A DNA stretch of 64,000 nucleotides from Corynebacterium lizhenjunii. Its GTDB lineage: Bacteria > Actinomycetota > Actinomycetes > Mycobacteriales > Mycobacteriaceae. Under the pieces are notes generated by a model, which ran no database searches, had not been told where the DNA came from, and saw only the letters and a list, made by a program, of their open reading frames with translations. The DNA lies in contig NZ_CP064954.1 in assembly GCF_011038655.2 (NCBI RefSeq), positions 1,178,001 through 1,242,000 on the forward strand. Reading direction: 5' to 3'. Below, piece by piece: positions 1 to 64,000 of this stretch. The position numbers and the translations under genes are program-made. Every line of letters begins with the position of its first letter. Position 1 is the stretch's first letter.

Positions 1-291
1 GCCAAACGCGGCCACTTCACCCGGCCGGACTACCGCTCGCCATTTGGTGTGGTGGGGGACTGGGCCACCGTTGTCTTCGTGGGCGTGGTCCTGGCTCTCA
101 CAGCAATCGATTATCCAATCGGTTCCTACTCCCTGTTGGCAACCATCGCGCTAATCCCCGTCTTTGCGTGCATGTGGTTCGCGTGGCGGGATCGCATCAA
201 CGCCATCGCTGAAGAGCGCAAAAGGACCCACCTGCCCAGTTTCCGCTTTGGCGCGGATCCGCACGAGGAACTGCGGTTGAAGGACGGCTAG
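1..291 (+). CDS. Amino-acid permease, C-terminal fragment (5' end outside window)
   Basis: The reading frame is open from the first base and ends at a TAG, giving the last 96 residues of a membrane protein. A charged segment leads into the motif SPFGVVGDW, a hydrophobic helix ending LALTAIDYPIGSY, a second helix, and a cytoplasmic tail rich in Arg, Glu and Lys. This pattern matches the last two transmembrane helices of the AnsP/CycA/AroP branch of the APC amino-acid permeases, which import amino acids by proton symport. The substrate cannot be read from this fragment. The neighbouring ocd gene acts on amino acids, which suits the context but does not prove a shared role. Confidence 0.75.
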   Translation, partial: AKRGHFTRPDYRSPFGVVGDWATVVFVGVVLALTAIDYPIGSYSLLATIALIPVFACMWFAWRDRINAIAEERKRTHLPSFRFGADPHEELRLKDG

Positions 292-461
292 CGTAGCAAG
301 CCGCGCCTAAATGGCCACGGTGGACCGGCAGCGCTTGATAAGCCCAACGTGAAAAGGCCCCGGCGCACCGGCTGCCGGTTCGCGTACAGTCAAGGGCAGA
401 TTGTGCACTGCCCGCCCGAGTCGATACTCGACGAGTCAATAATGGAAAGGAAAACTTCTGT

Positions 462-1493
462 ATGAAGGTTAAGTTCGTGGATGTGGCCAATATGGCCCGC
501 TGGATTCAGCGCGAGGGTGTAGAAAACATCATGGTAGGAATGGTCGACTACCTGGAGCGCGACTACAAGCGCTGGGAGAAATTCGACAAAATCCCCCGTG
601 TGGCCTCCCATACCCCCTTCGGCGTGATTGAACTCATGCCCACTTCGGACGGGGAGGAGTACTCCTTCAAGTACGTTAATGGCCACCCCTCCAATCCGGC
701 CCGTGGGTTCCAGACGGTTACCGCGTTTGGAGTTTTGGCGGACGTCGATAACGGCTACCCCACATTCCAAGCGGAGATGACCCTGCTCACGGCGCTGCGC
801 ACTGCGGCCACTTCTGCGATGGTAGCCAAGCACTTGGCACGCCAGGACTCCACCCGCATGGCCATGATTGGTGCTGGTTCCCAGGCTGAGTTCCAGGCGC
901 TGGCCTTCCGTGGGGTATTGGGCATTGACCACATCACCATCTACGACATCGACCCGCAGGCGATTGAGAAGTTCAAGCGCAACCTTGAGCCGCTGGGTTT
1001 CAGCATCACCGCGTGCTCCAGTACCGACGAGGCCGTGATCGGCGCGGACATCATCACTACCTGCACGGCGGACAAGGCGCAGAACCAAATTCTGGCCACC
1101 CGCCACGTGGCGCCGGGGGTGCACCTCAACGCAGTCGGCGGGGACTGCCCCGGCAAGACGGAGCTGGAGGAGGGCATCTTGGACATCTCCAAGGTCTTCG
1201 TGGAGTTCCCGGAACAGACCCGCATTGAGGGCGAAATCCAGCAAAAGCCAGCTGACTTCCCGGTTGTGGAGTTCTGGAAAGTCCTCACCGGCGCAGAATC
1301 CGGCCGCGATAACCCGGAGCAGATCACCTTGTTTGACGATGTCGGATTTGCCATCAACGATTTCTCCGCCCTGCGCTACCTGCGTGACTCTGTCAAGGGC
1401 ACGGAATTAGAAGTCGATATTGACCTCATCGCTGACCCGGAGGACCCTAAGGACTTGTTCTCCCTGGTTGCGAACGTGCCTTCCCTCATCTAG
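462..1493 (+). CDS. ocd: Ornithine cyclodeaminase family protein
   Basis: 343 residues, the usual length for the OCD/mu-crystallin family, which uses bound NAD to convert ornithine to proline plus ammonia. The Rossmann glycine motif GAGSQAEF is at residues 137-144, preceded by the family-typical stretch TALRTAATSA (110-119). The substrate-side motif KYVNGHP (70-76) and the late segment GGDCPGKTELE are also present. The ATG follows a GGAAAGGAAAA ribosome site. It lies 170 bases after a permease gene and is followed by a hairpin terminator. Family members can instead be alanine or lysine cyclodeaminases, so the exact substrate is inferred; ornithine is the best guess from the permease-ocd arrangement known in corynebacteria. 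Confidence 0.85.
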   Translation: MKVKFVDVANMARWIQREGVENIMVGMVDYLERDYKRWEKFDKIPRVASHTPFGVIELMPTSDGEEYSFKYVNGHPSNPARGFQTVTAFGVLADVDNGYPTFQAEMTLLTALRTAATSAMVAKHLARQDSTRMAMIGAGSQAEFQALAFRGVLGIDHITIYDIDPQAIEKFKRNLEPLGFSITACSSTDEAVIGADIITTCTADKAQNQILATRHVAPGVHLNAVGGDCPGKTELEEGILDISKVFVEFPEQTRIEGEIQQKPADFPVVEFWKVLTGAESGRDNPEQITLFDDVGFAINDFSALRYLRDSVKGTELEVDIDLIADPEDPKDLFSLVANVPSLI

Positions 1494-1520
1494 CCCCTCA
1501 GTCATCTAGCGCCTCAGCCC

Positions 1521-1553
1521 AGCCACCTGCTACACGTGCGGCGGGTGGCTTTT
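1521..1553 (+). terminator. Rho-independent terminator after ocd
   Basis: Ten-base arms (AGCCACCTGC and GCGGGTGGCT, one mismatch) surround a 10-base loop and run into TTT. It sits 27 bases after the ocd stop codon. Confidence 0.7.
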
Positions 1554-1559
1554 GCATTG

Positions 1560-1572
1560 GCTTGCCGATGCC
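1560..1572 (+). repeat. Copy of 13-bp word GCTTGCCGATGCC
   Basis: Exact copy, intergenic, just after the ocd terminator. It faces an inverted copy at 1897 on the other side of the Trm112-like gene. Confidence 0.85.
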
Positions 1573-1665
1573 CTCCCACGACCCGCGCCTCCTCTTCCCT
1601 CGGCCCGCCGCCCCTCCATCCGCGACGGTCCCGGAGCCCACCGAGCAATGCACCAGGCAAGGCTG

Positions 1666-1671
1666 TAGTAT
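1666..1671 (+). promoter_or_regulatory. -10 box of a leaderless promoter (Trm112-like gene)
   Basis: TAGTAT ends 8 bases before the ATG at 1680, so transcription should begin at or next to the start codon. No ribosome site is visible before that ATG. Confidence 0.6.
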
Positions 1672-1679
1672 GCACAAGT

Positions 1680-1865
1680 ATGAGTCTTGACCCTCAATTG
1701 CTAGAGATCCTGGTCTGCCCCCAAGATAAAGGGCCATTGACCTATCTCCCTGAAAAGTCGGTACTGGTCAACGAGCGTTTGCACGTTGCGTATCCAATTG
1801 AGGACGACATTCCGGTCATGCTGGTGGATGAATCCTTCGCCTGGCCACCGGAACCCACTGCCTAG
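1680..1865 (+). CDS. Trm112/UPF0434 family small protein
   Basis: 61 residues beginning MSLDPQLLEILVCPQDKGPL, which matches the small Trm112-like family. The domain is a short zinc-ribbon-like fold that in eukaryotes activates several methyltransferases; bacterial members are poorly characterised. Only one Cys (in LVCPQDKG) is visible; the second Cys pair found in zinc-binding members is absent, so metal binding is doubtful. The start at 1680 was chosen because residue 2 onward matches the family N-terminus and a -10 box sits 8 bases upstream. It is followed by tyrS after 98 bases. Confidence 0.8.
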   Translation: MSLDPQLLEILVCPQDKGPLTYLPEKSVLVNERLHVAYPIEDDIPVMLVDESFAWPPEPTA

Positions 1866-1896
1866 CCTGAGATTTAGGCATAACCGCAGATACAGG

Positions 1897-1909
1897 GGCA
1901 TCGGCAAGC
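1897..1909 (-). repeat. Copy of 13-bp word GCTTGCCGATGCC
   Basis: Exact copy on the minus strand, between the Trm112-like gene and tyrS, followed by more C residues (GCCCCTG). Confidence 0.85.
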
Positions 1910-1963
1910 TGAGGCACAGCTGCGACCCTGATGCCCGCCGCACCACACATTCAAGAAAGAACT

Positions 1964-3235
1964 ATGTCTAACCGACCTGCCAACATTATCGATGAGCTCG
2001 CCTGGCGTGGGCTAATTAACCAATCCACGGACCTCGACGCCCTGCGGGAGGCCTGCGAGCAGCCCATTACCCTCTACTGTGGTTTTGACCCGACCGGGGA
2101 CTCGCTGCACGCGGGACACCTGGTACCGCTGATTATGTTGCGGCGTTTTCAGGAGTTTGGACACCGGCCGTTGACTTTGGCTGGCGGGGCCACCGGGTTT
2201 ATTGGGGATCCTCGGGATGTGGGGGAGCGCTCGATGCTTTCCCAAGAGCAAATCAATGCCAACATGGAATCCATTCGCGCCCAACTGCGGCGGTTTGTCA
2301 GCTTTGAAAGTGACAACGCGGCCATCATGGTCAATAATGCGGACTGGACTATGAACATGTCTGTCATCGACTTTTTGCGTGACGTGGGCAAGAATTTCTC
2401 GCTCAACACCATGCTGGACCGCGACACGGTGAAACGGCGCCTGGAGTCCGACGGTATTTCCTACACGGAATTTTCCTACATGCTGCTGCAGTCGAACGAC
2501 TATGTGCAGCTACGGCGGGAGTATGATTGCGTGCTGCAAATCGGTGGCGGTGACCAATGGGGCAACATTGTCTCCGGTGTGGACCTGAACCGGCGCGTCG
2601 ACGGAGCCAAGGTGCACGGCTTGACTGTGCCGTTGGTCACGGATGCCTCTGGGCAGAAGTTTGGTAAGTCTACCGGCGGTGGCAAGCTGTGGTTGGATGC
2701 GGAGAAGACCTCTGCGTACTCCTGGTACCAGTACTTCTTGAATGCGGGCGACTCCGTGGTCATTGATTACCTGCGGTGGTTTACTTTCTTGGACCGCGAA
2801 GAAATTGCGGCCTATGAGAAGCAAGTTGCCGAGGAGCCGCATTTGCGACAAGCCCAGCGTCGGTTGGCTCAAGAGATGACCAACTTGGTCCATGGTGAGG
2901 AGGCGACTCGCGCCGTTGAGCTTGCGGCGCAGGCTTTGTTCGGCCGCGCTGAACTTGGTGATCTTGACCAGTCCACCCTGGCAGGCGCATTGGCTGAGAC
3001 AACCGTTGCGGAGATTGCTGCAGGTGAGCCACGGACCATCGTGGACTTGCTGGTGGCATCCGGGCTAGCCGAATCCAAGGGTGCTGCCCGCCGGACCATC
3101 AAGGAGGGCGGCGCGTATGTGAACAATCAGCGTGTTAGCGATGAGGCGTGGGAGCCCGCCGAGGCGGATCTGCTTCACGGCCACTGGCTGGTGTTGCGCC
3201 GCGGCAAGAAGAACTTCGCTGGTGCCCGTCTCTAG
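1964..3235 (+). CDS. tyrS: Tyrosine--tRNA ligase
   Basis: 423 residues, full length for a bacterial class Ic TyrRS that charges tRNA-Tyr with tyrosine in the cytoplasm. The HIGH-like signature is HAGH (49-52) after GDSL. The binding segment [12 protein letters not shown] is at about 191-202, and the KMSKS loop appears as KFGKS (232-236). The C-terminal 70 residues form an S4 RNA-binding domain ([20 protein letters not shown]). The ATG at 1964, 10 bases after AAGAAAG, gives the family N-terminus; an earlier in-frame ATG at 1931 would add 11 atypical residues. Directly downstream is the rrn operon. Confidence 0.97.
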
Positions 3236-3299
3236 ACTTTGGTGAATCCCGTCTGCCTTTATTGGTGGGCGGGTTTCTTTGTTGGTGGGTGCCTGCAGT

Positions 3300-3312
3300 G
3301 CTTGCCGATGCC
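3300..3312 (+). repeat. Copy of 13-bp word GCTTGCCGATGCC
   Basis: Exact copy in the gap after tyrS, at the edge of the G/T-rich stretch; its C-rich half stands out from the surrounding G/T sequence. Confidence 0.85.
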
Positions 3313-3604
3313 GCTTGTGGGTGGGGGGTTTGTTGGTGGTTGGGGTTGTTGGTGGTTGGGGTTGTTTGGGTGGTGGTTGGTGTGGGGTGGAATTGGGGTG
3401 TGGGCTGGGGATTTGTGTTGATGGTTGGGTGTGTGTAGATTTATCCGAGTCGCCAGCGAGGTGGCCGGTTGGTCTTCTGGTTGGTGGTTCCTGGTTGGGA
3501 GTGCTGATTTGACTGTGGTTGGTTGGTTCTTCTAGAGTGGGACGAGCTGCTCTGCTGAGTGTGGGCCCTGTGTTGTGGGTCGGTGTTTGGTGGGTGTGCT
3601 GATG

Positions 3605-3632
3605 TTGTTTGAGAACTCAATAGTGTGCCAAT
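3605..3632 (+). promoter_or_regulatory. rRNA leader antitermination-like element
   Basis: TTGTTTGAGAACTCAATAGT and the following GTGCC match the element seen in actinobacterial rrn leaders, where it is thought to include a boxA-like antitermination signal. A related copy precedes the 23S gene at 5864. The assignment is from memory of the motif; function is inferred. Confidence 0.55.
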
Positions 3633-4038
3633 GTACTTTTATTTTTGTTTGTCTGCTGTGGCGGTCATTGTGGTGGAAGTGTGTTGTGCTGGCTGCGCCT
3701 GTTTTGTGGGTGTGGTTGGTTGGTGTGTGCCGGGTGATGCCCTGTTCCGAATGTGGGGTGTCACTGTAAAAGAACTGATAATTTTTGGTTTGGTGCATAC
3801 TGTTTAAAAGTCGCATTTTTGCTGTGGTGGCGTTTGTTGTCATGGTGGTAACCGGACCGTCTGGGCTTCCTCGTCGGTTGTTGGGTGGTTCGGGTGATTT
3901 TTTCTTTATGTAGTAATTTTTTGGATTTGCCAGTCCGCTGCTGCTGTTTGTGGTGGTGGTTTGGTTTGTCTTTTTTGTCTAGGTTTTGGGCTTTTCACGC
4001 CCTGGTCCGGCACTCTTTTTTGTTTGGGTGTTGGTGCC

Positions 4039-9104
<5,066 letters not shown>

Positions 9105-9234
9105 AACACCACAAAAGTGTTGGATGGTCCTACCAAGCACAAACAAACAAACACACACCTGTGTGCGCGTCCACTATGCAGTATCTGACACAACACTGCA
9201 ACACACCCACACTCTGTGGGTGTGCCCCGCAGAT

Positions 9235-9355
9235 GTGTCGGTGGTTGATAGCGGCAGGGAAACGCCCGGACCCATTCCGAACCCGGAAGCTAAGCCTGCC
9301 CGCGCTGATGGTACTGCACCCGGGAGGGTGTGGGAGAGTAAGTTACCGCCGACAC
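9235..9355 (+). rRNA. rrf: 5S ribosomal RNA
   Basis: The terminal helix GTGTCGG (9235-9241) pairs with CCGACAC (9349-9355). Inside are the conserved CCCGGACCCATTCCGAACCC and GGGAGGGTGTGGGAGAGTA segments of actinobacterial 5S RNA. Length is about 121 nt. Confidence 0.95.
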
Positions 9356-9469
9356 TACAAACACACAAACAACAAAATAAAACCCAACCGGCCCACACCC
9401 CCACCACACAACGAGGGGACCACGTGGACCGGGCCGCACAGCGTTTTCCACACCCACCCACCACAACAA

Positions 9470-9509
9470 CCCACTCTAGAATGACCAAACCCACTCTAGA
9501 ATGACCAAG
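9470..9509 (+). repeat. Two tandem 20-bp repeats after the rrn operon
   Basis: The unit CCCACTCTAGAATGACCAAA (9470-9489) is followed at once by a second copy (9490-9508) that differs only at its last base. It lies between 5S and the lipoprotein gene, in A/C-rich sequence. No function is evident; it could mark a past insertion or act in rRNA 3' end formation. Confidence 0.8.
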
Positions 9510-9628
9510 TCTTCAGGTTAGCTTCTCCGTGGTGGGGTGGTGTGCAAAGATTTTTTCCACGATCACGGAACCTTCCGGCCCTTTCGGCAGTCTAATAGAC
9601 AAGGACACACCGAAAGGAGTCGGAAACC

Positions 9629-10372
9629 GTGGCGTCAACACACTACGCAACCACCACATTGGGTATAACCCCACGTCAACAGCCCGCCACACCCCGCAGC
9701 ATAGGCGCTGCACCTGGGCCCTACAACACACCCACGCGCATACCAGCCCCAAAGGGACAACGCACCCCAATTAGCATTGTTGCCGCAGTGGCTGCAAGCA
9801 TCCTCGGACTAACCGGGTGCGCCACCACACCCCCACAAATCCCTGACCACCCGCCCGCAACCACACACGCCAGCGAGCACGTCAGTCAGACAGCACCCGA
9901 TAACGCTGAGGCAAACGAGTTCGCCATGCCAACCCCAGGACCATTCGACCCAACCGCACCCGGATACAAACCCTTCAAACCCTGCGAAGACATACCAGAC
10001 GAAGTCTTTGAACGAGTCGGAGTGGTAAAAGCCCCAGATGGAGGGGAGAACACAGACCCGTATTTTTGTCCAATTGTGGTCGAACAGACTTATGTCGGCG
10101 AAGGGTTTGACCTCACGAGCTGGCAGCAACCTTTCCAAATGCTTCTCGACACGGGAGCTTTTATCGATGCCGTGGTGCCAGTTGGGGGCGTCCCAAAGGC
10201 AAGAGTCCTCAAGCCGCATCCGGATTACGGTGGTGGCATCTGCTTCGTTGGCGTAGAAACCGCTGTCGGAGTCTTGGGGGTAACGTACTCGAGCTTCGGC
10301 GCACCTGGTAACGAACGAGATACCTGTATCAGAACGATTGAACTATTCAGCAAATTCTATATTGGGGAGTGA
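9629..10372 (+). CDS. Putative lipoprotein, DUF3558-like
   Basis: 247 residues. The GTG start follows AAAGGAG with 9 bases between. A long basic N-terminal arm (about 47 residues) precedes a hydrophobic stretch and a lipobox LTGC, with the lipidated Cys at residue 64. The exported part begins with a Pro/Thr-rich linker, then has a PCED...FCP...CFVG...RDTCI pattern of conserved Cys. This resembles DUF3558 lipoproteins of actinobacteria, whose role is unknown. The stop (10370-10372) lies 7 bases before the start of the next gene, so the two are probably cotranscribed. The arm before the lipobox is unusually long; a later start is possible but has no better ribosome site. Confidence 0.7.
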   Translation: MASTHYATTTLGITPRQQPATPRSIGAAPGPYNTPTRIPAPKGQRTPISIVAAVAASILGLTGCATTPPQIPDHPPATTHASEHVSQTAPDNAEANEFAMPTPGPFDPTAPGYKPFKPCEDIPDEVFERVGVVKAPDGGENTDPYFCPIVVEQTYVGEGFDLTSWQQPFQMLLDTGAFIDAVVPVGGVPKARVLKPHPDYGGGICFVGVETAVGVLGVTYSSFGAPGNERDTCIRTIELFSKFYIGE

Positions 10373-10379
10373 AATAGCG

Positions 10380-12116
10380 ATGTACATCGATGTTGAGTCG
10401 ACAAAGGCACAATACGAGAATCTTCGAAAACTTCACCGTACTATCCTGACTGTAGTGGGGAGTGGTTCCGGGATGATGTCTCCCGCTTTCTCGTCAATTT
10501 CTGGGGTAAGCGAGGCTGGCGGTATTCATGGCCGTTTCCTGCAGGGCGATCCTGCGTCAGCCGATGAAACCCTGCGGAAATTCTGCAGTCAATTGGATTG
10601 GATTTCTGGGCAGCTATCAAATCAAGCTATTGCGTTTGCGTGGCAGGACTCGCTGGCGGCAAAGACTCTGGACATGTTGCATGTGGGGATTAGCCCGGAT
10701 TTCCTGGAGGTTCGCTTTGTCGACCAACCCCCGGCCGACTACCAAACCCTTGACTTCGTGCCTCCGGTAGTCATGCTGTCTGGGCTAGACATTAGCCAGG
10801 TGGCCGCCGAAATCAACGCCATCGACTTAGCCTCAGTCGTAGCGTCCAGCAGCCGCTGGAATGACTTGCATATCGCAGCTACAGAAGCAGTCACGCAGCT
10901 GCAGTCGATTGCTGGGGTGCTGGCGAGCAACAACTCCGGGGAAGCTGTAGACCGTGCGGTAGAAACCTTAGGCACAGTCGCTGCCACAGGTACGGATTTT
11001 GCTGCCAACGCATTGTTGATGCAGGCGCACACATCCTTGTTGAACTCACTAGGGATCATGGCCAAACTCCGCGCAGCTACCGCAGAGGCCGTCATCCGGG
11101 CAATCCCAGACCTTGCAGCCCAAAAAGTCGCAGAACGCGCCGCAATTGCTTCCCTGCAGGGCCATCTGCAGTTCATGGTGGATGCCTCACTGCCACAGAT
11201 CGGTAATCTGGCTAGCCCTGAGATGGCTGCCGGTGGTGGCCTGGCTAAGGCTGGTATGAACGCGATTGCTGGTAGTGATGGGCGCTACGGCACTGATTCA
11301 CTATCTATCCCGAAGGCCATGGTAGATGCTGCTATGGCAGGTCAACTAGGCCCAGGATCCTTCGAGGTGGCAGACGGGTTGTTGCGCCCGGTGGCTGGCA
11401 TGGGAGCTCATGATACTGGGGTAGAAGAGTTTGTTCGTGGCCTTGGCCGCGATGTTGCGGGCATGTTTGGTAATTCCGTGTTGCCCGCTACTGTGGGGGA
11501 GTCGTTGACTGGTCCCACAGCAGCGACACTATCCGGTCCAGGCCATGGCGCAGGCGCTGGTGCTGGTGTACCGGGTGGTGCGCCCATTGGGGCAGCGGTA
11601 CCCGGTGGTGGCTTGGTGAAAATGGGTGCAGCGGGCACAACCCCGTCAGGTGCCGGTGCTGGTGCTGGTGTCCTTGGTGGTACTGGTTCTGGTTGGGGTG
11701 GTGCTATGCCAGGTCTGGTTGCTGGAAACACTGGCCGCCACGCCGCCGGGCGGACCGGTGGTGTGCCAGTCGCAGGTGGTGGTGCTGGTGGCATTGGGGC
11801 CGCTGGTGGTCTTGGCGGGGCCGTTGGCGGTGGTATCGGCGGTGGAGGTGCGCCAGGCGTTGGCAGTGGTGTCCCAGGTGCCGGGTCAGGTGGTGCCGCA
11901 ATGGCCCGCGGGACTGTCACACCAGCCGGGATTGCTGCGCAAGGTGGCCGGTCGATGATGCCGGTGATGGGCGCAGGTGCCGGTAGTGGGGCGAATAATC
12001 GGGGTCGGGTCAAAGCGGTGACAACCAAGATTGAACAAGACGCCAACAAACGAGCCCTAATCGGTGACCTGCCACCAGCAATCCCAGGCGTTATCGGCGC
12101 ATGGGTACGGGAATAG
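10380..12116 (+). CDS. Large Ala/Gly-rich helical protein, possible ESX-substrate-like protein
   Basis: 578 residues. The start at 10380 is preceded by GGGGAGTG with suitable spacing; an earlier in-frame ATG at 10338 lies inside the lipoprotein gene. Residues 1 to about 330 are predicted mostly helical and rich in Ala, Leu and Gln, with segments such as SRWNDLHIAATEAVTQLQS. Residues from about 390 to 545 are low-complexity Gly/Ala/Val/Pro. The tail PPAIPGVIGAWVRE is charged. There is no signal peptide or membrane helix. The helical N-domain plus glycine-rich tail recalls PPE/EspB-type substrates of ESX secretion in related actinobacteria, but I see neither a WxG turn nor a YxxxD/E export motif, so this is only a hypothesis. 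It is coupled to the lipoprotein gene upstream. Confidence 0.6.
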   Translation: MYIDVESTKAQYENLRKLHRTILTVVGSGSGMMSPAFSSISGVSEAGGIHGRFLQGDPASADETLRKFCSQLDWISGQLSNQAIAFAWQDSLAAKTLDMLHVGISPDFLEVRFVDQPPADYQTLDFVPPVVMLSGLDISQVAAEINAIDLASVVASSSRWNDLHIAATEAVTQLQSIAGVLASNNSGEAVDRAVETLGTVAATGTDFAANALLMQAHTSLLNSLGIMAKLRAATAEAVIRAIPDLAAQKVAERAAIASLQGHLQFMVDASLPQIGNLASPEMAAGGGLAKAGMNAIAGSDGRYGTDSLSIPKAMVDAAMAGQLGPGSFEVADGLLRPVAGMGAHDTGVEEFVRGLGRDVAGMFGNSVLPATVGESLTGPTAATLSGPGHGAGAGAGVPGGAPIGAAVPGGGLVKMGAAGTTPSGAGAGAGVLGGTGSGWGGAMPGLVAGNTGRHAAGRTGGVPVAGGGAGGIGAAGGLGGAVGGGIGGGGAPGVGSGVPGAGSGGAAMARGTVTPAGIAAQGGRSMMPVMGAGAGSGANNRGRVKAVTTKIEQDANKRALIGDLPPAIPGVIGAWVRE

Positions 12117-12533
12117 GGACTACGCTTTGCACCCCCAAGTGCTGAAAGGTGACGCGTTTTTGCGCGCAGGCCCCTTCCCGCCCATGGCGCAAAGTCGTGT
12201 TTGCGGCGAAAATGCGTCACGCTACACGGCCGTGCAGATTGGACCACCGGTGAAGTGGACCGAAGCATGTGTGAGGCCGGGTGATGGGGCAAGCTGGACC
12301 GTCAGCGAAGGCAACAGTAGCTTGACGCATCGAGTGCGGTTCGTCGGTGGGGGATGAGTCGGGCGCCAGAGCATCATAGGGGTCGCCTCACCGTCAAGCT
12401 CCCAATGCTATGCCAGAGCTGCTGGTTGCTCAAGCCCGAGTTCTGTGGCCTTTCGGCTAGGGTTTTAGTGGAACAGTCTGTAAGATCGTGGGGTATTTGC
12501 CCTTGAAGTCCCAACTGGAAAGTGGAAGGCTCT
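12117..12533 (+). other. Gap of about 415 bases with an imperfect inverted repeat
   Basis: No credible gene. It holds an inverted repeat whose arms at 12149-12165 and 12204-12220 begin GTGACGC and end GCGTCAC (13 of 17 positions pair, 38-base loop). The right end must carry the promoter of the gene at 12534; I cannot point to a clear -10. Confidence 0.45.
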
Positions 12534-13634
12534 ATGTCTGACTCTAAGTCCTCCGATAGCTCTGAGCGTCGCACTCATCGCGACGCCGATGGTCACCGTG
12601 GCCGGAAGAAGGACGGGCAGCGCGGTTCCTACTCCGGAGGACGCGGACGCGAGGATAGGCGGCACGATGACCGTCGTGATGATCAGCGCGACCACAGCCG
12701 CGATCAGCGAAACGACAAGCGTCGCGATGAGCGCCGTGAGGACCGCAACGGCGCTAAGCGCGATGCCCGCGGAGGTTCCCGTGAGGACTGGGGTCCGCGC
12801 CAAGGTGGTCGGCGTCGCGATGATAAGCGTGGGGAGTGGAAGTCTGGCCCCCGTCGCGGTGAGCGCAAGGGTGGGGACCGCCAGCACGCTGGCCGTGGTG
12901 GGCGGCAAGAGGAGCGCAAGACGTATTCGCCGCAACGCTCCGGGTTCCGGGAGGAACGCCTGAATCGCCGCAGCAATGACCCGGACATTCCGGCTGAGAT
13001 TGATGCGCAGGATTTGGATCCATCGGTGCTGCAAGATTTGAAGTCGCTTGCTAAGGACAATGCAGACACGGTTGCCAAGCACATGATTATGGCCGCGATG
13101 TGGATGGATGATGACCCACAGCTAGCTCTGCGCCACGCCCGTGCCGCAAAAGATCGGGCAGGCCGGGTGTCCGTGGCGCGTGAAGTCAATGGTATCGCGG
13201 CGTATCGTGCGGGAGAATGGAAAGAAGCATTGGCGGAGCTGCGGGCAGCCCGGCGCATGACGGGTGGTCCTGGTCTGTTGGCGGTAATGGCAGACTGCGA
13301 ACGCGGCCTGGGACGTCCGGAGAAGGCCATTGAGCTGTCGCGGGAACCGGAGGCGGCTGCGCTGGACCCGGAATCAGCAATTGAGCTGGCCATCGTGGTT
13401 GCTGGGGCCCGCCATGATCTGGGGCAGCATGAGTCTGCCGTGGTGACTTTGCAGCGAGCGAATCCTTCGCGCGATGCCCGCGGTATTAGCGCCTGCAGGT
13501 TGAGTTACGCTTACGCTAACGCTTTGTTGCTGGCGGGCCGCCAGGATGAGGCAAAGGAGTGGTTCGAGCACACGGTAGCCATCGATGAGGGCGATTGGAC
13601 TGATGCACGCGAGCGTTTGGAAGAGCTGTCATGA
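12534..13634 (+). CDS. Protein with charged Arg/Asp N-terminus and TPR-like domain
   Basis: 366 residues. Residues 1-135 are extremely rich in Arg, Asp, Gly, Lys and Glu (blocks such as RREDRNGAKRDARGG), likely disordered and possibly nucleic-acid binding. Residues from about 145 are helical with tetratricopeptide-like repeats (for example LALRHARAAKDRAGRVSVAR and later helices with A/G at repeat positions). The ATG at 12534 follows GGAAGG by 5 bases; a GTG at 12522 overlaps that ribosome site and is less likely. It overlaps the next gene by ATGA. Homologues head this same tlyA-nadK-recN block in other corynebacteria. Function unknown; linkage to rRNA-modifying TlyA suggests an RNA-related role, which is inference. 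Confidence 0.75.
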   Translation: MSDSKSSDSSERRTHRDADGHRGRKKDGQRGSYSGGRGREDRRHDDRRDDQRDHSRDQRNDKRRDERREDRNGAKRDARGGSREDWGPRQGGRRRDDKRGEWKSGPRRGERKGGDRQHAGRGGRQEERKTYSPQRSGFREERLNRRSNDPDIPAEIDAQDLDPSVLQDLKSLAKDNADTVAKHMIMAAMWMDDDPQLALRHARAAKDRAGRVSVAREVNGIAAYRAGEWKEALAELRAARRMTGGPGLLAVMADCERGLGRPEKAIELSREPEAAALDPESAIELAIVVAGARHDLGQHESAVVTLQRANPSRDARGISACRLSYAYANALLLAGRQDEAKEWFEHTVAIDEGDWTDARERLEELS

Positions 13635-14614
13635 CCTTGCTTTCGACTCATGATGCCCTCCTGTTGGACCTCGATGGAACGGTTTGGGAGGGCGGCCAGC
13701 CGCTGCCGGGAGTTGTCGATCTGCTCAATAGTTGCAGCACGCGGGCGGTGTTTGTGACCAACAATGCTTCCCGTTCCCCACACGAAGTGGCTGCGTTGTT
13801 GCAGGCCGTGGACATTCCGGCTTGCCCAGAAGCTATTTTGACCTCCGCGCAGGCGGCGATTGCTTTGGCGCAGCAGCATGTGCCCGCGGGTTCTCGGGTG
13901 CTGGTGGTGGGGGCGGATTCCTTCCGTGACTTGGCCCGCGAGGCTGGCTTTGAGGTAGTCCAGTCTGCCGATGCCCTGCCTGCAGCCGTGCTGCAGGGCA
14001 TGAGCAAGGACGTGGGTTGGCCCCAGCTCACGGAGGCTGCGTTGGCCATCCGTCAGGGGGCACAGTTTATCGCGTCCAATTTGGATACGTCGTTGCCTAC
14101 GGAACGTGGTTTGGCCATTGGCAATGGTGCCCTGGTTGCTGCGGTATCTACATCAACTGGCGTAGAGCCTATCTCTGCTGGCAAGCCGGGGCCGGAAATG
14201 TTCCTGCAGGCCGCTAAGATGATTGGAGCCTCTAAGCCGCTAGCAGTGGGCGATCGTTTGGATACGGACATTCTGGGTGCGAATTCCGCCGCCATGGATA
14301 CTTTCCATGTGCTGACGGGCGTCAGCGGCCCCATGGAGCTGGTGGAAGCTCCCCAGCAAATGCGTCCAGATTTTATCGGCACCAGTTTGGCTGATTTGAG
14401 TCTGAAGCGTTCGGAGGCCCGGCCGGGTGCACAGGGCGGGTTTACGGCCCGCGTCGATGGTATGGATGTGCTGTTGGAAAACGGCGATGAGGACGCGACG
14501 TCCATCCAGGCCTTGCGTACCGTTTTGGAGGTGGTGTGGGCACTGCCGCAGCCGCCGCGGTATATCCAGCCGCGGTCTTCTCAGGCGGAGCAGGCAGTTA
14601 AGGGCTGGTGGTAG
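13631..14614 (+). CDS. HAD-superfamily phosphatase, NagD-like (HAD-IIA)
   Basis: 327 residues. Motif I DLDGT is at 13-17 with nucleophile Asp13 and acid Asp15. Motif II FVTNNAS is at about 39-45, the motif III Lys appears in SAGKPGPEMF, and motif IV is GDRLDTDI. The C2-type cap between motifs II and III places it with NagD/PGP-type phosphatases that act on small phosphorylated metabolites. The substrate is not deducible. The start overlaps the stop of the upstream gene, and the small gene at 14615 begins directly after its stop, so translation is probably coupled. Confidence 0.88.
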   Translation: MTLLSTHDALLLDLDGTVWEGGQPLPGVVDLLNSCSTRAVFVTNNASRSPHEVAALLQAVDIPACPEAILTSAQAAIALAQQHVPAGSRVLVVGADSFRDLAREAGFEVVQSADALPAAVLQGMSKDVGWPQLTEAALAIRQGAQFIASNLDTSLPTERGLAIGNGALVAAVSTSTGVEPISAGKPGPEMFLQAAKMIGASKPLAVGDRLDTDILGANSAAMDTFHVLTGVSGPMELVEAPQQMRPDFIGTSLADLSLKRSEARPGAQGGFTARVDGMDVLLENGDEDATSIQALRTVLEVVWALPQPPRYIQPRSSQAEQAVKGWW

Positions 14615-14779
14615 ATGACCACGCCTAGGCCACATGATCCACGCGCGGTGATGGACCCGCAGGAGCTAGCGCGTCGGATGGACGCGGTGTTGGCGGACGC
14701 GCCGGAGGGGGCTGAGGCGGAGTTTGTGCAGCTGGACCGCGCTCACTCGATTTTGCGAGAAGTTTTACAGGAGAGGTAA
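14615..14779 (+). CDS. Small conserved-position protein (54 aa)
   Basis: The ATG comes right after the HAD gene stop and the TAA overlaps the tlyA ATG (TAATG). The product starts MTTPRPHDPRAVMDPQELAR and continues with acidic helical sequence ending AHSILREVLQER. It is hydrophilic, with no signal peptide. Its tight coupling on both sides and a small ORF at the same place in other actinobacterial tlyA operons argue that it is real. Function unknown. Confidence 0.75.
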   Translation: MTTPRPHDPRAVMDPQELARRMDAVLADAPEGAEAEFVQLDRAHSILREVLQER

Positions 14780-15594
14780 TGGTACCGCAGAGGCGACGCC
14801 TGGATGCCGAATTGGTTCGGCGCAAGATAGCTAGGTCTAGGGAGCAGGCGGTGGAGATGATCCGTGGGGGCCGCGTCTTTGTAGGCGGGTTCCCGGCCCG
14901 CAAGCCGGCTTCTGTGGTGGAACCAGATGTTTCGATCCGGGTGGAGGCTCAAGAAGGCGATGATTGGGCCTCGCGGGGCGCGCACAAGCTTCTGGGCGCT
15001 CTGGACGCTTTTGGGGTCAGTGTAGAAGGCAAGCGTGTGATGGACGCGGGCGCTTCTACCGGAGGGTTTACGGATGTGTGCCTACGCCGCGGCGCCCGTG
15101 AGGTACTGGCCATCGACGTAGGCTACGGCCAGCTGTTGTGGCGGCTGCAAAACGATGAGCGCGTGCGCGTTTTGGACCGCACCAATATCCGCCATATTGA
15201 CCTCCAGCAGACTTTTGGCCCCTGTGAGGTTATGGTGGGGGATTTGTCGTTTATTTCCCTGAAGTTGGTGTTGCCAGCAATCGCGGCGTGCATGGCCCCG
15301 GGCGCTGAGCTGCTGCCCATGGTCAAGCCCCAGTTTGAGGTGGGCAAGGAGCGCCTGGGTGCTGGCGGGGTGGTGCGTTCGCCGCAGCTGCGGGCGGAAG
15401 TTACCTTGGACATTGCGCGTTGTGCACAGGACCTTGGGCTGTCATGCCGGGGCGTGGTGGCATCACCTTTGCCGGGTCCTAGCGGGAATGTCGAGTACTT
15501 CTTGTGGCTGGTCAATGATGGTGCCAAGTCACAGCCCAGCGAAGAGAGCCTATCGGAGATGGTTCGCACAGCAATTGAGGAGGGCCCCCAATGA
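14779..15594 (+). CDS. tlyA: rRNA 2'-O-cytidine methyltransferase / TlyA family
   Basis: 271 residues. Residues 1-60 form an S4 RNA-binding domain (RRRLDAELVRRKIARSREQA). The rest is an FtsJ-like SAM methyltransferase with motif I DAGASTGGFTD (89-99). The K-D-K-E catalytic set fits Lys70, the Asp in VGDLSF, the Lys in VKPQFE and a late Glu. In mycobacteria TlyA methylates 16S C1409 and 23S C1920 and sensitises cells to capreomycin; the same role is assumed here. It overlaps its neighbours on both sides, as in a coupled operon. Confidence 0.93.
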   Translation: MVPQRRRLDAELVRRKIARSREQAVEMIRGGRVFVGGFPARKPASVVEPDVSIRVEAQEGDDWASRGAHKLLGALDAFGVSVEGKRVMDAGASTGGFTDVCLRRGAREVLAIDVGYGQLLWRLQNDERVRVLDRTNIRHIDLQQTFGPCEVMVGDLSFISLKLVLPAIAACMAPGAELLPMVKPQFEVGKERLGAGGVVRSPQLRAEVTLDIARCAQDLGLSCRGVVASPLPGPSGNVEYFLWLVNDGAKSQPSEESLSEMVRTAIEEGPQ

Positions 15595-16493
15595 GCCACA
15601 GGGAAGACAGGACTATCCTGCTGGTTCCGCACACCGGGCGTGCGGACAACGTGGAGTCTATGCGCCGCGCCGCGGACCTTCTGCAGGCTGCGGGGATACG
15701 GGTGCGGGTTTCGGCCAACCGTGATGCTGGCGTGGACTTCGGCGAGCTAGAGGTGTGGGGCCACACTGCCGATGCCGCCGAGGGCTGCGAGATGGTCCTG
15801 GTGCTAGGCGGGGATGGCACCTTCCTCCGTGCCGCTGACTTGGCGCACGCGGTAGATATTCCTGTCCTGGGGATTAATTTGGGCCATGTGGGTTTCTTGG
15901 CGGAATGGGATGCTGAGTCTTTAGAACAGGCCATAGCCAGGGTGATTGAGAAAAGCTACCGAGTCGAAGACAGGATGACGCTTGCCGTGCGGGTCTTTGA
16001 CCGGGAGGGTGTACAAGTTGGCGACTCGTGGGCACTTAATGAGGCCTCGGTGGAAAACATCAACCATTCGGGGGTGTTGGATGCCGTCCTGGAGGTTGAT
16101 GGCAGGCCGGTATCGGCGTTTGGCTGCGACGGAGTTTTGATCTCCACACCGACTGGCTCAACGGCCTATGCGTTTTCTGCTGGCGGGCCAGTCTTGTGGC
16201 CGGAGCTGGATGCGATTCTGGTGGTGCCGAATAATGCGCACGCGTTGTTTACGAAGCCTTTGGTGGTATCGCCCCAGTCGCAGGTGGCGGTGGAGTCGGA
16301 GTCCTCGACCTCGCCTGCGCTGGTGACAATGGATGGTTTCCGCCGGATCGATATGCCGGCGGGAGCACGCGTGGAAGTGAGCAAGGGGTCCCGTCCGGTG
16401 CGCTGGGTGCGGCTGGATGAGCAGCCGTTTACAGATCGCCTGGTGCGCAAATTGCGTTTGCCGGTGGAGGGTTGGCGTGGGCCGCGTGGATAG
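15591..16493 (+). CDS. nadK: NAD kinase
   Basis: 300 residues. The diagnostic GGDGT is at 73-77 with FLRAAD after it, and the NAD-binding motif TPTGSTAYAFSAGGP follows in the second half. The enzyme phosphorylates NAD to NADP using ATP or polyphosphate. The start overlaps the tlyA stop by ATGA. The position between tlyA and recN is the standard actinobacterial arrangement. Confidence 0.96.
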   Translation: MSHREDRTILLVPHTGRADNVESMRRAADLLQAAGIRVRVSANRDAGVDFGELEVWGHTADAAEGCEMVLVLGGDGTFLRAADLAHAVDIPVLGINLGHVGFLAEWDAESLEQAIARVIEKSYRVEDRMTLAVRVFDREGVQVGDSWALNEASVENINHSGVLDAVLEVDGRPVSAFGCDGVLISTPTGSTAYAFSAGGPVLWPELDAILVVPNNAHALFTKPLVVSPQSQVAVESESSTSPALVTMDGFRRIDMPAGARVEVSKGSRPVRWVRLDEQPFTDRLVRKLRLPVEGWRGPRG

Positions 16494-16509
16494 TCGAACA
16501 GGGGTACGT

Positions 16510-16515
16510 TAGACT
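16510..16515 (+). promoter_or_regulatory. -10 box of a leaderless promoter for recN
   Basis: TAGACT ends 7 bases before the recN ATG at 16523. It lies just after the nadK stop, so recN can be transcribed apart from the upstream genes, with little or no 5' leader. Confidence 0.6.
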
Positions 16516-16522
16516 GTCCCGT

Positions 16523-18190
16523 ATGCTAGCGGACATCACCATCGAGAACCTGGGCGTGATCGAGCGCGCCACAGCCACGCTGTCTTCCGGTCTGACGGTT
16601 TTAACCGGTGAGACCGGCGCGGGTAAAACCATGGTGGTTACCGGTTTAAGGCTGCTTGCGGGCGGGCGCGCAGACGCTAGCCGGGTGCGCCAAGGGGCCC
16701 AGCGCGCTGCAGTGGAAGGCAGTTTTGCCGTGACTGATGAAGCCGTCGATGCCCTGGTGGAATCGGTAGGCGGTGCGCGTGATGATAACGGGGAGTACCT
16801 GGTTGCTCGCACTGTCACGGCGGCCGGGCGCTCCAAGGCTTACCTGGGGGGCCGGAGCGTTCCAGCTGCCCGCCTCGCAGAGTTTGCCTCCTCCGTGCTC
16901 ACTGTGCACGGGCAAAATGACCAGTTACGGCTGCTGGCCCCGGACCAGCAGTTGGCGGCTCTCGACCGCTCCGACCCACAGGTGGCGCCACTGTTGGAAA
17001 GCTATACGCAGGCTTTCCGTCGGTGGCGGGAATTAGCCAAAGACTATCAGTTGCGCACCACCCAGCGCCGGGAGTTGGCTCAGGAAGTCGACCGGCTGCA
17101 ATTTGCGGTGGCAGAAATTGACCGGATTGCCCCCGTGCCGGATGAGGACCGGGAATTAGTCGAGCGGGTGCGCAGGTTGCAGGATGTGGACTCGCTGCGA
17201 GAGGCCGCCAACGTGGCGCTGGTGGCCATCGACGGCACAGAGGACATGGAAACCGAAGGTGCCGCGAGCCTGTTGGGACAAGCGCAGTCAGAACTATTGG
17301 GCAGCGGGGACGGCGTGCTGGTAGCCCAGGCGGAGCACTTGGCGCACATTACGCAGCAGCTCAGCGACATTGCCGGCGAGCTGGGCAGCTATCTTAGCGA
17401 TCTACCCAGCGACCCGCACCAACTAGAGCTCGACTTGCAACGCCAACAAGAGCTTAAGACCCTAACCCGCAAATATGCTGCGGATATTGCCGGAGTGCTG
17501 CAATGGCGCGATAAGGCACTGCAGCGATTGGAAAGCATCGACACCTCTTCGGAAGCACTAGAAGAGCTCAAAAAGGCGCTCAAGGAAGCAGAATCGGAGA
17601 TGATCTCCCGGGCCACGGAGCTGACCGCAGCGCGCCAGCACGCTGCTCAAGCGTTGGGTGCAGCGGTGAATAAGGAACTTGATGGCCTGGCTATGGCTTC
17701 GTCTACCTTTAGCGTCGAAGTGCGCGAGGCCAAGTACTCCAAGACGGGCGCAAACGAGGTGGAGCTGCAGCTCAACGGCCGCGGGCTTGCCACCACGGCC
17801 TCTGGCGGCGAGCTTTCCCGCGTCATGTTGGCCCTGGAAGTTGTCTTGGCTGCCAATACGCGCGGGGCAACCATGGTTTTCGACGAGGTGGATGCCGGTG
17901 TGGGTGGGCGCGCCGCGGTGGAGATTGGCAGGCGTCTGGCACGGCTTGCGGTACACAACCAGGTCATTGTGGTCACCCACCTGCCCCAGGTGGCCGCTTA
18001 TGCGGACACCCACCTCCACGTGGCTAAGGAACTGTATACCTCCGGCGTGGAGACCCTAACGGAGAGTCAGCGCGTGGAAGAGCTCGCCCGTATGCTGGCG
18101 GGTCTAGATGATACTGACACGGGACGTGCCCATGCTCAGGAGCTTTATGATCGCGCCCAGCAGGAGACAGCTGCCTTCCGCGCGCCTTAG
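16523..18190 (+). CDS. recN: DNA repair protein RecN
   Basis: 555 residues, an SMC-like ATPase that acts in double-strand break repair. Walker A GETGAGKT is at 29-36. The coiled-coil middle is rich in Glu, Leu and Arg. The ABC signature TASGGELSRVMLALE and Walker B ATMVFDEVDAGVGG are near the C-terminus, followed by the D-loop/H motif VVTHLPQVAAYAD. The ATG at 16523 gives the family start MLADITIENLG; an earlier in-frame ATG at 16472 would overlap nadK and add unrelated residues. Confidence 0.96.
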   Translation: MLADITIENLGVIERATATLSSGLTVLTGETGAGKTMVVTGLRLLAGGRADASRVRQGAQRAAVEGSFAVTDEAVDALVESVGGARDDNGEYLVARTVTAAGRSKAYLGGRSVPAARLAEFASSVLTVHGQNDQLRLLAPDQQLAALDRSDPQVAPLLESYTQAFRRWRELAKDYQLRTTQRRELAQEVDRLQFAVAEIDRIAPVPDEDRELVERVRRLQDVDSLREAANVALVAIDGTEDMETEGAASLLGQAQSELLGSGDGVLVAQAEHLAHITQQLSDIAGELGSYLSDLPSDPHQLELDLQRQQELKTLTRKYAADIAGVLQWRDKALQRLESIDTSSEALEELKKALKEAESEMISRATELTAARQHAAQALGAAVNKELDGLAMASSTFSVEVREAKYSKTGANEVELQLNGRGLATTASGGELSRVMLALEVVLAANTRGATMVFDEVDAGVGGRAAVEIGRRLARLAVHNQVIVVTHLPQVAAYADTHLHVAKELYTSGVETLTESQRVEELARMLAGLDDTDTGRAHAQELYDRAQQETAAFRAP

Positions 18191-18212
18191 CCATCCAGGC
18201 GGGCCTACGTGG

Positions 18213-18218
18213 GATAAT
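18213..18218 (+). promoter_or_regulatory. -10 box of a leaderless promoter for steA
   Basis: GATAAT ends 7 bases before the steA ATG at 18226; no ribosome site is visible between them. Confidence 0.55.
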
Positions 18219-18225
18219 CGCCGCC

Positions 18226-19410
18226 ATGAGTTTGTTTTCTCGCGCGTCCGACTTGCCCGGCATTCAGGGCACCCTGCGTGATTGCACTCCCGCCGGCAAG
18301 GGGCTCAAGAGGTTCCAGCCGGGGGATTTTGCCGTAATCAGCGCGGCGGATATTTCCCGCCAGGAAGCCCAGGTACTGGTGGACCTCCAGCCGGGTGCGG
18401 TAATAAACGCGGAGAGATTTTCTTCTGGCGCTGTGCCCAATTACGGCCCACACATGTTGTTGGATGCCGAGGCACTGCTGGTAGAGGGTGCCGGCGCGGA
18501 GTTCCTGGCAAACGCCAAGGACGGCAAGCGCGCCCGAATCACGCAAGATGGTGCCATTTTTGTGGGGGAGAAATCCTTGGGCTCTGGCCGGGTGGTGCAG
18601 CGCGCGGAGGCGGAACAGACCTTCACAGAGGCCCAGAGTCTGCTCATTGGCCGCATGGAGGCTTATTTCGGCAACGCCATTGAGCTCATCCACTCCGAAG
18701 GCCCGCTGCTGATTGACGGCATGGGCATCCCAGACTGTGGTGTGGACATGCGCGGGCGCAAAGTCGTGGTGGTCTCCCCGGCGCCGAACCACCGCGAGTT
18801 GATTAAGAATCTGCGCAATTTTATCCGGGAATATGAGCCGGTGTTGGTGGGCGTGGACTCTGCTGCGGACTCCCTGGTGGATCTGGGCTACACCCCGGAC
18901 CTGATTGTGGCCAACCCCAATTCGGTGCAGGCAGAGACCTTGCGCTGTGGTTCCCGCGTGATTGTCCCGGCCACTCCGGAGGGGATGGCGCCGGGACTTG
19001 AGCGCATCCAGGATTTGGGCGTGGGGGCGATGACTTTTCCTTCCGTGCTGGAATCGGCTACGGATTTGGGCCTGTTGCTTGCAGACTTCCACCAGGCTTC
19101 TCTCATTGTGCAGGCTGGCGGGGCAGTAGATCTTGATGCCATCTTTGCCGATGCCCCCCAGGCCACCCCAGCCGCTTTGCTGGCGCGCATGAAGGCTGGT
19201 ACCAAGCTTGTCGATGCCCAGTCGGTCATCTCCCTGTACGCCGCACCGTCGGCGCGACCCACCGCGTGGTTGTGGGCGGTCCTGGGCGTGCTGGTGGCCT
19301 TAGCTGCCATCGTGCTCATTGCTGGTTTTGGTGGCGCGGGCTCCTTTATGGATAATGTGACACAAACGTGGGCGAATATCGTCGATAGCCTAGGGGGATG
19401 GATCAGCTAA
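18226..19410 (+). CDS. steA: Cell-division associated protein SteA
   Basis: 394 residues. The soluble part carries a thiamin-pyrophosphokinase-like fold seen in this family (GMGIPDCGVDMRGRKVVVV, then VGVDSAADSLVDLGYTPDLIV). A single C-terminal membrane helix (WLWAVLGVLVALAAIVLIAG) starts at about residue 348, followed by a short tail. SteA and SteB form a membrane complex linked to septal cell-wall cleavage in C. glutamicum. It overlaps steB by 13 bases, fitting coexpression. Confidence 0.88.
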   Translation: MSLFSRASDLPGIQGTLRDCTPAGKGLKRFQPGDFAVISAADISRQEAQVLVDLQPGAVINAERFSSGAVPNYGPHMLLDAEALLVEGAGAEFLANAKDGKRARITQDGAIFVGEKSLGSGRVVQRAEAEQTFTEAQSLLIGRMEAYFGNAIELIHSEGPLLIDGMGIPDCGVDMRGRKVVVVSPAPNHRELIKNLRNFIREYEPVLVGVDSAADSLVDLGYTPDLIVANPNSVQAETLRCGSRVIVPATPEGMAPGLERIQDLGVGAMTFPSVLESATDLGLLLADFHQASLIVQAGGAVDLDAIFADAPQATPAALLARMKAGTKLVDAQSVISLYAAPSARPTAWLWAVLGVLVALAAIVLIAGFGGAGSFMDNVTQTWANIVDSLGGWIS

Positions 19411-20396
19411 TGCCCCAGCGGTATGCGGCCAAGGCCCCCGTGGTGGCCGGAGTCGGATTTGGTGTGGCCGCGGGCGTGGTCTTCGGAGCGCTTGGGGTGG
19501 GCCCGGTGCTTGCCGGGGACGATACTGCAGAGATTCGGGAGCAGCACCGGCGCACCGTGCAGGACATGCACACCCTGGAGTCTCAGGTGAGCACTGCTGA
19601 TGATGTGGTGGGATCGCTATCGGAGGAGATAGTGGACCAGACCTTAACTCAGCGTCCCGTACTTGTTTTGACCACGGCTACGGCGTCCGACTTCGATGTC
19701 AAGGCGGTGGTCAAGTCCCTGGATGCAGCCGGGCGCGTGGATGCTGGGACCATCAAGTTGAATAAGCCACTGTTTGAACAGGATCGCCAATCCGACGTGC
19801 AAGCGGTGCTGCAGAAGTCTGTGCCCGATAAGCTTCGCCTCCCCGGAAAAGACAAGCCTGCCGGCCAGGCAGCGGGCACTGCTTTGGCCCAGGCATTCTT
19901 CCTTGATGCCCAGTCGACCCAACCGTTGATGACGGACAAGCAGCGCGCAGAGCTTCTGCAAGCTTTGCGGGAGAAGGACTTCATTACTTATGAAGACGGC
20001 TCCATTTTGCCTGCCCAGGCCGTAGTTATTGTGGACGGTAAATCCTCTGGCGTGGGCTTTACGGAGTTTTCCGCCCCAGCCATGGCGCAGTTTGCCGCCA
20101 CCTTGCACTCGACTGGCAAGAATGTGGTTCTCGCCGCGCGGATAGAGTCCGCGGGGGCAGAGGGTACCATCGGCAGGCTGCGCGAGGAGCACCCGGAGGT
20201 CTCCACGGTGGACTCCATTGATCGTGGCTGGGCCCGCATGGCGGTGCCCCTGGCGGTGCGCGAGCAACTGGACGGAGGAGCAGGGGCGTATGGGGCGGCG
20301 GCATCGGCAAGCTCTGGATTGCCTCCCCGCCCGGAGCCTGCCACGGTGCCAGAGGTCTCCTACTACGCGCCCTACGCCGGCTACGGCGCCTACTAG
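19398..20396 (+). CDS. steB: SteB / MctB-like membrane-anchored protein
   Basis: 332 residues. An N-terminal membrane helix (VVAGVGFGVAAGVVFGALG, about 15-33) is followed by a coiled-coil stretch (IREQHRRTVQDMHTLESQVS) and an extracytoplasmic domain, ending in a Pro/Tyr/Gly-rich tail. This matches the DUF3186 family, called a copper transporter (MctB) in mycobacteria and SteB in corynebacteria. The coupling to steA favours the division role. It contains a copy of the 13-bp repeat at 20300. Confidence 0.85.
   Translation: MDQLMPQRYAAKAPVVAGVGFGVAAGVVFGALGVGPVLAGDDTAEIREQHRRTVQDMHTLESQVSTADDVVGSLSEEIVDQTLTQRPVLVLTTATASDFDVKAVVKSLDAAGRVDAGTIKLNKPLFEQDRQSDVQAVLQKSVPDKLRLPGKDKPAGQAAGTALAQAFFLDAQSTQPLMTDKQRAELLQALREKDFITYEDGSILPAQAVVIVDGKSSGVGFTEFSAPAMAQFAATLHSTGKNVVLAARIESAGAEGTIGRLREEHPEVSTVDSIDRGWARMAVPLAVREQLDGGAGAYGAAASASSGLPPRPEPATVPEVSYYAPYAGYGAY
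20300..20312 (-). repeat. Copy of 13-bp word GCTTGCCGATGCC
   Basis: Exact copy read on the minus strand, within the low-complexity Ala/Ser-rich tail of steB. Confidence 0.8.
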
Positions 20397-20414
20397 AAAG
20401 GACGGGCCCCTCAA

Positions 20415-21041
20415 GTGAGCCATACGTTTGCCCTTCGTGATTCCCAAATGCTGCTCGATGCCCCAATTATCGCCGTGCGTGCCGATACCGTGACCATGCC
20501 CGGCGGGTCTGTAGCGCGGCGGGAGATTGTCGAGCACCTGGGTGCCGTTGCCGTGGTGGCGCTCAACGCCGCAGGTCAAGTGCGCTTGGTGCGCCAATAT
20601 CGGCATAGCGTAGGCCAGCGACTCTGGGAACTTCCTGCGGGGCTGCTCGATGTCAAGGGCGAAACTGAATTGGAATGCGCGCGCCGCGAGCTCCAGGAAG
20701 AAGCTGGTTTGGCCGCCGCGGAATGGGGTGTGCTGGTCGACATAGTGACCTCCCCGGGCTTTTGTGAAGAAGCAGTGCGCATCTTTATTGCCCAGGACCT
20801 GCGTGAGGTCGCACGTCCTGCACACCCGGATGACGAAGAAGCGGATATGATCCACCAATGGGTCCCGCTCGAGCAGGCGGTGGACATGGTGCTGCGCGGA
20901 GAGATTGTCAATGGCATTGCGGTCGCTGGCCTGCTGGCGGCAGCCCGTGGGGCGCAGCCGCGTCCCACTAGCGTTCCCTTTGAGTTGCGCCCCACCGCCA
21001 TGGCCGCGCGGCGCCCCGGCCCGGACCTGAAAGCCCTCTAG
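20415..21041 (+). CDS. NUDIX hydrolase, ADP-ribose pyrophosphatase type
   Basis: 208 residues. The Nudix box runs from Gly76 to Leu99 with the core REL-x-EEAGL (REL at 91-93, EE at 95-96). The upstream LWELPAG and the downstream [14 protein letters not shown] are typical of ADP-ribose pyrophosphatases. The start is GTG, 18 bases after the steB stop, with GAAAGGA upstream. In many corynebacteria the CTP synthase gene pyrG sits just before this gene; it is absent here. Confidence 0.9.
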
Positions 21042-21045
21042 CGCA

Positions 21046-21936
21046 ATGGAAGAACTCGCGCGCACCTGGCTTAATCACTTGGCGGTTGAGCGAGGACTGA
21101 GTGCAAACACCCTGAGTAATTATCGTCGCGACCTGCGCCGCTACCTGGACTGGCTGGCCGAGGCCGGCATAGACTCCTTGGATCAGGTCACCCGCCAGCA
21201 CGTGGAGGCCTACTTGGCACACTTGCGGGGTGAGCTGGCAGCGGCATCGGCAAGCAGAGCGTTGATCGTCGCGCGTGGCCTGCATAAATTTGCCGTCGCG
21301 GAAGGCCTGTTGGCAGCAGACGTCGCAGCCGAGGTCTCCCCACCAGCTGCGCCCAAACACCTGCCCGACACCTTGAGCATTGCGCAAGTCACCCGCTTGC
21401 TCGACTCCGTGCCCACCGGTGAGGCCGCCACGCCGGTAGACGTGCGTGACCTAGCGCTGCTGGAGCTGCTCTACGGCACCGGCGCCCGGATCTCGGAGCT
21501 TATCAGCCTGAACGTGGATGACGTCAGCGGTGACCCGGACATTCTACGCGTGCGGGGTAAGGGCGACAAGGAACGCCTGGTGCCCCTGGGCTCGCAGGCC
21601 CGCGCGGCCGTGCAAGCCTACCTAGTGCGCGGCCGGCCCGTGATGAACCAGGGCAAGACCCCGGCGCTTTTCCTCAATACTCGCGGCGGGGCGCTGTCCC
21701 GGCAATCCGCATGGGCGATATTGAAACAATCCGCCCAACGCGCCGGCCTGGAGCAGGATATTTCCCCGCACACGCTGCGCCATTCTTTCGCTACCCACCT
21801 GCTAGAAGGCGGTGCCGATGTGCGCAGCGTGCAGGAGCTGCTGGGCCATTCCTCGGTGACTACTACGCAGATTTATACCCACGTCAATGCGGAGTCACTG
21901 CGTCAGGCTTGGCAGCTGGCGCACCCGCGTGCTTAA
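21046..21936 (+). CDS. xerD: Site-specific tyrosine recombinase XerD
   Basis: 296 residues. The N-terminal SAM-like core-binding domain (about 1-90) is followed by the catalytic domain with Arg148 (TGARISE), Lys173, His242 and Arg245 ([10 protein letters not shown]), His268 (LLGHSS) and the nucleophile Tyr277 (QIYTHV). Together with XerC it resolves chromosome dimers at dif. The start lies 4 bases after the nudix stop, so the genes are likely coupled. Confidence 0.95.
21243..21255 (-). repeat. Copy of 13-bp word GCTTGCCGATGCC
   Basis: Exact copy read on the minus strand, inside xerD at the linker between its two domains. Confidence 0.8.
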
Positions 21937-21968
21937 GTGGGCGGGAAGCTTTGGAAAGGATGTGGTGT

Positions 21969-22991
21969 ATGCAGGTTCGTCGCGCAATAGCGGCCACAGT
22001 GGTGGCCGGGGCGGTGTTGTCCTCGGGCGCGTGGGGCGCACACGCCGTTCCGGCTGGGGTGTCAATGGCTGATGTGCTGGCCGCAGTCTCTGCCCCCGTC
22101 GCGGTTCCGGCTGGCCAGACCACTACCGTGTCGCTGCCGGTGCCGGTGGAGGTCTCCTTTAATGCCGATGGCTGGTCTGTTCAGGCCTCCGGGGGCACAG
22201 CCACCGTTAGTGCGCCGGCTGCCGGCGGCGAGGCCGTTGTGCCAGTGAGCTATGCCGGGCAAACCATCAACCTGCACTTGGTAGCGCAGGCAGGTGCTGA
22301 AGTGCCTGAGCTTGCCGATGCCCCAGCCCCGCACGATGGTGCCTCCGCAGCGCCGGGCGTTACTCCGGAAGGAGGGGCCGGTCCGGACGGTGGCGGCGCT
22401 GACGTTCCGGGTGCAGGTTCGGAAGGTGGGGTCGGCGCAGACGCTGAGTCGCGCCCGACAGTGCCAGGGGATACCCCGCCGCGCTCGCCCGCCGCGCCCG
22501 TGGATGCAACGCAAGCGGAGCGCATCTACCTGCAGGCCCAGATCCAGGGCAACACCTTGACTGCCACATTGGGGGTGAGCCAAGCGCTAGAGCTGTACAA
22601 CCGCTTCAAAGATGTGGACCAAGCGGGCCATAAGGTGCGTTACCTCGACGCCGACGGCAACATCATCGAAGGGGTGCGCCGGGACATTCAAGCAGCCCAG
22701 CGCACGATGGTACTGACCTATCCCGAAGGCCAGGCACCGGATAATCCCTTCATCATTCAGCTGGTGGAGCGCGACGGTTCGCGGGTGGTTGCAGAGGTGG
22801 TGCTGCGCGACCCGGCGTACCGCTACGCCGATAGCCCAAGCCCGGAGCAATTAGCGCAGGAAGAGCAGGGGATCCACGATGGTGGGCGATGGTCGCTGGG
22901 CGTGCTCGCACTGGTAGCGGTGGCGGGACTGGTGCTGGTGGGCGGCATCGGGCTGGGGGTCTGGTGGTGCTTGCGCGGGCGGCGGCAGTAG
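21969..22991 (+). CDS. Secreted, C-terminally membrane-anchored protein of unknown function
   Basis: 340 residues. The ATG at 21969 is 8 bases after GAAAGGA and starts a clear signal peptide (RRAIAATVVAGAVLSSGAWG, cleavage near AHA-VPAG). The mature part has a small beta-rich segment, then a Gly/Pro/Ala/Asp-rich linker (about 110-175), a second domain (QAERIYLQAQ onward), and a C-terminal helix VLALVAVAGLVLVGGIGLGV followed by RGRRQ. The topology fits a surface protein held by its C-terminal helix. I recognise no family. It lies between xerD and parA. Confidence 0.75.
   Translation: MQVRRAIAATVVAGAVLSSGAWGAHAVPAGVSMADVLAAVSAPVAVPAGQTTTVSLPVPVEVSFNADGWSVQASGGTATVSAPAAGGEAVVPVSYAGQTINLHLVAQAGAEVPELADAPAPHDGASAAPGVTPEGGAGPDGGGADVPGAGSEGGVGADAESRPTVPGDTPPRSPAAPVDATQAERIYLQAQIQGNTLTATLGVSQALELYNRFKDVDQAGHKVRYLDADGNIIEGVRRDIQAAQRTMVLTYPEGQAPDNPFIIQLVERDGSRVVAEVVLRDPAYRYADSPSPEQLAQEEQGIHDGGRWSLGVLALVAVAGLVLVGGIGLGVWWCLRGRRQ
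22310..22322 (+). repeat. Copy of 13-bp word GCTTGCCGATGCC
   Basis: Exact copy within the linker-encoding region of the secreted protein gene; it encodes Leu-Ala-Asp-Ala-Pro. Confidence 0.8.
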
Positions 22992-23061
22992 AATGTGGGC
23001 GGCACGTGTGGCAAACTACAAGTGTGTCATTTAGACCAGGACCGGCGTCAAGGAAGTAGGG

Positions 23062-23934
23062 ATGACTATGAGCGAGGATGGCCTCTTCGATGCAGCGGGA
23101 GTAGGACTTACTGGCCGTCCCCTGCGCGAGCTGCCAGAGCCCGCCCCGCTAGACAGTCACGGCCCGGCCACGATTATTAGCATGTGCAACCAGAAAGGTG
23201 GCGTGGGTAAGACCACCACCACCATCAACCTGGGCGCCTGCCTGGCGGAAGTCGGCCGTAAAGTCCTTTTGGTTGACCTGGACCCGCAAGGCGCGCTGAG
23301 CGCGGGACTGGGCCTGACGCACGATGAGATTGAAGACACCATCTATGACGTCATGCTGGACAGTCAAGTGTCCATTCATTCCGCCATCCGTTCCACGTCT
23401 GTACCTGGCCTAGACCTGGTCCCGGCTAATATCGACCTGTCAGCCGCGGAGATTCAACTGGTCAATGAGGTGGGGCGGGAGCACACCTTGGCCCGGGCCT
23501 TGCGGCCCATCCGCCGGGATTATGACTTCATCATTATTGACTGCCAGCCCTCGCTGGGGTTGCTCACTGTTAATGCGCTGGCGTGTTCCGATGGGGTAAT
23601 TATCCCAATGGAGTGCGAGTTCTTCTCCTTGCGCGGTCTGGCGCTGCTGACTGATACGGTGGAGAAGGTCTCGGAGCGGATCAACTTTGACCTAGAGACG
23701 CTGGGGATTTTGGTGACCATGTATGACCGGCGGACCAAGCACGCCCGCGAGGTCATGTCCCGGGTGGTGGATTATTTCCAGGATAAGGTTTTTGACACCG
23801 TCATCACGCGTACTGTGCGCTTCCCTGAGACCTCTGTTGCCGGAGAGGCGATTACCACGTGGGCGCCGCATTCACAGGCGGCAAAGCAATACCGTGACCT
23901 GGCGCGCGAGGTCATTGAGCGGACCTCCCGCTAG
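23062..23934 (+). CDS. parA: ParA-family ATPase
   Basis: 290 residues. The deviant Walker A KGGVGKTT is at 45-52. Walker A' VDLDPQGALSAG and Walker B FIIIDCQPSLGLL complete a Soj/ParA ATPase. The 38-residue N-terminal arm before the domain is typical of the paralogue encoded next to scpA in actinobacteria. It probably works in chromosome or cargo segregation with ScpA/ScpB nearby; no parB gene is adjacent. The first ATG (23062) was used; a second lies two codons later. Confidence 0.9.
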   Translation: MTMSEDGLFDAAGVGLTGRPLRELPEPAPLDSHGPATIISMCNQKGGVGKTTTTINLGACLAEVGRKVLLVDLDPQGALSAGLGLTHDEIEDTIYDVMLDSQVSIHSAIRSTSVPGLDLVPANIDLSAAEIQLVNEVGREHTLARALRPIRRDYDFIIIDCQPSLGLLTVNALACSDGVIIPMECEFFSLRGLALLTDTVEKVSERINFDLETLGILVTMYDRRTKHAREVMSRVVDYFQDKVFDTVITRTVRFPETSVAGEAITTWAPHSQAAKQYRDLAREVIERTSR

Positions 23935-23942
23935 GGGCGCGC

Positions 23943-24800
23943 TTGAACCCAGCTACGCCCGCGCAACCGGCTGCCCCCGGGGATGTCACACTGCCCGGCG
24001 GGGCCGTGCAGCCGGAAATCACCGGCTTTCGGATTGTCCTTGACAACTTTGAGGGCCCGTTTGACCTGCTCTTGCAGCTAATTCAGTCAAAAAAGATGAA
24101 CGTCACTGAGGTAGCTTTATCTGCGGTGACAGATGAATTTGTCTCCTACACGCGCGCGTTAGGCCAGACTGCCCAATTGGATGAGACGACTGAGTTTCTG
24201 GTAGTGGCAGCAACGCTTTTGGACTTAAAGGCGGCCCGGCTCCTGCCGCGCGGGGAGGTAGATGATCTGGAGGACCTGGCGTTGCTAGAGAGCCGGGATC
24301 TTCTCTTCGCCCGCTTGCTGCAATATAAGGCTTACCAGCAGGTGGCCGACATGATGTCCCAGTGGCAGCGGGCTGCGCGCCGGCGCTATCCGCGGGCCGT
24401 CAGCATGGAGGAAGATTTCACACACCTGCTCCCGCCGGTAGTGCTGGGGCATACTCCGGCCACGTTCGCGCAGCTGGCCGCTAGCGTCTTCCGCCCGCGA
24501 CCTGCAGAGGAGGTGGCCACCGGGCACGTGCACCAGGTCGCCGTTTCTGTGCCTGAACAAGCGGGCAAAATTCTGAGCACTCTCAAGCTCCTGGGTGCGG
24601 GCCAGCAGTTGAGCTTCACGGCGCTGACCCGTGATTGCACTGTGTCTATGGAAGTCGTCGGCCGTTTTCTTGCTCTGTTGGAGTTGTACAAGGCCCGCGC
24701 TATTGATGTTGAGCAGCCTGAGTCCTTGGGGCCTCTGGCTGTCGCCTGGACAGGTAAGGACGTAGACCCCGCCGTTGTTGCTGCCGCCAATTGGGATTAG
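23943..24800 (+). CDS. scpA: Segregation and condensation protein A
   Basis: 285 residues, TTG start 8 bases after the parA stop. After a Pro/Ala-rich arm the family hallmark FEGPFDLLLQLIQSKKMNVTEVALS begins at about residue 37, with the middle LLDLKAARLLPR and a winged-helix C-terminal part (ILSTLKLLGAGQQLSFTAL). ScpA is the kleisin that bridges SMC heads together with ScpB. Its partner scpB is normally next; here it is separated by an opposing HNH gene. Confidence 0.93.
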   Translation: MNPATPAQPAAPGDVTLPGGAVQPEITGFRIVLDNFEGPFDLLLQLIQSKKMNVTEVALSAVTDEFVSYTRALGQTAQLDETTEFLVVAATLLDLKAARLLPRGEVDDLEDLALLESRDLLFARLLQYKAYQQVADMMSQWQRAARRRYPRAVSMEEDFTHLLPPVVLGHTPATFAQLAASVFRPRPAEEVATGHVHQVAVSVPEQAGKILSTLKLLGAGQQLSFTALTRDCTVSMEVVGRFLALLELYKARAIDVEQPESLGPLAVAWTGKDVDPAVVAAANWD

Positions 24801-25062
24801 TCCACCTCCTCGGACCCGCGCGTCTAGTCCGCCCGCGCATACTCCTAGCTCGTCCCACACCGATGTGCTTGGGTGCAGCGTGTGCAAACGGACACACCCG
24901 CGCACCTATAGCCCCTTCCGCGCGCTTTCTGTCGTCGCGGTTGGGGCTGTGTACTTTCCGATGCCGCCAGCTTCCTGCCGCCCGCCGGTGCCTGCCATCT
25001 GGCAAGAGGACGCATACCTTCCGGCTGGTCCGCTTGCTGGCCTCTAGCTGGTCTGCTGGCGG
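24801..25062 (+). other. Gap between convergent scpA and HNH genes
   Basis: 262 bases, no gene visible. It includes a short sequence close to the 13-bp word (TTCCGATGCCGCC at 24957) and, near its right end, GCTGGT/CTAGCT motifs that resemble the HNH 3'-end repeats. No clear terminator with a T-run was seen. Confidence 0.4.
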
Positions 25063-26277
25063 CTAGCTTTCCGGTGGCGGTGTTGCCTGGTGATGGGCTT
25101 CCGGTGGCGGTGGTGCCTGGTGTTGGGCTTCCGGTGGTGGTGTTGCTTGGTGGTGGGCGGGCGGTGGGGAGTTGGTGGGTGGGGAGGTGGTGGGTGTGGC
25201 TGATGGCGGTGTGGGCGCGGGCCGGGTTTGTATTGGTGGTGCGCCACCGGGTGCTTGCCACCCAACCCCGGTACCCATGCGCACCATCCGACCCCGGGTT
25301 ATTGGGATGCCATCTGGTGGGTGGTCCTCATTAGCACCGTTATGGTGCGGACACAATGGGGTCAGATTTGACATGTTGGTCTGGCCACCCTGGTTCCAGG
25401 GGTGGATGTGGTGGATTTGGCACTTATCAAACGGCAAGTGACAGCCTATCCAGGAGCATTCTGCTCCTTCGGCGAGTAGCAATAGGCGTTGCTTAGAGTT
25501 AGCGCTACGCGAATAACGGTACAAATCCAGAGGGCCATGCTCACGCGATAGCGCTGCGATAAACCCATAGTCCAGACACAACCGTTCCAGGAGGTCTTTA
25601 CCGGTGAGGATGGCGCCGTTGGAGGCACGGACGCGAATATCGGCATCGGTGGGATACCGGCCGGGGTTGTGCATCCGGTCGACGAACTCACAAATCTGAT
25701 CCAGGTAGATGGGGATGATTGGGATGTAGCGTTGTTTGCCAGCACCCCCGCCCCTAAAGACTGCAAGAAAGCTTTCTACTTGGTCTTGAGGGTCAACCAC
25801 AGCGTGGACATCCATAATGTCGACAGATTTGCCCGTGGCTTTGAGCGTGGCTAGCCCATTAGCGTGATGGGTGAGGCTTACGCCTTCTTTATCTTCACGT
25901 GGCTTGGCTAGTTTCTTTAGCTGCTCGCGGGCAACGGCCTCGATTTGTGCGGCAGGCGTCTTGCAGAGTTTGACGCGTAGTTTCCATTTGGCGAGTTTGT
26001 CGGCAACTCGCTTGGTTTTGGACTCGATGAAGTCTAAGGCTTCAGCAGAATGTCCTTGGCTGCGGGCAGCGGTTAGGGCTTTGTATTGCAGGCCAGTGTA
26101 GGTGGTGGGTCCGTAGTAGGTGTTGTACAGCGTGACGTACTTGCGTGCGACAAACGGGCACAGCCCGTTTGCCGTGAGGTCTTCGACGCTGTGGCCGGCG
26201 AAACCAGCTAGTGCGTCGATGACGGGGCCTTGGCCCGCAAGTAGTGTCTCGAAGTTCATGCCACCGAGAATAAACAC
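25063..26277 (-). CDS. DUF222/HNH endonuclease-family protein
   Basis: 404 residues from GTG at 26277 (398 from ATG at 26259; neither has a strong ribosome site). The N-terminal two thirds is the helical DUF222-like region. The HNH motif with zinc Cys residues follows at about 280-325: CSWIGC, CQIHHIHPWNQGG, NLTPLCPHHN. The last 70 residues are Pro/His/Ala/Gln-rich repeats (PPPEAHHQA units). Such genes occur in many copies in actinobacteria and are suspected selfish or defence elements. It opposes and splits the scpA-scpB pair. A paralogue is at 52069. Confidence 0.82.
   Translation of the reverse strand: MFILGGMNFETLLAGQGPVIDALAGFAGHSVEDLTANGLCPFVARKYVTLYNTYYGPTTYTGLQYKALTAARSQGHSAEALDFIESKTKRVADKLAKWKLRVKLCKTPAAQIEAVAREQLKKLAKPREDKEGVSLTHHANGLATLKATGKSVDIMDVHAVVDPQDQVESFLAVFRGGGAGKQRYIPIIPIYLDQICEFVDRMHNPGRYPTDADIRVRASNGAILTGKDLLERLCLDYGFIAALSREHGPLDLYRYSRSANSKQRLLLLAEGAECSWIGCHLPFDKCQIHHIHPWNQGGQTNMSNLTPLCPHHNGANEDHPPDGIPITRGRMVRMGTGVGWQAPGGAPPIQTRPAPTPPSATPTTSPPTNSPPPAHHQATPPPEAQHQAPPPPEAHHQATPPPES
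25064..25160. repeat. Tandem repeats of about 33 bp at the HNH gene 3' end
   Basis: About three units starting CTTCCGGTGGCGGTG, spaced 33 bp, encode the repeated Pro/Glu/His/Gln tail of the minus-strand HNH protein. The repeats keep the reading frame, so copy number may vary between strains without loss of the protein. Confidence 0.75.
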
Positions 26278-26572
26278 TCTCGCGGGATGTTCGCAAGGGT
26301 TATCGGAAAATTGTCCGCTCGAGTGTGCAATGAGGGTAAACTTTGGGAGGATTTACCGATGGTAATGGGGCACCCACACGGGGGTGACTCAACCCAGACG
26401 GGGGTAGGCCGATCGCGGCGCTCAAGCGGGATTTCGGTCTGGATGTCGGCGCTAGGCGGTAGCAATGGCAGGCGGGGTGTCGGCGCCAGGTTAGAGCAAA
26501 GGAGGGCAGGGGGGCGGCGGTGGGCGGGGCATCGGCAGGCTGGGGTTAAGGCGAGGGGTAAAGTGATGCCCC
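26278..26572 (+). other. Gap before scpB
   Basis: 295 bases with no gene. It must hold the scpB promoter and the opposing HNH promoter. Its right half is G-rich and contains a near copy of the 13-bp word (GGGGCATCGGCAGGCT at 26526). Weak purine runs lie just upstream of scpB. Confidence 0.4.
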
Positions 26573-27118
26573 ATGGAGCTGCCGTTTGTATCCACGCTGC
26601 GCTCGCGGGTGGAGTCGATATTGCTGGTGGTCGACAATCCGGTCACGGTCGAGGCGTTGAGTCGCGCGCTAGAGGCTGAGCCTACGGTGATTAGCGATAC
26701 GCTGCGCGGCATTGCCCGCGAGTTTGCGCAGCGTGGATCCGGGTTTGACCTGCGGGAAACGGCGGAGGGTTGGCGCCTTTATACGCGCAAAGACAACGCC
26801 GAGGCTGTGGAGGCATTCTTGCTCGACGGCACGCAGACACGCCTGTCGCGCGCGGCGATGGAGACGTTAGCGGTCATTGCCTACCGGCAGCCGGTCACGC
26901 GCGCGCAGGTAGCCGCGGTGCGCGGAGTTAACGTGGACGGCGTTATGCGCACGCTGGTGCTGCGGGGATTGGTCCGCGAGGTGCCCAGCGACTCCCACGC
27001 ACACTTGTATGAGACCACGGAGCTCTTTGTGGAATTATTGGGCATAGACTCACTGGCGCACCTGCCCGATTTGGCGCCTTTGCTTCCGGATGTGGATGCG
27101 ATTGAGGAGGAGTATTAG
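26573..27118 (+). CDS. scpB: Segregation and condensation protein B
   Basis: 181 residues. Two winged-helix domains are visible: SRVESILLVVDNPVTVEALSRAL at the start and AAMETLAVIAYRQPVTRAQ-AAVRGVNVDG-MRTL in the second half, the ScpB hallmark. It binds ScpA and stabilises the SMC complex. The ATG at 26573 was chosen for homology to MELPF-type starts; ATG/GTG codons a few bases upstream are alternatives. rluB follows after 112 bases. Confidence 0.92.
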   Translation: MELPFVSTLRSRVESILLVVDNPVTVEALSRALEAEPTVISDTLRGIAREFAQRGSGFDLRETAEGWRLYTRKDNAEAVEAFLLDGTQTRLSRAAMETLAVIAYRQPVTRAQVAAVRGVNVDGVMRTLVLRGLVREVPSDSHAHLYETTELFVELLGIDSLAHLPDLAPLLPDVDAIEEEY

Positions 27119-27230
27119 CCGCTGACTAACCGCGGGAGGCTTCAGACAGGTAGGATGTGGGGCCAGACCACAGTGGACTCCGTACAGGTGTCCATCAAGA
27201 TTTCCATATAGTAAGGACACGTGATTCTTC

Positions 27231-28217
27231 GTGACTCCACCCGCTCGCCGCGACGGCACACCGGAAAGGAAGCAGCGTGATAGTGACATGCTGCTGTCCA
27301 ACGCCAAGCCTGCACGCCGCCAACATGTAAAACGCGCAGACCGCAATGCAAAAGCGCCCGCCACTGGCAAGGCCACAGCCGAGTCGGTAGCCCAGGCATT
27401 GGGTGCCGATTGGCTGGTAGAGGACCTGCGCGGTGCGGGCGGGAGCAGGCACGCTGAGGCTGAGGGGGCATCGGCAGACCAGGCGGCAGGTGAGCGCTTG
27501 CAAAAAGTCCTGGCTAAAGCCGGGGTGGCCTCGCGCCGTCATGCGGAAATCCTTATCGACAAGGGCCGCGTGGAGGTCAACGGGCAGGTCATCACCAAGC
27601 AGGGCACCCGCGTGAACCCCAACGTGGACGTGATCCGCGTGGATGGCGTGCGTATTAATGTCAATGAGAACCATCAGTATTTTGTGTTGAATAAGCCGCG
27701 GGGCATGCAATCGACCATGTCGGACGATTTGGGCCGTCCTTGCGTGGGCGACGTGGTGGCAGAAAAGGTCGCCGCAGGACAACGGTTGTTCCACGTGGGC
27801 CGCCTGGACGCTGATACTGAAGGCCTGTTGCTGCTGACCAACGACGGCGAGCTGGCCAACCGCTTGATGCACCCGCGCTACGAAGTCTCCAAAACCTACC
27901 TGGCAACGGTGCTCGGGGAGGCGGACAGGAAGCTACTGCGCACCCTCAAGGAGGGCATAGAGCTGGAAGACGGCCTGGCACAAGTGGATTTTGCGCAGAT
28001 TGTGGACAAGAACCAAGGTTTGTCTCTAATTCGCTTGGAGCTGCACGAGGGCCGCAAGCACATTGTGCGCCGTATGCTCAAGGAGGCTGGCTATCCGGTG
28101 CAGCGGCTGGTGCGCACAAAGATGCACACCGTGCAGTTAGGGGACATGAAGCCTGGCAGCCTGCGGGCGCTGAATTCTAACGAGCTGACCAGCCTATATA
28201 AGGCGGTGGGGATGTAA
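27231..28217 (+). CDS. rluB: Pseudouridine synthase RluB family
   Basis: 328 residues, GTG start. A basic, likely disordered arm of about 85 residues (common in actinobacteria) precedes an S4 domain ([18 protein letters not shown]). The RsuA/RluB catalytic domain carries [11 protein letters not shown] (190-200) with the catalytic Asp193. Further landmarks are [14 protein letters not shown] and [12 protein letters not shown]. It makes pseudouridine in 23S rRNA (E. coli position 2605). Its TAA overlaps the cmk ATG. Confidence 0.93.
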
Positions 28218-28912
28218 TGATTAGTAACTTGGCAGATGATGGTTTGATTGTGGCTGTGGATGGGCCTTCGGGCACTGGGAAGTCCTCGACGTGCCGGGCG
28301 TTGGCAAAGCAGCTGGATGCGCGCTATATCGACACGGGGGCGATGTATCGTATTGCCACGTTGGCGGTGTTGCGCGCGGGTGTGGACCCGGCAGATAATG
28401 CTGAGGTGATTGCTGCGACGGCGGATTTGCCGCTGGAGGTTAGTGACGATCCTGATTCGAAGCAGGTCTTTTTGGCCGGCGAGGACGTTTCCCGGGAGAT
28501 TCGCGGGGATGAGGTCACCCGCGCGGTTTCTGCAGTTTCTGCTATCCCGCAGGTGCGGCACAATTTGGTGGAGCTGCAGCGCAAGCTGGCGCGCACGTCG
28601 CACCGGGCGATTGTGGAGGGCCGCGACATTGGCACCGTGGTGCTTGCCGATGCCCCCGCAAAGGTCTACCTGACTGCCTCCGCGCAGGTGCGTGCCCAGC
28701 GCCGCTATGAGCAAAATCTTGCTGCAGGCATGGAGGCCGACTTTGACGCTGTGCTTGCCGATGTCCAGCGCCGCGACGCCGCGGATTCCTCCCGCGCCAC
28801 CTCGCCGCTGCGACCTGCCGATGATGCCCGCGTGGTGGATACTTCCGACATGACGTTGGACGAGGTTCTCGACTGCCTGATTGAGATTGTGAAGGAGACT
28901 GCACATGAGTAA
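28217..28912 (+). CDS. cmk: Cytidylate kinase
   Basis: 231 residues. P-loop GPSGTGKSS (16-24), NMP-binding elements YIDTGAMYR and [23 protein letters not shown] are all present. The enzyme phosphorylates CMP and dCMP with ATP. It overlaps rluB by one base and der by 8 bases, giving a translationally coupled rluB-cmk-der unit. Confidence 0.96.
28642..28654 (+). repeat. Copy of 13-bp word GCTTGCCGATGCC
   Basis: Exact copy in cmk encoding Leu-Ala-Asp-Ala-Pro; two further core copies follow within 175 bases (28756 and 28816). Confidence 0.8.
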
Positions 28913-30551
28913 TTCCCCAACCGGTAGCTCGGGACATGAGCAGGAGCCGGAAACTGTATTCCACTATCCTCATGGAAAGTTGGAGGAAGAGGAAGTGCGC
29001 GCACCCCATGATGGGTGGGCGGATGCCGACTTTGAGGAGGCAGACTTTGGTGACTTCGACTTTGATGAGGCCGAGTTTGATTCAGCCGGGTTCGACGACT
29101 CTGAATTTGGGAAGCCCGAATTTGGAGATGCTGAATATGCCATTGGCGCCATCAACGAAGAAGCGCTGACGGAAGAGCAATGGGCGGAGATTGAGCGCGC
29201 CTATGGCGTTAACGCCGATGGACATATTGAAGAAAACCTATGCACGGTAGCTGTGGTGGGCAGGCCCAATGTGGGCAAATCCTCCCTGGTGAACCGCTTC
29301 TTGGGCCGACGTGAGGCTGTGGTGGAAGACCACCCGGGCGTTACCCGCGACCGTATTTCCTACGTGGCGGAGTGGAACGGGCAGCGTTTTTTGGTTCAGG
29401 ACACCGGCGGGTGGGACCCCAACGTCAAAGGCATTCACGCGGCGATTGCCCGGCAGGCGGAAGTGGCAATGTCTACGGCGGATGTCATCGTCTTTGTGGT
29501 TGATACCAAGGTGGGCATCACGGAGACGGACTCGGTAATGGCGCGCAAGCTGCAAAAATCGGATGTGCCCGTGGTGCTGGTGTCCAATAAGTTTGACTCG
29601 GACAACATGTACGCGGACATGGCGGAGTTTTATGCCCTGGGATTGGGCGATCCCTGGCCGGTATCTGCCCAACACGGCCGCGGTGGCGCGGATGTGCTCG
29701 ACGAGGTCTTGCGACTGTTCCCAGACCAGCCCCGGGCGGCGTCGATTACCTCTGGTCCGCGCCGCGTGGCCCTAGTGGGCAAGCCGAATGTGGGGAAGTC
29801 TTCGCTGTTGAATAAGTTCACGGGCGAGGAGCGCTCCGTGGTAGATAACGTGGCGGGTACGACTGTGGACCCGGTGGACTCGCTGGTCCAGCTGGATCAG
29901 CAATTGTGGAAGTTTATTGATACCGCTGGCCTGCGTAAGAAGGTCAAGAATGCCCAGGGGCATGAGTATTATGCCTCCCTGCGTACACGCGGTGTAATCG
30001 ATGCTGCTGAGGTGTGCGTGATGCTCATTGATGCCTCTCAGGAAATCTCTGAGCAGGACCAACGCGTGCTTAACATGGTGTTGGAAGCCGGCAAGGCCTT
30101 GGTCATCGCCTTTAATAAGTGGGATCTGATGTCTGAGGATCGCCGCTACTTCTTGGACCGGGAAATTGAGCAACAGCTGGCGCACCTGCCGTGGGTTTCG
30201 CGTATCAATATCTCTGCCCAGACCGGCCGTGCCCTGCAGAAACTCGAGCCAGCCATGCTGGAGGCGCTGGATTCTTGGGACCAACGCGTCTCCACCGGGC
30301 AGCTGAACACCTGGTTGCGTGAGGCTATCGCGGCTAATCCGCCACCGATGAAGAATAACCGTCTGCCGCGGGTGCTTTTTGCCACCCAGGCGTCTACGCA
30401 GCCGCCAACCATCGTGCTGTTTACCACCGGCTTCCTTGATGCCGGGTACCGGCGCTACCTGGAGCGCAAGTTCCGCGAGCGCTTTGGTTTCCACGGCTCG
30501 CCCGTGCGAATTGCGGTGCGGGTGCGCGAGCGTCGTACGAAGAAGCGCTAG
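28905..30551 (+). CDS. der: Ribosome-assembly GTPase Der (EngA) with acidic N-terminal extension
   Basis: 548 residues; typical Der is about 440-490. Residues 1-110 are an added acidic arm with repeating (D/E)-F units (about 40-78, such as [20 protein letters not shown]). Two tandem G domains follow: G1 GRPNVGKSS at 119-127 with DTGGWDP, and GKPNVGKSS at about 291-299 with [12 protein letters not shown] and NKWD supply the guanine-binding motifs. A C-terminal KH-like domain ends the protein ([19 protein letters not shown]). It acts in 50S subunit maturation. The role of the arm is unknown; it may shield the basic RNA-binding surface. Confidence 0.95.
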
Positions 30552-30720
30552 CCCTCGCGCCTAAGGCTCGCCCCTGCTGCGGGCATGCTGTCTACGGCCC
30601 GCCCACCGGGCATGCTGCCTATTGTCTGGCCGGATGGCATAATGCTAAAGGCCCCCGCGGCGGGCATAGTGCTAGACGCCCGCCCAGCGGGCTAAACGCC
30701 CACTGTTCGCCCTGCGGGTG
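30552..30720. repeat. Degenerate palindromic repeats after der
   Basis: About four or five imperfect units of 26-30 bp combine CGGGCAT, a TGCT core and GCCCGCC (for example at 30578, 30609 and 30659). Each can fold into a small hairpin, as in REP-like repeats. They directly abut the truncated 5' end of the dcu pseudogene, and so may mark the deletion endpoint or serve as the der terminator. Confidence 0.55.
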
Positions 30721-31584
30721 TCGAACCGGGCATGTCGTTTATACGATGTTTCCCATCATTGAGGATATCGCCTTGAAGAAGGGCATTCGCCCCGAATGCC
30801 CCATGGCTGTGGCCTCCACGTCTGTGCAGATGGGCATTCCGCAGATATTGATGGTGGCCATTCCCGCCTCACTGTCCGGAGTGGTGCTCGCGGCACTGTG
30901 GTCGCTGCGCCGCGGCAAGGATCTGGATAAAGATCCGGTGTTTCAAGAAAAAATGCAGGATCCGGAGTTTGCGCAATCGATCCAAACCTCTAGCCATTCC
31001 CTGCTCGACGAGGTATTCCCGGCCAGCGCAAAACGCTCTGTGGTCATCTTCCTGTCCGCCATCGGCCTCGTGGTGTTGCTTGGTGCTGTAGAGGCTCTGC
31101 GACCATCCTTTCCAACAGAAGATGGTGAGCTCAAAGCCTTGTCGATGAACCTGGCCATCCAAATGGTCATGCTGGCTGCTGGTGCTGCGATCTTGATTCT
31201 GTGTGAAGTAGATAATAAGAAGATTGCCTCCACCCCGGTGTTTAAGGCTGGTATGACCGCAGTGTTTTCCGTCTTTGGCGTAGCGTGGATGGCCGACACC
31301 TTCTTTGAACACCACGTAGAGGCCCTGGAGGCTAGCCTGGGCGGGGTAGTTGAAAGTGCACCGTGGGCATTGACCCTGCGGTCATCGTCGGCTTCTACGG
31401 CGCTGCCTATGGCTATTTCATCCTGCCTACCTATCCCTCAGATTTGGCGTGTATTGGGTTTGACCGTACGGGCACCACGCGCATCGGCAAGTTTGTGATC
31501 AACCATTCCTTTATTATTCCCGGCGCGATTTCAGTGTTCACGTCCTGCGTGGTCGGCTCCCTGCTGGCGGGAGTGCTGCTCTAG
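30719..31584 (+). pseudogene. Decayed anaerobic C4-dicarboxylate transporter (Dcu family)
   Basis: Homology to DcuA/DcuB begins in the middle of the protein at CRTGHVVYTMFP (codons from 30719), before any start codon, so about 115 N-terminal residues are missing. After ASTSVQMG a stretch of roughly 30 residues is missing before QILMVAIPASLSG. After ESAPWAL another roughly 30 residues are lost and the frame shifts: the homologous end ([12 protein letters not shown]...[20 protein letters not shown]) is read in another frame from 31363 to 31584. The conserved end [15 protein letters not shown] is intact. Several independent lesions make this a relic; sequencing error could explain the frameshift but not the deletions. 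Confidence 0.85.
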
Positions 31585-31596
31585 CTTAACCTTCGG

Positions 31597-32385
31597 CTAT
31601 TCGCGTGCGAGCAGGAACGCGTCCGTGCGGTAGGGGATAGCTAGCTCTTCGTCCGGGCTGTGCCCCAGGTGCTCGTAGAGGTACCAGTCCAGGTTCTGTG
31701 TCATTCGCTGGCGAACGCTCGAGCCGTTGCGCAGCCAGTAGGCGCGAGTGTGCATGAGGCTGTGCAGCTGGGGCGGGGTGAGTTGGTGCTCCCATTGCAG
31801 CCTAAGCTCCCGATGCCCCCGCCACGGCCCGGCTATCCTGGGCACAAAGCCCCGGGCGTGCACATCACCGGAGTGCATAATGCGGCTAAGCCGTAGCACC
31901 CACGGGGCGGCCTCGACATCAATGGTGTTCCACACCAGTAGAACGTGCCCGCCGGGGCGAATGATGCGGTCGAGTTCCGTGCACGCGGCTTCCACATCGA
32001 CCCAATGCCAGGCCTGAGCGCAGGTGGCGGCATCGACACTATTGTCTGCAAGCCCGGTGGCTTCGGCGGTGGCTTGCCAGACGGGGGCATCGACAGACTC
32101 CCGCAACTGGCGGCACATCTGCTGGGAAGGATCCAAGGCGAGAACCTGCGGGGCGTGCACGGTGCGGGTAAATTTACCAGTGCCCGCGCCGATGTCCACC
32201 ACGCGCTGCGCACCGCGCAGCAAATCTGCTACCTCTAGCGGGTACCCCGGGCGGATGTCATCGTATTCATCTGCCCCCTGCTCGAAAGCAGCGGCGCCAG
32301 CCAAACGCTGGGACGGGGTACTAAAACGTGGCTCTTGGCGGCGCGACGGCCGCCGATATGCGGGGTAATTAGCAGGCAAAGACAT
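31597..32385 (-). CDS. Class I SAM-dependent methyltransferase
   Basis: 262 residues. Motif I VVDIGAGTGKFTR at about 63-75, the acidic motif LALDPSQQM and the later RIIRPGGHVLLVWN are those of the methyltransferase-11/UbiE-like fold. The N-terminal FEQGADEYDDIRPGYP is typical of uncharacterised yeast Crg1/trans-aconitate-like methyltransferases. The substrate is unknown. The start follows a TACAGT box by 8 bases, suggesting a leaderless mRNA. Confidence 0.85.
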   Translation of the reverse strand: MSLPANYPAYRRPSRRQEPRFSTPSQRLAGAAAFEQGADEYDDIRPGYPLEVADLLRGAQRVVDIGAGTGKFTRTVHAPQVLALDPSQQMCRQLRESVDAPVWQATAEATGLADNSVDAATCAQAWHWVDVEAACTELDRIIRPGGHVLLVWNTIDVEAAPWVLRLSRIMHSGDVHARGFVPRIAGPWRGHRELRLQWEHQLTPPQLHSLMHTRAYWLRNGSSVRQRMTQNLDWYLYEHLGHSPDEELAIPYRTDAFLLARE

Positions 32386-32393
32386 GGCCTTTA

Positions 32394-32399
32394 ACTGTA
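32394..32399 (-). promoter_or_regulatory. -10 box of a leaderless promoter (methyltransferase)
   Basis: TACAGT on the minus strand ends 8 bases before the ATG at 32385; AAAGG within those bases could instead act as a ribosome site if the start of transcription lies further out. Confidence 0.5.
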
Positions 32400-32494
32400 G
32401 CGCGCACGGGGGTAAGTGGTAACGTTAAGACGCCGCCGGGGCGCTGTGTTCCAGGCGGCATGGTTGTCTGTAGTCCTGGGCAGGAGGGTTGTTC

Positions 32495-33487
32495 GTGAGC
32501 TCCCGGAGGATGCTGTGCTCCATCATCACGGCCGCTGTAGCGAGTGTGGCCTTGGTAGGATGTGGGAGCACTGCCCCGGATGACAAACAGCAGGCGCCTT
32601 CTTCTGCCGCGAGTGCCAAGCCGAGTGCTTCGGCATTGGGATTTCCCACCTCCTCGCCGATTTCTGGCCCGGAACCGGGGGAGATCAAGCGCATTAACCT
32701 GCCCAGCGGGCGTTATTTCCTATTGCGGCTGCCGCAGAACTACTCTGCGCAGCGCCAGTGGCCAGTGCTGTTGAGCTTCCATGGCTGGTCCGAGACCGCA
32801 GAGACCATGTCTGCCTACACTGATTTTGATGCCGCACAGGCCATCGTTGCTTTCCCCCAGGGGCAGGATAAGGCGTGGGCCCCGGCACCCTATGCGACGG
32901 CAACGGGGGAGCAAGACGTGGCGTTCGTTCGCGCGGTGGTCGACGCCATCCGCGCCACCTATGCGGTAGATGACCACCGTATTTATGCCGCCGGGATGTC
33001 TAATGGCGGGGGATTTGCTGCCTATCTCGGTTGTCAGATGCCCGAAGTCTTTGCCGCCGTGGCGTCAGTTTCTGCCGCCTACTATGACAAGATCCACGAT
33101 GGTTGCCGGGAGTACCACGCGACGCCGGTGGGAAGGCTGGATATTCACGGCACCGATGATCCCGTGGTGTCATATTTTGGTGGGAGCCGCCATGGCGAGT
33201 CCTATAGTTCCGTCATGGACGTCCTGAGCAATGATGAGCAGCGCAATGAATGCAGCGAGCAGATCGTCACCACACGCCTGTCTAATAATTCCGTGCGCAT
33301 GTCCTGGACGGGATGTAGCGCACCGCTGGAGCATATCCGTATTGGCGGCGGTAGCCATGTTTGGCCCGGCGGCAAGTATGACAAGAGCAATGGCCTGCCG
33401 GAAGGCTTTGCTTCCGATGCCGTCTTGGATTTCTTCGCTATCCCCGGACGCGTCGCTGGAACCGAGAATTCTGCCAATGAGGTCTAG
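32495..33487 (+). CDS. LpqC-like secreted esterase lipoprotein
   Basis: 330 residues. The GTG at 32495 lies 6 bases after AGGAGGG; the TTG at 32489 directly abuts that site. A signal sequence ends in the lipobox LVGC, lipidated Cys at 23. The catalytic domain is an alpha/beta hydrolase of the PHB depolymerase/LpqC/feruloyl-esterase group: FHGWSETAE for the oxyanion region, GMSNGG with nucleophile Ser at about 169, an Asp in HGTDDPVVSY and a His in GGGSHVWPGG. A surface esterase is likely; its substrate is not known. Confidence 0.85.
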   Translation: MSSRRMLCSIITAAVASVALVGCGSTAPDDKQQAPSSAASAKPSASALGFPTSSPISGPEPGEIKRINLPSGRYFLLRLPQNYSAQRQWPVLLSFHGWSETAETMSAYTDFDAAQAIVAFPQGQDKAWAPAPYATATGEQDVAFVRAVVDAIRATYAVDDHRIYAAGMSNGGGFAAYLGCQMPEVFAAVASVSAAYYDKIHDGCREYHATPVGRLDIHGTDDPVVSYFGGSRHGESYSSVMDVLSNDEQRNECSEQIVTTRLSNNSVRMSWTGCSAPLEHIRIGGGSHVWPGGKYDKSNGLPEGFASDAVLDFFAIPGRVAGTENSANEV

Positions 33488-34755
33488 CCTGCGTTTGTCT
33501 CTACGACGTCGATGACGTCCACCACCGCCCCTGGGAGGTCTTCTCCGGTTGCGGGAACCCCTTGCAAGGTAGCGCGCGCCCGGGCAATGCAGACATCGGC
33601 AAGCGTGGCAAAGCCCGCAGCGCGGGCAGGCGACGAGGGTTCAGTAGGTACCGGCAGCTGCGCCAGGAGCACGCTGCGGGTCCCGCCATCGGCGGCATTG
33701 AGCTCAGCGACTGCCTGCGCGGTAGTTCCAGAGCCGGCAAAAAAGTCCAAGACCACGGCGTCCGGCCCACCGCACAATGCCAGCAGGTGCTGAACCAGCC
33801 GCACGGGCTTAGGAAAGTCAAAGACCCCTGCCACTCCCAACGCCGCCTCTGCCTCCCGCTTGCCCGTGCGGGTCACGCCAAAGCGCTGACCGTCTAAGAC
33901 ACTGCGTGGGCGGGCGCCGTGCTTTTGATAATTCTTGGTATAGACAAACCCACGGCGGAAAACCAGCTCATCGCGCTGCGCCGCGACCTTTTCCTGGCTC
34001 CAGCGCCAGCGCGCCACCTGCGTGCGGCCCGCCGGGTTATGGGGCCGGTATTGCTGCCCGTCTGGCCCAGTGATGGTGAAATCCAAACTGGGCAAGTAGC
34101 CCAAGGTTTTCGAGTCCAGGCGCACTAGGGAGTAGCGGCCGTGCTCATCCTCGTAGTTGTACTTGGTGCTCGTGTGTGCCTGGGCGTCTACGTTAAACCC
34201 GGGATTGTCCGCAGTGCGGGCGTAGACCAGCACATATTCGTGTTCGACTATGGCGTACTTGGAGTCATTCTTCCCAGTCCCGCCTTTCTTCCAGATCAAC
34301 TGGCCGGCAAAGCAATCCTCTCCAAAGACCTCATCGGCGACTTTGCGCAGGTTAGCGCACTCGTCGTCGCCGATGGATATGCAGATAAAGCCGTGCGGGG
34401 CCAGAACTTGGCGGGCAAGGACAAGCCGCGGGAGCATCATGGACAGCCAATCAGCATGCCAGCGCCCGTAATCAGCTGTACTGGAGGGGCGTCTGCGACG
34501 GAAGTTATCCCGGTACATAAAGTCGCGACCCGTGTTATACGGCGGGTCAATATAGATCACGTCCACGCTGCCCGGTTGGGTCTGGGCCAAGTGCTTGAGT
34601 ACGTGCAGGTTATCGCCAACGTAGACCCGGTGGGCAGCAGGCCGAGTAGTGGAGCGGTTCCGGGGGCGAAACTCGGCGGGGCTAGGTGCTTCAGCGAGGG
34701 CGCGCGCGGCTTCCTTACCCGGCCACACCAGGCCAAAGAAAGAAGCACTGGTCAT
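33484..34755 (-). CDS. DNA methyltransferase (N4/N6 type, beta class), apparently orphan
   Basis: 423 residues. Catalytic motif IV DPPYNT is at 70-75 and the SAM-binding motif I DFFAGSGTT comes late at about 337-345, so the motif order is beta class as in type III Mod and CcrM-like enzymes. YVGDNLHVLK (about 45-54) and the aromatic RRGFVYTKN region also fit. The methylated base is most likely adenine N6. No res or other restriction gene flanks it: neighbours are a lipoprotein esterase (convergent, 4-base overlap of ends) and a tRNA. The target site cannot be read from the sequence. Confidence 0.88.
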   Translation of the reverse strand: MTSASFFGLVWPGKEAARALAEAPSPAEFRPRNRSTTRPAAHRVYVGDNLHVLKHLAQTQPGSVDVIYIDPPYNTGRDFMYRDNFRRRRPSSTADYGRWHADWLSMMLPRLVLARQVLAPHGFICISIGDDECANLRKVADEVFGEDCFAGQLIWKKGGTGKNDSKYAIVEHEYVLVYARTADNPGFNVDAQAHTSTKYNYEDEHGRYSLVRLDSKTLGYLPSLDFTITGPDGQQYRPHNPAGRTQVARWRWSQEKVAAQRDELVFRRGFVYTKNYQKHGARPRSVLDGQRFGVTRTGKREAEAALGVAGVFDFPKPVRLVQHLLALCGGPDAVVLDFFAGSGTTAQAVAELNAADGGTRSVLLAQLPVPTEPSSPARAAGFATLADVCIARARATLQGVPATGEDLPGAVVDVIDVVETNAG

Positions 34756-34762
34756 GGCGGGT

Positions 34763-34768
34763 AGTCTA
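34763..34768 (-). promoter_or_regulatory. -10 box of a leaderless promoter (DNA methyltransferase)
   Basis: TAGACT on the minus strand ends 7 bases before the ATG at 34755, with no ribosome site between. Confidence 0.6.
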
Positions 34769-34811
34769 CCGTAGTCAGGGGTCGTTGTCGCATGGCGGAG
34801 GGGCGGAAAGG

Positions 34812-34842
34812 AAAAGCAGACTAGGAAGGATTCCTAGTCTGC
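34812..34842 (-). terminator. Terminator of tRNA-Pro
   Basis: A perfect 12-bp stem (GCAGACTAGGAA with TTCCTAGTCTGC) closes on a 3-base loop and, on the minus strand, runs into TTTT directly after the tRNA. Confidence 0.85.
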
Positions 34843-34849
34843 CGGTTTG

Positions 34850-34923
34850 TCGGGCTAACAGGATTTGAACCTGCGACCCCTACACCCCCAGTGTAGTGCG
34901 CTACCAAACTGCGCCATAGCCCG
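34850..34923 (-). tRNA. tRNA-Pro (anticodon GGG)
   Basis: The minus strand folds into a 74-nt cloverleaf. The acceptor CGGGCTA pairs with TAGCCCG, the anticodon stem CTACA pairs with TGTAG around loop CTGGGGG, and the T-arm contains GGTTCAAATCC. The discriminator base is A. The 3' CCA is not encoded (the genome reads CAA next). Confidence 0.93.
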
Positions 34924-35017
34924 TCCGTTCGCCGCACCCGTGAGTGCCGCGGACGGCTCAAGATTACACCATTGCAATCCGGTGGCCAAGTGCCCAGGTA
35001 GCCGGGCGTTTGCGGGA

Positions 35018-35422
35018 CTATTCTACCTCGCCGGAGCTGTAGTACCAGCGGCCGTTGTGCCGGTGGAAGGTGGAGCGCTCACGCTGCGAACCGCTAGCCG
35101 CGCCTTTGTAGAAGGCCTCGAATTCCACCACGCCGGTGCTGTCAAACAATCCACCGCCTTCGGCGTGCACAATCTCCAGCCGGTAAAAGCGCACCGGCAT
35201 ATCTTCGAGGTTGAGCTCGCTGGGACGTGTTCGCGGGTCCCAGGTGTCTAGCAGGTAGCGGCTATCACCGGTAACAAACGCACTAAACCGTGAGCGCATC
35301 AGCGCCTCAGCAGTGGGGGCGGGCTGGCCCGCGTGGTATTTGCCGCAACATTGGTCAAAGGATAATCCGGTGCCGCACGGGCAACGCTTTGGCGGCAGCT
35401 GAGAGGGCGGTTTAGGGGGCAT
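35018..35422 (-). CDS. YchJ-like SEC-C motif protein (UPF0225)
   Basis: 134 residues. The N-terminal SEC-C zinc motif has Cys14, Cys16, Cys25 and Cys26 (RCPCGTG, FDQCC). It is followed by the YchJ core (PTAEALMRSRFSAFV, then WDPRTRPSEL and ending WYYSSGEVE). YchJ proteins are uncharacterised NTF2-like proteins. The start was set at the ATG that begins MPPKPP; this ATG lies inside a copy of the 13-bp repeat, and the gene overlaps the upstream hydrolase gene by 11 bases. Confidence 0.85.
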   Translation of the reverse strand: MPPKPPSQLPPKRCPCGTGLSFDQCCGKYHAGQPAPTAEALMRSRFSAFVTGDSRYLLDTWDPRTRPSELNLEDMPVRFYRLEIVHAEGGGLFDSTGVVEFEAFYKGAASGSQRERSTFHRHNGRWYYSSGEVE

Positions 35423-36572
35423 CGGCAAGCTCAATGCTAGAGAAGAGCACTGGCAAGTGGGCGGGGGCCGCGGCGGCAAGCAACTCTTCGCGCTGGGCAG
35501 CGGTGAGTTCACCCACAATGTTGATGTGCCGGACAAAGGCCTGCGGGCCCTGCTGCTCGACCCGCACCGAGACATCCTCGACCTTGAGGGTGGGGTCCTT
35601 GCGTGCTGCGGCCAAAATCAGCTGGGTGCTAGCCACTGACAACGACGACATAAACAGGCCCTCGGCAGTAAAGCCCTGACCCTTGCCGCCGTCGGCCTTG
35701 GAGCGGTCTGCAAACACCTCCCGGTTATTGCTGCGCGCCACCACGCCATACTTGGTACCGATGGCCTTGTGGGTCAGCGCGGTGTTGATGTCGACTTCTT
35801 CGGGGGAGTTGTCCGGCACCAGGAACTGCTCCGCCCACGCGCCAATCAAATCAGCGGCACGGGCGGCGGCGCCCTGCTTAGTAAGCAAATGGTCTGCCTT
35901 ATCCAACGCCACCAGAGACTTCGGGTAGCGGGTGGATTTAAAGATGTTCTGGGCGTTATCAATGCCCACGGTCTGATCAATCGGCGAGTGTAGCACCATC
36001 AGCGGCTTGCGCAGTCTGCGCAGGTACACTATGGGGTCGGTCTCTGCCAGATCCTCCAAGAAGGTCCGCGAAATGGTCAATTTTCGCCCGCCTAGGGTTA
36101 CTTCGACCTCCCCGTGCTCATCGACTTCACCAATTTTATCGGCGTAGTGCAAAACAGAATGGGCAGGATCAAACGGCGCGCCCAGCGTGGCCACAGCGCG
36201 CAGAGAACGGATGGAACTGGCGGCTGCCAGGGTAGCGGCACCGCCCAGGGAATGCCCCATGAGCAGCTGCGGGGCCCGGTAGTGCTGCTCCAACCAAGTG
36301 GCGGCGGCCTGAATATCGGCAACATTTTGGCTAAAGCAGGTATCCGCGAAGTCCCCTTCGGACTGGCCTAGGCCCGGAAAATCAAAGCGCAGCGTTGCTA
36401 TTCCAAAATTAGTCAGCTGCTTTGACGTCCGCGCCGCCCCTGGGGTGTGCCGGGAGCCTGCGAAACAGTGCGCGAAAATGGCGAATGCTACGGGTGGTGA
36501 ATCTGGGAAATCGATGGTCCCGGCCATCGCAGTACCCGTACTTGAAGGTACAGTCACGTTCACGGAGTGCAT
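35412..36572 (-). CDS. Alpha/beta hydrolase fused to OsmC-like domain
   Basis: 386 residues. The N-terminal domain (about 1-250) is an alpha/beta hydrolase with nucleophile Ser108 in GHSLGG, an Asp in HSPIDQTVG and a His in KADHLL. The C-terminal part (about 260-386) is OsmC-like. This fusion is a known family. The segment that usually carries the reactive Cys (LLxxLGACT-type) reads LFMSSLSVASTQ here, so peroxidase activity by the OsmC part is doubtful. The start at 36572 has a -10 box 7 bases upstream. The protein ends SIELADAP, encoded by the 13-bp repeat. Confidence 0.85.
   Translation of the reverse strand: MHSVNVTVPSSTGTAMAGTIDFPDSPPVAFAIFAHCFAGSRHTPGAARTSKQLTNFGIATLRFDFPGLGQSEGDFADTCFSQNVADIQAAATWLEQHYRAPQLLMGHSLGGAATLAAASSIRSLRAVATLGAPFDPAHSVLHYADKIGEVDEHGEVEVTLGGRKLTISRTFLEDLAETDPIVYLRRLRKPLMVLHSPIDQTVGIDNAQNIFKSTRYPKSLVALDKADHLLTKQGAAARAADLIGAWAEQFLVPDNSPEEVDINTALTHKAIGTKYGVVARSNNREVFADRSKADGGKGQGFTAEGLFMSSLSVASTQLILAAARKDPTLKVEDVSVRVEQQGPQAFVRHINIVGELTAAQREELLAAAAPAHLPVLFSSIELADAP
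35418..35430 (-). repeat. Copy of 13-bp word GCTTGCCGATGCC
   Basis: Exact copy at a gene junction. It encodes the last residues of the hydrolase-OsmC fusion and at the same time supplies the ATG of the YchJ-like gene. Confidence 0.85.
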
Positions 36573-36578
36573 GCGCTC

Positions 36579-36585
36579 TACAATA
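36579..36585. promoter_or_regulatory. Overlapping divergent -10 boxes (hydrolase-OsmC and secA2)
   Basis: TACAATA reads as TACAAT on the + strand (for secA2, leader of about 80 nt) and TATTGT on the minus strand, ending 7 bases before the hydrolase ATG at 36572. The two promoters cannot be occupied at once, so the genes may be mutually exclusive at this point. Confidence 0.5.
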
Positions 36586-36670
36586 GCGAGCCTAACCAGG
36601 GTGGTGTTAGGCCAGGGGAGCCAGAGGTGATTAAAGTCTTGTGGGTACGTATTTTCCGAGGAGGGCACAC

Positions 36671-38968
36671 ATGGGCGCATTTGATTGGTTCTGGAAGGCG
36701 ATGGGGGCGCAGTCTGAGCGCAACGACAAAAAGTCCAAGGCCATTGTGGATGGTTCCGCTGCTGCCACGGCAGATTTAGCACAGCTTGACGATGCCGCCG
36801 TGGCCAACGCCGCCCGTGCGGCCGTGGCCGCAGGTGCCATCGCGGACAAGCCAGCATTCCTGGCAGCTTTGGCTGTGGCTAGCCAGCGCACGCTGGGCAT
36901 GGCGCCGCACCATGTGCAGTCCCAGGCGGTGCTGCGCCTGCTTGAAGGTGATGTGATCCACATGGCCACTGGTGAGGGCAAGACGTTGGTGGGCGCGATG
37001 GCCGCTACCGGGTTCGCCTTAACTGGCAAGCGAGTCCACTTGGTGACGGTGAATAATTACCTGGCTGGGCGTGATGCCGAATGGATGCGGCCCTTGGTGG
37101 AATTCTTTGGTCTGAGTGTGGATTCGGTGACAGAGGAGCTGGATGCGAAGCAGCGCCGCCAGGCGTATCAGGCCGATATTGTCTACGCGCCGGTGGCGGA
37201 GTTGGGCTTTGATGTCTTGCGGGATAACCAGATTACGGAGCGCAGCCAGGCTGTGCAGGCACGTGCGGACGTGGCCTTGGTGGATGAGGCTGATTCCGTG
37301 CTGGTCGATGAGGCCTTAGTGCCGTTGGTGTTGGCTGGCAACCGGCCAGGAGAGGCGCCGACCGGCCAGATTACGGCCGTGGTCGCTCGCCTGCGGGAGG
37401 GGCAAGACTATGTGATCAATGACGATGGCCGCGCGGTGTCTCTGACTGATGAAGGCGCCAGGCGGGTGGAGCAGGAGTTAGGGATTGACTCGCTGTACTC
37501 GGAGGAAAATATCGGCACTATTTTGGTGAAGGTGAACTTGGCGCTGCATGCGCGCGCCCTGCTTATCCGCGATATTCACTACATTGTCAACGAGGGCAAG
37601 CTTTCGCTTATCGATGCCTCCCGCGGCCGCGTAGCACAGCTGCAGCGCTGGCCTGATGGCCTCCAGGCCGCAGTAGAAGCTAAAGAGGGCCTAGAGGTCT
37701 CGGAAGGCGGACGCATACTTGACACCATCACGCTGCAGGAGTTGATGCGCCGGTACCCGTTGGTGTGCGGGATGACTGGTACTGCGGTAGAGGCGACTGA
37801 TCAGCTCCGCGAGTTTTATGGGCTGCGGGTGTCTGTCATTGAGCGCAATAATCCACTGCAGCGTGTAGATGAGGCCGATAGGGTCTATGCCACCATCGCG
37901 GAGAAGAACCGGGCCATCGTTGAAGAGATTGAACGGATTCACGCCACTGGGCAGCCCGTCTTGGTAGGCACCCACGATGTGGCGGAGTCTGAGGAGCTAG
38001 CCGCAGCTTTGCATGAGCGCGAGATTGCGGTCAATGTGCTCAACGCTAAAAATGACGCGGAGGAGGCCGGCATTATTGCCCAGGCCGGCGATCTGGGCCG
38101 GGTAACGGTTTCTACCCAGATGGCTGGACGCGGCACCGACATCAAGCTCGGCGGGGCTGACGGCGCCGACCACGCTGAGGTCATTGCATTGGGCGGCTTG
38201 GCTGTAATCGGGACCTCGCGATATCGCACGTCCCGGCTGGATAATCAGCTGCGTGGACGGGCAGGGCGCCAAGGCGATCCGGGGACTAGCGTGTTTTTCA
38301 TCTCTCTGGAAGACGACGTTGTGCGCCAAGGTGGCGAAGACGAGTCTCTATCTGCGCGACCGGATGCCTCCGGCCGGGTGGATTCTAAGCGGGTACGCGA
38401 CTTCATCGCCCATTGCCAACGCGTCACCGAAGGCCAGTTGCTAGAGATCCACTCCCAGACGTGGAAGTACAACCAATTGTTGGCAGATCAGCGCATTATC
38501 ATCGACGAGCGTCGCGCCAACCTCTTGGACAGTGATCAAGCCTGGCAGGAGCTTTCCCAACGCGCGCCGGCGCGCGCCGCCGAGTTGCGCGATGCCGGCC
38601 TGGACGAAGAGGTGCTAGAGCGGGCGGCGCGCACCATCATGCTGTATCACCTGGACCTGGCATGGGCAGATCATTTGGAGGTGATGGACGACGTGCGTGA
38701 GTCCATTCACCTGCGTGCGATTGCCCGGGAGACCCCGATTGCGGAGTATCACCGCATTGCTGTGCGCGAGTTCAAGCATCTGGCTCAAGATGCGGTGGAT
38801 AAGGCCGTTGAGACTTTTAACACAGTGCGCATTGATGCAGAAGGCGCCCATCTGGAGGACGCCGGGCTGTCGCGACCAAGCGCGACGTGGACATACATGG
38901 TCTCTGATAACCCCCTGGCGGGAAGCGGCAACTCCGTACTGCGGGGTATTGGCAACATTTTCCGTTAG
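36671..38968 (+). CDS. secA2: Accessory preprotein translocase ATPase SecA2
   Basis: 765 residues, shorter than the main SecA (about 850-900) and lacking the C-terminal zinc-binding tail. Walker A MATGEGKT is at 98-105. ALVDEADSVLVDEA gives Walker B. QMAGRGTDIKLGG and LRGRAGRQGDPG are the helicase motifs V and VI. It drives export of a subset of proteins with SecYEG. The ATG at 36671 follows GAGGAGGG; an upstream in-frame ATG at 36641 lacks such a site. secA2-odhI-ftsR order is characteristic of corynebacteria and mycobacteria. Confidence 0.95.
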   Translation: MGAFDWFWKAMGAQSERNDKKSKAIVDGSAAATADLAQLDDAAVANAARAAVAAGAIADKPAFLAALAVASQRTLGMAPHHVQSQAVLRLLEGDVIHMATGEGKTLVGAMAATGFALTGKRVHLVTVNNYLAGRDAEWMRPLVEFFGLSVDSVTEELDAKQRRQAYQADIVYAPVAELGFDVLRDNQITERSQAVQARADVALVDEADSVLVDEALVPLVLAGNRPGEAPTGQITAVVARLREGQDYVINDDGRAVSLTDEGARRVEQELGIDSLYSEENIGTILVKVNLALHARALLIRDIHYIVNEGKLSLIDASRGRVAQLQRWPDGLQAAVEAKEGLEVSEGGRILDTITLQELMRRYPLVCGMTGTAVEATDQLREFYGLRVSVIERNNPLQRVDEADRVYATIAEKNRAIVEEIERIHATGQPVLVGTHDVAESEELAAALHEREIAVNVLNAKNDAEEAGIIAQAGDLGRVTVSTQMAGRGTDIKLGGADGADHAEVIALGGLAVIGTSRYRTSRLDNQLRGRAGRQGDPGTSVFFISLEDDVVRQGGEDESLSARPDASGRVDSKRVRDFIAHCQRVTEGQLLEIHSQTWKYNQLLADQRIIIDERRANLLDSDQAWQELSQRAPARAAELRDAGLDEEVLERAARTIMLYHLDLAWADHLEVMDDVRESIHLRAIARETPIAEYHRIAVREFKHLAQDAVDKAVETFNTVRIDAEGAHLEDAGLSRPSATWTYMVSDNPLAGSGNSVLRGIGNIFR

Positions 38969-38984
38969 CCAGATTCAGTCAGAT

Positions 38985-39022
38985 TCAGCCAGTTTTAGGA
39001 GTCAAACTCAGCCAGTTTTAGG
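38985..39022 (+). repeat. Direct repeats between secA2 and odhI
   Basis: TCAGCCAGTTTTAGG occurs at 38985-38999 and 39008-39022 (23 bases apart), preceded by AGATTCAG twice. They lie 80-115 bases upstream of odhI, a plausible place for a regulator of odhI or for remnants of slipped replication. Confidence 0.7.
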
Positions 39023-39101
39023 CCGACTTAACCGCTGTGGCGGATACATGGCTATGATTGGTAGGCAGTAATTGTGTAGGTCCGACCCATCGGAGGAAAT
39101 G

Positions 39102-39533
39102 ATGAGCGAAAATACTGGAACCCCGGAGCCGCAGGTAGAGACCACCTCCGTCTTCCGTTCAGACCTGTTGAAGGAGATGGAGTCCGGCGCTGCTACTTCC
39201 GATAATGCCGCGCTTAGCGTAGATAACCTACCCGCTGGCCAGGGCCTCTTGGTAGTCAAGCGTGGTCCCAACGCTGGGGCCCGCTTCTTGTTGGACCGCG
39301 AGACCACCACCGCGGGCCGCCACCCGGAGTCCGACATCTTCCTGGACGACGTCACGGTGTCGCGTCGCCACGCAGAGTTTCGCATCAATGACGGCAAGTT
39401 TGAGGTTGTCGATGTGGGATCTCTCAACGGCACCTATGTCAACCGGGAGCCGCGCAACTCTCAGGAGCTGGCCGTGGGCGATGAGATTCAGATTGGCAAG
39501 TTCCGCTTGGTCTTTATCGCTGGTCAGGCTTAG
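39102..39533 (+). CDS. odhI: OdhI, FHA-domain inhibitor of 2-oxoglutarate dehydrogenase
   Basis: 143 residues, the same length as the known protein. The N-terminal regulatory motif VETTSVF contains Thr14 and Thr15, the sites phosphorylated by Ser/Thr kinases such as PknG. The FHA domain spans about 45-140 (GRHPESDI, VSRRHAEF, VGSLNGTYVN). Unphosphorylated OdhI binds and inhibits OdhA, steering 2-oxoglutarate to glutamate. The ATG at 39102 gives MSENTGTPEP; an adjacent ATG is one codon earlier. A ribosome site GGAGGAA is just upstream. Confidence 0.96.
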   Translation: MSENTGTPEPQVETTSVFRSDLLKEMESGAATSDNAALSVDNLPAGQGLLVVKRGPNAGARFLLDRETTTAGRHPESDIFLDDVTVSRRHAEFRINDGKFEVVDVGSLNGTYVNREPRNSQELAVGDEIQIGKFRLVFIAGQA

Positions 39534-39587
39534 TTCGCGCCACGTCTGTTACCCCGTCCGTTTCGATCTTTAGGTGAGCGTAGTTTA

Positions 39588-40337
39588 GTGAACGCAGCAC
39601 GACACAGCTCGGCAGCCGTGCGCCCGCAAGGGCAGGCGGGCGCCAAGAAAGCTAAGACCATGTCCATTGGCGTGGTTCTTAATACCCTGAATACGCAGTT
39701 TCCGGATGTGACCGTATCCAAGATTCGCTTCTTGGAGTCCGAGGGGCTGATTACCCCGCAGCGTACTGCCTCTGGGTACCGCCGTTTTACGGAGGCCGAC
39801 ATTGATCGGCTGCGCTTCATCTTGACCACTCAGCGGGACAACTACACTCCGTTGAAGGTGATCAAGGAACAGCTTGATGCCATGGACTCCGGTCAGGTCA
39901 CCGCTATTGTGGGGGCAGGCCAGGCTGAGACCCTGGTGTCTCCGGAACAGTTCCGCGCTCCGGCTGTCACTAGGCTTACCGATGCCGACGTTGCCGCACA
40001 GGCAAACACCACGGAGGAAGAGGTTGCCAACCTGGTCAAGCTGGGGTTGGTCACCCCGGATGTCTCTGGGTTCTTTACTGCTGATGATGTGGCGGTGATT
40101 TCCACCGCCCTGGCACTGAAGGCCTTTGGTTTCGATTCGCGCCAGATTAAGACTTTGCGCAATAACGCTCGCCGTCACGCCGATCTTATTGCCCAGGTGG
40201 CTAACCCAGTGGCCACTACCAAGTCAGACACCGCTCGCCAGCAAGCCGAAGAGCTATCCCAGCAGATGGCCGCCCTGGTGGTCTCCCTGCACGGTACCTT
40301 GCTCAAGACCGACTTGCGCAGCGAGTACCAGCCCTAA
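39588..40337 (+). CDS. ftsR: MerR-family regulator FtsR
   Basis: 249 residues, GTG start. A basic arm precedes the MerR helix-turn-helix (MSIGVVLNTLNTQFPDVTVS, then KIRFLESEGLITPQRTASGYRRF). The linker and C-terminal part differ from metal- or drug-sensing MerR proteins. The orthologue next to odhI activates ftsZ in C. glutamicum; the same is assumed by position and sequence. It is followed by a strong terminator. Confidence 0.9.
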   Translation: MNAARHSSAAVRPQGQAGAKKAKTMSIGVVLNTLNTQFPDVTVSKIRFLESEGLITPQRTASGYRRFTEADIDRLRFILTTQRDNYTPLKVIKEQLDAMDSGQVTAIVGAGQAETLVSPEQFRAPAVTRLTDADVAAQANTTEEEVANLVKLGLVTPDVSGFFTADDVAVISTALALKAFGFDSRQIKTLRNNARRHADLIAQVANPVATTKSDTARQQAEELSQQMAALVVSLHGTLLKTDLRSEYQP

Positions 40338-40361
40338 CCTCGCAGCTTTGACAGTGCCGAG

Positions 40362-40421
40362 ACCCCGCCGTGCACCGCCAGGCCTCTTCAGGAGGCAAGC
40401 GCAGGTGCACAGCGGGGTTTT
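40362..40421 (+). terminator. Terminator after ftsR
   Basis: The outer stem ACCCCGC/GCGGGGT continues with GTGCAC/GTGCAC. An inner hairpin GCCTCTTCAGGAGGC is enclosed, and TTTTG follows. Confidence 0.75.
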
Positions 40422-40508
40422 GTGTCCGCGGGGCGGGGTAGACTATCGGCAACGCACAATACAGGACAACACTTGGCCCCACATTGCCGTGACTGAAAGG
40501 ATGCCGTT

Positions 40509-41087
40509 ATGACGCTGCGCAAGCTGGAATTGGTCGGAGTCAAAGAAGACGAGATGGAAACCGTACACTGCTTCGTTTTTGTGGAACCCGAGGAACAGCT
40601 GGTTATCCCGGTGTGGGCTTCTGGCTATGAGCCCTACTTGGCGGAAGTCTACCTCAAGGGGGAGCAAGACAACCGCTACCGCGCCATCGACGCGCTGCTT
40701 CGCTCGGCAGAAGCGATGGGTGGGGTGGAAAGTGTGAATATGTCCATCTACGAGCGCGGTCGTTTCTTCTTCACGGTGCGCAATAGTGATGGCCTGATGG
40801 GAGATATGGCTGTGTCGGAGGCCGTGATCATGGCTGACCACTTTGGGGCGCAGTTCACAATTGAGGAGACCCTGCTCAAGCGAATTGGCGTCTACACCAC
40901 GCCAGAAGAATTGGAGGAGTACCTGGATACCACCATGCCCAAGGTGGCCAAGAAGAATAAGCGCAACCGCAAGAGCAAGGACTCTGCCGGTGCTGCGAAG
41001 CCTAATGACTTCCAAGCAGATAGGGACTTCGCGGATTTAATGCGCTCCCTGGGAGTCGAGGAAGACGATTTCGACGTGGGGGAGTAG
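40509..41087 (+). CDS. Bifunctional nuclease-domain protein (DUF151)
   Basis: 192 residues. DUF151 features are LRKLELVGVKED at the N-terminus, then YLKGEQDNRYRAIDALL and the central strands. The C-terminal tail is Lys-rich then acidic (KKNKRNRKSKD to EEDDFDVGE). Plant and bacterial members have nuclease activity in vitro; the role here is unknown. GAAAGGA precedes the ATG, and TAGACT at 40439 could be its -10. Its place between ftsR and the second MerR gene is conserved. Confidence 0.85.
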   Translation: MTLRKLELVGVKEDEMETVHCFVFVEPEEQLVIPVWASGYEPYLAEVYLKGEQDNRYRAIDALLRSAEAMGGVESVNMSIYERGRFFFTVRNSDGLMGDMAVSEAVIMADHFGAQFTIEETLLKRIGVYTTPEELEEYLDTTMPKVAKKNKRNRKSKDSAGAAKPNDFQADRDFADLMRSLGVEEDDFDVGE

Positions 41088-41286
41088 CGGGGGTAAATTC
41101 CAGTGATGTAATGACACGCCTGTGACTAATGGTGCAAATGGGCTGCAAAGGGTCTAAAGTTCTACTTAAGAGTTTGCACGGTCCGCGGCATCTACTGCAT
41201 CTTAAGGATGATTGACTGCACGGCCGACATCGCATTTAATGAAGCTTTAGAGACGTCTTAGTCTCCCAAGACCAATGGAGAACACC

Positions 41287-41829
41287 GTGAGCAATAACAA
41301 CTACGTCCAGGAGTCCTTGTTTGACCTCGGCCCTGATGAGGAAGTGGGCTACCGCGTGCCGATTGCTTGCCAGGTTGCCGGGATTACCTACCGTCAGCTG
41401 GACTACTGGGCCCGCACAAACTTGGTTAGCCCCTCTATCCGCACCGCTCGCGGCTCCGGCTCCCAACGTCTCTACTCCTTCAAAGACGTCCTCGTGCTCA
41501 AGATTGTCAAGCGCCTGCTGGACACCGGTATTTCACTGCAAAACATTCGCCTCGCTGTAGATGGCCTGCGCGATCGTGGTGTCAATGATCTGGCCGAGCT
41601 AACCCTTGTCTCTGATGGCACTACCGTTTACGAGTGCCGCTCCAACGAGGAAGTTATTGACCTCCTGGCAGGCGGCCAGGGCGTATTCGGCATCGCTGTT
41701 CCAGGCATTGTGAAGGAGCTTACCGGGACCATTGCGGACTTCCCCTCCGAGCGCGTGGATGAGATGTTCACCGACAACGTCGTGGGCCTCGACGAACTAG
41801 CTGCCCGTCGCGAGCGCCGCACTTCTTAA
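41287..41829 (+). CDS. MerR-family transcriptional regulator (conserved odhI-locus type)
   Basis: 180 residues. The MerR-type winged helix covers about 22-95 (RVPIACQVAGITYRQLDYWA, SGSQRLYSFKDVLVLKIV). A short C-terminal domain ends DELAARRERRTS. The GTG at 41287 is preferred because TGGAGA just upstream is its ribosome site; an ATG at 41275 overlaps that site and would add four residues. No effector Cys or His cluster is present, so this is not a metal sensor type. Function unproven; it is kept beside odhI across corynebacteria and mycobacteria. Confidence 0.88.
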   Translation: MSNNNYVQESLFDLGPDEEVGYRVPIACQVAGITYRQLDYWARTNLVSPSIRTARGSGSQRLYSFKDVLVLKIVKRLLDTGISLQNIRLAVDGLRDRGVNDLAELTLVSDGTTVYECRSNEEVIDLLAGGQGVFGIAVPGIVKELTGTIADFPSERVDEMFTDNVVGLDELAARRERRTS

Positions 41830-41843
41830 ACCACCAAACGCAC

Positions 41844-41895
41844 AAGCCCCGGCCGTCTTTCAGTGAATCGCCACTAAAGAACGGCCGGGGCTTTG
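41844..41895. terminator. Bidirectional terminator
   Basis: A perfect 13-bp stem (AAGCCCCGGCCGT with ACGGCCGGGGCTT) continues inward through TCTTT/AAAGA and AGTG/CACT. It serves the + strand merR gene and probably the convergent VWA gene. Confidence 0.85.
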
Positions 41896-41953
41896 TATTA
41901 GTTTTCCGGGTTTTCGCTGGAGGCCTTCTTCGTCTTGGATGTATCGCGCAGTA

Positions 41954-42796
41954 CTAATCCATGATTCCGGCAACGGTTGTTAGGGCTTGGCGCATCGAAT
42001 TAGAATCGGCGGCGTTGGCCTCCGCGAATTGGCCCGCGGTGTCCTTGAGGACTTCGTCTGGAGTGTCGCCGACGTGGATGACGGCGAGCTGAACGGAGCC
42101 ACCGGTGGCGTTGCTCACCGCCGAACGGAACTCTGCGTCGTCCATATCCGGCTCGGTGCCGGAGGTTATAAGGAGAACGCGGGTGGGGGTATCGGCGGCC
42201 TTGGCGTGCTCGTTGGCGTGAGCCAGTGCGGCGACCACCGCAGAGCGTGTGTGCGTATAGCCGCCAGTGCCAAACATGGTTACGGCCTGGGCCACGGGCT
42301 CGCCCGGACCGAAGCCCACGTTATTTCGGTAGCCCACGCGCGCCGTAGCTGACAGGGGACTGGAGTAGTTCCACAGGGCTACGGCGTGGCCTGCGGCGCT
42401 GGTTTGGCGGGCGGCATCGGCAAGAACGGGAGCTACCGCAGGGTAGGCCTGGGCCATGGCGGCGGAAGTGTCGAGTAGGAAGAGGGTATCGCTGAGTTGC
42501 GCCTGTGCAGGTGCAGGTGCGGGCGCGGAGCTCGGGGCCTCGGAAGTGGTCATTTCTGACGAAGTTGCCTCCGGGACGCTGCTAGACGAAGGCGCCGACG
42601 ATTGCGTGGTGGATGCCACCGTGGACTCCACACGGCTGGGGGCGGCGGGCTGCGCGGTAGCGTCTGCTTTCGAATCATTCTGGTTGGCCACAATCCACAC
42701 GGCGCCGAAAACCAGCGCCGCACTCACGGCGATGAGCAGTGCCACCACCCACCAAGCCATGGCAAACGTATTCTTCCCGTTAGCGTGGCGTCCCAT
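41954..42796 (-). CDS. Membrane-anchored VWA-domain protein
   Basis: 280 residues. The start at 42796 (MGRHANGKN) precedes a single membrane helix (AWWVVALLIAVSAALVFGAV, about 15-35). A Ser/Thr/Pro/Ala-rich linker (40-110) leads to a von Willebrand factor A domain (TLFLLDTSAAMAQ, RVLLITSGTEPDMDDAEF). The MIDAS motif DxSxS is degenerate (DTSAA), so metal-dependent binding may be lost. The topology fits a surface protein. The frame is open further upstream but only with non-family, Arg/Ser-rich sequence. Confidence 0.8.
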   Translation of the reverse strand: MGRHANGKNTFAMAWWVVALLIAVSAALVFGAVWIVANQNDSKADATAQPAAPSRVESTVASTTQSSAPSSSSVPEATSSEMTTSEAPSSAPAPAPAQAQLSDTLFLLDTSAAMAQAYPAVAPVLADAARQTSAAGHAVALWNYSSPLSATARVGYRNNVGFGPGEPVAQAVTMFGTGGYTHTRSAVVAALAHANEHAKAADTPTRVLLITSGTEPDMDDAEFRSAVSNATGGSVQLAVIHVGDTPDEVLKDTAGQFAEANAADSNSMRQALTTVAGIMD

Positions 42797-42934
42797 AGTC
42801 AGCCCTGAAGTCCTTCCCGCCGGCGCGCGGAAATATACCCGCAAGCCAACCAAAACTGAACAAATCGTTGCAGCAAGTCTAGCCGCCACCACAGTATTGG
42901 ACCGCGCGACAAGCCGCGTTCCCTGGAACCGGTG

Positions 42935-42970
42935 CCTCATAGTCGGGGAATTCCTCATAGCCGGGGAATT
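42935..42970. repeat. Two tandem 18-bp repeats
   Basis: CCTCATAGTCGGGGAATT (42935-42952) is followed directly by CCTCATAGCCGGGGAATT, one mismatch. They lie in the gap between the VWA gene and the next minus-strand gene, upstream of the VWA promoter. Confidence 0.8.
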
Positions 42971-43057
42971 ACGGGCAAGCCTGAGGGAGGAGACGGAGAC
43001 GCGAGAGCTGCACCCGTAGCTACTATTCAAAAGCTACCAAGCCCTAACCGGAACCGC

Positions 43058-43927
43058 CTAGGGGGAGGCAGTGGCGGCGGTGTGGGCGGCATCGACAAGC
43101 GCAATGAGCTCCCGGCGCAAGGAAGTGGCGCGGCGGGCAAGCTCGCGCTGGCGGCGCACGTACTCAGCCTTGCCCTCCGGCGTCTCAATGGGCACCACTC
43201 CAAAACCCCAGTCGCGGCAGTCATAGGGGGAGGCCTCCATGTCCAAGGTGCGCGCGGCCACGGCCACATCAAAGGCCTGCAAAAACAACTCACCAGGCAC
43301 CAACGGGCCTAGCTTCCACGCCCACTTGTAGACGTCCATGGAAGCATGCACACAGCCTGACTGGTCGCACTCGGGCTGGGTGGCGCGCTCAAGGACAGTC
43401 AAGTTCAGCGGGCGAGCCGGGGGAGTAAAGAAACGATAGGCGTCATAGTGCGTGCACTTGAGCCTGTGGGATTCCACCACCGCATTGGTGCCTTCAGCAC
43501 CCAGCCGCAGCGGGAGGTCGTGGCGCGGGGTATCCGTGCGGTAGACCATGGCCCACTCATGCAGGCCAAAGCAGTCGAAGGTGGCCGGGTTATCAATAGT
43601 GCGCGCCATGAGATCACGCATGAAGATAAAAGACTCCCCACGCCGCGCCCACAAAGCCTTGAGGTCAACCGTGTGGGCGGGACCATCGGGGCCGGGGACG
43701 GTGCGGTAGTCGCGGTAGGTGGCATGAGGGGCATCGCCAGACACGGCCACCCCGAAGCCCGGGTGCCAGCGGCGCAGGTGGCTGGGGCGAACTGGATAAT
43801 ACTCAAAGAGGAAGTCATAGACCGGGTGATAGGACCCCGGGTGACGGAAGCGGGACAAACGATCATCCGCGGCGGCCTCATGGGCTTCTTGGCGCTCGCG
43901 CCAGTGGCTGGGGCGCAGGTAGTCCAT
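43058..43927 (-). CDS. Conserved corynebacterial protein annotated as 3-methyladenine DNA glycosylase
   Basis: 289 residues, starting at the ATG 6 bases after AAGGAG (MDYLRPSHWRERQEAH). It is rich in Trp, Tyr, His and Arg (FLFEYYPVRPSHLRRWHPG, ATFDCFGLHEWAMVYR). I know this family from actinobacterial genomes, where it is often labelled a 3-methyladenine DNA glycosylase, but I see no helix-hairpin-helix or AlkA motif, so the label is weak. The helicase gene lies upstream on the same strand with a 20-base gap, so the two may form an operon. Confidence 0.65.
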   Translation of the reverse strand: MDYLRPSHWRERQEAHEAAADDRLSRFRHPGSYHPVYDFLFEYYPVRPSHLRRWHPGFGVAVSGDAPHATYRDYRTVPGPDGPAHTVDLKALWARRGESFIFMRDLMARTIDNPATFDCFGLHEWAMVYRTDTPRHDLPLRLGAEGTNAVVESHRLKCTHYDAYRFFTPPARPLNLTVLERATQPECDQSGCVHASMDVYKWAWKLGPLVPGELFLQAFDVAVAARTLDMEASPYDCRDWGFGVVPIETPEGKAEYVRRQRELARRATSLRRELIALVDAAHTAATASP

Positions 43928-43947
43928 CAATACTCCTTGGAGTGTGG

Positions 43948-45387
43948 CTAGCGGGAACGCTTGCGGGGCTGGTTGGCACGTTGTCCGCGTGGCGGGTTAG
44001 CTTGGCCGCCCTTGCTGGCGTTGCCACCGCGGCTGGAGCCGCCACCCTTGCTGGCGCCTTTGCCGGTGCCTCGACCTTGGGCGGACCTTCCTGCCTTGCT
44101 TGTCGGACGGCGGCGCGTCGAGTGCGTCGAGCGCGCAGCGCGGGTAGAACGGGCAGAACTGGCAGACGCGGGGTCATCAGGCTGACCAGGCGGCGGCAGT
44201 GGGACACCAGAGGGCTGGGCGGCGCCGAAGAGGCTGGTGAGGGCGGGGGCGCTGGCAGGGGAGTCGACGTCCGTGAGATCAACGGTGGCGGCGGTGACCC
44301 CGGCTTTGCGGATGAGCGTTGCCACTTCCGTTTGCTGCTCATCCATGACCAGGGTGAGCACGCGGCCCGATGCCCCGCCACGCGCCGTGCGCCCAGCCCG
44401 GTGCAGGTAAGCCTTGTGCTCTGCAGGGGGATCGACGTGAACCACCAAAGATACATCCTGGATGTCTATGCCACGGGCGGCTATATCGGTGGCCACCAAA
44501 ACGGGGACCTCGCCAGAGGCGAAGCCCTCGATGGCGCGAGTACGCGCACCCTGGCCCTTATCGCCATGCAGCGGGTAGGCGTTGATCCCGGCGCGGCGTA
44601 GCTTCTTCGCCTGCCGGTCCACGCCGTGTTTGGTGCGCATGAACATAATGGTTTTGCCAGGGCGGGCGCCCAAACGCAGCACTACCTCATTGCGGTCATC
44701 GCGGTTACCTACGTAGGCCACGAAGTGCTCCATGGTGTCTACTGCGGCCTCCACGGGGGCGGTGGAATGGGTGGCGGGCTGGTGCAAAAACTCTTTAACC
44801 AGCTTGTTTACGTCCCCGTCTAGGGTGGCAGAAAACAACATGCGCTGGCCATCGGCGGGGGTCAGGCGCAGCAGCTTGCGCACCTGTGGCAGAAAGCCCA
44901 TGTCTGCCATCTGGTCGGCTTCGTCGAGGGTGGTTATGCGGACATCGGAAAGCTTTAGGTAGCCCTGGTCGATCAGGTCTTGAGCGCGTCCAGGGGTGGC
45001 CACAAGCAGGTCAACGGGGCGGGCTAGCTGGCGAATGTGCTGCTTGATGTTCACACCGCCTACCACGGCCAACACGCGCAGTCCCAGCGCGGCTGCGGGC
45101 TCGTCCAGGCGCTGCTGGATTTGGGCGGCAAGTTCACGGGTGGGCGCCAGGATGAGTGCGCGGGGATGGCCCGGCCGGGATGCCCCGGTTCCTGCCAGGC
45201 GCGCCAGGGTGGGCAGGCCAAAGGTAAAGGTCTTGCCGGAGCCGGTGGGGCCGCGGCCCAAAATATCTTTGCCTGCCAGCGCGTCTGGAATGGCGGCTTG
45301 CTGGATGGGGAAAGGGGTGGTTATGCCTTGGCGCGCAAGAACCTGCACGATGTCCCGGGGAAGTCCCAGGGAAGAAAATGTAGTCAT
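43948..45387 (-). CDS. DEAD-box RNA helicase
   Basis: 479 residues. Helicase motifs in order: Q motif with TTPFPIQ, motif I RGPTGSGKT, Ia PTRELA, II LDEADQM (DEAD), III SAT, then IV, V ATDIAARGIDI and VI HRAGRTARGG. The C-terminal 85 residues are Gly/Ser/Arg/Lys-rich, a typical RNA-binding tail. It probably acts in ribosome assembly or RNA turnover. The ATG at 45387 is 9 bases from AGGA; a TTG at 45396 overlaps the ribosome site. Confidence 0.93.
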   Translation of the reverse strand: MTTFSSLGLPRDIVQVLARQGITTPFPIQQAAIPDALAGKDILGRGPTGSGKTFTFGLPTLARLAGTGASRPGHPRALILAPTRELAAQIQQRLDEPAAALGLRVLAVVGGVNIKQHIRQLARPVDLLVATPGRAQDLIDQGYLKLSDVRITTLDEADQMADMGFLPQVRKLLRLTPADGQRMLFSATLDGDVNKLVKEFLHQPATHSTAPVEAAVDTMEHFVAYVGNRDDRNEVVLRLGARPGKTIMFMRTKHGVDRQAKKLRRAGINAYPLHGDKGQGARTRAIEGFASGEVPVLVATDIAARGIDIQDVSLVVHVDPPAEHKAYLHRAGRTARGGASGRVLTLVMDEQQTEVATLIRKAGVTAATVDLTDVDSPASAPALTSLFGAAQPSGVPLPPPGQPDDPASASSARSTRAARSTHSTRRRPTSKAGRSAQGRGTGKGASKGGGSSRGGNASKGGQANPPRGQRANQPRKRSR

Positions 45388-45568
45388 TGGCTCCAATCCT
45401 AGCGGGTGGGGGCGCGGGTGTGTACGAAAGTAGCCTCCTGCGCGCCGTCGGGAACGGAGAAAGTGCCACCTACGCTGCCGATGCCCCCTAAAGGCCCAGG
45501 TTAGCCCTCCGATCCACCAAAGTATCCTCTAGGCGCGGCAAGCTTGCTGTTGCCTGTGTAGCGGCCTA

Positions 45569-45607
45569 GCGTGTGATGTGCACACGCTCACACGGTGCAG
45601 GTGTGAG
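45569..45607 (+). promoter_or_regulatory. Two adjacent inverted repeats, candidate operator of the secreted cluster
   Basis: GCGTGTG-N5-CACACGC (45569-45587) is followed by CTCACAC-N7-GTGTGAG (45587-45607), sharing one base. Both have perfect 7-bp arms. They lie 35-73 bases upstream of the first secreted-protein gene. NarL/LuxR-type response regulators often bind inverted heptamers, and such a regulator is encoded at the far end of the cluster. The link is inference. Confidence 0.55.
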
Positions 45608-45641
45608 GCAAATGAATAAGAGTTAAAGGGATAAGGACAAT

Positions 45642-46955
45642 ATGCGTATGTTTCGCACGAACACCGGCGGCGCCCGGCGTGTTGTTGCCACAGTGGCCGC
45701 AGCATTGCTGGCCGTTCCGGTCGCCGGCGTGGGGCTAGCCCCGATCCCGGCACGGGCGGCGATTCCAGGAATCCCGCAGGGTTTTCCCATTGACAGGATG
45801 TACCAGGAGTGCGATCCCGCGCAGGCCCACGCGGAGGGCTACCCGGATTGGCGCTACGGGGAGACCGCCCGTCGCTACCTGTCTGATGGCACGGTGCAAT
45901 TTACTAATACCACCCAGCAGAAGGTGAACTATAGCGCCACCATCGAGTCGGGGACGAACCACAAGATTGAGGCCAATTCGGCTGCGAAGCTGCCGTCGAA
46001 TTGGAACACCACCGCGAAGTCTGACATTGGGCTGACATTGTCTAACGGCTGGATTGAAGGCGAAACCATTGGCCCGATTGAGCTGGGCCCGGGCGAGTCT
46101 TTCCGTGTGGAGTACGGCACGGTGGAAAAAGACTTTGTCTCCATGATGGTGGAGTGTCGCGATGGGTTCTTTGGCAATAACGCCGGCGCGGACGTGATCC
46201 GGGGTACAGGTCCTGCGGAGCGTTATGCGTGGGCGTACATCATCCGGGCGGATGGATCAGTAGATGACCAGGCCTTGGAGATCCCGGCGCGTGCACCGGG
46301 GGCCAACAGCCGGGTGCTCGATGGCGGTTATACCACCATGTCCGGCCCCAGCTTGGAAAAGATTGCAGATGAGAAGGTCGATTACTCCATAGCGCCGCGC
46401 GTGGAGCTTGATCGCCAGCAGTGGCCGGAGCAGGGCCAGGCTTGTCGCCCGCAGGATAGGCAGTGGCACCCACACAGCATTGAGGGCGTGGCGCCGACCT
46501 TCCGCAAGCCCGGCTACTCGCAAGATTTCCTCAACTGGACGGACGCTGACTACACCTACCGGGGTGTTACCGACCATGTTGTGGGCGCCAAGTTCAACGG
46601 CAATATGACGTGGATGGGCAACTTCGGCCGCCTGCCACAGGGGTGGCTGGAGTCTATCGATGCCGTCCACCGCGCCTACATGCCCGTGGGCACCCCGCTG
46701 GAGCCCATTGCGCTCAAGCCAGGGGAGCGGGTGCGCGTCGAGTATGGCACCACCATGTTGCGGGTGAACTATAGCGAGCTACGTTGCGGGCGCGACGGTA
46801 CCTACAGCATGATTCACCGCTTGCCGCAGGCATCGGCACCCACGGGATTTTGGGCGGAGGCAACCATCACTGCCCCAGACGGCACCAAACGCGTGGTGGA
46901 CGTGACCCCACCGGATTGGCGTGAGCTGCCCGTTCCCACCCAGGCGCGGTACTAG
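45642..46955 (+). CDS. Secreted protein with two copies of a Cys-bracketed beta module
   Basis: 437 residues. A signal peptide (VVATVAAALLAVPVAGVGLA, cleavage near ARA-AIPG) is followed by two related halves. Each half begins near a Cys (YQECDP; GQACRP), contains the pattern IxLxPGExxRVEYGT (ELGPGESFRVEYGT; ALKPGERVRVEYGT), and closes with a Cys-Arg-Asp-Gly or Cys-Gly-Arg-Asp-Gly motif (VECRDGFF; LRCGRDGTY). The same pattern, once each, recurs in the next two proteins. The sequence is rich in Thr, Asn, Tyr and Gly, suggesting beta structure. The family is not one I recognise. AAGGACAA serves as ribosome site. Confidence 0.7.
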   Translation: MRMFRTNTGGARRVVATVAAALLAVPVAGVGLAPIPARAAIPGIPQGFPIDRMYQECDPAQAHAEGYPDWRYGETARRYLSDGTVQFTNTTQQKVNYSATIESGTNHKIEANSAAKLPSNWNTTAKSDIGLTLSNGWIEGETIGPIELGPGESFRVEYGTVEKDFVSMMVECRDGFFGNNAGADVIRGTGPAERYAWAYIIRADGSVDDQALEIPARAPGANSRVLDGGYTTMSGPSLEKIADEKVDYSIAPRVELDRQQWPEQGQACRPQDRQWHPHSIEGVAPTFRKPGYSQDFLNWTDADYTYRGVTDHVVGAKFNGNMTWMGNFGRLPQGWLESIDAVHRAYMPVGTPLEPIALKPGERVRVEYGTTMLRVNYSELRCGRDGTYSMIHRLPQASAPTGFWAEATITAPDGTKRVVDVTPPDWRELPVPTQARY

Positions 46956-47007
46956 ACCAACCGCTTGCCCCCAATTCATCTAGTTTGATCCTCGAAGGAG
47001 AACTCCC

Positions 47008-47589
47008 ATGTCCATTCGTCGCATGTCCCGCCGGGTTTCGGCTTCCGTGGTTGCTTGTGCCGCCATGAGCGCGTTGGTGGCCGCACCGGCCACCGCGTTG
47101 CCCACCCGCAATTTCGGCCCGGCCAACCCCACCACCATTGGCGCGGCCTGCGCTAATCCAGGCGATACCGGCCAGACCGTCGAGCGCGTGCGCACCTACT
47201 TCGACGGCTCTGCCGGCGCGTGGACCATCGCCAACTACAACAGTGAGCCACTGCCCATTACCCGCACCATCACAGAGACCAAGACCAAGACGTGGAACAT
47301 TTCCGCCAGCATTAACTTCGACATAGTCAAGCTGGTCAACGTCAGCTTCGGCGCCAGCTACACCGACACCCAGTCCTACCAGGTGGGCGACACCGTGGGC
47401 CCATACCCGCTGGCCCCAGGCAAAACCGCTGTGATGCGCGCGGGCTGGGTGGTCTCTGACTTCCGCGGCGAAAAGACCGTCTGCGGCCAAGACGGCACCT
47501 GGCAGGGCACTGGCCAGACGTTTACCGCCACCTTGCCGGCAGAACGCCACGTGGAGGTCTCTGCCCGCGACAACATTCAGTTCAACTAA
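47008..47589 (+). CDS. Secreted beta-rich protein, possible pore-forming-type fold
   Basis: 193 residues. Signal peptide with cleavage near ATA-LPTR. The mature protein has two Cys (AACANPG and KTVCGQDG) about 115 residues apart. The middle has Thr/Ser-alternating strands (ITRTITETKTKTWNISASIN, then VSFGASYTDTQSYQVGDTVG) and then GPYPLAPGKTAVMRAGW. The alternating strands followed by a proline-glycine turn recall the ETX/MTX2-aerolysin group of beta-pore toxins; this is only a resemblance and I have no database support. Gap to the upstream gene is 52 bases, with GAAGGAG before the ATG. Confidence 0.65.
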   Translation: MSIRRMSRRVSASVVACAAMSALVAAPATALPTRNFGPANPTTIGAACANPGDTGQTVERVRTYFDGSAGAWTIANYNSEPLPITRTITETKTKTWNISASINFDIVKLVNVSFGASYTDTQSYQVGDTVGPYPLAPGKTAVMRAGWVVSDFRGEKTVCGQDGTWQGTGQTFTATLPAERHVEVSARDNIQFN

Positions 47590-47638
47590 TCCCACTTACA
47601 GGCAAAACCGGCCTCGGCCAGGAGCAAAGGAGCACAAG

Positions 47639-48238
47639 ATGATGCGTGTCAAGCCCATGGTGCGCGCCGCCGCCATCGCCATCACCGCTACTGCCGCCCT
47701 CGTGGGCGGAAGCGGTGCAGCCACCGCCGTTGACAGCGCCGCCGCCTACCGCCTGCCGCAACGCTGGAATGACGACTACCAGCCCGGCACCTATTGCTCC
47801 ACGCCAGGGGCGCGGGGCATGTACGTGGAGGCACAACGGCTGTGGTTCAAGCAGACCGATGCCACCAGCGTGGCCAACCGCAATGACCACGCCGTTCCGG
47901 TCAAGCACACCGTCAAAGACACCCGCACCCAGACCACACAGGTTTGGGGCAAGGCCACCCCGAAGGGGGAGGTGGAAAAGTACCTCAGCAGCACCTATGG
48001 CTTCCACTATGTCCACCAGGTGCATTGGTCCATTGGCCAGACCGTGGGTCCTTACACACTCGAATCTGGTGAGCAAGGCAAGCTGGTGTGGGGTTTTATG
48101 ATGTTGGATGCCTCCGGTCAAGACGTCACCTGCAGCACCGACCAGGAATGGGTCCGCACCGGCAGGCCCTATTCCATCAGCGCGCCCCAGTCCCGCTACT
48201 CTGAACTTCAGCTTGCCGATGCCCCCGTCTTCGGCTAG
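47639..48238 (+). CDS. Secreted protein, third member of the cluster
   Basis: 199 residues (first of two consecutive ATGs; AAAGGAG upstream). Signal peptide ending near ATA-VDSA. The two Cys (GTYCSTPG and DVTCSTDQEW) bracket a Thr-rich strand region (VPVKHTVKDTRTQTTQVWG) and the shared VGPYTLESGEQGKLVWGF motif, aligning with the protein at 47008. It ends QLADAPVFG, where the 13-bp repeat forms the codons. A terminator follows. The three genes have short gaps and are likely one operon. Confidence 0.68.
   Translation: MMRVKPMVRAAAIAITATAALVGGSGAATAVDSAAAYRLPQRWNDDYQPGTYCSTPGARGMYVEAQRLWFKQTDATSVANRNDHAVPVKHTVKDTRTQTTQVWGKATPKGEVEKYLSSTYGFHYVHQVHWSIGQTVGPYTLESGEQGKLVWGFMMLDASGQDVTCSTDQEWVRTGRPYSISAPQSRYSELQLADAPVFG
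48211..48223 (+). repeat. Copy of 13-bp word GCTTGCCGATGCC
   Basis: Exact copy within the last codons of the third secreted gene. It faces an inverted copy at 48366 across the shared terminator. Confidence 0.85.
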
Positions 48239-48297
48239 CTGCCCCTAACTCAGAGTTCTGCCAGCCCCGCGCGGCTCAGCCCAACATGCGGCGTGCC

Positions 48298-48331
48298 AAA
48301 GCCCCGGAAGCTCGACGCTTTCCGGGGCTTT
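48298..48331. terminator. Bidirectional terminator between convergent operons
   Basis: A 12-bp perfect stem (AAAGCCCCGGAA with TTCCGGGGCTTT) lies between the secreted cluster and the response-regulator gene, with T-tracts on both strands. Confidence 0.85.
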
Positions 48332-48365
48332 GCTGCTGCGGTAGGCAGGGACGGGGAGGAAAGGG

Positions 48366-48378
48366 GGCATCGGCAAGC
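48366..48378 (-). repeat. Copy of 13-bp word GCTTGCCGATGCC
   Basis: Exact copy overlapping the stop codon of the response-regulator gene, in inverted orientation to the copy at 48211. Confidence 0.85.
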
Positions 48379-49028
48379 TAAGAGCCAGCACCGCCAAGGA
48401 TTTTGGCCACCAAGTTAAGCCGGGAGCTGGCGCCGAACGTCACGATGAGCTGGGAGACGTATTTCTTGACCGTTGACTCCGCGTAGCCTAAAGCCTGCGC
48501 GATGTCGGAATTAGAATTGCCCTGGGCCAGCAGACGCAAGACGTTGATCTCGCCCTCGCTGAGATCGTGGGAGGCAATCGCCGCGGCCACCGGGTCACGC
48601 TGGGGCTGATTGCCAATGTAATCTACCAGGCGATTCATCGCCATCGGAGCCACCACGGTGCCGCCGTGAACGGCTTCGCGCACCGCGTCAATAATGGACT
48701 GCGGGCGCTGATTCTTCAAAATATAGCCAGCTCCGCCCTCCTTGAGAATCTTGACCATCGTGTCATCTGAATCAAAGGACGTCACAGCCAAAAACACGGG
48801 AGGGTGCTGCAGAGTCTTGAGGTTCTGCAGCAAGGTTATGCCGTCCATGCCCGGCATGTGGATATCAGCGAGGATGAGATCCGCAGGCACCGAATCGAGC
48901 ATACGCAGGCACTCGGTGCCATTACTGGCCTCGGCGACGACCCGGATGTCCTCGGTGGTCTCAAAATAGAGGCGCAAAGAGGAACGAACCAGGGGGTCAT
49001 CGTCAACGATGAAAACGTTAATGCTCAT
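48378..49028 (-). CDS. LuxR/NarL-type response regulator
   Basis: 216 residues. Receiver domain 1-120 with the acidic pocket Asp10/Asp11, phospho-acceptor Asp55 (ADIHMPGMDG) and Lys in YILKNQRP. The LuxR-type helix-turn-helix is at about 150-212 (LSEGEINVLRLLAQGNSNSD, ESTVKKYVSQL). Its gene follows the small peptide gene by 24 bases and the kinase gene lies beyond that, on the same strand. It probably binds DNA as a dimer when phosphorylated; the inverted repeats at 45569 are a candidate target. Confidence 0.9.
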   Translation of the reverse strand: MSINVFIVDDDPLVRSSLRLYFETTEDIRVVAEASNGTECLRMLDSVPADLILADIHMPGMDGITLLQNLKTLQHPPVFLAVTSFDSDDTMVKILKEGGAGYILKNQRPQSIIDAVREAVHGGTVVAPMAMNRLVDYIGNQPQRDPVAAAIASHDLSEGEINVLRLLAQGNSNSDIAQALGYAESTVKKYVSQLIVTFGASSRLNLVAKILGGAGS

Positions 49029-49052
49029 GGGCGCGGCATGCCTGGCGAGACT

Positions 49053-49244
49053 CTAGTGGCACCACCAGCGGGTGGGGTAGAGATCGCAGCGAACCAGATC
49101 CGTGTACTGCTCAATGTAGGACTTGTAGGGAACGAACCCAACGCTAGAGTGCGCGGGGGTGGCAGAAGCTACAGCTGCCGGGGACGCAATGACCAAGGCA
49201 GCAGAAGCCAGGGCCACGGATGCCAAAGCGCGAACAGAACGCAT
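49053..49244 (-). CDS. Small secreted peptide between kinase and regulator genes
   Basis: 63 residues with a strong ribosome site (AGGAAGG, 7 bases before ATG). A signal peptide (RALASVALASAALVIASPAA, cleavage predicted at ASA-TPAH) leaves a mature peptide of about 35 residues. Its end, VRCDLYPTRWWCH, has two Cys separated by eight residues, so a disulfide-closed aromatic ring is possible. No family recognised. Its position between a sensor kinase and its regulator, all on one strand, suggests a ligand or accessory peptide of that system. TAGGATATAA about 25-30 bases upstream of the ribosome site could be its own promoter element. It is too short to exclude other roles. Confidence 0.7.
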   Translation of the reverse strand: MRSVRALASVALASAALVIASPAAVASATPAHSSVGFVPYKSYIEQYTDLVRCDLYPTRWWCH

Positions 49245-49339
49245 GTGGGAACCTTCCTATGTGGGCGAATTACTGTGTGGGTTATATCCTACTATGTTGG
49301 GTGCTTGTGGCTGAATGCCTGCGGCGTAATTCCTGCGGC

Positions 49340-50470
49340 TTAACGGCCCCGGCGCAGCGCAGAGTGGGGAAGCTGGATGCGAGTCACCCACATCTTGCCC
49401 TGGGGTCCACCCTGGTAGCTTCCACCCACGTGTGCAATGCGCTTGGCTATGTCCTCCAAGCCAATTTCTGTGCTGAGGTAGCGCGGGGGCTGGGCGGAGG
49501 CGGTGGTTGAGCGCAACTCAATGTGGATCGTGTCTTCGCGCTCAATCGCCATCAGCCCAATGGTGCTGTGCGGCTGCGCGTATTTGATCAGGTTAGCTGC
49601 GAGTTCGGTAAAGATCTGTCCAATGTCTGTAGGCACCGCCCGGGCAGCGAGCTTCGGGGACAAAGAAAGCCGGGGAGTACACACAAAGCCGTGGCTGCGC
49701 AAGTAGGCGCCCAGCTCCTCTAATCCAGTCCCGACTGCGTAGATTTCCTGGGGTAGGTAGAACTCTCCGGATGGCCGGAGCTGATGGTTTTCGTCCTTCA
49801 TCACTCGCAACAACTCGCGGACTTCGCCCATGGCTTGGCGGGCGTCTTCTGCAATCGCGGTGGCGTTGTCTGCCACGGAGCCTTCACCACCGGAGCGTAA
49901 TGCCAGGGCCTCCGAGCGCATGACCACGGAAGTCAGCGTCGCCGCTACCGAGTCATGCAAGGCGGTAGCCAGGGCCTGGCGTTGGCGTTGCGCCTGGGCC
50001 TTGAGAGCCCGCTTTTCTGCCGCTGAACGCCGCACGGACATCCCCACAATTGTCGATACCACATAGAGACTGCCTAGGAACAGCGCTGGAAGTGGGGCGA
50101 ACGTGGCTTCACCGTTGCGATGCGGATCAAGCATGGACAGCACCATCATGACCACACCGTAAATAGTGGCCCAGACCCAGCCGCGCCGGTAGGACAAAAT
50201 GCCTACGACCATAAAAGACCACACCAATAGCAGCAGTGAGCGCCATTCTGTGTGCCAGCAGCCCAGGCCCAGCAGGCCCACGTAAGCGGTGGCTCCCCAC
50301 ACCGGGTAGAAAGCAACTAGCGGAGTGAGCATGATGCCCACTAGGGCCAAGACCGCACCGCCAAAGGTGAGCGCGCTGCTTTCTGCAATCAGCGACAAAA
50401 TAGCTAGGCTGACAACGCCAGTGACGGCTAACCAGGTAAACGAGCTCTTGGAGGCGGTGGCGGTGGGCAT
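49340..50470 (-). CDS. Membrane sensor histidine kinase (HisKA_3/NarX-DesK type)
   Basis: 376 residues. About five or six membrane helices occupy residues 12-145 with hardly any extracytoplasmic loop, so sensing is likely within or close to the membrane. The dimerisation motif ALATALHDSVAAT carries the phospho-accepting His172. The ATPase domain is shorter than usual; its N box reads TELAANLIKYAQ and the G box is degenerate (STEIGLEDIAKRIAHVGG). The start at 50470 is 8 bases after the gnd stop, so read-through from gnd is possible. The gap of 95 bases to the peptide gene may hold a second promoter. Confidence 0.87.
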   Translation of the reverse strand: MPTATASKSSFTWLAVTGVVSLAILSLIAESSALTFGGAVLALVGIMLTPLVAFYPVWGATAYVGLLGLGCWHTEWRSLLLLVWSFMVVGILSYRRGWVWATIYGVVMMVLSMLDPHRNGEATFAPLPALFLGSLYVVSTIVGMSVRRSAAEKRALKAQAQRQRQALATALHDSVAATLTSVVMRSEALALRSGGEGSVADNATAIAEDARQAMGEVRELLRVMKDENHQLRPSGEFYLPQEIYAVGTGLEELGAYLRSHGFVCTPRLSLSPKLAARAVPTDIGQIFTELAANLIKYAQPHSTIGLMAIEREDTIHIELRSTTASAQPPRYLSTEIGLEDIAKRIAHVGGSYQGGPQGKMWVTRIQLPHSALRRGR

Positions 50471-50478
50471 GGTGGAGG

Positions 50479-51945
50479 CTAGGCGTCCGTTTGGGTCAGC
50501 GAGCGGTCGGTGGACCACTCGATATGGAAGGTTCCGGGGCGGTCGGTGCGCTTGAACGTGTGGGCGCCGAAGAAATCGCGTTGGCCCTGCACGAGCGCTG
50601 CGGGCAGGCGCTCAGCGCGCAACGAGTCGTAGTAAGACAGTGAAGACGCAAACACCGGAACTGGCAGACCCAACTGGGTGGCTGCGACAATAACCCGCCG
50701 CCACGGATCAATGAGCTGGGACAGCTCTGACTTGAAGTAAGGATCCAGGATCAGCGCGGGCAGCTCTGGGTTGGTGTCGTAGGCCTCACGGATGCGGTCG
50801 AGGAACTTCGCGCGGATGATACAGCCGCCGCGCCAAATGGTGGCCAAATCGCGTGGATCCACGTTCCAGTTGTGTTCCTCGGAGCCAGCCTTGATCTCAT
50901 CGAAGCCTTGGGAGTAGGCGATGAGCTTGGCGGCGTAGAGGGCGCGGCGAACATCCTCAATGAAGACCGCCCGGTCGATACCCAGTGCAGCAATATCGGC
51001 CGCAAGGGTTCCGGCCGGCAGGTTGCCCTCGCGGGCGGCGGCGCGCTGCTGCGTGGCGGAAGAAAGCGCACGGGCGAAAACGGACTCTGCAATACCGGTA
51101 ACGGGCACACCGAGCTCGAGGCCGTTGATGGCAGTCCAGCGGCCGGTGCCCTTTTGCCCGGCAGCGTCGACAATCACATCAACCAGCGGGCTTCCCGTCG
51201 CCGGATCGACCTGCGCCAGGACCTCTGCGGTGATCTCAATGAGGTAGGAGTCCAGGTCCCCGCTGTTCCACTCGCGGAAGACTTCAGCGATTTCCGCCGG
51301 CTCCATGCCCGCGCCGTAACGCAGCAGCTGGTAAGCCTCGCCGATGACCTGCATGTCTGCGTATTCAATGCCGTTGTGGACCATCTTGACAAAGTGGCCG
51401 GCACCATCGGGACCAATGTGCGTCACGCACGGAGTTCCGTCCACCACTGCGGCAATCGACTCCAAGATAGGGCCGAGGGTCTCCCAAGATTCCACCGGGC
51501 CGCCGGGCATGATAGACGGGCCATTGAGCGCACCCTCCTCGCCACCGGAGATCCCAGCGCCTACGAAGTGGCGGCCGCGGGCAGCGACTTCCTTCTCGCG
51601 ACGGATAGTGTCGGTGTAGAGCGCGTTGCCGCCGTCAATAATGATGTCACCTTCATCCATGGCTTCACATAGCTGCTCTATAACAGCATCCGTCGCAGCA
51701 CCTGCCTGCACCATGATGATTGCCTTGCGCGGGCGCTCCAGGGAGGCCACGAAATCCTCGATGCTCTCTGCCGGGACAAAATCTCCCTCGTTGCCATGCT
51801 CAGCGACGAGTGCGCGAGTCTTTTCCGGGCTGCGGTTGTACACTGCGACGGTGTTGCCGTTGCGGGCGAAATTGCGGGCCAGGTTGGAGCCCATAACAGC
51901 AAGGCCGACAACACCAATTGAGGCGGTAGCGTGTGGTTGAGTCAT
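50479..51945 (-). CDS. gnd: 6-phosphogluconate dehydrogenase, decarboxylating
   Basis: 488 residues. Rossmann motif GLAVMGSNLARN at about 13-24. Substrate and catalytic motifs are GAGISGGEEGA (about 138-148), HIGPDGAGHFVKMVHNGIEY (with the Lys-His-Asn set) and the late IIRAKFLDRI. It is the NADP-dependent oxidative pentose phosphate enzyme giving ribulose 5-phosphate. The ATG at 51945 gives the family start; a TAGGAT box ends 7 bases upstream, suggesting a leaderless mRNA. Confidence 0.96.
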   Translation of the reverse strand: MTQPHATASIGVVGLAVMGSNLARNFARNGNTVAVYNRSPEKTRALVAEHGNEGDFVPAESIEDFVASLERPRKAIIMVQAGAATDAVIEQLCEAMDEGDIIIDGGNALYTDTIRREKEVAARGRHFVGAGISGGEEGALNGPSIMPGGPVESWETLGPILESIAAVVDGTPCVTHIGPDGAGHFVKMVHNGIEYADMQVIGEAYQLLRYGAGMEPAEIAEVFREWNSGDLDSYLIEITAEVLAQVDPATGSPLVDVIVDAAGQKGTGRWTAINGLELGVPVTGIAESVFARALSSATQQRAAAREGNLPAGTLAADIAALGIDRAVFIEDVRRALYAAKLIAYSQGFDEIKAGSEEHNWNVDPRDLATIWRGGCIIRAKFLDRIREAYDTNPELPALILDPYFKSELSQLIDPWRRVIVAATQLGLPVPVFASSLSYYDSLRAERLPAALVQGQRDFFGAHTFKRTDRPGTFHIEWSTDRSLTQTDA

Positions 51946-51952
51946 GCGGCCT

Positions 51953-51958
51953 ATCCTA
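51953..51958 (-). promoter_or_regulatory. -10 box of a leaderless promoter for gnd
   Basis: TAGGAT on the minus strand ends 7 bases before the gnd ATG. AGGATAGG in the same place could also be read as a ribosome site, so the call is ambiguous. Confidence 0.45.
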
Positions 51959-52055
51959 CTGTGTGCCGCCAACGTCCACTTAGTCAGCTCAAACCCGTCC
52001 GCCAGCCACCCCCAGGAAGTGTCGCGAATCACTTTACAGGTGGTTGGCGGGGTAG

Positions 52056-52061
52056 TACACT
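52056..52061 (+). promoter_or_regulatory. -10 box of a leaderless promoter (second HNH gene)
   Basis: TACACT ends 7 bases before the ATG at 52069; there is no ribosome site. Confidence 0.6.
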
Positions 52062-52068
52062 CTGCACC

Positions 52069-53520
52069 ATGTACGCGGGGGATTTCTTTACTATCCAGTC
52101 TCGGGGCATCCACTTAGTCGCCGAGTGCGCTGGCATGAGCGCCGAGGACTTCCTGGCCATGGGTGCTGACGGTACTACTGCCGCAGAGTTTGCCCACTTG
52201 GTCCAGGTCTACTTCGAGCCTGCTGATGCCCCCTCCTCCCGCAACCGTTCCTCCAAAGCCCAGGCCCGCAACCGTTCTGCCCAGTCCGAAGCCCGTGACC
52301 GTGCCGCGGCCAAAGCCCAGGCCACAGCCCAAGCCCAGGCCAAAAGCCTTGCTACCGCCCAAGCCGCTGCCCGTGACTTTGCCACCACCCAAGGCCACAG
52401 CCTACGCACCCTCACCCGCATCGAAGAACACGTCAGCCGCGTAAGCAAAGACCGCCGCTGGGAACTACGCCTCCTACTGTGCTCACTGCCCTGGCAAGAA
52501 CACGACACCGCCGCCGCAGACTTCCGCGGGCCTTCCAAACAATCCAACCCCGAGCGCGGCGTGCGCATGACACGCCGGGCCAACGGCAACCACACCATGT
52601 CCATTACAGACACCCCACAAGCTGTAGCCGACATGTACGGAGTCCTCACCGCCCAAGCCCAAGCAGCAGCAGAGGCCCAAGCCGCAGCGGAAGAGTCCCT
52701 CCCCGGCCTGGACAACAACGCCGACCCCGGCCACAATGGCGCAGAACCCGACACCACGGGCAGCCAGACCAACGCTGACCTTAGCAGCAGCAACACCGCC
52801 GATCAGAACGACGGCAGCAACACCACGGACCACCTTCACGCTGACCACCATGACGGTGGCAACGATGGCGACAGTGGTCGGGTTGCGGGCAGGCCTTATC
52901 GGCCGAGTCCGGTGGAGTTGGTTGATGCTGCCCACACCATCTTCTTCGGCGCAGACGACAACGACGAATCCGTCCCGCATGCCGCAAGGCCCCAGGTACG
53001 CACTAACGTCATCATCCGCCTTGAAGACCTCGACAAAATCATCCACGGCGACGGCGAAGAAATCACCGTAGAGCTCACCAACGGCGCACGCATGACTGGT
53101 GCCCAACTCGTAGCCCGCAAACTAGCTGATATTGGGCTTATCACCCTCGTCCACCCCTTTGCTGGCCCGGTCAATCTCTACACGGCTCGCTCTGCTTCTT
53201 ACAAGCAACGCCTTATGGCATGGGCAGAACACCCCACCTGCGCCTGGCCCGGATGTAACAAACCTGCCGAAGAATCCCAGATCCACCACATCCGCCGCCA
53301 CAAAGACAACGGACAAACAGAACCGTCTAATTTAGTGCCACTGTGCAAGTACCACAACGGCACCAACGACGATGACCCCACCAAACCCACAGGCAGAGGC
53401 ATCATCGAGCGTCTCAACGGACGTATTGTCTGGTTCCCACCCTGGGGCGGGCCACCGTGGTATATCCCCAGCCCCGCACACCCCGACCCACCACCACCAA
53501 GCCCACCACAGCGGGAATAG
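52069..53520 (+). CDS. DUF222/HNH endonuclease-family protein, low-complexity middle
   Basis: 483 residues. The N-terminal part contains an Ala/Gln/Arg/Lys-rich stretch with AQA-type repeats (about 58-120). Residues about 205-285 are low-complexity Ala/Gln then Asp/Asn/Gly/His (TDHLHADHHDGGND). The HNH domain is near 400-450: CAWPGCNKPAEES, QIHHIRRHKDNG, LVPLCKYHNG. It is a paralogue of the gene at 25063. It sits between gnd and the thioesterase gene, which are neighbours in other corynebacteria, so it looks inserted. Confidence 0.83.
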   Translation: MYAGDFFTIQSRGIHLVAECAGMSAEDFLAMGADGTTAAEFAHLVQVYFEPADAPSSRNRSSKAQARNRSAQSEARDRAAAKAQATAQAQAKSLATAQAAARDFATTQGHSLRTLTRIEEHVSRVSKDRRWELRLLLCSLPWQEHDTAAADFRGPSKQSNPERGVRMTRRANGNHTMSITDTPQAVADMYGVLTAQAQAAAEAQAAAEESLPGLDNNADPGHNGAEPDTTGSQTNADLSSSNTADQNDGSNTTDHLHADHHDGGNDGDSGRVAGRPYRPSPVELVDAAHTIFFGADDNDESVPHAARPQVRTNVIIRLEDLDKIIHGDGEEITVELTNGARMTGAQLVARKLADIGLITLVHPFAGPVNLYTARSASYKQRLMAWAEHPTCAWPGCNKPAEESQIHHIRRHKDNGQTEPSNLVPLCKYHNGTNDDDPTKPTGRGIIERLNGRIVWFPPWGGPPWYIPSPAHPDPPPPSPPQRE

Positions 53521-53990
53521 ACCGACCCCCAGTCGGCAAATCCGGCACGCCAGGATCACCCAAAGCACCGCTAAAACGCACTTGCGTGGGCGGGACTTCG
53601 GCGCGCGCGGGGTTCGCCAAGTTCGCACCGGAGGTGGGGCGCGGCTGCGGGAACTGATGTGACTTGTTACTGCCAAAGAAGCGCTCACCCGCCATGGAGA
53701 TTTTGGCTACGGTTGTCGGGAATGGACTACTTTTTGGGTTGGTTGGTGGCGGCGAACGGAAGCGAAGCGTGTGGCCAGTGGCGCGGTGAAGCATGACTGC
53801 CGGTGCAAAAAGCTCAGCGGTGGTGGGGAGGCGGTTGGCGCGGTGACGGCATCGCCATTGGCGGAAAGTACTCCGCGCACAAAACGGAGCTTCGAGGAAA
53901 TCCGGCTTGCGCACTGCGGCATCGTGAGGTACGTGGAGTTCTGGTGTGACTCGGGCCATGCGGCAGAGAAAGCCGCTACACTCTAATCGC
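53521..53990 (+). other. Gap of 470 bases after the second HNH gene
   Basis: No gene with support. A small hairpin CCGAC-N5-GTCGG (53522-53536) follows the HNH stop. The rest is G-rich without clear signals until the thioesterase promoter at its right end. It could include remnants of the sequence that came with the HNH gene. Confidence 0.45.
53977..53982 (+). promoter_or_regulatory. -10 box of a leaderless promoter (thioesterase)
   Basis: TACACT ends 8 bases before the ATG at 53991, with no ribosome site. Confidence 0.6.
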
Positions 53991-54449
53991 ATGAACCAGG
54001 ATTTTCAGAACTTGCAGACGATCATGGCCACTGCTCGGGAAAGGGCCCTGACCCCGGAAGAATTGGAAATACTCAACCAGGCGAACCGAGGCTTCGATGC
54101 CACCTTGGGGCTGCGCTATACCCACATCAGCAATGGAGAAGTACGCGGGGAACTTGAGGTGGGACCGGGGCATCACCAACCGTGGGGCATAGCTAACGGC
54201 GGGGTTTATGCTTCGATAGCGGAGTCTCTGGGATCCATCGCTGGGATAGTAGCCGCTGGCGGTGCGGTGATGGGCGTCAATAACAACACCAACTTCATCA
54301 AACCGGTACGCTCCGGGACGATCAAGGGCGTGGCACGTCCCACGCAGGTGGGTCGGCGCACACAGCTGTGGGTGGTGGACATGTTCCAGGAGGAAACGCT
54401 AGTGGCCACGTCGGTGCTGCGTACCATCGTGGCAGCGCCAGAGTCCTAG
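53991..54449 (+). CDS. PaaI-family hotdog thioesterase
   Basis: 152 residues. The hotdog core has HHQPWGIANGGVYASIAES (about 62-80), with the HGG-like N-G-G and a downstream acidic residue, then VNNNTNFIKPVRSG. Members hydrolyse acyl- or aryl-CoA thioesters; the substrate is not known. It is normally encoded beside gnd in corynebacteria. The ATG at 53991 was chosen because a -10 box lies 8 bases before it; an ATG at 53946 would precede the promoter. Confidence 0.88.
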   Translation: MNQDFQNLQTIMATARERALTPEELEILNQANRGFDATLGLRYTHISNGEVRGELEVGPGHHQPWGIANGGVYASIAESLGSIAGIVAAGGAVMGVNNNTNFIKPVRSGTIKGVARPTQVGRRTQLWVVDMFQEETLVATSVLRTIVAAPES

Positions 54450-54471
54450 GCAACGCAGGTGTTTACCCCGG

Positions 54472-54502
54472 ACCCCCGAAGTGCCCGACGTCCCGGGGGT
54501 TC
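54472..54502. terminator. Hairpin between convergent thioesterase and corA genes
   Basis: A 7-bp stem ACCCCCG/CGGGGGT with a 15-base loop. The T-run is short, so this is a moderate call. Confidence 0.5.
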
Positions 54503-54516
54503 AGTGGGTAGTCACG

Positions 54517-55590
54517 CTAGAGCCAATGGTTCTTTCGGAACCACAGCCACAGCCCGCCCACCACGGCCACCATAATTAGGATGGCGAAGGGATAGCCAAA
54601 CGCCCAATGCAGCTCCGGCATGATGTCGAAGTTCATGCCATAAATGCCCGCCACCAGGGTCGGGGCTGCCCACATGCCCACGACAGCGGAGATGGTGCGC
54701 ATGTCCTTGTTTTGCTGCAGGGAAACCTTGGCCACGGAGGCATCAATAAGCGAGGTTAAACGCTCATCGAAGTGCTTGACTTGGTCCTTGACCACCAGCT
54801 CATGGTCATTGACGTCACGCAAGTAGGAGCGGATCTGCTTCGAAATCAAGTCCTTGTGGTTGTTAATCATCGCCGATAGTGCATCTGAGAGCGGGGCAAT
54901 AGCATGCTTCATCTCTAGCACTTCGCGCTTGAACATGTAGATACGGTCGATATCGAACTGCGAGTCTGGGGTAAAAATCATTTCCTCCAGATCATCGACC
55001 TCAATGGCCAGGAGCTTCGCAATTTCCCCGTAACGGTCCACCAGCATGTCCAGCACCTTCCAGGCCATGGCCACAGGACCTAGCTCCACTAGTTCTTGGT
55101 CCTCGCCAATGGTATATGCCAGGTTGGGTAGCTTGGCCCGGTGGCGCACGGTAATGAGGAAGTCCCCGCCCACGATCATCTGCACTTCACCGGTGGAGAT
55201 GATTTGGCGTTTGTCATCGACTTCATCATGGTCGCGATAGTTGACAGAACGAGCCACAACAAAAAGTTGGTCATCATAGCGTTCTAGCTTGGGCCGTTGA
55301 TGTGCCTGGACGGCATCTTCCACAATCAGCTCGTGGATACGAAACTCCTCCGCCACCGTGGTCATCTGGTGCTCGTCTGGCTCATGCAGACCGACCCACA
55401 CAAACCCGCGCCCGTATTCGCGCAGCGCCTGCTGGGCGGCGGCTGGGGTGTACTCACCGGGCAACGCCACGCCGTCGACAAAGACGCGGCAGTGTTCAAT
55501 GGCGCGCTCTACTGGCACCCGCACCCGTGACGGCAGCGGGGAGGGCGCCTTCGGCTTACGCGACTTGAACGGAGATGGTACTCCCGCCAT
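54517..55590 (-). CDS. corA: CorA-like magnesium/cobalt transporter
   Basis: 357 residues. A large cytoplasmic N-terminal domain (about 1-285) is followed by two membrane helices. The first ends in the selectivity motif YGMN (in GIYGMNFD), followed by MPELHWAFGYP. The C-terminus ends in basic residues (WLWFRKNHWL). It forms pentameric channels for Mg2+ uptake. Two consecutive ATGs follow GGAGG; the second (55590) has the better spacing. Confidence 0.93.
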   Translation of the reverse strand: MAGVPSPFKSRKPKAPSPLPSRVRVPVERAIEHCRVFVDGVALPGEYTPAAAQQALREYGRGFVWVGLHEPDEHQMTTVAEEFRIHELIVEDAVQAHQRPKLERYDDQLFVVARSVNYRDHDEVDDKRQIISTGEVQMIVGGDFLITVRHRAKLPNLAYTIGEDQELVELGPVAMAWKVLDMLVDRYGEIAKLLAIEVDDLEEMIFTPDSQFDIDRIYMFKREVLEMKHAIAPLSDALSAMINNHKDLISKQIRSYLRDVNDHELVVKDQVKHFDERLTSLIDASVAKVSLQQNKDMRTISAVVGMWAAPTLVAGIYGMNFDIMPELHWAFGYPFAILIMVAVVGGLWLWFRKNHWL

Positions 55591-55738
55591 CATGGACCTC
55601 CCTGGGGCGCAGTAATAATCGACAGTCATGGTCGGCAAGAAAACCGGCATCAGCATCCGGCGTTGTGCCGAACCGGGTTAATAGTAGACCCAAAAGGTCC
55701 GGAGCATAGTAATTCCAGCGCTAGGCCCACGCCCCGCC

Positions 55739-55744
55739 TATACT
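55739..55744 (+). promoter_or_regulatory. -10 box of a leaderless promoter (methyltransferase)
   Basis: TATACT ends exactly 7 bases before the ATG at 55752; no ribosome site between. Confidence 0.65.
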
Positions 55745-55751
55745 ATGACGC

Positions 55752-56354
55752 ATGCCTACCTGGAAAGAAGTCACCGCCGCTAACCCCGCGCACTCGCACA
55801 ACTTCGCGCGTAAATGGAAGATGTTAGAGGCCCAAGGCCAAGACATCCACGGCGAGTCCCGGCTGATAGACGCCATGGCAGAGCGCGGCTCTAAAATCTT
55901 GGACGCTGGGTGCGGTTCGGGACGTCTGGGTGGGCGTTTGCACCAGCTGGGCCATACTGTCATTGGTATTGACGTCGATCCGATTTTGATTGAGCATGCT
56001 CGCCACGATCACCCGGAGGCGACGTGGATTGTGGGGGACTTGAGCACCGATGCCATCGAGGAACGCGCATTTGATCTTGCGGTGGCTGCCGGGAATGTGG
56101 TGGGCTTTTTGGATCCGCAGGGCCGGGGCGCGGCGTTTCGCAATGTGTTTAACGCCTTGGCCCCGGGCGGGCGTTTTGTAGTCGGGCTGGGGGCTGGCCG
56201 GGGATGGGAGTTTGCAGATTTGCTTCAGTTAGCCCAGGAGGAAGGCTTCCGGGTGGATGCCCAGTTTTCCTCCTGGGACTTGCGTCCCTTTGGGCCCAAC
56301 TCTACCTTCTTGGTGGTAGTCCTCAGCAGGCCTGGCGCCGACCTGCTGGGCTAG
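55752..56354 (+). CDS. Class I SAM-dependent methyltransferase
   Basis: 200 residues. Motif I ILDAGCGSGRLGG (about 49-61), motif II VIGIDVDPILIEHA and post-II TWIVGDLS are clear. NALAPGGRFVVGLG gives the later beta strand. It is a small soluble enzyme of the methyltransferase-11/25 type; the substrate is unknown. A copy of the 13-bp repeat starts 2 bases after its stop. Confidence 0.88.
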   Translation: MPTWKEVTAANPAHSHNFARKWKMLEAQGQDIHGESRLIDAMAERGSKILDAGCGSGRLGGRLHQLGHTVIGIDVDPILIEHARHDHPEATWIVGDLSTDAIEERAFDLAVAAGNVVGFLDPQGRGAAFRNVFNALAPGGRFVVGLGAGRGWEFADLLQLAQEEGFRVDAQFSSWDLRPFGPNSTFLVVVLSRPGADLLG

Positions 56355-56355
56355 T

Positions 56356-56368
56356 GCTTGCCGATGCC
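56356..56368 (+). repeat. Copy of 13-bp word GCTTGCCGATGCC
   Basis: Exact copy in the 19-base gap between convergent genes, followed by CCCC. An inverted copy lies at 56602 inside thiD-tenA. Confidence 0.85.
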
Positions 56369-56373
56369 CCCCT

Positions 56374-57933
56374 CTACCGCACCTCCGCGCCACCCGTACC
56401 GTACCTGCGGCTGGCCTGGTCGAAAAAGTCCACCTCATGGCGCGAGGCCAAGCAGAAGGCATCCTGGGCACGGCGCCTGGTGGGGGTATCGGCAGACTCG
56501 AGGGCATGTTCCACCAGTTCGATGGCTTGGCGGGTGCTGTCTAGGAAGTCCTCGCCGCCGTAGACAGAAAGCCAGGCGGTGTAGGGGTGGTTGGGGTGGT
56601 TGGCATCGGCAAGCAACTTGCCCACCGCAGCGTAGAGCCAGAAGCAGGGCAGCACTGCGGCGGCGGCAACCGCATAGGTGTCCGTGTGCGTGGTGGCCAC
56701 CAGGAAATCCGTGTAGGCCCTGGTCACGCGGGAGGGTGCAAGGGTAGGGCGGCTGCCTAACCAATTGCGGTGTAGGGAGGCCTCCTCCTCGACGCATTCC
56801 ACGGAAGAGGCCTGCCAAAACGCCGCCTCATGTGCTGCAACCCCGTCGCGCTGGGCCACCCCGGATAGGGCCACGGCGTAGGAGTTGAGGTAGAGCGCGT
56901 CCTGGGCTAAATAGAAGTCAAAGTCTTCCTTGGGCACAGTTCCCGCTGCAAGCCCGCGGATGAAGTCCAGCCCGCAGATGTCTAGCCAGTGCTGGGCGGC
57001 TGCCTCCCACAAGGCTTGGGTGTGCGGACCAGCGGCGGAGACCACGGGATCTGGGGTGGGGGTAGCTGGGGCGGGTGCGGCGGGGTCATAGGTGCTGTCG
57101 CACAATGCAGCCTGGTGAGCCAGGCGGTAGTTGTGGTTGACCGGGCCGTGCGATTGTGGGGAGTTGCCCACGTGGAGTTCGGCGGCATGGGCGATGGCCT
57201 CGTTGAGCCAGCGGGTGGCCCAGTGCAGGGCTTGGGGGCCGGCCTCGCCGTGGGCCAGACGGGTGGCCAGGGCAGCAGAGAGGGAACAGCCGGTGCCGTG
57301 GGTGTGCGGGGTGTCTACGCGCGGGGAGGCGACGCGGTGGACCTCGCCGGTGGGGCTCACCCAGGCGTTGTCTGCTTGCGGGCCGGTTAAGTGGCCGCCC
57401 TTGACCACGACGGCGACGTTGGTGGATTGGGCCCACTTTGTGGCCAGCGTGACGGCGGTGTCGAAGTCGCCGGGTTCTGGCTGGCCGGTGAGCACCGCCA
57501 ACTCCTTGAGGTTAGGGGTAATGACGGTGGCCCGCGGGCACAAGCTGCGCAGGGCGTCTTGGGCAGAGGCGTCTAGCAGCTCATCCCCGCTGGTAGCCAC
57601 CATGACGGGGTCTAGGACCACCGGGGTGTGGGTGGGTAGGTGGGCCAGGAAATCTGCAACCACGGCGCAGATCTCCGCGTTGGCCAGCATGCCAATTTTG
57701 ACGGCGTCGATGGATACATCGCTGGCAATCGATTCCAGCTGGGCGCGCAGGAACTCCTGCGGCGGCACGTGCACGGACTGCACGCCGGTGGTGTTTTGGG
57801 CCGTCAGTGCAGTGAGTGCACTCATGCCATAGCCGCCGGCGGCGAGGATGGATTTGAGGTCGGCCTGGATGCCGGCGCCGCCGGAGCAATCCGAACCGGC
57901 GATGGTCAAGATACGGGGAATGTTATACGTCAT
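56374..57933 (-). CDS. thiD-tenA: Bifunctional ThiD-TenA fusion (HMP/HMP-P kinase and thiaminase II/amidase)
   Basis: 519 residues. ThiD (about 1-265) has GSDCSGGAGIQADLKS, LDPVMVATSGDELL and the ATP site DTPHTHGTGCSLSAA; it phosphorylates HMP and HMP-P. A Pro/Ala linker (about 280-300) leads to TenA (about 305-519) with its catalytic Cys in VLPCFWLY and the Glu in ELVEHALE-type helices. TenA salvages HMP from degraded thiamine. The fusion joins two salvage steps in one chain. The gene ends the thiM-thiE-thiD operon, overlapping thiE by 11 bases. Confidence 0.93.
   Translation of the reverse strand: MTYNIPRILTIAGSDCSGGAGIQADLKSILAAGGYGMSALTALTAQNTTGVQSVHVPPQEFLRAQLESIASDVSIDAVKIGMLANAEICAVVADFLAHLPTHTPVVLDPVMVATSGDELLDASAQDALRSLCPRATVITPNLKELAVLTGQPEPGDFDTAVTLATKWAQSTNVAVVVKGGHLTGPQADNAWVSPTGEVHRVASPRVDTPHTHGTGCSLSAALATRLAHGEAGPQALHWATRWLNEAIAHAAELHVGNSPQSHGPVNHNYRLAHQAALCDSTYDPAAPAPATPTPDPVVSAAGPHTQALWEAAAQHWLDICGLDFIRGLAAGTVPKEDFDFYLAQDALYLNSYAVALSGVAQRDGVAAHEAAFWQASSVECVEEEASLHRNWLGSRPTLAPSRVTRAYTDFLVATTHTDTYAVAAAAVLPCFWLYAAVGKLLADANHPNHPYTAWLSVYGGEDFLDSTRQAIELVEHALESADTPTRRRAQDAFCLASRHEVDFFDQASRRYGTGGAEVR
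56602..56614 (-). repeat. Copy of 13-bp word GCTTGCCGATGCC
   Basis: Exact copy within the TenA-encoding part, encoding Leu-Ala-Asp-Ala. Confidence 0.8.
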
Positions 57934-58582
57934 GGTGGAGGACCTTCAGGAAGTGGCGTGCGGTGGCGGCGGGATCAGGGGACTGCATAATTGCGCTGAC
58001 CGTGCAGATGCCCCGGAAGTGGGTGCTGGCCAGCGGGGCGGCGTTGTCAGGCTTAATGCCGCCGATAGCCACGGCGGGCAGACCAGCAGCGGCCGCGGCC
58101 GCGCCTAATGCTGCGGCAGCGTCAACACCCATGCCCGGTGGGGATTCGACCTTCGTGGTGGTGTCATACACCGGGCCAATACCAATGACGTCCGGGCGGG
58201 CGGGCGAGTCCACTGGCAGTTGTGCCACGGCGTCGAGCTGCGTGCGGTTCTTGACAGAAAGCCCCACCATGCTGCCCGGCGCCAGGAGTGCGCGGGCCTG
58301 GGCCACCGGGGTATCGGTGGGGCCGACGTGGACGTGGCAGCCCAGCTCGGCGGCTACGGCGACGCGATCATCAATGAACAACGGCACGTGAGGCGGCAGG
58401 GCGGCCAACAGGTCGCGGCCTTGGGCTAAGACTTCCGCGTCGCTGGCATACTTGTCGCGCAGCTGTACCACGCTAACCCCGCCTGAGACCGCGGCCAGGA
58501 CGATGTCTACCAGGTCAGCGCCCGCGCACGGGTCGGTGACCAGGTAGAGGGACCAGTCGATGTCATTCGCATTAGTGTGCAT
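57923..58582 (-). CDS. thiE: Thiamine-phosphate synthase
   Basis: 219 residues. TIM-barrel motifs include [42 protein letters not shown] and [11 protein letters not shown], then AIGGIKPDN. It joins HMP-PP and HET-P to form thiamine phosphate. It overlaps thiM by 11 bases and thiD-tenA by 11 bases, so the three are a tightly coupled operon. Confidence 0.96.
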
Positions 58583-59453
58583 GGGTGGAGACCTCCCAAG
58601 AGACTAGGTCAGCGATCTCTGCGGCGCTCAAGTCATAGAGTGCGTCGATCAAAGCCACAGCAAAGCTGCCGGGTGCGCTGGCGGTGCGGGCGGCTGCCTG
58701 CCCTGCCGCGCCCTGGTGGGCGTGTGCCGCGGTCACTGCCACCAGGGGGTCCTTCACGGCCCCCAAGTAAGCAGCGGTCAGCGCGCCCAAGGCGCAACCA
58801 GTGCCCACTACCAGCGGTAGCAGGGGGTGCCCACAGCACAGCCGAATGGTGGTGTTGCCGGATACGATCACATCCTCCGGGCCGGAGATGGCCACCACGG
58901 AGCCATAGGTGCTGCTGAGTTGCACGGCGGCTGCCAAGGCGGTATCGACGGCATCGGTAGCATCTACGCCGCGCCCACCACTGCCGGTGCCTGCCAAGGC
59001 AAGGATCTCCGAGGCATTGCCACGGATGGCAGCCGGACGGTGAGGGAGGACTTCCCGCATGAAGCTGGTGCGGTGCTCGAGGACACCGGCCGCCACAGGG
59101 TCAAGCACCCACGGGGTGCCTGCCTGGTTGGCGCCTGCAATGGCTTCCCGCATGCCTTCGTAGCGCTCTTGAGTCGGAGTGCCCAGGTTGATCAGCACGC
59201 CGGAAGCGCTCTGGGCCTGTGCACGGGATTCTTGCGGGGTATCGCACATGGTTGGAGTTGCCCCTGCTGCCAGCAAAAAATTGGCGCTGAAGTTGCTGAC
59301 CACATTGTTGGTCAGGCATTGGACCAGGGGTCTGTGGGCGCGCATGGTGTCAATGGCGTTGATGAGGGCCTCGCGGTTGAATTCGGAGGCGTGTGATTGT
59401 GGTGCCGCGCTAGAGCCGCGGTGCCCATTGGGTGGGATCGCCGAAGTATCCAC
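58572..59453 (-). CDS. thiM: Hydroxyethylthiazole kinase
   Basis: 293 residues, GTG start 6 bases after AGGGAA. The ThiM core shows [24 protein letters not shown], the phosphate-binding region [26 protein letters not shown] and the ATP-binding GTGCALGAL. It phosphorylates the thiazole moiety for thiamine salvage. Residues 1-25 are an extra polar arm. It is first in the operon behind a TPP riboswitch. Confidence 0.94.
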
Positions 59454-59460
59454 AACTGTT

Positions 59461-59540
59461 TCCCTTCGCTAGTGTTAACTGAGTGCAGGTTCCATGGGTG
59501 TCATCTCAGCCCGCGACGGGAAGTCGCGAGCACCCCAAGT
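59461..59540 (-). promoter_or_regulatory. TPP riboswitch (thi box)
   Basis: On the minus strand the conserved elements occur in order: GGGGTGCTC, GGCTGAGATGACACCC, GAACCTG and GTTAACACTAGCGAAGGGAA. These are the TPP-binding helices of the thi-box aptamer. The last element includes the thiM ribosome site, so translation control by sequestering it is likely. Confidence 0.9.
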
Positions 59541-59591
59541 TGCGTGAGTCAGTCTAACAGCTCCCCGGGGGCAGGGGGCCAAAACGTGAAG

Positions 59592-59626
59592 CACCGCCAC
59601 CCCCACGAAGGTGCGGGGATAGCGGC
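59592..59626 (-). terminator. Hairpin terminator after ndh
   Basis: On the minus strand GCCGCTATCCCCGCAC pairs with GTGGGGGTGGCGG around CTTC, and GTTTT follows 9 bases on. It separates ndh from the thi operon. Confidence 0.6.
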
Positions 59627-59694
59627 TTATGCGTGCCACCGGCAAAGGTGTGCGGTGTGCTGCTAGCGGGGAATGCTTCTAGGTAGCGGGGGGA

Positions 59695-61074
59695 CTACTT
59701 GTCCTTCGCCTTGCCTTTCTCGTTGTCCTTCTTGCTGTCCTGAGCGTCTAGGACGTTGCGGGCCACGCGCTGCTGCTGGGTGATCTCCAGGTTGCCGCGG
59801 TCGCGCGAAATCAGGTTGCCAATCCAGTTGATGGCCACCAATGCGCGGTTGCGGAAGCCCACCAGGTAGACAATGTGCAGGCCCAGCCAGGCCAACCACG
59901 CTGGGAAGCCAGCGAACTCGGACTTGCCCATCTTTACCACCGCGTTGAAGCGGGAGATGATGGCCATGGATCCCTTGTCAAAGTAGTCAAAGGCCTCTGC
60001 CTTATCAGCAGTAGACTCCTCGTCCACCTTGGCGGCAATGAGCTTGGCGGCATGGGCGCCACCCTGCATAGCCACCTGGGCCACACCCGGGAGACGGTCC
60101 AGGCTCATCATGTCGCCCACGACGTAGACGTTGGAGTACTCGCCCACGGTCAGATCGGCGTTGACCGGAACGCGGCCAGCGCGGTCGGCCTCGACGCCAG
60201 CCTGCTCCGCAATCAGCTTGCCCAGCGGGGAGGCAGCCACACCAGCGGACCAGATCTTCACACCAGCCTCGATGGTGGTTTCCTGCTCAGACTTCATGTC
60301 CTTGTAGGTCACGGAGTCTGCGTCCACGTTGGTCACCATGGCGTTGAGGCGCACGTCTACGCCCAGCTTCTCCAGGGTGCGTTGTGCTTTGCGGCCTAGG
60401 CGCTTGCCAAAGGGTGGCAGCACCTGCGGGGCACCATCTAGCAGGTAGATCTTTGCCGAGCCCGGGGCAAAGGTGGAGTAGGCGCCTTCAAAGGAACGGT
60501 TAGCCAGTTCTGCAATCTGGCCGGTCAGTTCCACACCGGTAGGCCCGGCACCCACGATGACGAAGGTCAGTAGGCGCTCGCGCTCTGCCGGGTCATCGCA
60601 CAGCTCAGCCTTTTCAAAGGCGGTAACGATGGAGGAGCGCAGCTCCAGGGCGTCATCCAGAGTCTTCATGCCCGGCGCGAACTCAGCAAAGTGGTCGTTA
60701 CCGAAGTAGGACTGGCCAGCACCAGCGGCCACGATCAGGGAGTCGAAGCCATAGGTGCGGGTAGCGCCATCGAGTTCGACGGTGACAGTCTGCTCTTCTA
60801 GCTGGATGTCGGTGACTTCGCCGTTGACAAAGTTGGCGTTGTCCTGGCCGCGCAGAATCTGGCGGGTGGACGGGGCGATTTCGCCAGCCGAAACCAGGCC
60901 GGTGGCTACCTGGTAGAGCATGGGCTGGAATAGGTGGTGGTTCTTTTTGTCGATGACAGTGATATCGACGTCAGCGTTCTTCAGGGCCTTGACGGCATTG
61001 AGCCCGCCAAATCCGGCGCCAATGACGACGACGTGGTGGCGGGAACCATTGGGGCGGAAAGCGTTTTCAGCCAT
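59695..61074 (-). CDS. ndh: Type II NADH dehydrogenase
   Basis: 459 residues. FAD-binding GAGFGG at 19-24, the second dinucleotide motif VIVGAGPTGVELTGQIAE, and YVVGDM near 310. A C-terminal amphipathic membrane-binding region follows (LAWLGLHIVYLVGFRNRALV) and a Lys-rich tail. It passes electrons from NADH to menaquinone without pumping protons. The start at 61074 gives MAENAFRPNG; an upstream ATG adds a non-family segment. Confidence 0.95.
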   Translation of the reverse strand: MAENAFRPNGSRHHVVVIGAGFGGLNAVKALKNADVDITVIDKKNHHLFQPMLYQVATGLVSAGEIAPSTRQILRGQDNANFVNGEVTDIQLEEQTVTVELDGATRTYGFDSLIVAAGAGQSYFGNDHFAEFAPGMKTLDDALELRSSIVTAFEKAELCDDPAERERLLTFVIVGAGPTGVELTGQIAELANRSFEGAYSTFAPGSAKIYLLDGAPQVLPPFGKRLGRKAQRTLEKLGVDVRLNAMVTNVDADSVTYKDMKSEQETTIEAGVKIWSAGVAASPLGKLIAEQAGVEADRAGRVPVNADLTVGEYSNVYVVGDMMSLDRLPGVAQVAMQGGAHAAKLIAAKVDEESTADKAEAFDYFDKGSMAIISRFNAVVKMGKSEFAGFPAWLAWLGLHIVYLVGFRNRALVAINWIGNLISRDRGNLEITQQQRVARNVLDAQDSKKDNEKGKAKDK

Positions 61075-61143
61075 AAGTTCAGCGTAACCTCTCAAAAGTT
61101 GTTTAAGTACGCACATAAGTCTAGACGGTCCGGGGGCCTACGT

Positions 61144-61195
61144 CACACCGCGGGGCCACACCGCAGGGGCACACTGCGGGGCCACACCGCAGGGG
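61144..61195. repeat. Tandem repeats of 26 bp between ndh and ufaA
   Basis: Two units (61144-61169 and 61170-61195), one mismatch apart, are each built of two 13-bp halves (CACACCGCGGGGC and CACACCGCAGGGG). A partial further unit follows. They lie in the divergent promoter region of ndh and ufaA. Confidence 0.8.
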
Positions 61196-61209
61196 CGCAC
61201 TGCGTGCAC

Positions 61210-61215
61210 TACGAT
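61210..61215 (+). promoter_or_regulatory. Candidate -10 box for ufaA
   Basis: TACGAT lies just after the tandem repeats and overlaps an in-frame ATG at 61214, which therefore cannot be the start if this promoter is used. Confidence 0.4.
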
Positions 61216-61282
61216 GGTCACGTTAGCTGCCTGCGCCGCGGAGGTGAGACCGCCGGCTGTCTACCCAGGGGAGAGGTTGTAC

Positions 61283-62560
61283 GTGGAAGACCACTTGCGC
61301 GCCATTGACGCCGAGGCGTGGCCCAGCGTGGCCACGGTACCGCAGCCGCGATTTGCCTCTTGGCGCGCGCAGCGGGCGGAGGCCGCCTTTGCTAAGGCCT
61401 GTGCAGCCGCGGAGTTGGTGCTTGAAGGTGCGGACGCTGATCTGACAGTTGCGCATGACGCGTTGTTTCACCGGCTGGCTGCCCACGGCTGGATTGGTTT
61501 TGCTGAGTCTTATCTGGCCGGGGAGTGGACCACGCCGGATTCTGCGCACTTGGTAAAGGTACTAAGCGCGCTGATTGCAACAGGCTATGCACCGAACACT
61601 CCGGATGTGCCGCGCCAGGACGTTGCGGGCGGCGAGTTGCCCCCTGATTTGGTGCGCCTTTATGCCGGCGACCGCGTCAGCCACCAAGGCGGGGTGTATT
61701 CCACGGGGGTGCCCACTACAGTGCGTCATGCGATTGAGGCTCATGAAAAGCGTGGGAAGACTCATTTTGTGGACATCACGACGCTGAGCGAACCTACTGC
61801 CGTGGATCGGGAGGATTTGGCTGATGCCCAGGTCCGTGCCGCGCAATGGCTTGCCGATGCCGCCCAGGTCGGCCCCGGCACCCACGTGCTGGTTTATCCT
61901 GCATCCGGCGTCCAGGCTGCCGTGGTGTCTGCGGGCAGGCGGGGGGTGGTGGACTTGCTTAGCGCCGATGCCGAGGCTTTGCGTGATGTGGCCGAGTACT
62001 TGGTTTTTGCCGGAGCTACCGATGCCGTGGCCTGCCACATTGTGCCGCAGCCCCTGCCTGGCCCGAAGCATTGGCGCGGGCACTATGACGCCATTATCAG
62101 TGTGGAAGCCCTGGAGTCCTTCCCGCAGGCGGACCGAGTGCGCTACGCGCGGATGATTGAGCGTCTACTAGACGGCGATGGCACCGCAGTCATCCAAACC
62201 ACGGTGGCGACGGAGTCCATGTCGCCTGCCGCCCGCGGGGCGGTGCGGGGGCTGCAGGCGTTTATTTGGCCAGGACTGGACTATCCCAGCACGCAGGACG
62301 TACACAAGTTACTGGACAAGCACACTGGGTTGCGCGCGGTAGCCCAGACGCATACGGGCAGCCATTATCGCGAGTCCCTGGCACAACAGCGTTCCTTTTT
62401 CGCTGGCCACCTGCGCGAGGCTGCCGCAGCTGGGTATGACCCGGTTTACCGGCGGCTGTGGATGTACCAATTCGCGTTGCGCGAGGCGCTCTTCGCCTCA
62501 AACATGCTGGACTCCGTGGCCTTTAGCGTCGTCCACCGTCACCGCCGCGGGCGCCGCTAG
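61283..62560 (+). CDS. ufaA: Cyclopropane-fatty-acid synthase-like methyltransferase (UfaA type)
   Basis: 425 residues from GTG at 61283, which follows GGGGAGAGG. The family pattern is recognised from HLRAIDAEAWPSVATVP, GWIGFAESYLAGEW, and the end RRLWMYQFALREALFASNMLDSVAF. Neighbourhood with ndh is also that of ufaA in C. glutamicum. UfaA proteins make tuberculostearic-type methyl-branched fatty acids. Oddly, the SAM motif I, normally VLDIGCGWG, reads THVLVYPASGVQAAV, and the neighbouring acid is also altered, so SAM binding is uncertain. Confidence 0.75.
   Translation: MEDHLRAIDAEAWPSVATVPQPRFASWRAQRAEAAFAKACAAAELVLEGADADLTVAHDALFHRLAAHGWIGFAESYLAGEWTTPDSAHLVKVLSALIATGYAPNTPDVPRQDVAGGELPPDLVRLYAGDRVSHQGGVYSTGVPTTVRHAIEAHEKRGKTHFVDITTLSEPTAVDREDLADAQVRAAQWLADAAQVGPGTHVLVYPASGVQAAVVSAGRRGVVDLLSADAEALRDVAEYLVFAGATDAVACHIVPQPLPGPKHWRGHYDAIISVEALESFPQADRVRYARMIERLLDGDGTAVIQTTVATESMSPAARGAVRGLQAFIWPGLDYPSTQDVHKLLDKHTGLRAVAQTHTGSHYRESLAQQRSFFAGHLREAAAAGYDPVYRRLWMYQFALREALFASNMLDSVAFSVVHRHRRGRR
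61849..61861 (+). repeat. Copy of 13-bp word GCTTGCCGATGCC
   Basis: Exact copy inside ufaA, encoding Leu-Ala-Asp-Ala. Confidence 0.8.
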
Positions 62561-62608
62561 CTGCCTCCGGCCTAGGCGAGAACTACCCCGGTCAACGGTA
62601 TTGGTCCG

Positions 62609-62650
62609 CCGGGGGCGAGCGTGACCGGTACATGGTGCTCGCGCCCCCGG
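62609..62650. terminator. Hairpin between convergent ufaA and oxidoreductase genes
   Basis: CCGGGGGCGAGC pairs fully with GCTCGCGCCCCCGG apart from a 2-base bulge. No T-run is seen, so its termination strength is unknown. Confidence 0.5.
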
Positions 62651-62664
62651 TGGCGAGCGCAACC

Positions 62665-64000
62665 CTAGGGAGTAACTAGCGGGCGGGAGGCGCGCTCGAG
62701 CAGGACCGCGATGGATTCATAGGCGTGGCCGGCGGTCATCTCCAAGCCCATCTCACAGGTGCGATTATCGGAGACGTAGTAGTCGAAATGCTGCGCACTC
62801 AACCCTGCGCGCTCTTCCCGGGTGGCGGACTCCACCAGCTCCGGGTGCAGCAGGCCGCGATCGCCTGCGGTACCACAGCAGTGAGCACCCTCGGGCACTA
62901 TGGCGTTACCGCAAGCGTTGGCCAGGGCTACCAGGGCCTCAGAGATTCCCAAGTGCTGGGTCGAACACGTGGGGTGCACGGCGATGCTGCCCAGATCCTG
63001 CACAATCGGCAGGTAGTCGATGACCTCATCGCGCAACCACTCCACCACATCGAGGATGCGCAGCTGTTCCCACTTGTCCTTATCGGAACCGTCGAGGACC
63101 TGCGGCACATTGTCGAGCAAGCCATGGGTGCAGCTGGCGGCATCGACAATGATGGGCAACGCCCCGCCTTCAGACCATTGGTAGAGGTCGCGGACAATCT
63201 TGCGGGCCTGGTACTCGAAGCCGTCTTGGTAGCCTTTAGAAGACCACGGGGTGCCGCAGCAATCCCCGGCTACATCGTCCGGGATCCATACGGGTTGGCC
63301 GCTGCGCCTGCCCAGTTCCACAATGGCGCGCGGTAGGTCGACGGAATCCGGAGCAGTGCCAGCCGGGCGGCCGAAAATTCGGTTGATGCAGGCTGGGAAG
63401 TACACCGCACCAGCACCGGCACGTTCGGTGCGCGGCAGGCGAGAGGCCGCCTGCGGCAGTGGCCCGGGCACTGTAGGCACCAGATCAGGACTGACGATGC
63501 CCCGGGCGGCATCGGCGCCCAAACGCACCGGCTTCGTGCCCACCTTATTTGCAGAAATGATGCCAGCGCGGGCCAGCTTTTCTACCAGATCCCAACGCTG
63601 GGCAGTGCTCAGGGCCACCTTGTCAGCGGCGGGGGAGACGGCGCGTGCACGCAGCTGCTTCATCACCGCACCGGTATCAATGCTGATCGGGCAGGGGATA
63701 GAGCAGGTACCATCCGCTGCGCACATATCCACCGCGTCATACTGATACTCCTTGTGCAACTGCTCTAGCACCGCAGAGCCTTCCGGCTGGCGCGCCATCT
63801 CCCGGCGCAGCACAATACGCTGGCGTGGGGTAACAGTAGCGTGACGCGAGGGGCACACGGGCTCGCAGAAGCCACACTCAATACAGGGGTTGATTTCCGC
63901 CTCAATCTTGGGGAAGGACTTGAAACCCTTCAGGTGGATCTCCGGATCCCGGCTGAGCTTAACATTCGGTGCTAGCACCGCGTGCGGATCAATCAGGCCC
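62665..64000 (-). CDS. FAD/4Fe-4S oxidoreductase (D-lactate/glycolate dehydrogenase type), C-terminal part
   Basis: Open to the window edge, so the N-terminal FAD domain is missing. In the visible 444 residues, GLIDPHAVLAP marks the end of the FAD-oxidase cap. Two Fe-S motifs follow (CIECGFCEPVCPSRH and CAADGTCSIPCPI). Two CCG-type domains follow (ACINRIFGR...DCCGTPWSSKG and HPTCSTQHLG...HCCGTAGDRG). This layout fits large bacterial D-2-hydroxyacid dehydrogenases that feed electrons to quinones, here beside ndh and ufaA. The precise substrate is not known. Confidence 0.85.
   Translation of the reverse strand, partial: GLIDPHAVLAPNVKLSRDPEIHLKGFKSFPKIEAEINPCIECGFCEPVCPSRHATVTPRQRIVLRREMARQPEGSAVLEQLHKEYQYDAVDMCAADGTCSIPCPISIDTGAVMKQLRARAVSPAADKVALSTAQRWDLVEKLARAGIISANKVGTKPVRLGADAARGIVSPDLVPTVPGPLPQAASRLPRTERAGAGAVYFPACINRIFGRPAGTAPDSVDLPRAIVELGRRSGQPVWIPDDVAGDCCGTPWSSKGYQDGFEYQARKIVRDLYQWSEGGALPIIVDAASCTHGLLDNVPQVLDGSDKDKWEQLRILDVVEWLRDEVIDYLPIVQDLGSIAVHPTCSTQHLGISEALVALANACGNAIVPEGAHCCGTAGDRGLLHPELVESATREERAGLSAQHFDYYVSDNRTCEMGLEMTAGHAYESIAVLLERASRPLVTP

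Follow-up and report, generated by a model that had tools for sequence, protein, structure and literature searches.

What does a short DNA word do that recurs on both strands of a bacterial chromosome, within genes as well as between them? This question is raised by the stretch of Corynebacterium DNA analyzed here (64 kb, hereafter the window), which contains 13 exact and 8 one-mismatch copies of a 13-bp word:

1560..1572, + strand, exact word, between an ornithine cyclodeaminase-like gene and tyrS
1897..1909, - strand, exact word, immediately upstream of tyrS
3300..3312, + strand, exact word, downstream of tyrS and ahead of the rRNA operon
19206..19218, + strand, one-mismatch copy
20300..20312, - strand, exact word, antisense within gene 19398-20396, peptide ASAS
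21243..21255, - strand, exact word, antisense within xerD, peptide ASAS
22310..22322, + strand, exact word, sense, peptide LADAP, variable linker
26528..26540, - strand, one-mismatch copy
28642..28654, + strand, exact word, sense, within cmk
28753..28765, + strand, one-mismatch copy
33592..33604, - strand, one-mismatch copy
35418..35430, - strand, exact word, 3' end of called gene 35412-36527(-)
36784..36796, + strand, one-mismatch copy
39974..39986, + strand, one-mismatch copy
42413..42425, - strand, one-mismatch copy
43088..43100, - strand, one-mismatch copy
48211..48223, + strand, exact word, close to the 3' end of called gene 47639-48238
48366..48378, - strand, exact word, touching the 3' end of called gene 48378-49028(-)
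56356..56368, + strand, exact word, between called genes
56602..56614, - strand, exact word, within HMP-P kinase-like gene 56374-57933(-)
61849..61861, + strand, exact word, within called gene 61277-62560

Abundance of the word

Shuffles of the window yield 0.23 copies with at most one mismatch as compared with the 21 observed, a number reached by 0 of 100 shuffles. A sequence-only reading of the window had reported the 13 exact copies, and the recount returned every one of them at the same coordinate and strand, together with 28 occurrences of the core TGCCGATG (15 on the + strand, 13 on the - strand) for the approximately 27 first given. The whole genome (2.61 Mb) contains 393 exact copies, 205 forward and 188 reverse, in line with the about equal use of both strands read from the window, while the reversed word used as a control has 0 copies on either strand. 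Density statistics were established on a sample of 464 kb, the window plus 20 stretches, in which genes were called with a simple caller written for the present analysis. With 82 exact copies in this sample, where a third-order Markov model predicts 0.06 and a fifth-order one 0.64, the word is indeed one that should be nearly absent by chance, as had been anticipated. The motif has the consensus A-GCTTGCCGATGCC-(C/G)CC, good sites occurring about once per 1.2 kb, and its sites of at least 12 bits number 396 in the 464 kb, as against 16 in reversed sequence. It is the dialect, AGCTTGCCGATGCC(C/G)CC in this genome, of a skeleton that can be written GCTTnnCGAyG. No motif site of at least 12 bits is found from 3292 to 10151, a stretch including the rRNA genes at 4042-9354, which had been noticed to be devoid of the word.

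Selection at the DNA level

The word might merely be a by-product of codon usage or of selection on a LADAP peptide, and a single sense frame does account for 246 of the 350 in-gene sites of at least 12 bits, these being 250 sense and 100 antisense. However, synonymous-codon shuffling gives 1.8 in-gene exact copies as compared with the 61 observed (on average 0.3 in sense and 1.5 in antisense orientation, against 36 and 25), which refutes this explanation. LADAP is observed 17 times for 0.6 expected, and 40 of 50 LADA peptides are spelled with CTTGCCGATGCC, while CTT represents 7.8% of Leu codons. Moreover, copies occupy two antisense frames, occur on the strand opposite GIGK and ASAS codons, and are found between genes, matching the earlier description of different reading contexts, in which some copies encode LADAP and others lie between genes or overlap stop or start codons. 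Selection therefore acts at the DNA level, as the sequence-only reading had proposed, and the peptide level is not its cause. That reading had also named two outcomes that would speak against it, a genome-wide count close to expectation and an enrichment explained by codon usage of Leu-Ala-Asp-Ala-Pro; both analyses were run, and the count far exceeds expectation while that codon usage is insufficient. A peptide or codon origin thus retains virtually no probability.

Dialects across Corynebacterium

The skeleton reaches at least three times its control in 189 of 242 genomes of the genus (median 1121 copies), two to three times in 8, and less than twice in 45. It reaches the threefold level in none of 140 genomes from 30 other genera, and is hence confined to Corynebacterium among the genera sampled. 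Most relatives carry their own spelling of the word, with CGATG or CGACG, varied spacers, or other flanks around a conserved core. The dialects have switched repeatedly, also between close relatives: they cluster on a TadABC tree in which well-supported branches force at least three changes, the genomes compared being the 40 with listed tadA coordinates plus the present one, which is not a random draw, and one of them (G032) being assigned the T dialect on two sites.

Origin of the copies

A spreading mini-repeat that inserts copies of itself would account for a word present many times in two orientations. Sites within 60 bp of each other have the same orientation in 40 of 46 pairs, an excess that suggests local duplication, and opposite orientations, the arrangement in which uptake sequences can serve as terminators between genes, in 6; the linker carrying the word at 22310 is gapped in 3/3 orthologue alignments. 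However, orthologues are ungapped at the word in most other places. All five fetched xerD orthologues are ungapped at 21243, where they differ by substitutions, as are 3/3 alignments for gene 19398 and 10/11 for other word sites. For TyrS, from which 3 of 68 sequences with internal stops in the extracted region were excluded, only 12 skeleton sites occur in the remaining 65 sequences, and all six places are ungapped. The word arises by substitution at most sites examined, and these mostly ungapped orthologues make a spreading insert very improbable.

Placement and replication polarity

The earlier observation that about one third of the copies lie at gene ends or in gaps holds for the window, where 4 of 13 exact copies are outside called genes and 1 more is on a gene end. 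It does not extend to the 464-kb sample: sequence outside called genes makes up 17.8% of this DNA and holds 21 of 82 exact copies (p = 0.08), and an intergenic bias of the exact word is accordingly not established. Bias towards gene termini is absent both for exact copies (25/54) and for sites of at least 12 bits (125/333), with 40% expected, and in-gene copies are present at all gene positions. The sites of at least 12 bits in this genome are distributed without replication-strand polarity (201 leading versus 195 lagging), as are the skeleton sites pooled over seven relatives (175 versus 186), and replication polarity was consequently rejected; the exact copies on their own number 49 on the leading strand versus 33 (p = 0.10).

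These data bear on two intracellular roles. The first is a recombination or self-recognition signal, similar to Chi, that spares or directs a nuclease. Chi-like signals are short, frequent, non-palindromic, and vary between bacteria, all of which would suit the word, as would the leading-strand lean of its exact copies. However, Chi-type signals are orientation-biased with replication, a polarity missing from the larger sets of sites, and neither the 45 genomes poor in the skeleton nor the changes of spelling between close relatives fit such a role, which we hold to be unlikely. The second is a binding site for a nucleoid, segregation, or regulatory protein, with which the dispersal of copies within and between genes, a quarter of the exact ones outside called genes, is compatible. 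Here again, the lack of replichore polarity disfavors a replication or segregation signal, and the occurrence of in-gene copies at every gene position as well as dialect change and loss among relatives argue against a protein site, leaving it a slim chance.

Pilus and competence genes

In the present genome, the Tad/Flp pilus locus is complete and comEA-comEC are likewise found. These are the kinds of genes that the sequence-only reading had suggested looking for, and the gene order of the Tad locus resembles that of the Micrococcus luteus clusters needed for transformation. CpaE, TadA, TadB, TadC, and TadF are found in 41/41 inspected loci. Since profile searches for TadE and Flp partly matched TadF or neighbouring frames, the latter two were reassigned by motif, giving TadE in 28/41 and Flp in 41/41 loci, while a TadE-like frame is present in 41/41 when place and a looser motif are used. 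ComEC was detected in 241 of 242 genomes of the genus, and ComEA in 29 of 30 comEC loci. A separate ComEC probe matched what looks by eye like a P-type ATPase and was discarded. Among the literature matches listed on competence in Corynebacterium, none showed transformation data in its title or the opening of its abstract.

Nearly all genomes of the genus, also those poor in the word, have TadA, Flp, and ComEC, so that the presence of the machinery does not predict the word, and TadA or Flp presence was rejected as its switch. TadA is divergent in most word-poor genomes, 29 of 44 as opposed to 5 of 184, a count that omits 6 genomes with no or a very weak TadA match. Many of the same word-poor genomes, and several word-rich ones, have a divergent XerD (~50-58% identity) as well; the link between TadA and word loss is therefore probably one of phylogenetic distance, and a weak TadA was set aside as its cause.

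Nine proteins (ComEA, ComEC, CpaE, TadA, TadB, TadC, TadE, TadF, and Flp) were scanned for columns that tell the T dialect (9 genomes) from the C dialect (17-29 genomes), a test that is weak owing to the few independent dialect switches. At a loose cut, a single column passed in TadA and another in CpaE, with ComEC columns 368/370 near the cut, and none in the pilins or ComEA. No surface protein among the nine cleanly tracks the dialect.

A probable DNA uptake sequence

Over-represented, selected at the DNA level, devoid of strand polarity, spelled in dialects, and accompanied by pilus and competence genes, the word is probably the DNA uptake sequence of a genus-wide, Flp-pilus-dependent natural transformation system. 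A DNA-uptake-like sequence was the first possibility named by the sequence-only reading, and it is supported as the best one; the nucleoid or recombination signal and the mini-repeat that were listed beside it are all less favoured. A putative surface receptor of the Flp/Tad pilus-ComEA-ComEC machinery would bind GCTTnnCGAyG, conspecific DNA would be preferentially taken up by competent cells, and recombination of the imported DNA would spread and maintain the word wherever point substitutions are tolerable. Drift in receptor specificity would give rise to dialects, and its loss would let the words decay.

To our knowledge, DNA words recognized for uptake come from two other bacterial families only. 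We lean towards uptake specificity having evolved independently in Corynebacterium, as the first case beyond Proteobacteria and the first linked to a Tad/Flp pilus, with dialects that would act as mating barriers and switch back and forth between close species. If so, Gram-positive actinobacteria would supply a third case, unrelated to the other two, and DNA-uptake specificity would have evolved repeatedly. Natural transformation in Corynebacterium would become directly testable, and the ~190 genomes with switching dialects would provide a resource for a receptor search by covariation.

Comparison with known systems

Chi, KOPS, and HIP1 are also frequent short genomic words, Chi and KOPS being polar to replication and HIP1 palindromic, whereas the Corynebacterium word is neither. 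Regarding the pilus, transformation of M. luteus depends on Flp pili and requires two tad clusters; the paper describing it never uses the term "uptake sequence". The closest likenesses are with the uptake sequences of two families. According to the study by van Passel (PMC2346458), known uptake sequences favour one orientation in the reading frame, and the Pasteurellaceae USS resembles the present word in being over-represented, without general orientation bias, and with one in-frame orientation favoured; their sequences are unrelated, and the gene-terminus bias of the USS is not shared by the Corynebacterium word. The Neisseriaceae DUS, read by the minor pilin ComP, is likewise short, non-palindromic, and abundant, and comprises dialects that share a conserved core and are consistent with phylogeny, as stated in the report on them (PMC3630211). 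It differs from the Corynebacterium word by an unrelated sequence, by the host, here belonging to the Actinobacteria, and by the pilus, which is of the Tad/Flp type here and of type IVa there.

Abundance and consensus of the word

The 13-mer GCTTGCCGATGCC is present in the window (C1:1178001-1242000) at all 13 positions where the sequence-only reading had placed it, together with eight one-mismatch copies (0.23 expected from shuffles). The Corynebacterium lizhenjunii genome, a single contig (C1) of 2,607,882 bases, contains 205 exact copies on the forward and 188 on the reverse strand; the reversed control word is absent from it. In a 464-kb chromosome sample, composed of the window and 20 spread-out stretches of 20 kb, the word ranks first among 13-mers by the score used and is far in excess of Markov expectation, with 82 copies against 0.06 (third order) or 0.64 (fifth order). 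Its core TGCCGATGCC occurs 179 times against 3 expected, and an alternative 5' form, GTCTGCCGATGCC, 25 times. An iterated weight matrix returns the motif A-GCTTGCCGATGCC-(C/G)CC, the CGATG centre being conserved in 89-100% of sites at each position. Sites of at least 12 bits number 396 in this sample, about one per 1.2 kb, versus 16 in the reversed sequence.

Strand and gene position

The chromosomal GC skew reverses somewhere from 1.30 to 1.43 Mb; at the contig start, frames resembling dnaN and recF are seen by eye. Relative to replication, no polarity is detected in the 464 kb for sites of at least 12 bits (201 leading, 195 lagging) or for exact copies (49 versus 33, p = 0.10), nor for the skeleton GCTTNNCGAYG pooled over seven relatives (175 versus 186). 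The bias towards gaps and gene ends proposed from the window is not established in the 464-kb sample: 21 of the 82 exact copies are intergenic versus 17.8% of the DNA, which is not significant, and sites within genes, as called by us, are not concentrated at the gene ends. Two strong copies at 5136-5196 of the sampled stretch L009 lie in opposite orientation, their starts 43 bp apart, in a terminator-like arrangement as in Neisseria. The same stretch carries a minus-strand frame with an IS3-transposase-like segment (by eye, about 15900-16900). GC-rich tandem repeats (three 30-bp units, then a 15-bp unit) occupy window positions 25069-25196, at the end of the minus-strand frame 25063-26277.

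A DNA word rather than a peptide

Our own simple caller reports 395 genes in the samples, and 61 of the 82 exact copies fall within them. Selection on a Leu-Ala-Asp-Ala-Pro peptide could be invoked for the 36 sense copies, 35 of which share the frame encoding LADA; the other 25 are antisense, in two frames (GIGK and ASAS). This explanation is ruled out by the antisense copies and by 200 synonymous-codon shuffles within genes, which yield on average 0.3 sense and 1.5 antisense copies, so that codon usage leaves the enrichment unexplained. LADA itself occurs 50 times versus 12 expected from composition, 40 of them spelt CTTGCCGATGCC although CTT represents merely 7.8% of Leu codons, and LADAP 17 times versus 0.6; the DNA word has therefore altered proteins as well. 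The TadF-like pilin of C. lizhenjunii (L153, 12825-13165) has an additional QLADAAAVAV, including LADA, in a variable loop, by eye absent from the other 40 printed rows.

Alignments to orthologues indicate that copies arose mostly by substitution. The xerD word aligns without gaps to 5/5 orthologues, which differ by substitutions, and that of gene 19398 to 3/3 (about 40-43% identity); a broader scan finds 10 of 11 alignments ungapped at the word. The word at 22310 lies in a linker gapped in 3/3 alignments. Because 40 of 46 site pairs within 60 bp share orientation, local duplication in linkers is also suggested. Same-orientation runs with 9-33 bp spacing (L015 about 17696-17749, L024 about 9489-9527, L027 about 13754-13834, and others) look as if linkers grew through duplicated LADAP-like units.

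Distribution and dialects

Of 242 Corynebacterium genomes, some carry the exact 13-mer in abundance, but most have 0-8 copies. Genomes were named via loci fetched with TyrS and matched by equal counts.

Exact 13-mer copies per genome
C. lizhenjunii: 393
G128 (C. phoceense MC1): 232
G151: 204
G001: 203
G175 and G144 (Corynebacterium sp. ACRPS and MSK130): 200 and 198
G143: 185
G106: 143
G024: 92
G101 (C. macginleyi): 90
G027: 73
all remaining genomes: 52 or fewer

In 100-kb samples, genomes without this word have another enriched word of the same skeleton, GCTTGTCGATG in G004 and GCTTATCGACG in G002, G010 and G030. The skeleton reaches at least three times its reversed control in 189/242 genomes (median 1121 copies; forward and reverse totals differ by 0.06% on average), 2-3 times in 8 and less than twice in 45. 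G065, presumably C. glutamicum ATCC 13032, has 1261 copies. None of 140 genomes from 30 other genera of the family reaches threefold: the median ratio is 1.10, with 120 below 1.5, 18 at 1.5-2 and two between 2 and 3 (maximum 2.67).

Samples of 60-100 kb were drawn from each of eleven low-skeleton genomes. CGACGCC persists with different flanks in G018 and G049, G012 (L143-L147) lacks the skeleton and has a distinct dispersed word, CGCGRCGTCAT (ATGACGYCGCG), GC-rich G120, G206 and G232 have weak GC-rich words only, and no strong word is found in the samples of G131, G029, G043, G011 and G007. G012 also has 12-mers, each present 13 times, whose overlaps build up a longer repeat that may be a CRISPR or tandem array.

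Based on tad-locus samples from 41 genomes, supplemented by additional samples for some, 9 are called CGATG, 29 CGACG and 3 without skeleton signal; the spacer is most fixed in C. lizhenjunii (GC in 102/137). A midpoint-rooted TadA-TadB-TadC tree, built by a quick method and carrying a long-branch warning for G030 and G012, pairs C. lizhenjunii with C. phoceense (support 99); on it the CGATG label requires four changes, three forced by well-supported branches. The clade holding all CGATG genomes encloses a set of CGACG genomes, among them G105 (identified as C. tuberculostearicum by its match, counts included, to L032); nested within that set is the CGATG genome G001.

Candidate machinery

The tad locus of C. 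lizhenjunii (about C1:222013-227165) encodes:
CpaE/Ssd (TIGR03815)
TadA (TIGR03819)
two T2SSF proteins
Flp (DUF4244)
TadE (NF041390), 39.8 bits versus a cut-off of 40
TadE/G-like Rv3654c protein (PF13400, TIGR03816), full open frame scanned

ComEC and ComEA are neighbours near C1:1875592-1877549, adjoining a frame that by eye resembles holA. Across the genus, TadA scores above cut-off in 232/242 genomes, Flp in 238 and ComEC in 241; the last two are also present in the named C. glutamicum control. This machinery is compatible with uptake, yet does not discriminate within the genus. Scanning tad, pilin and Com proteins for columns tracking dialect found no cognate receptor.

Comparison with known uptake sequences

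Among the matches listed in the open-access literature, none describes such a word for Corynebacterium, and a 2025 paper gives the two proteobacterial families as the only ones known to have uptake sequences. The feature set of the word is that of the DUS of Neisseriaceae and the USS of Pasteurellaceae, which makes it a candidate uptake sequence. They have in common density, symmetry, a preferred frame, DNA-level selection and dialects with a conserved core; they differ in sequence, phylum and pilus.
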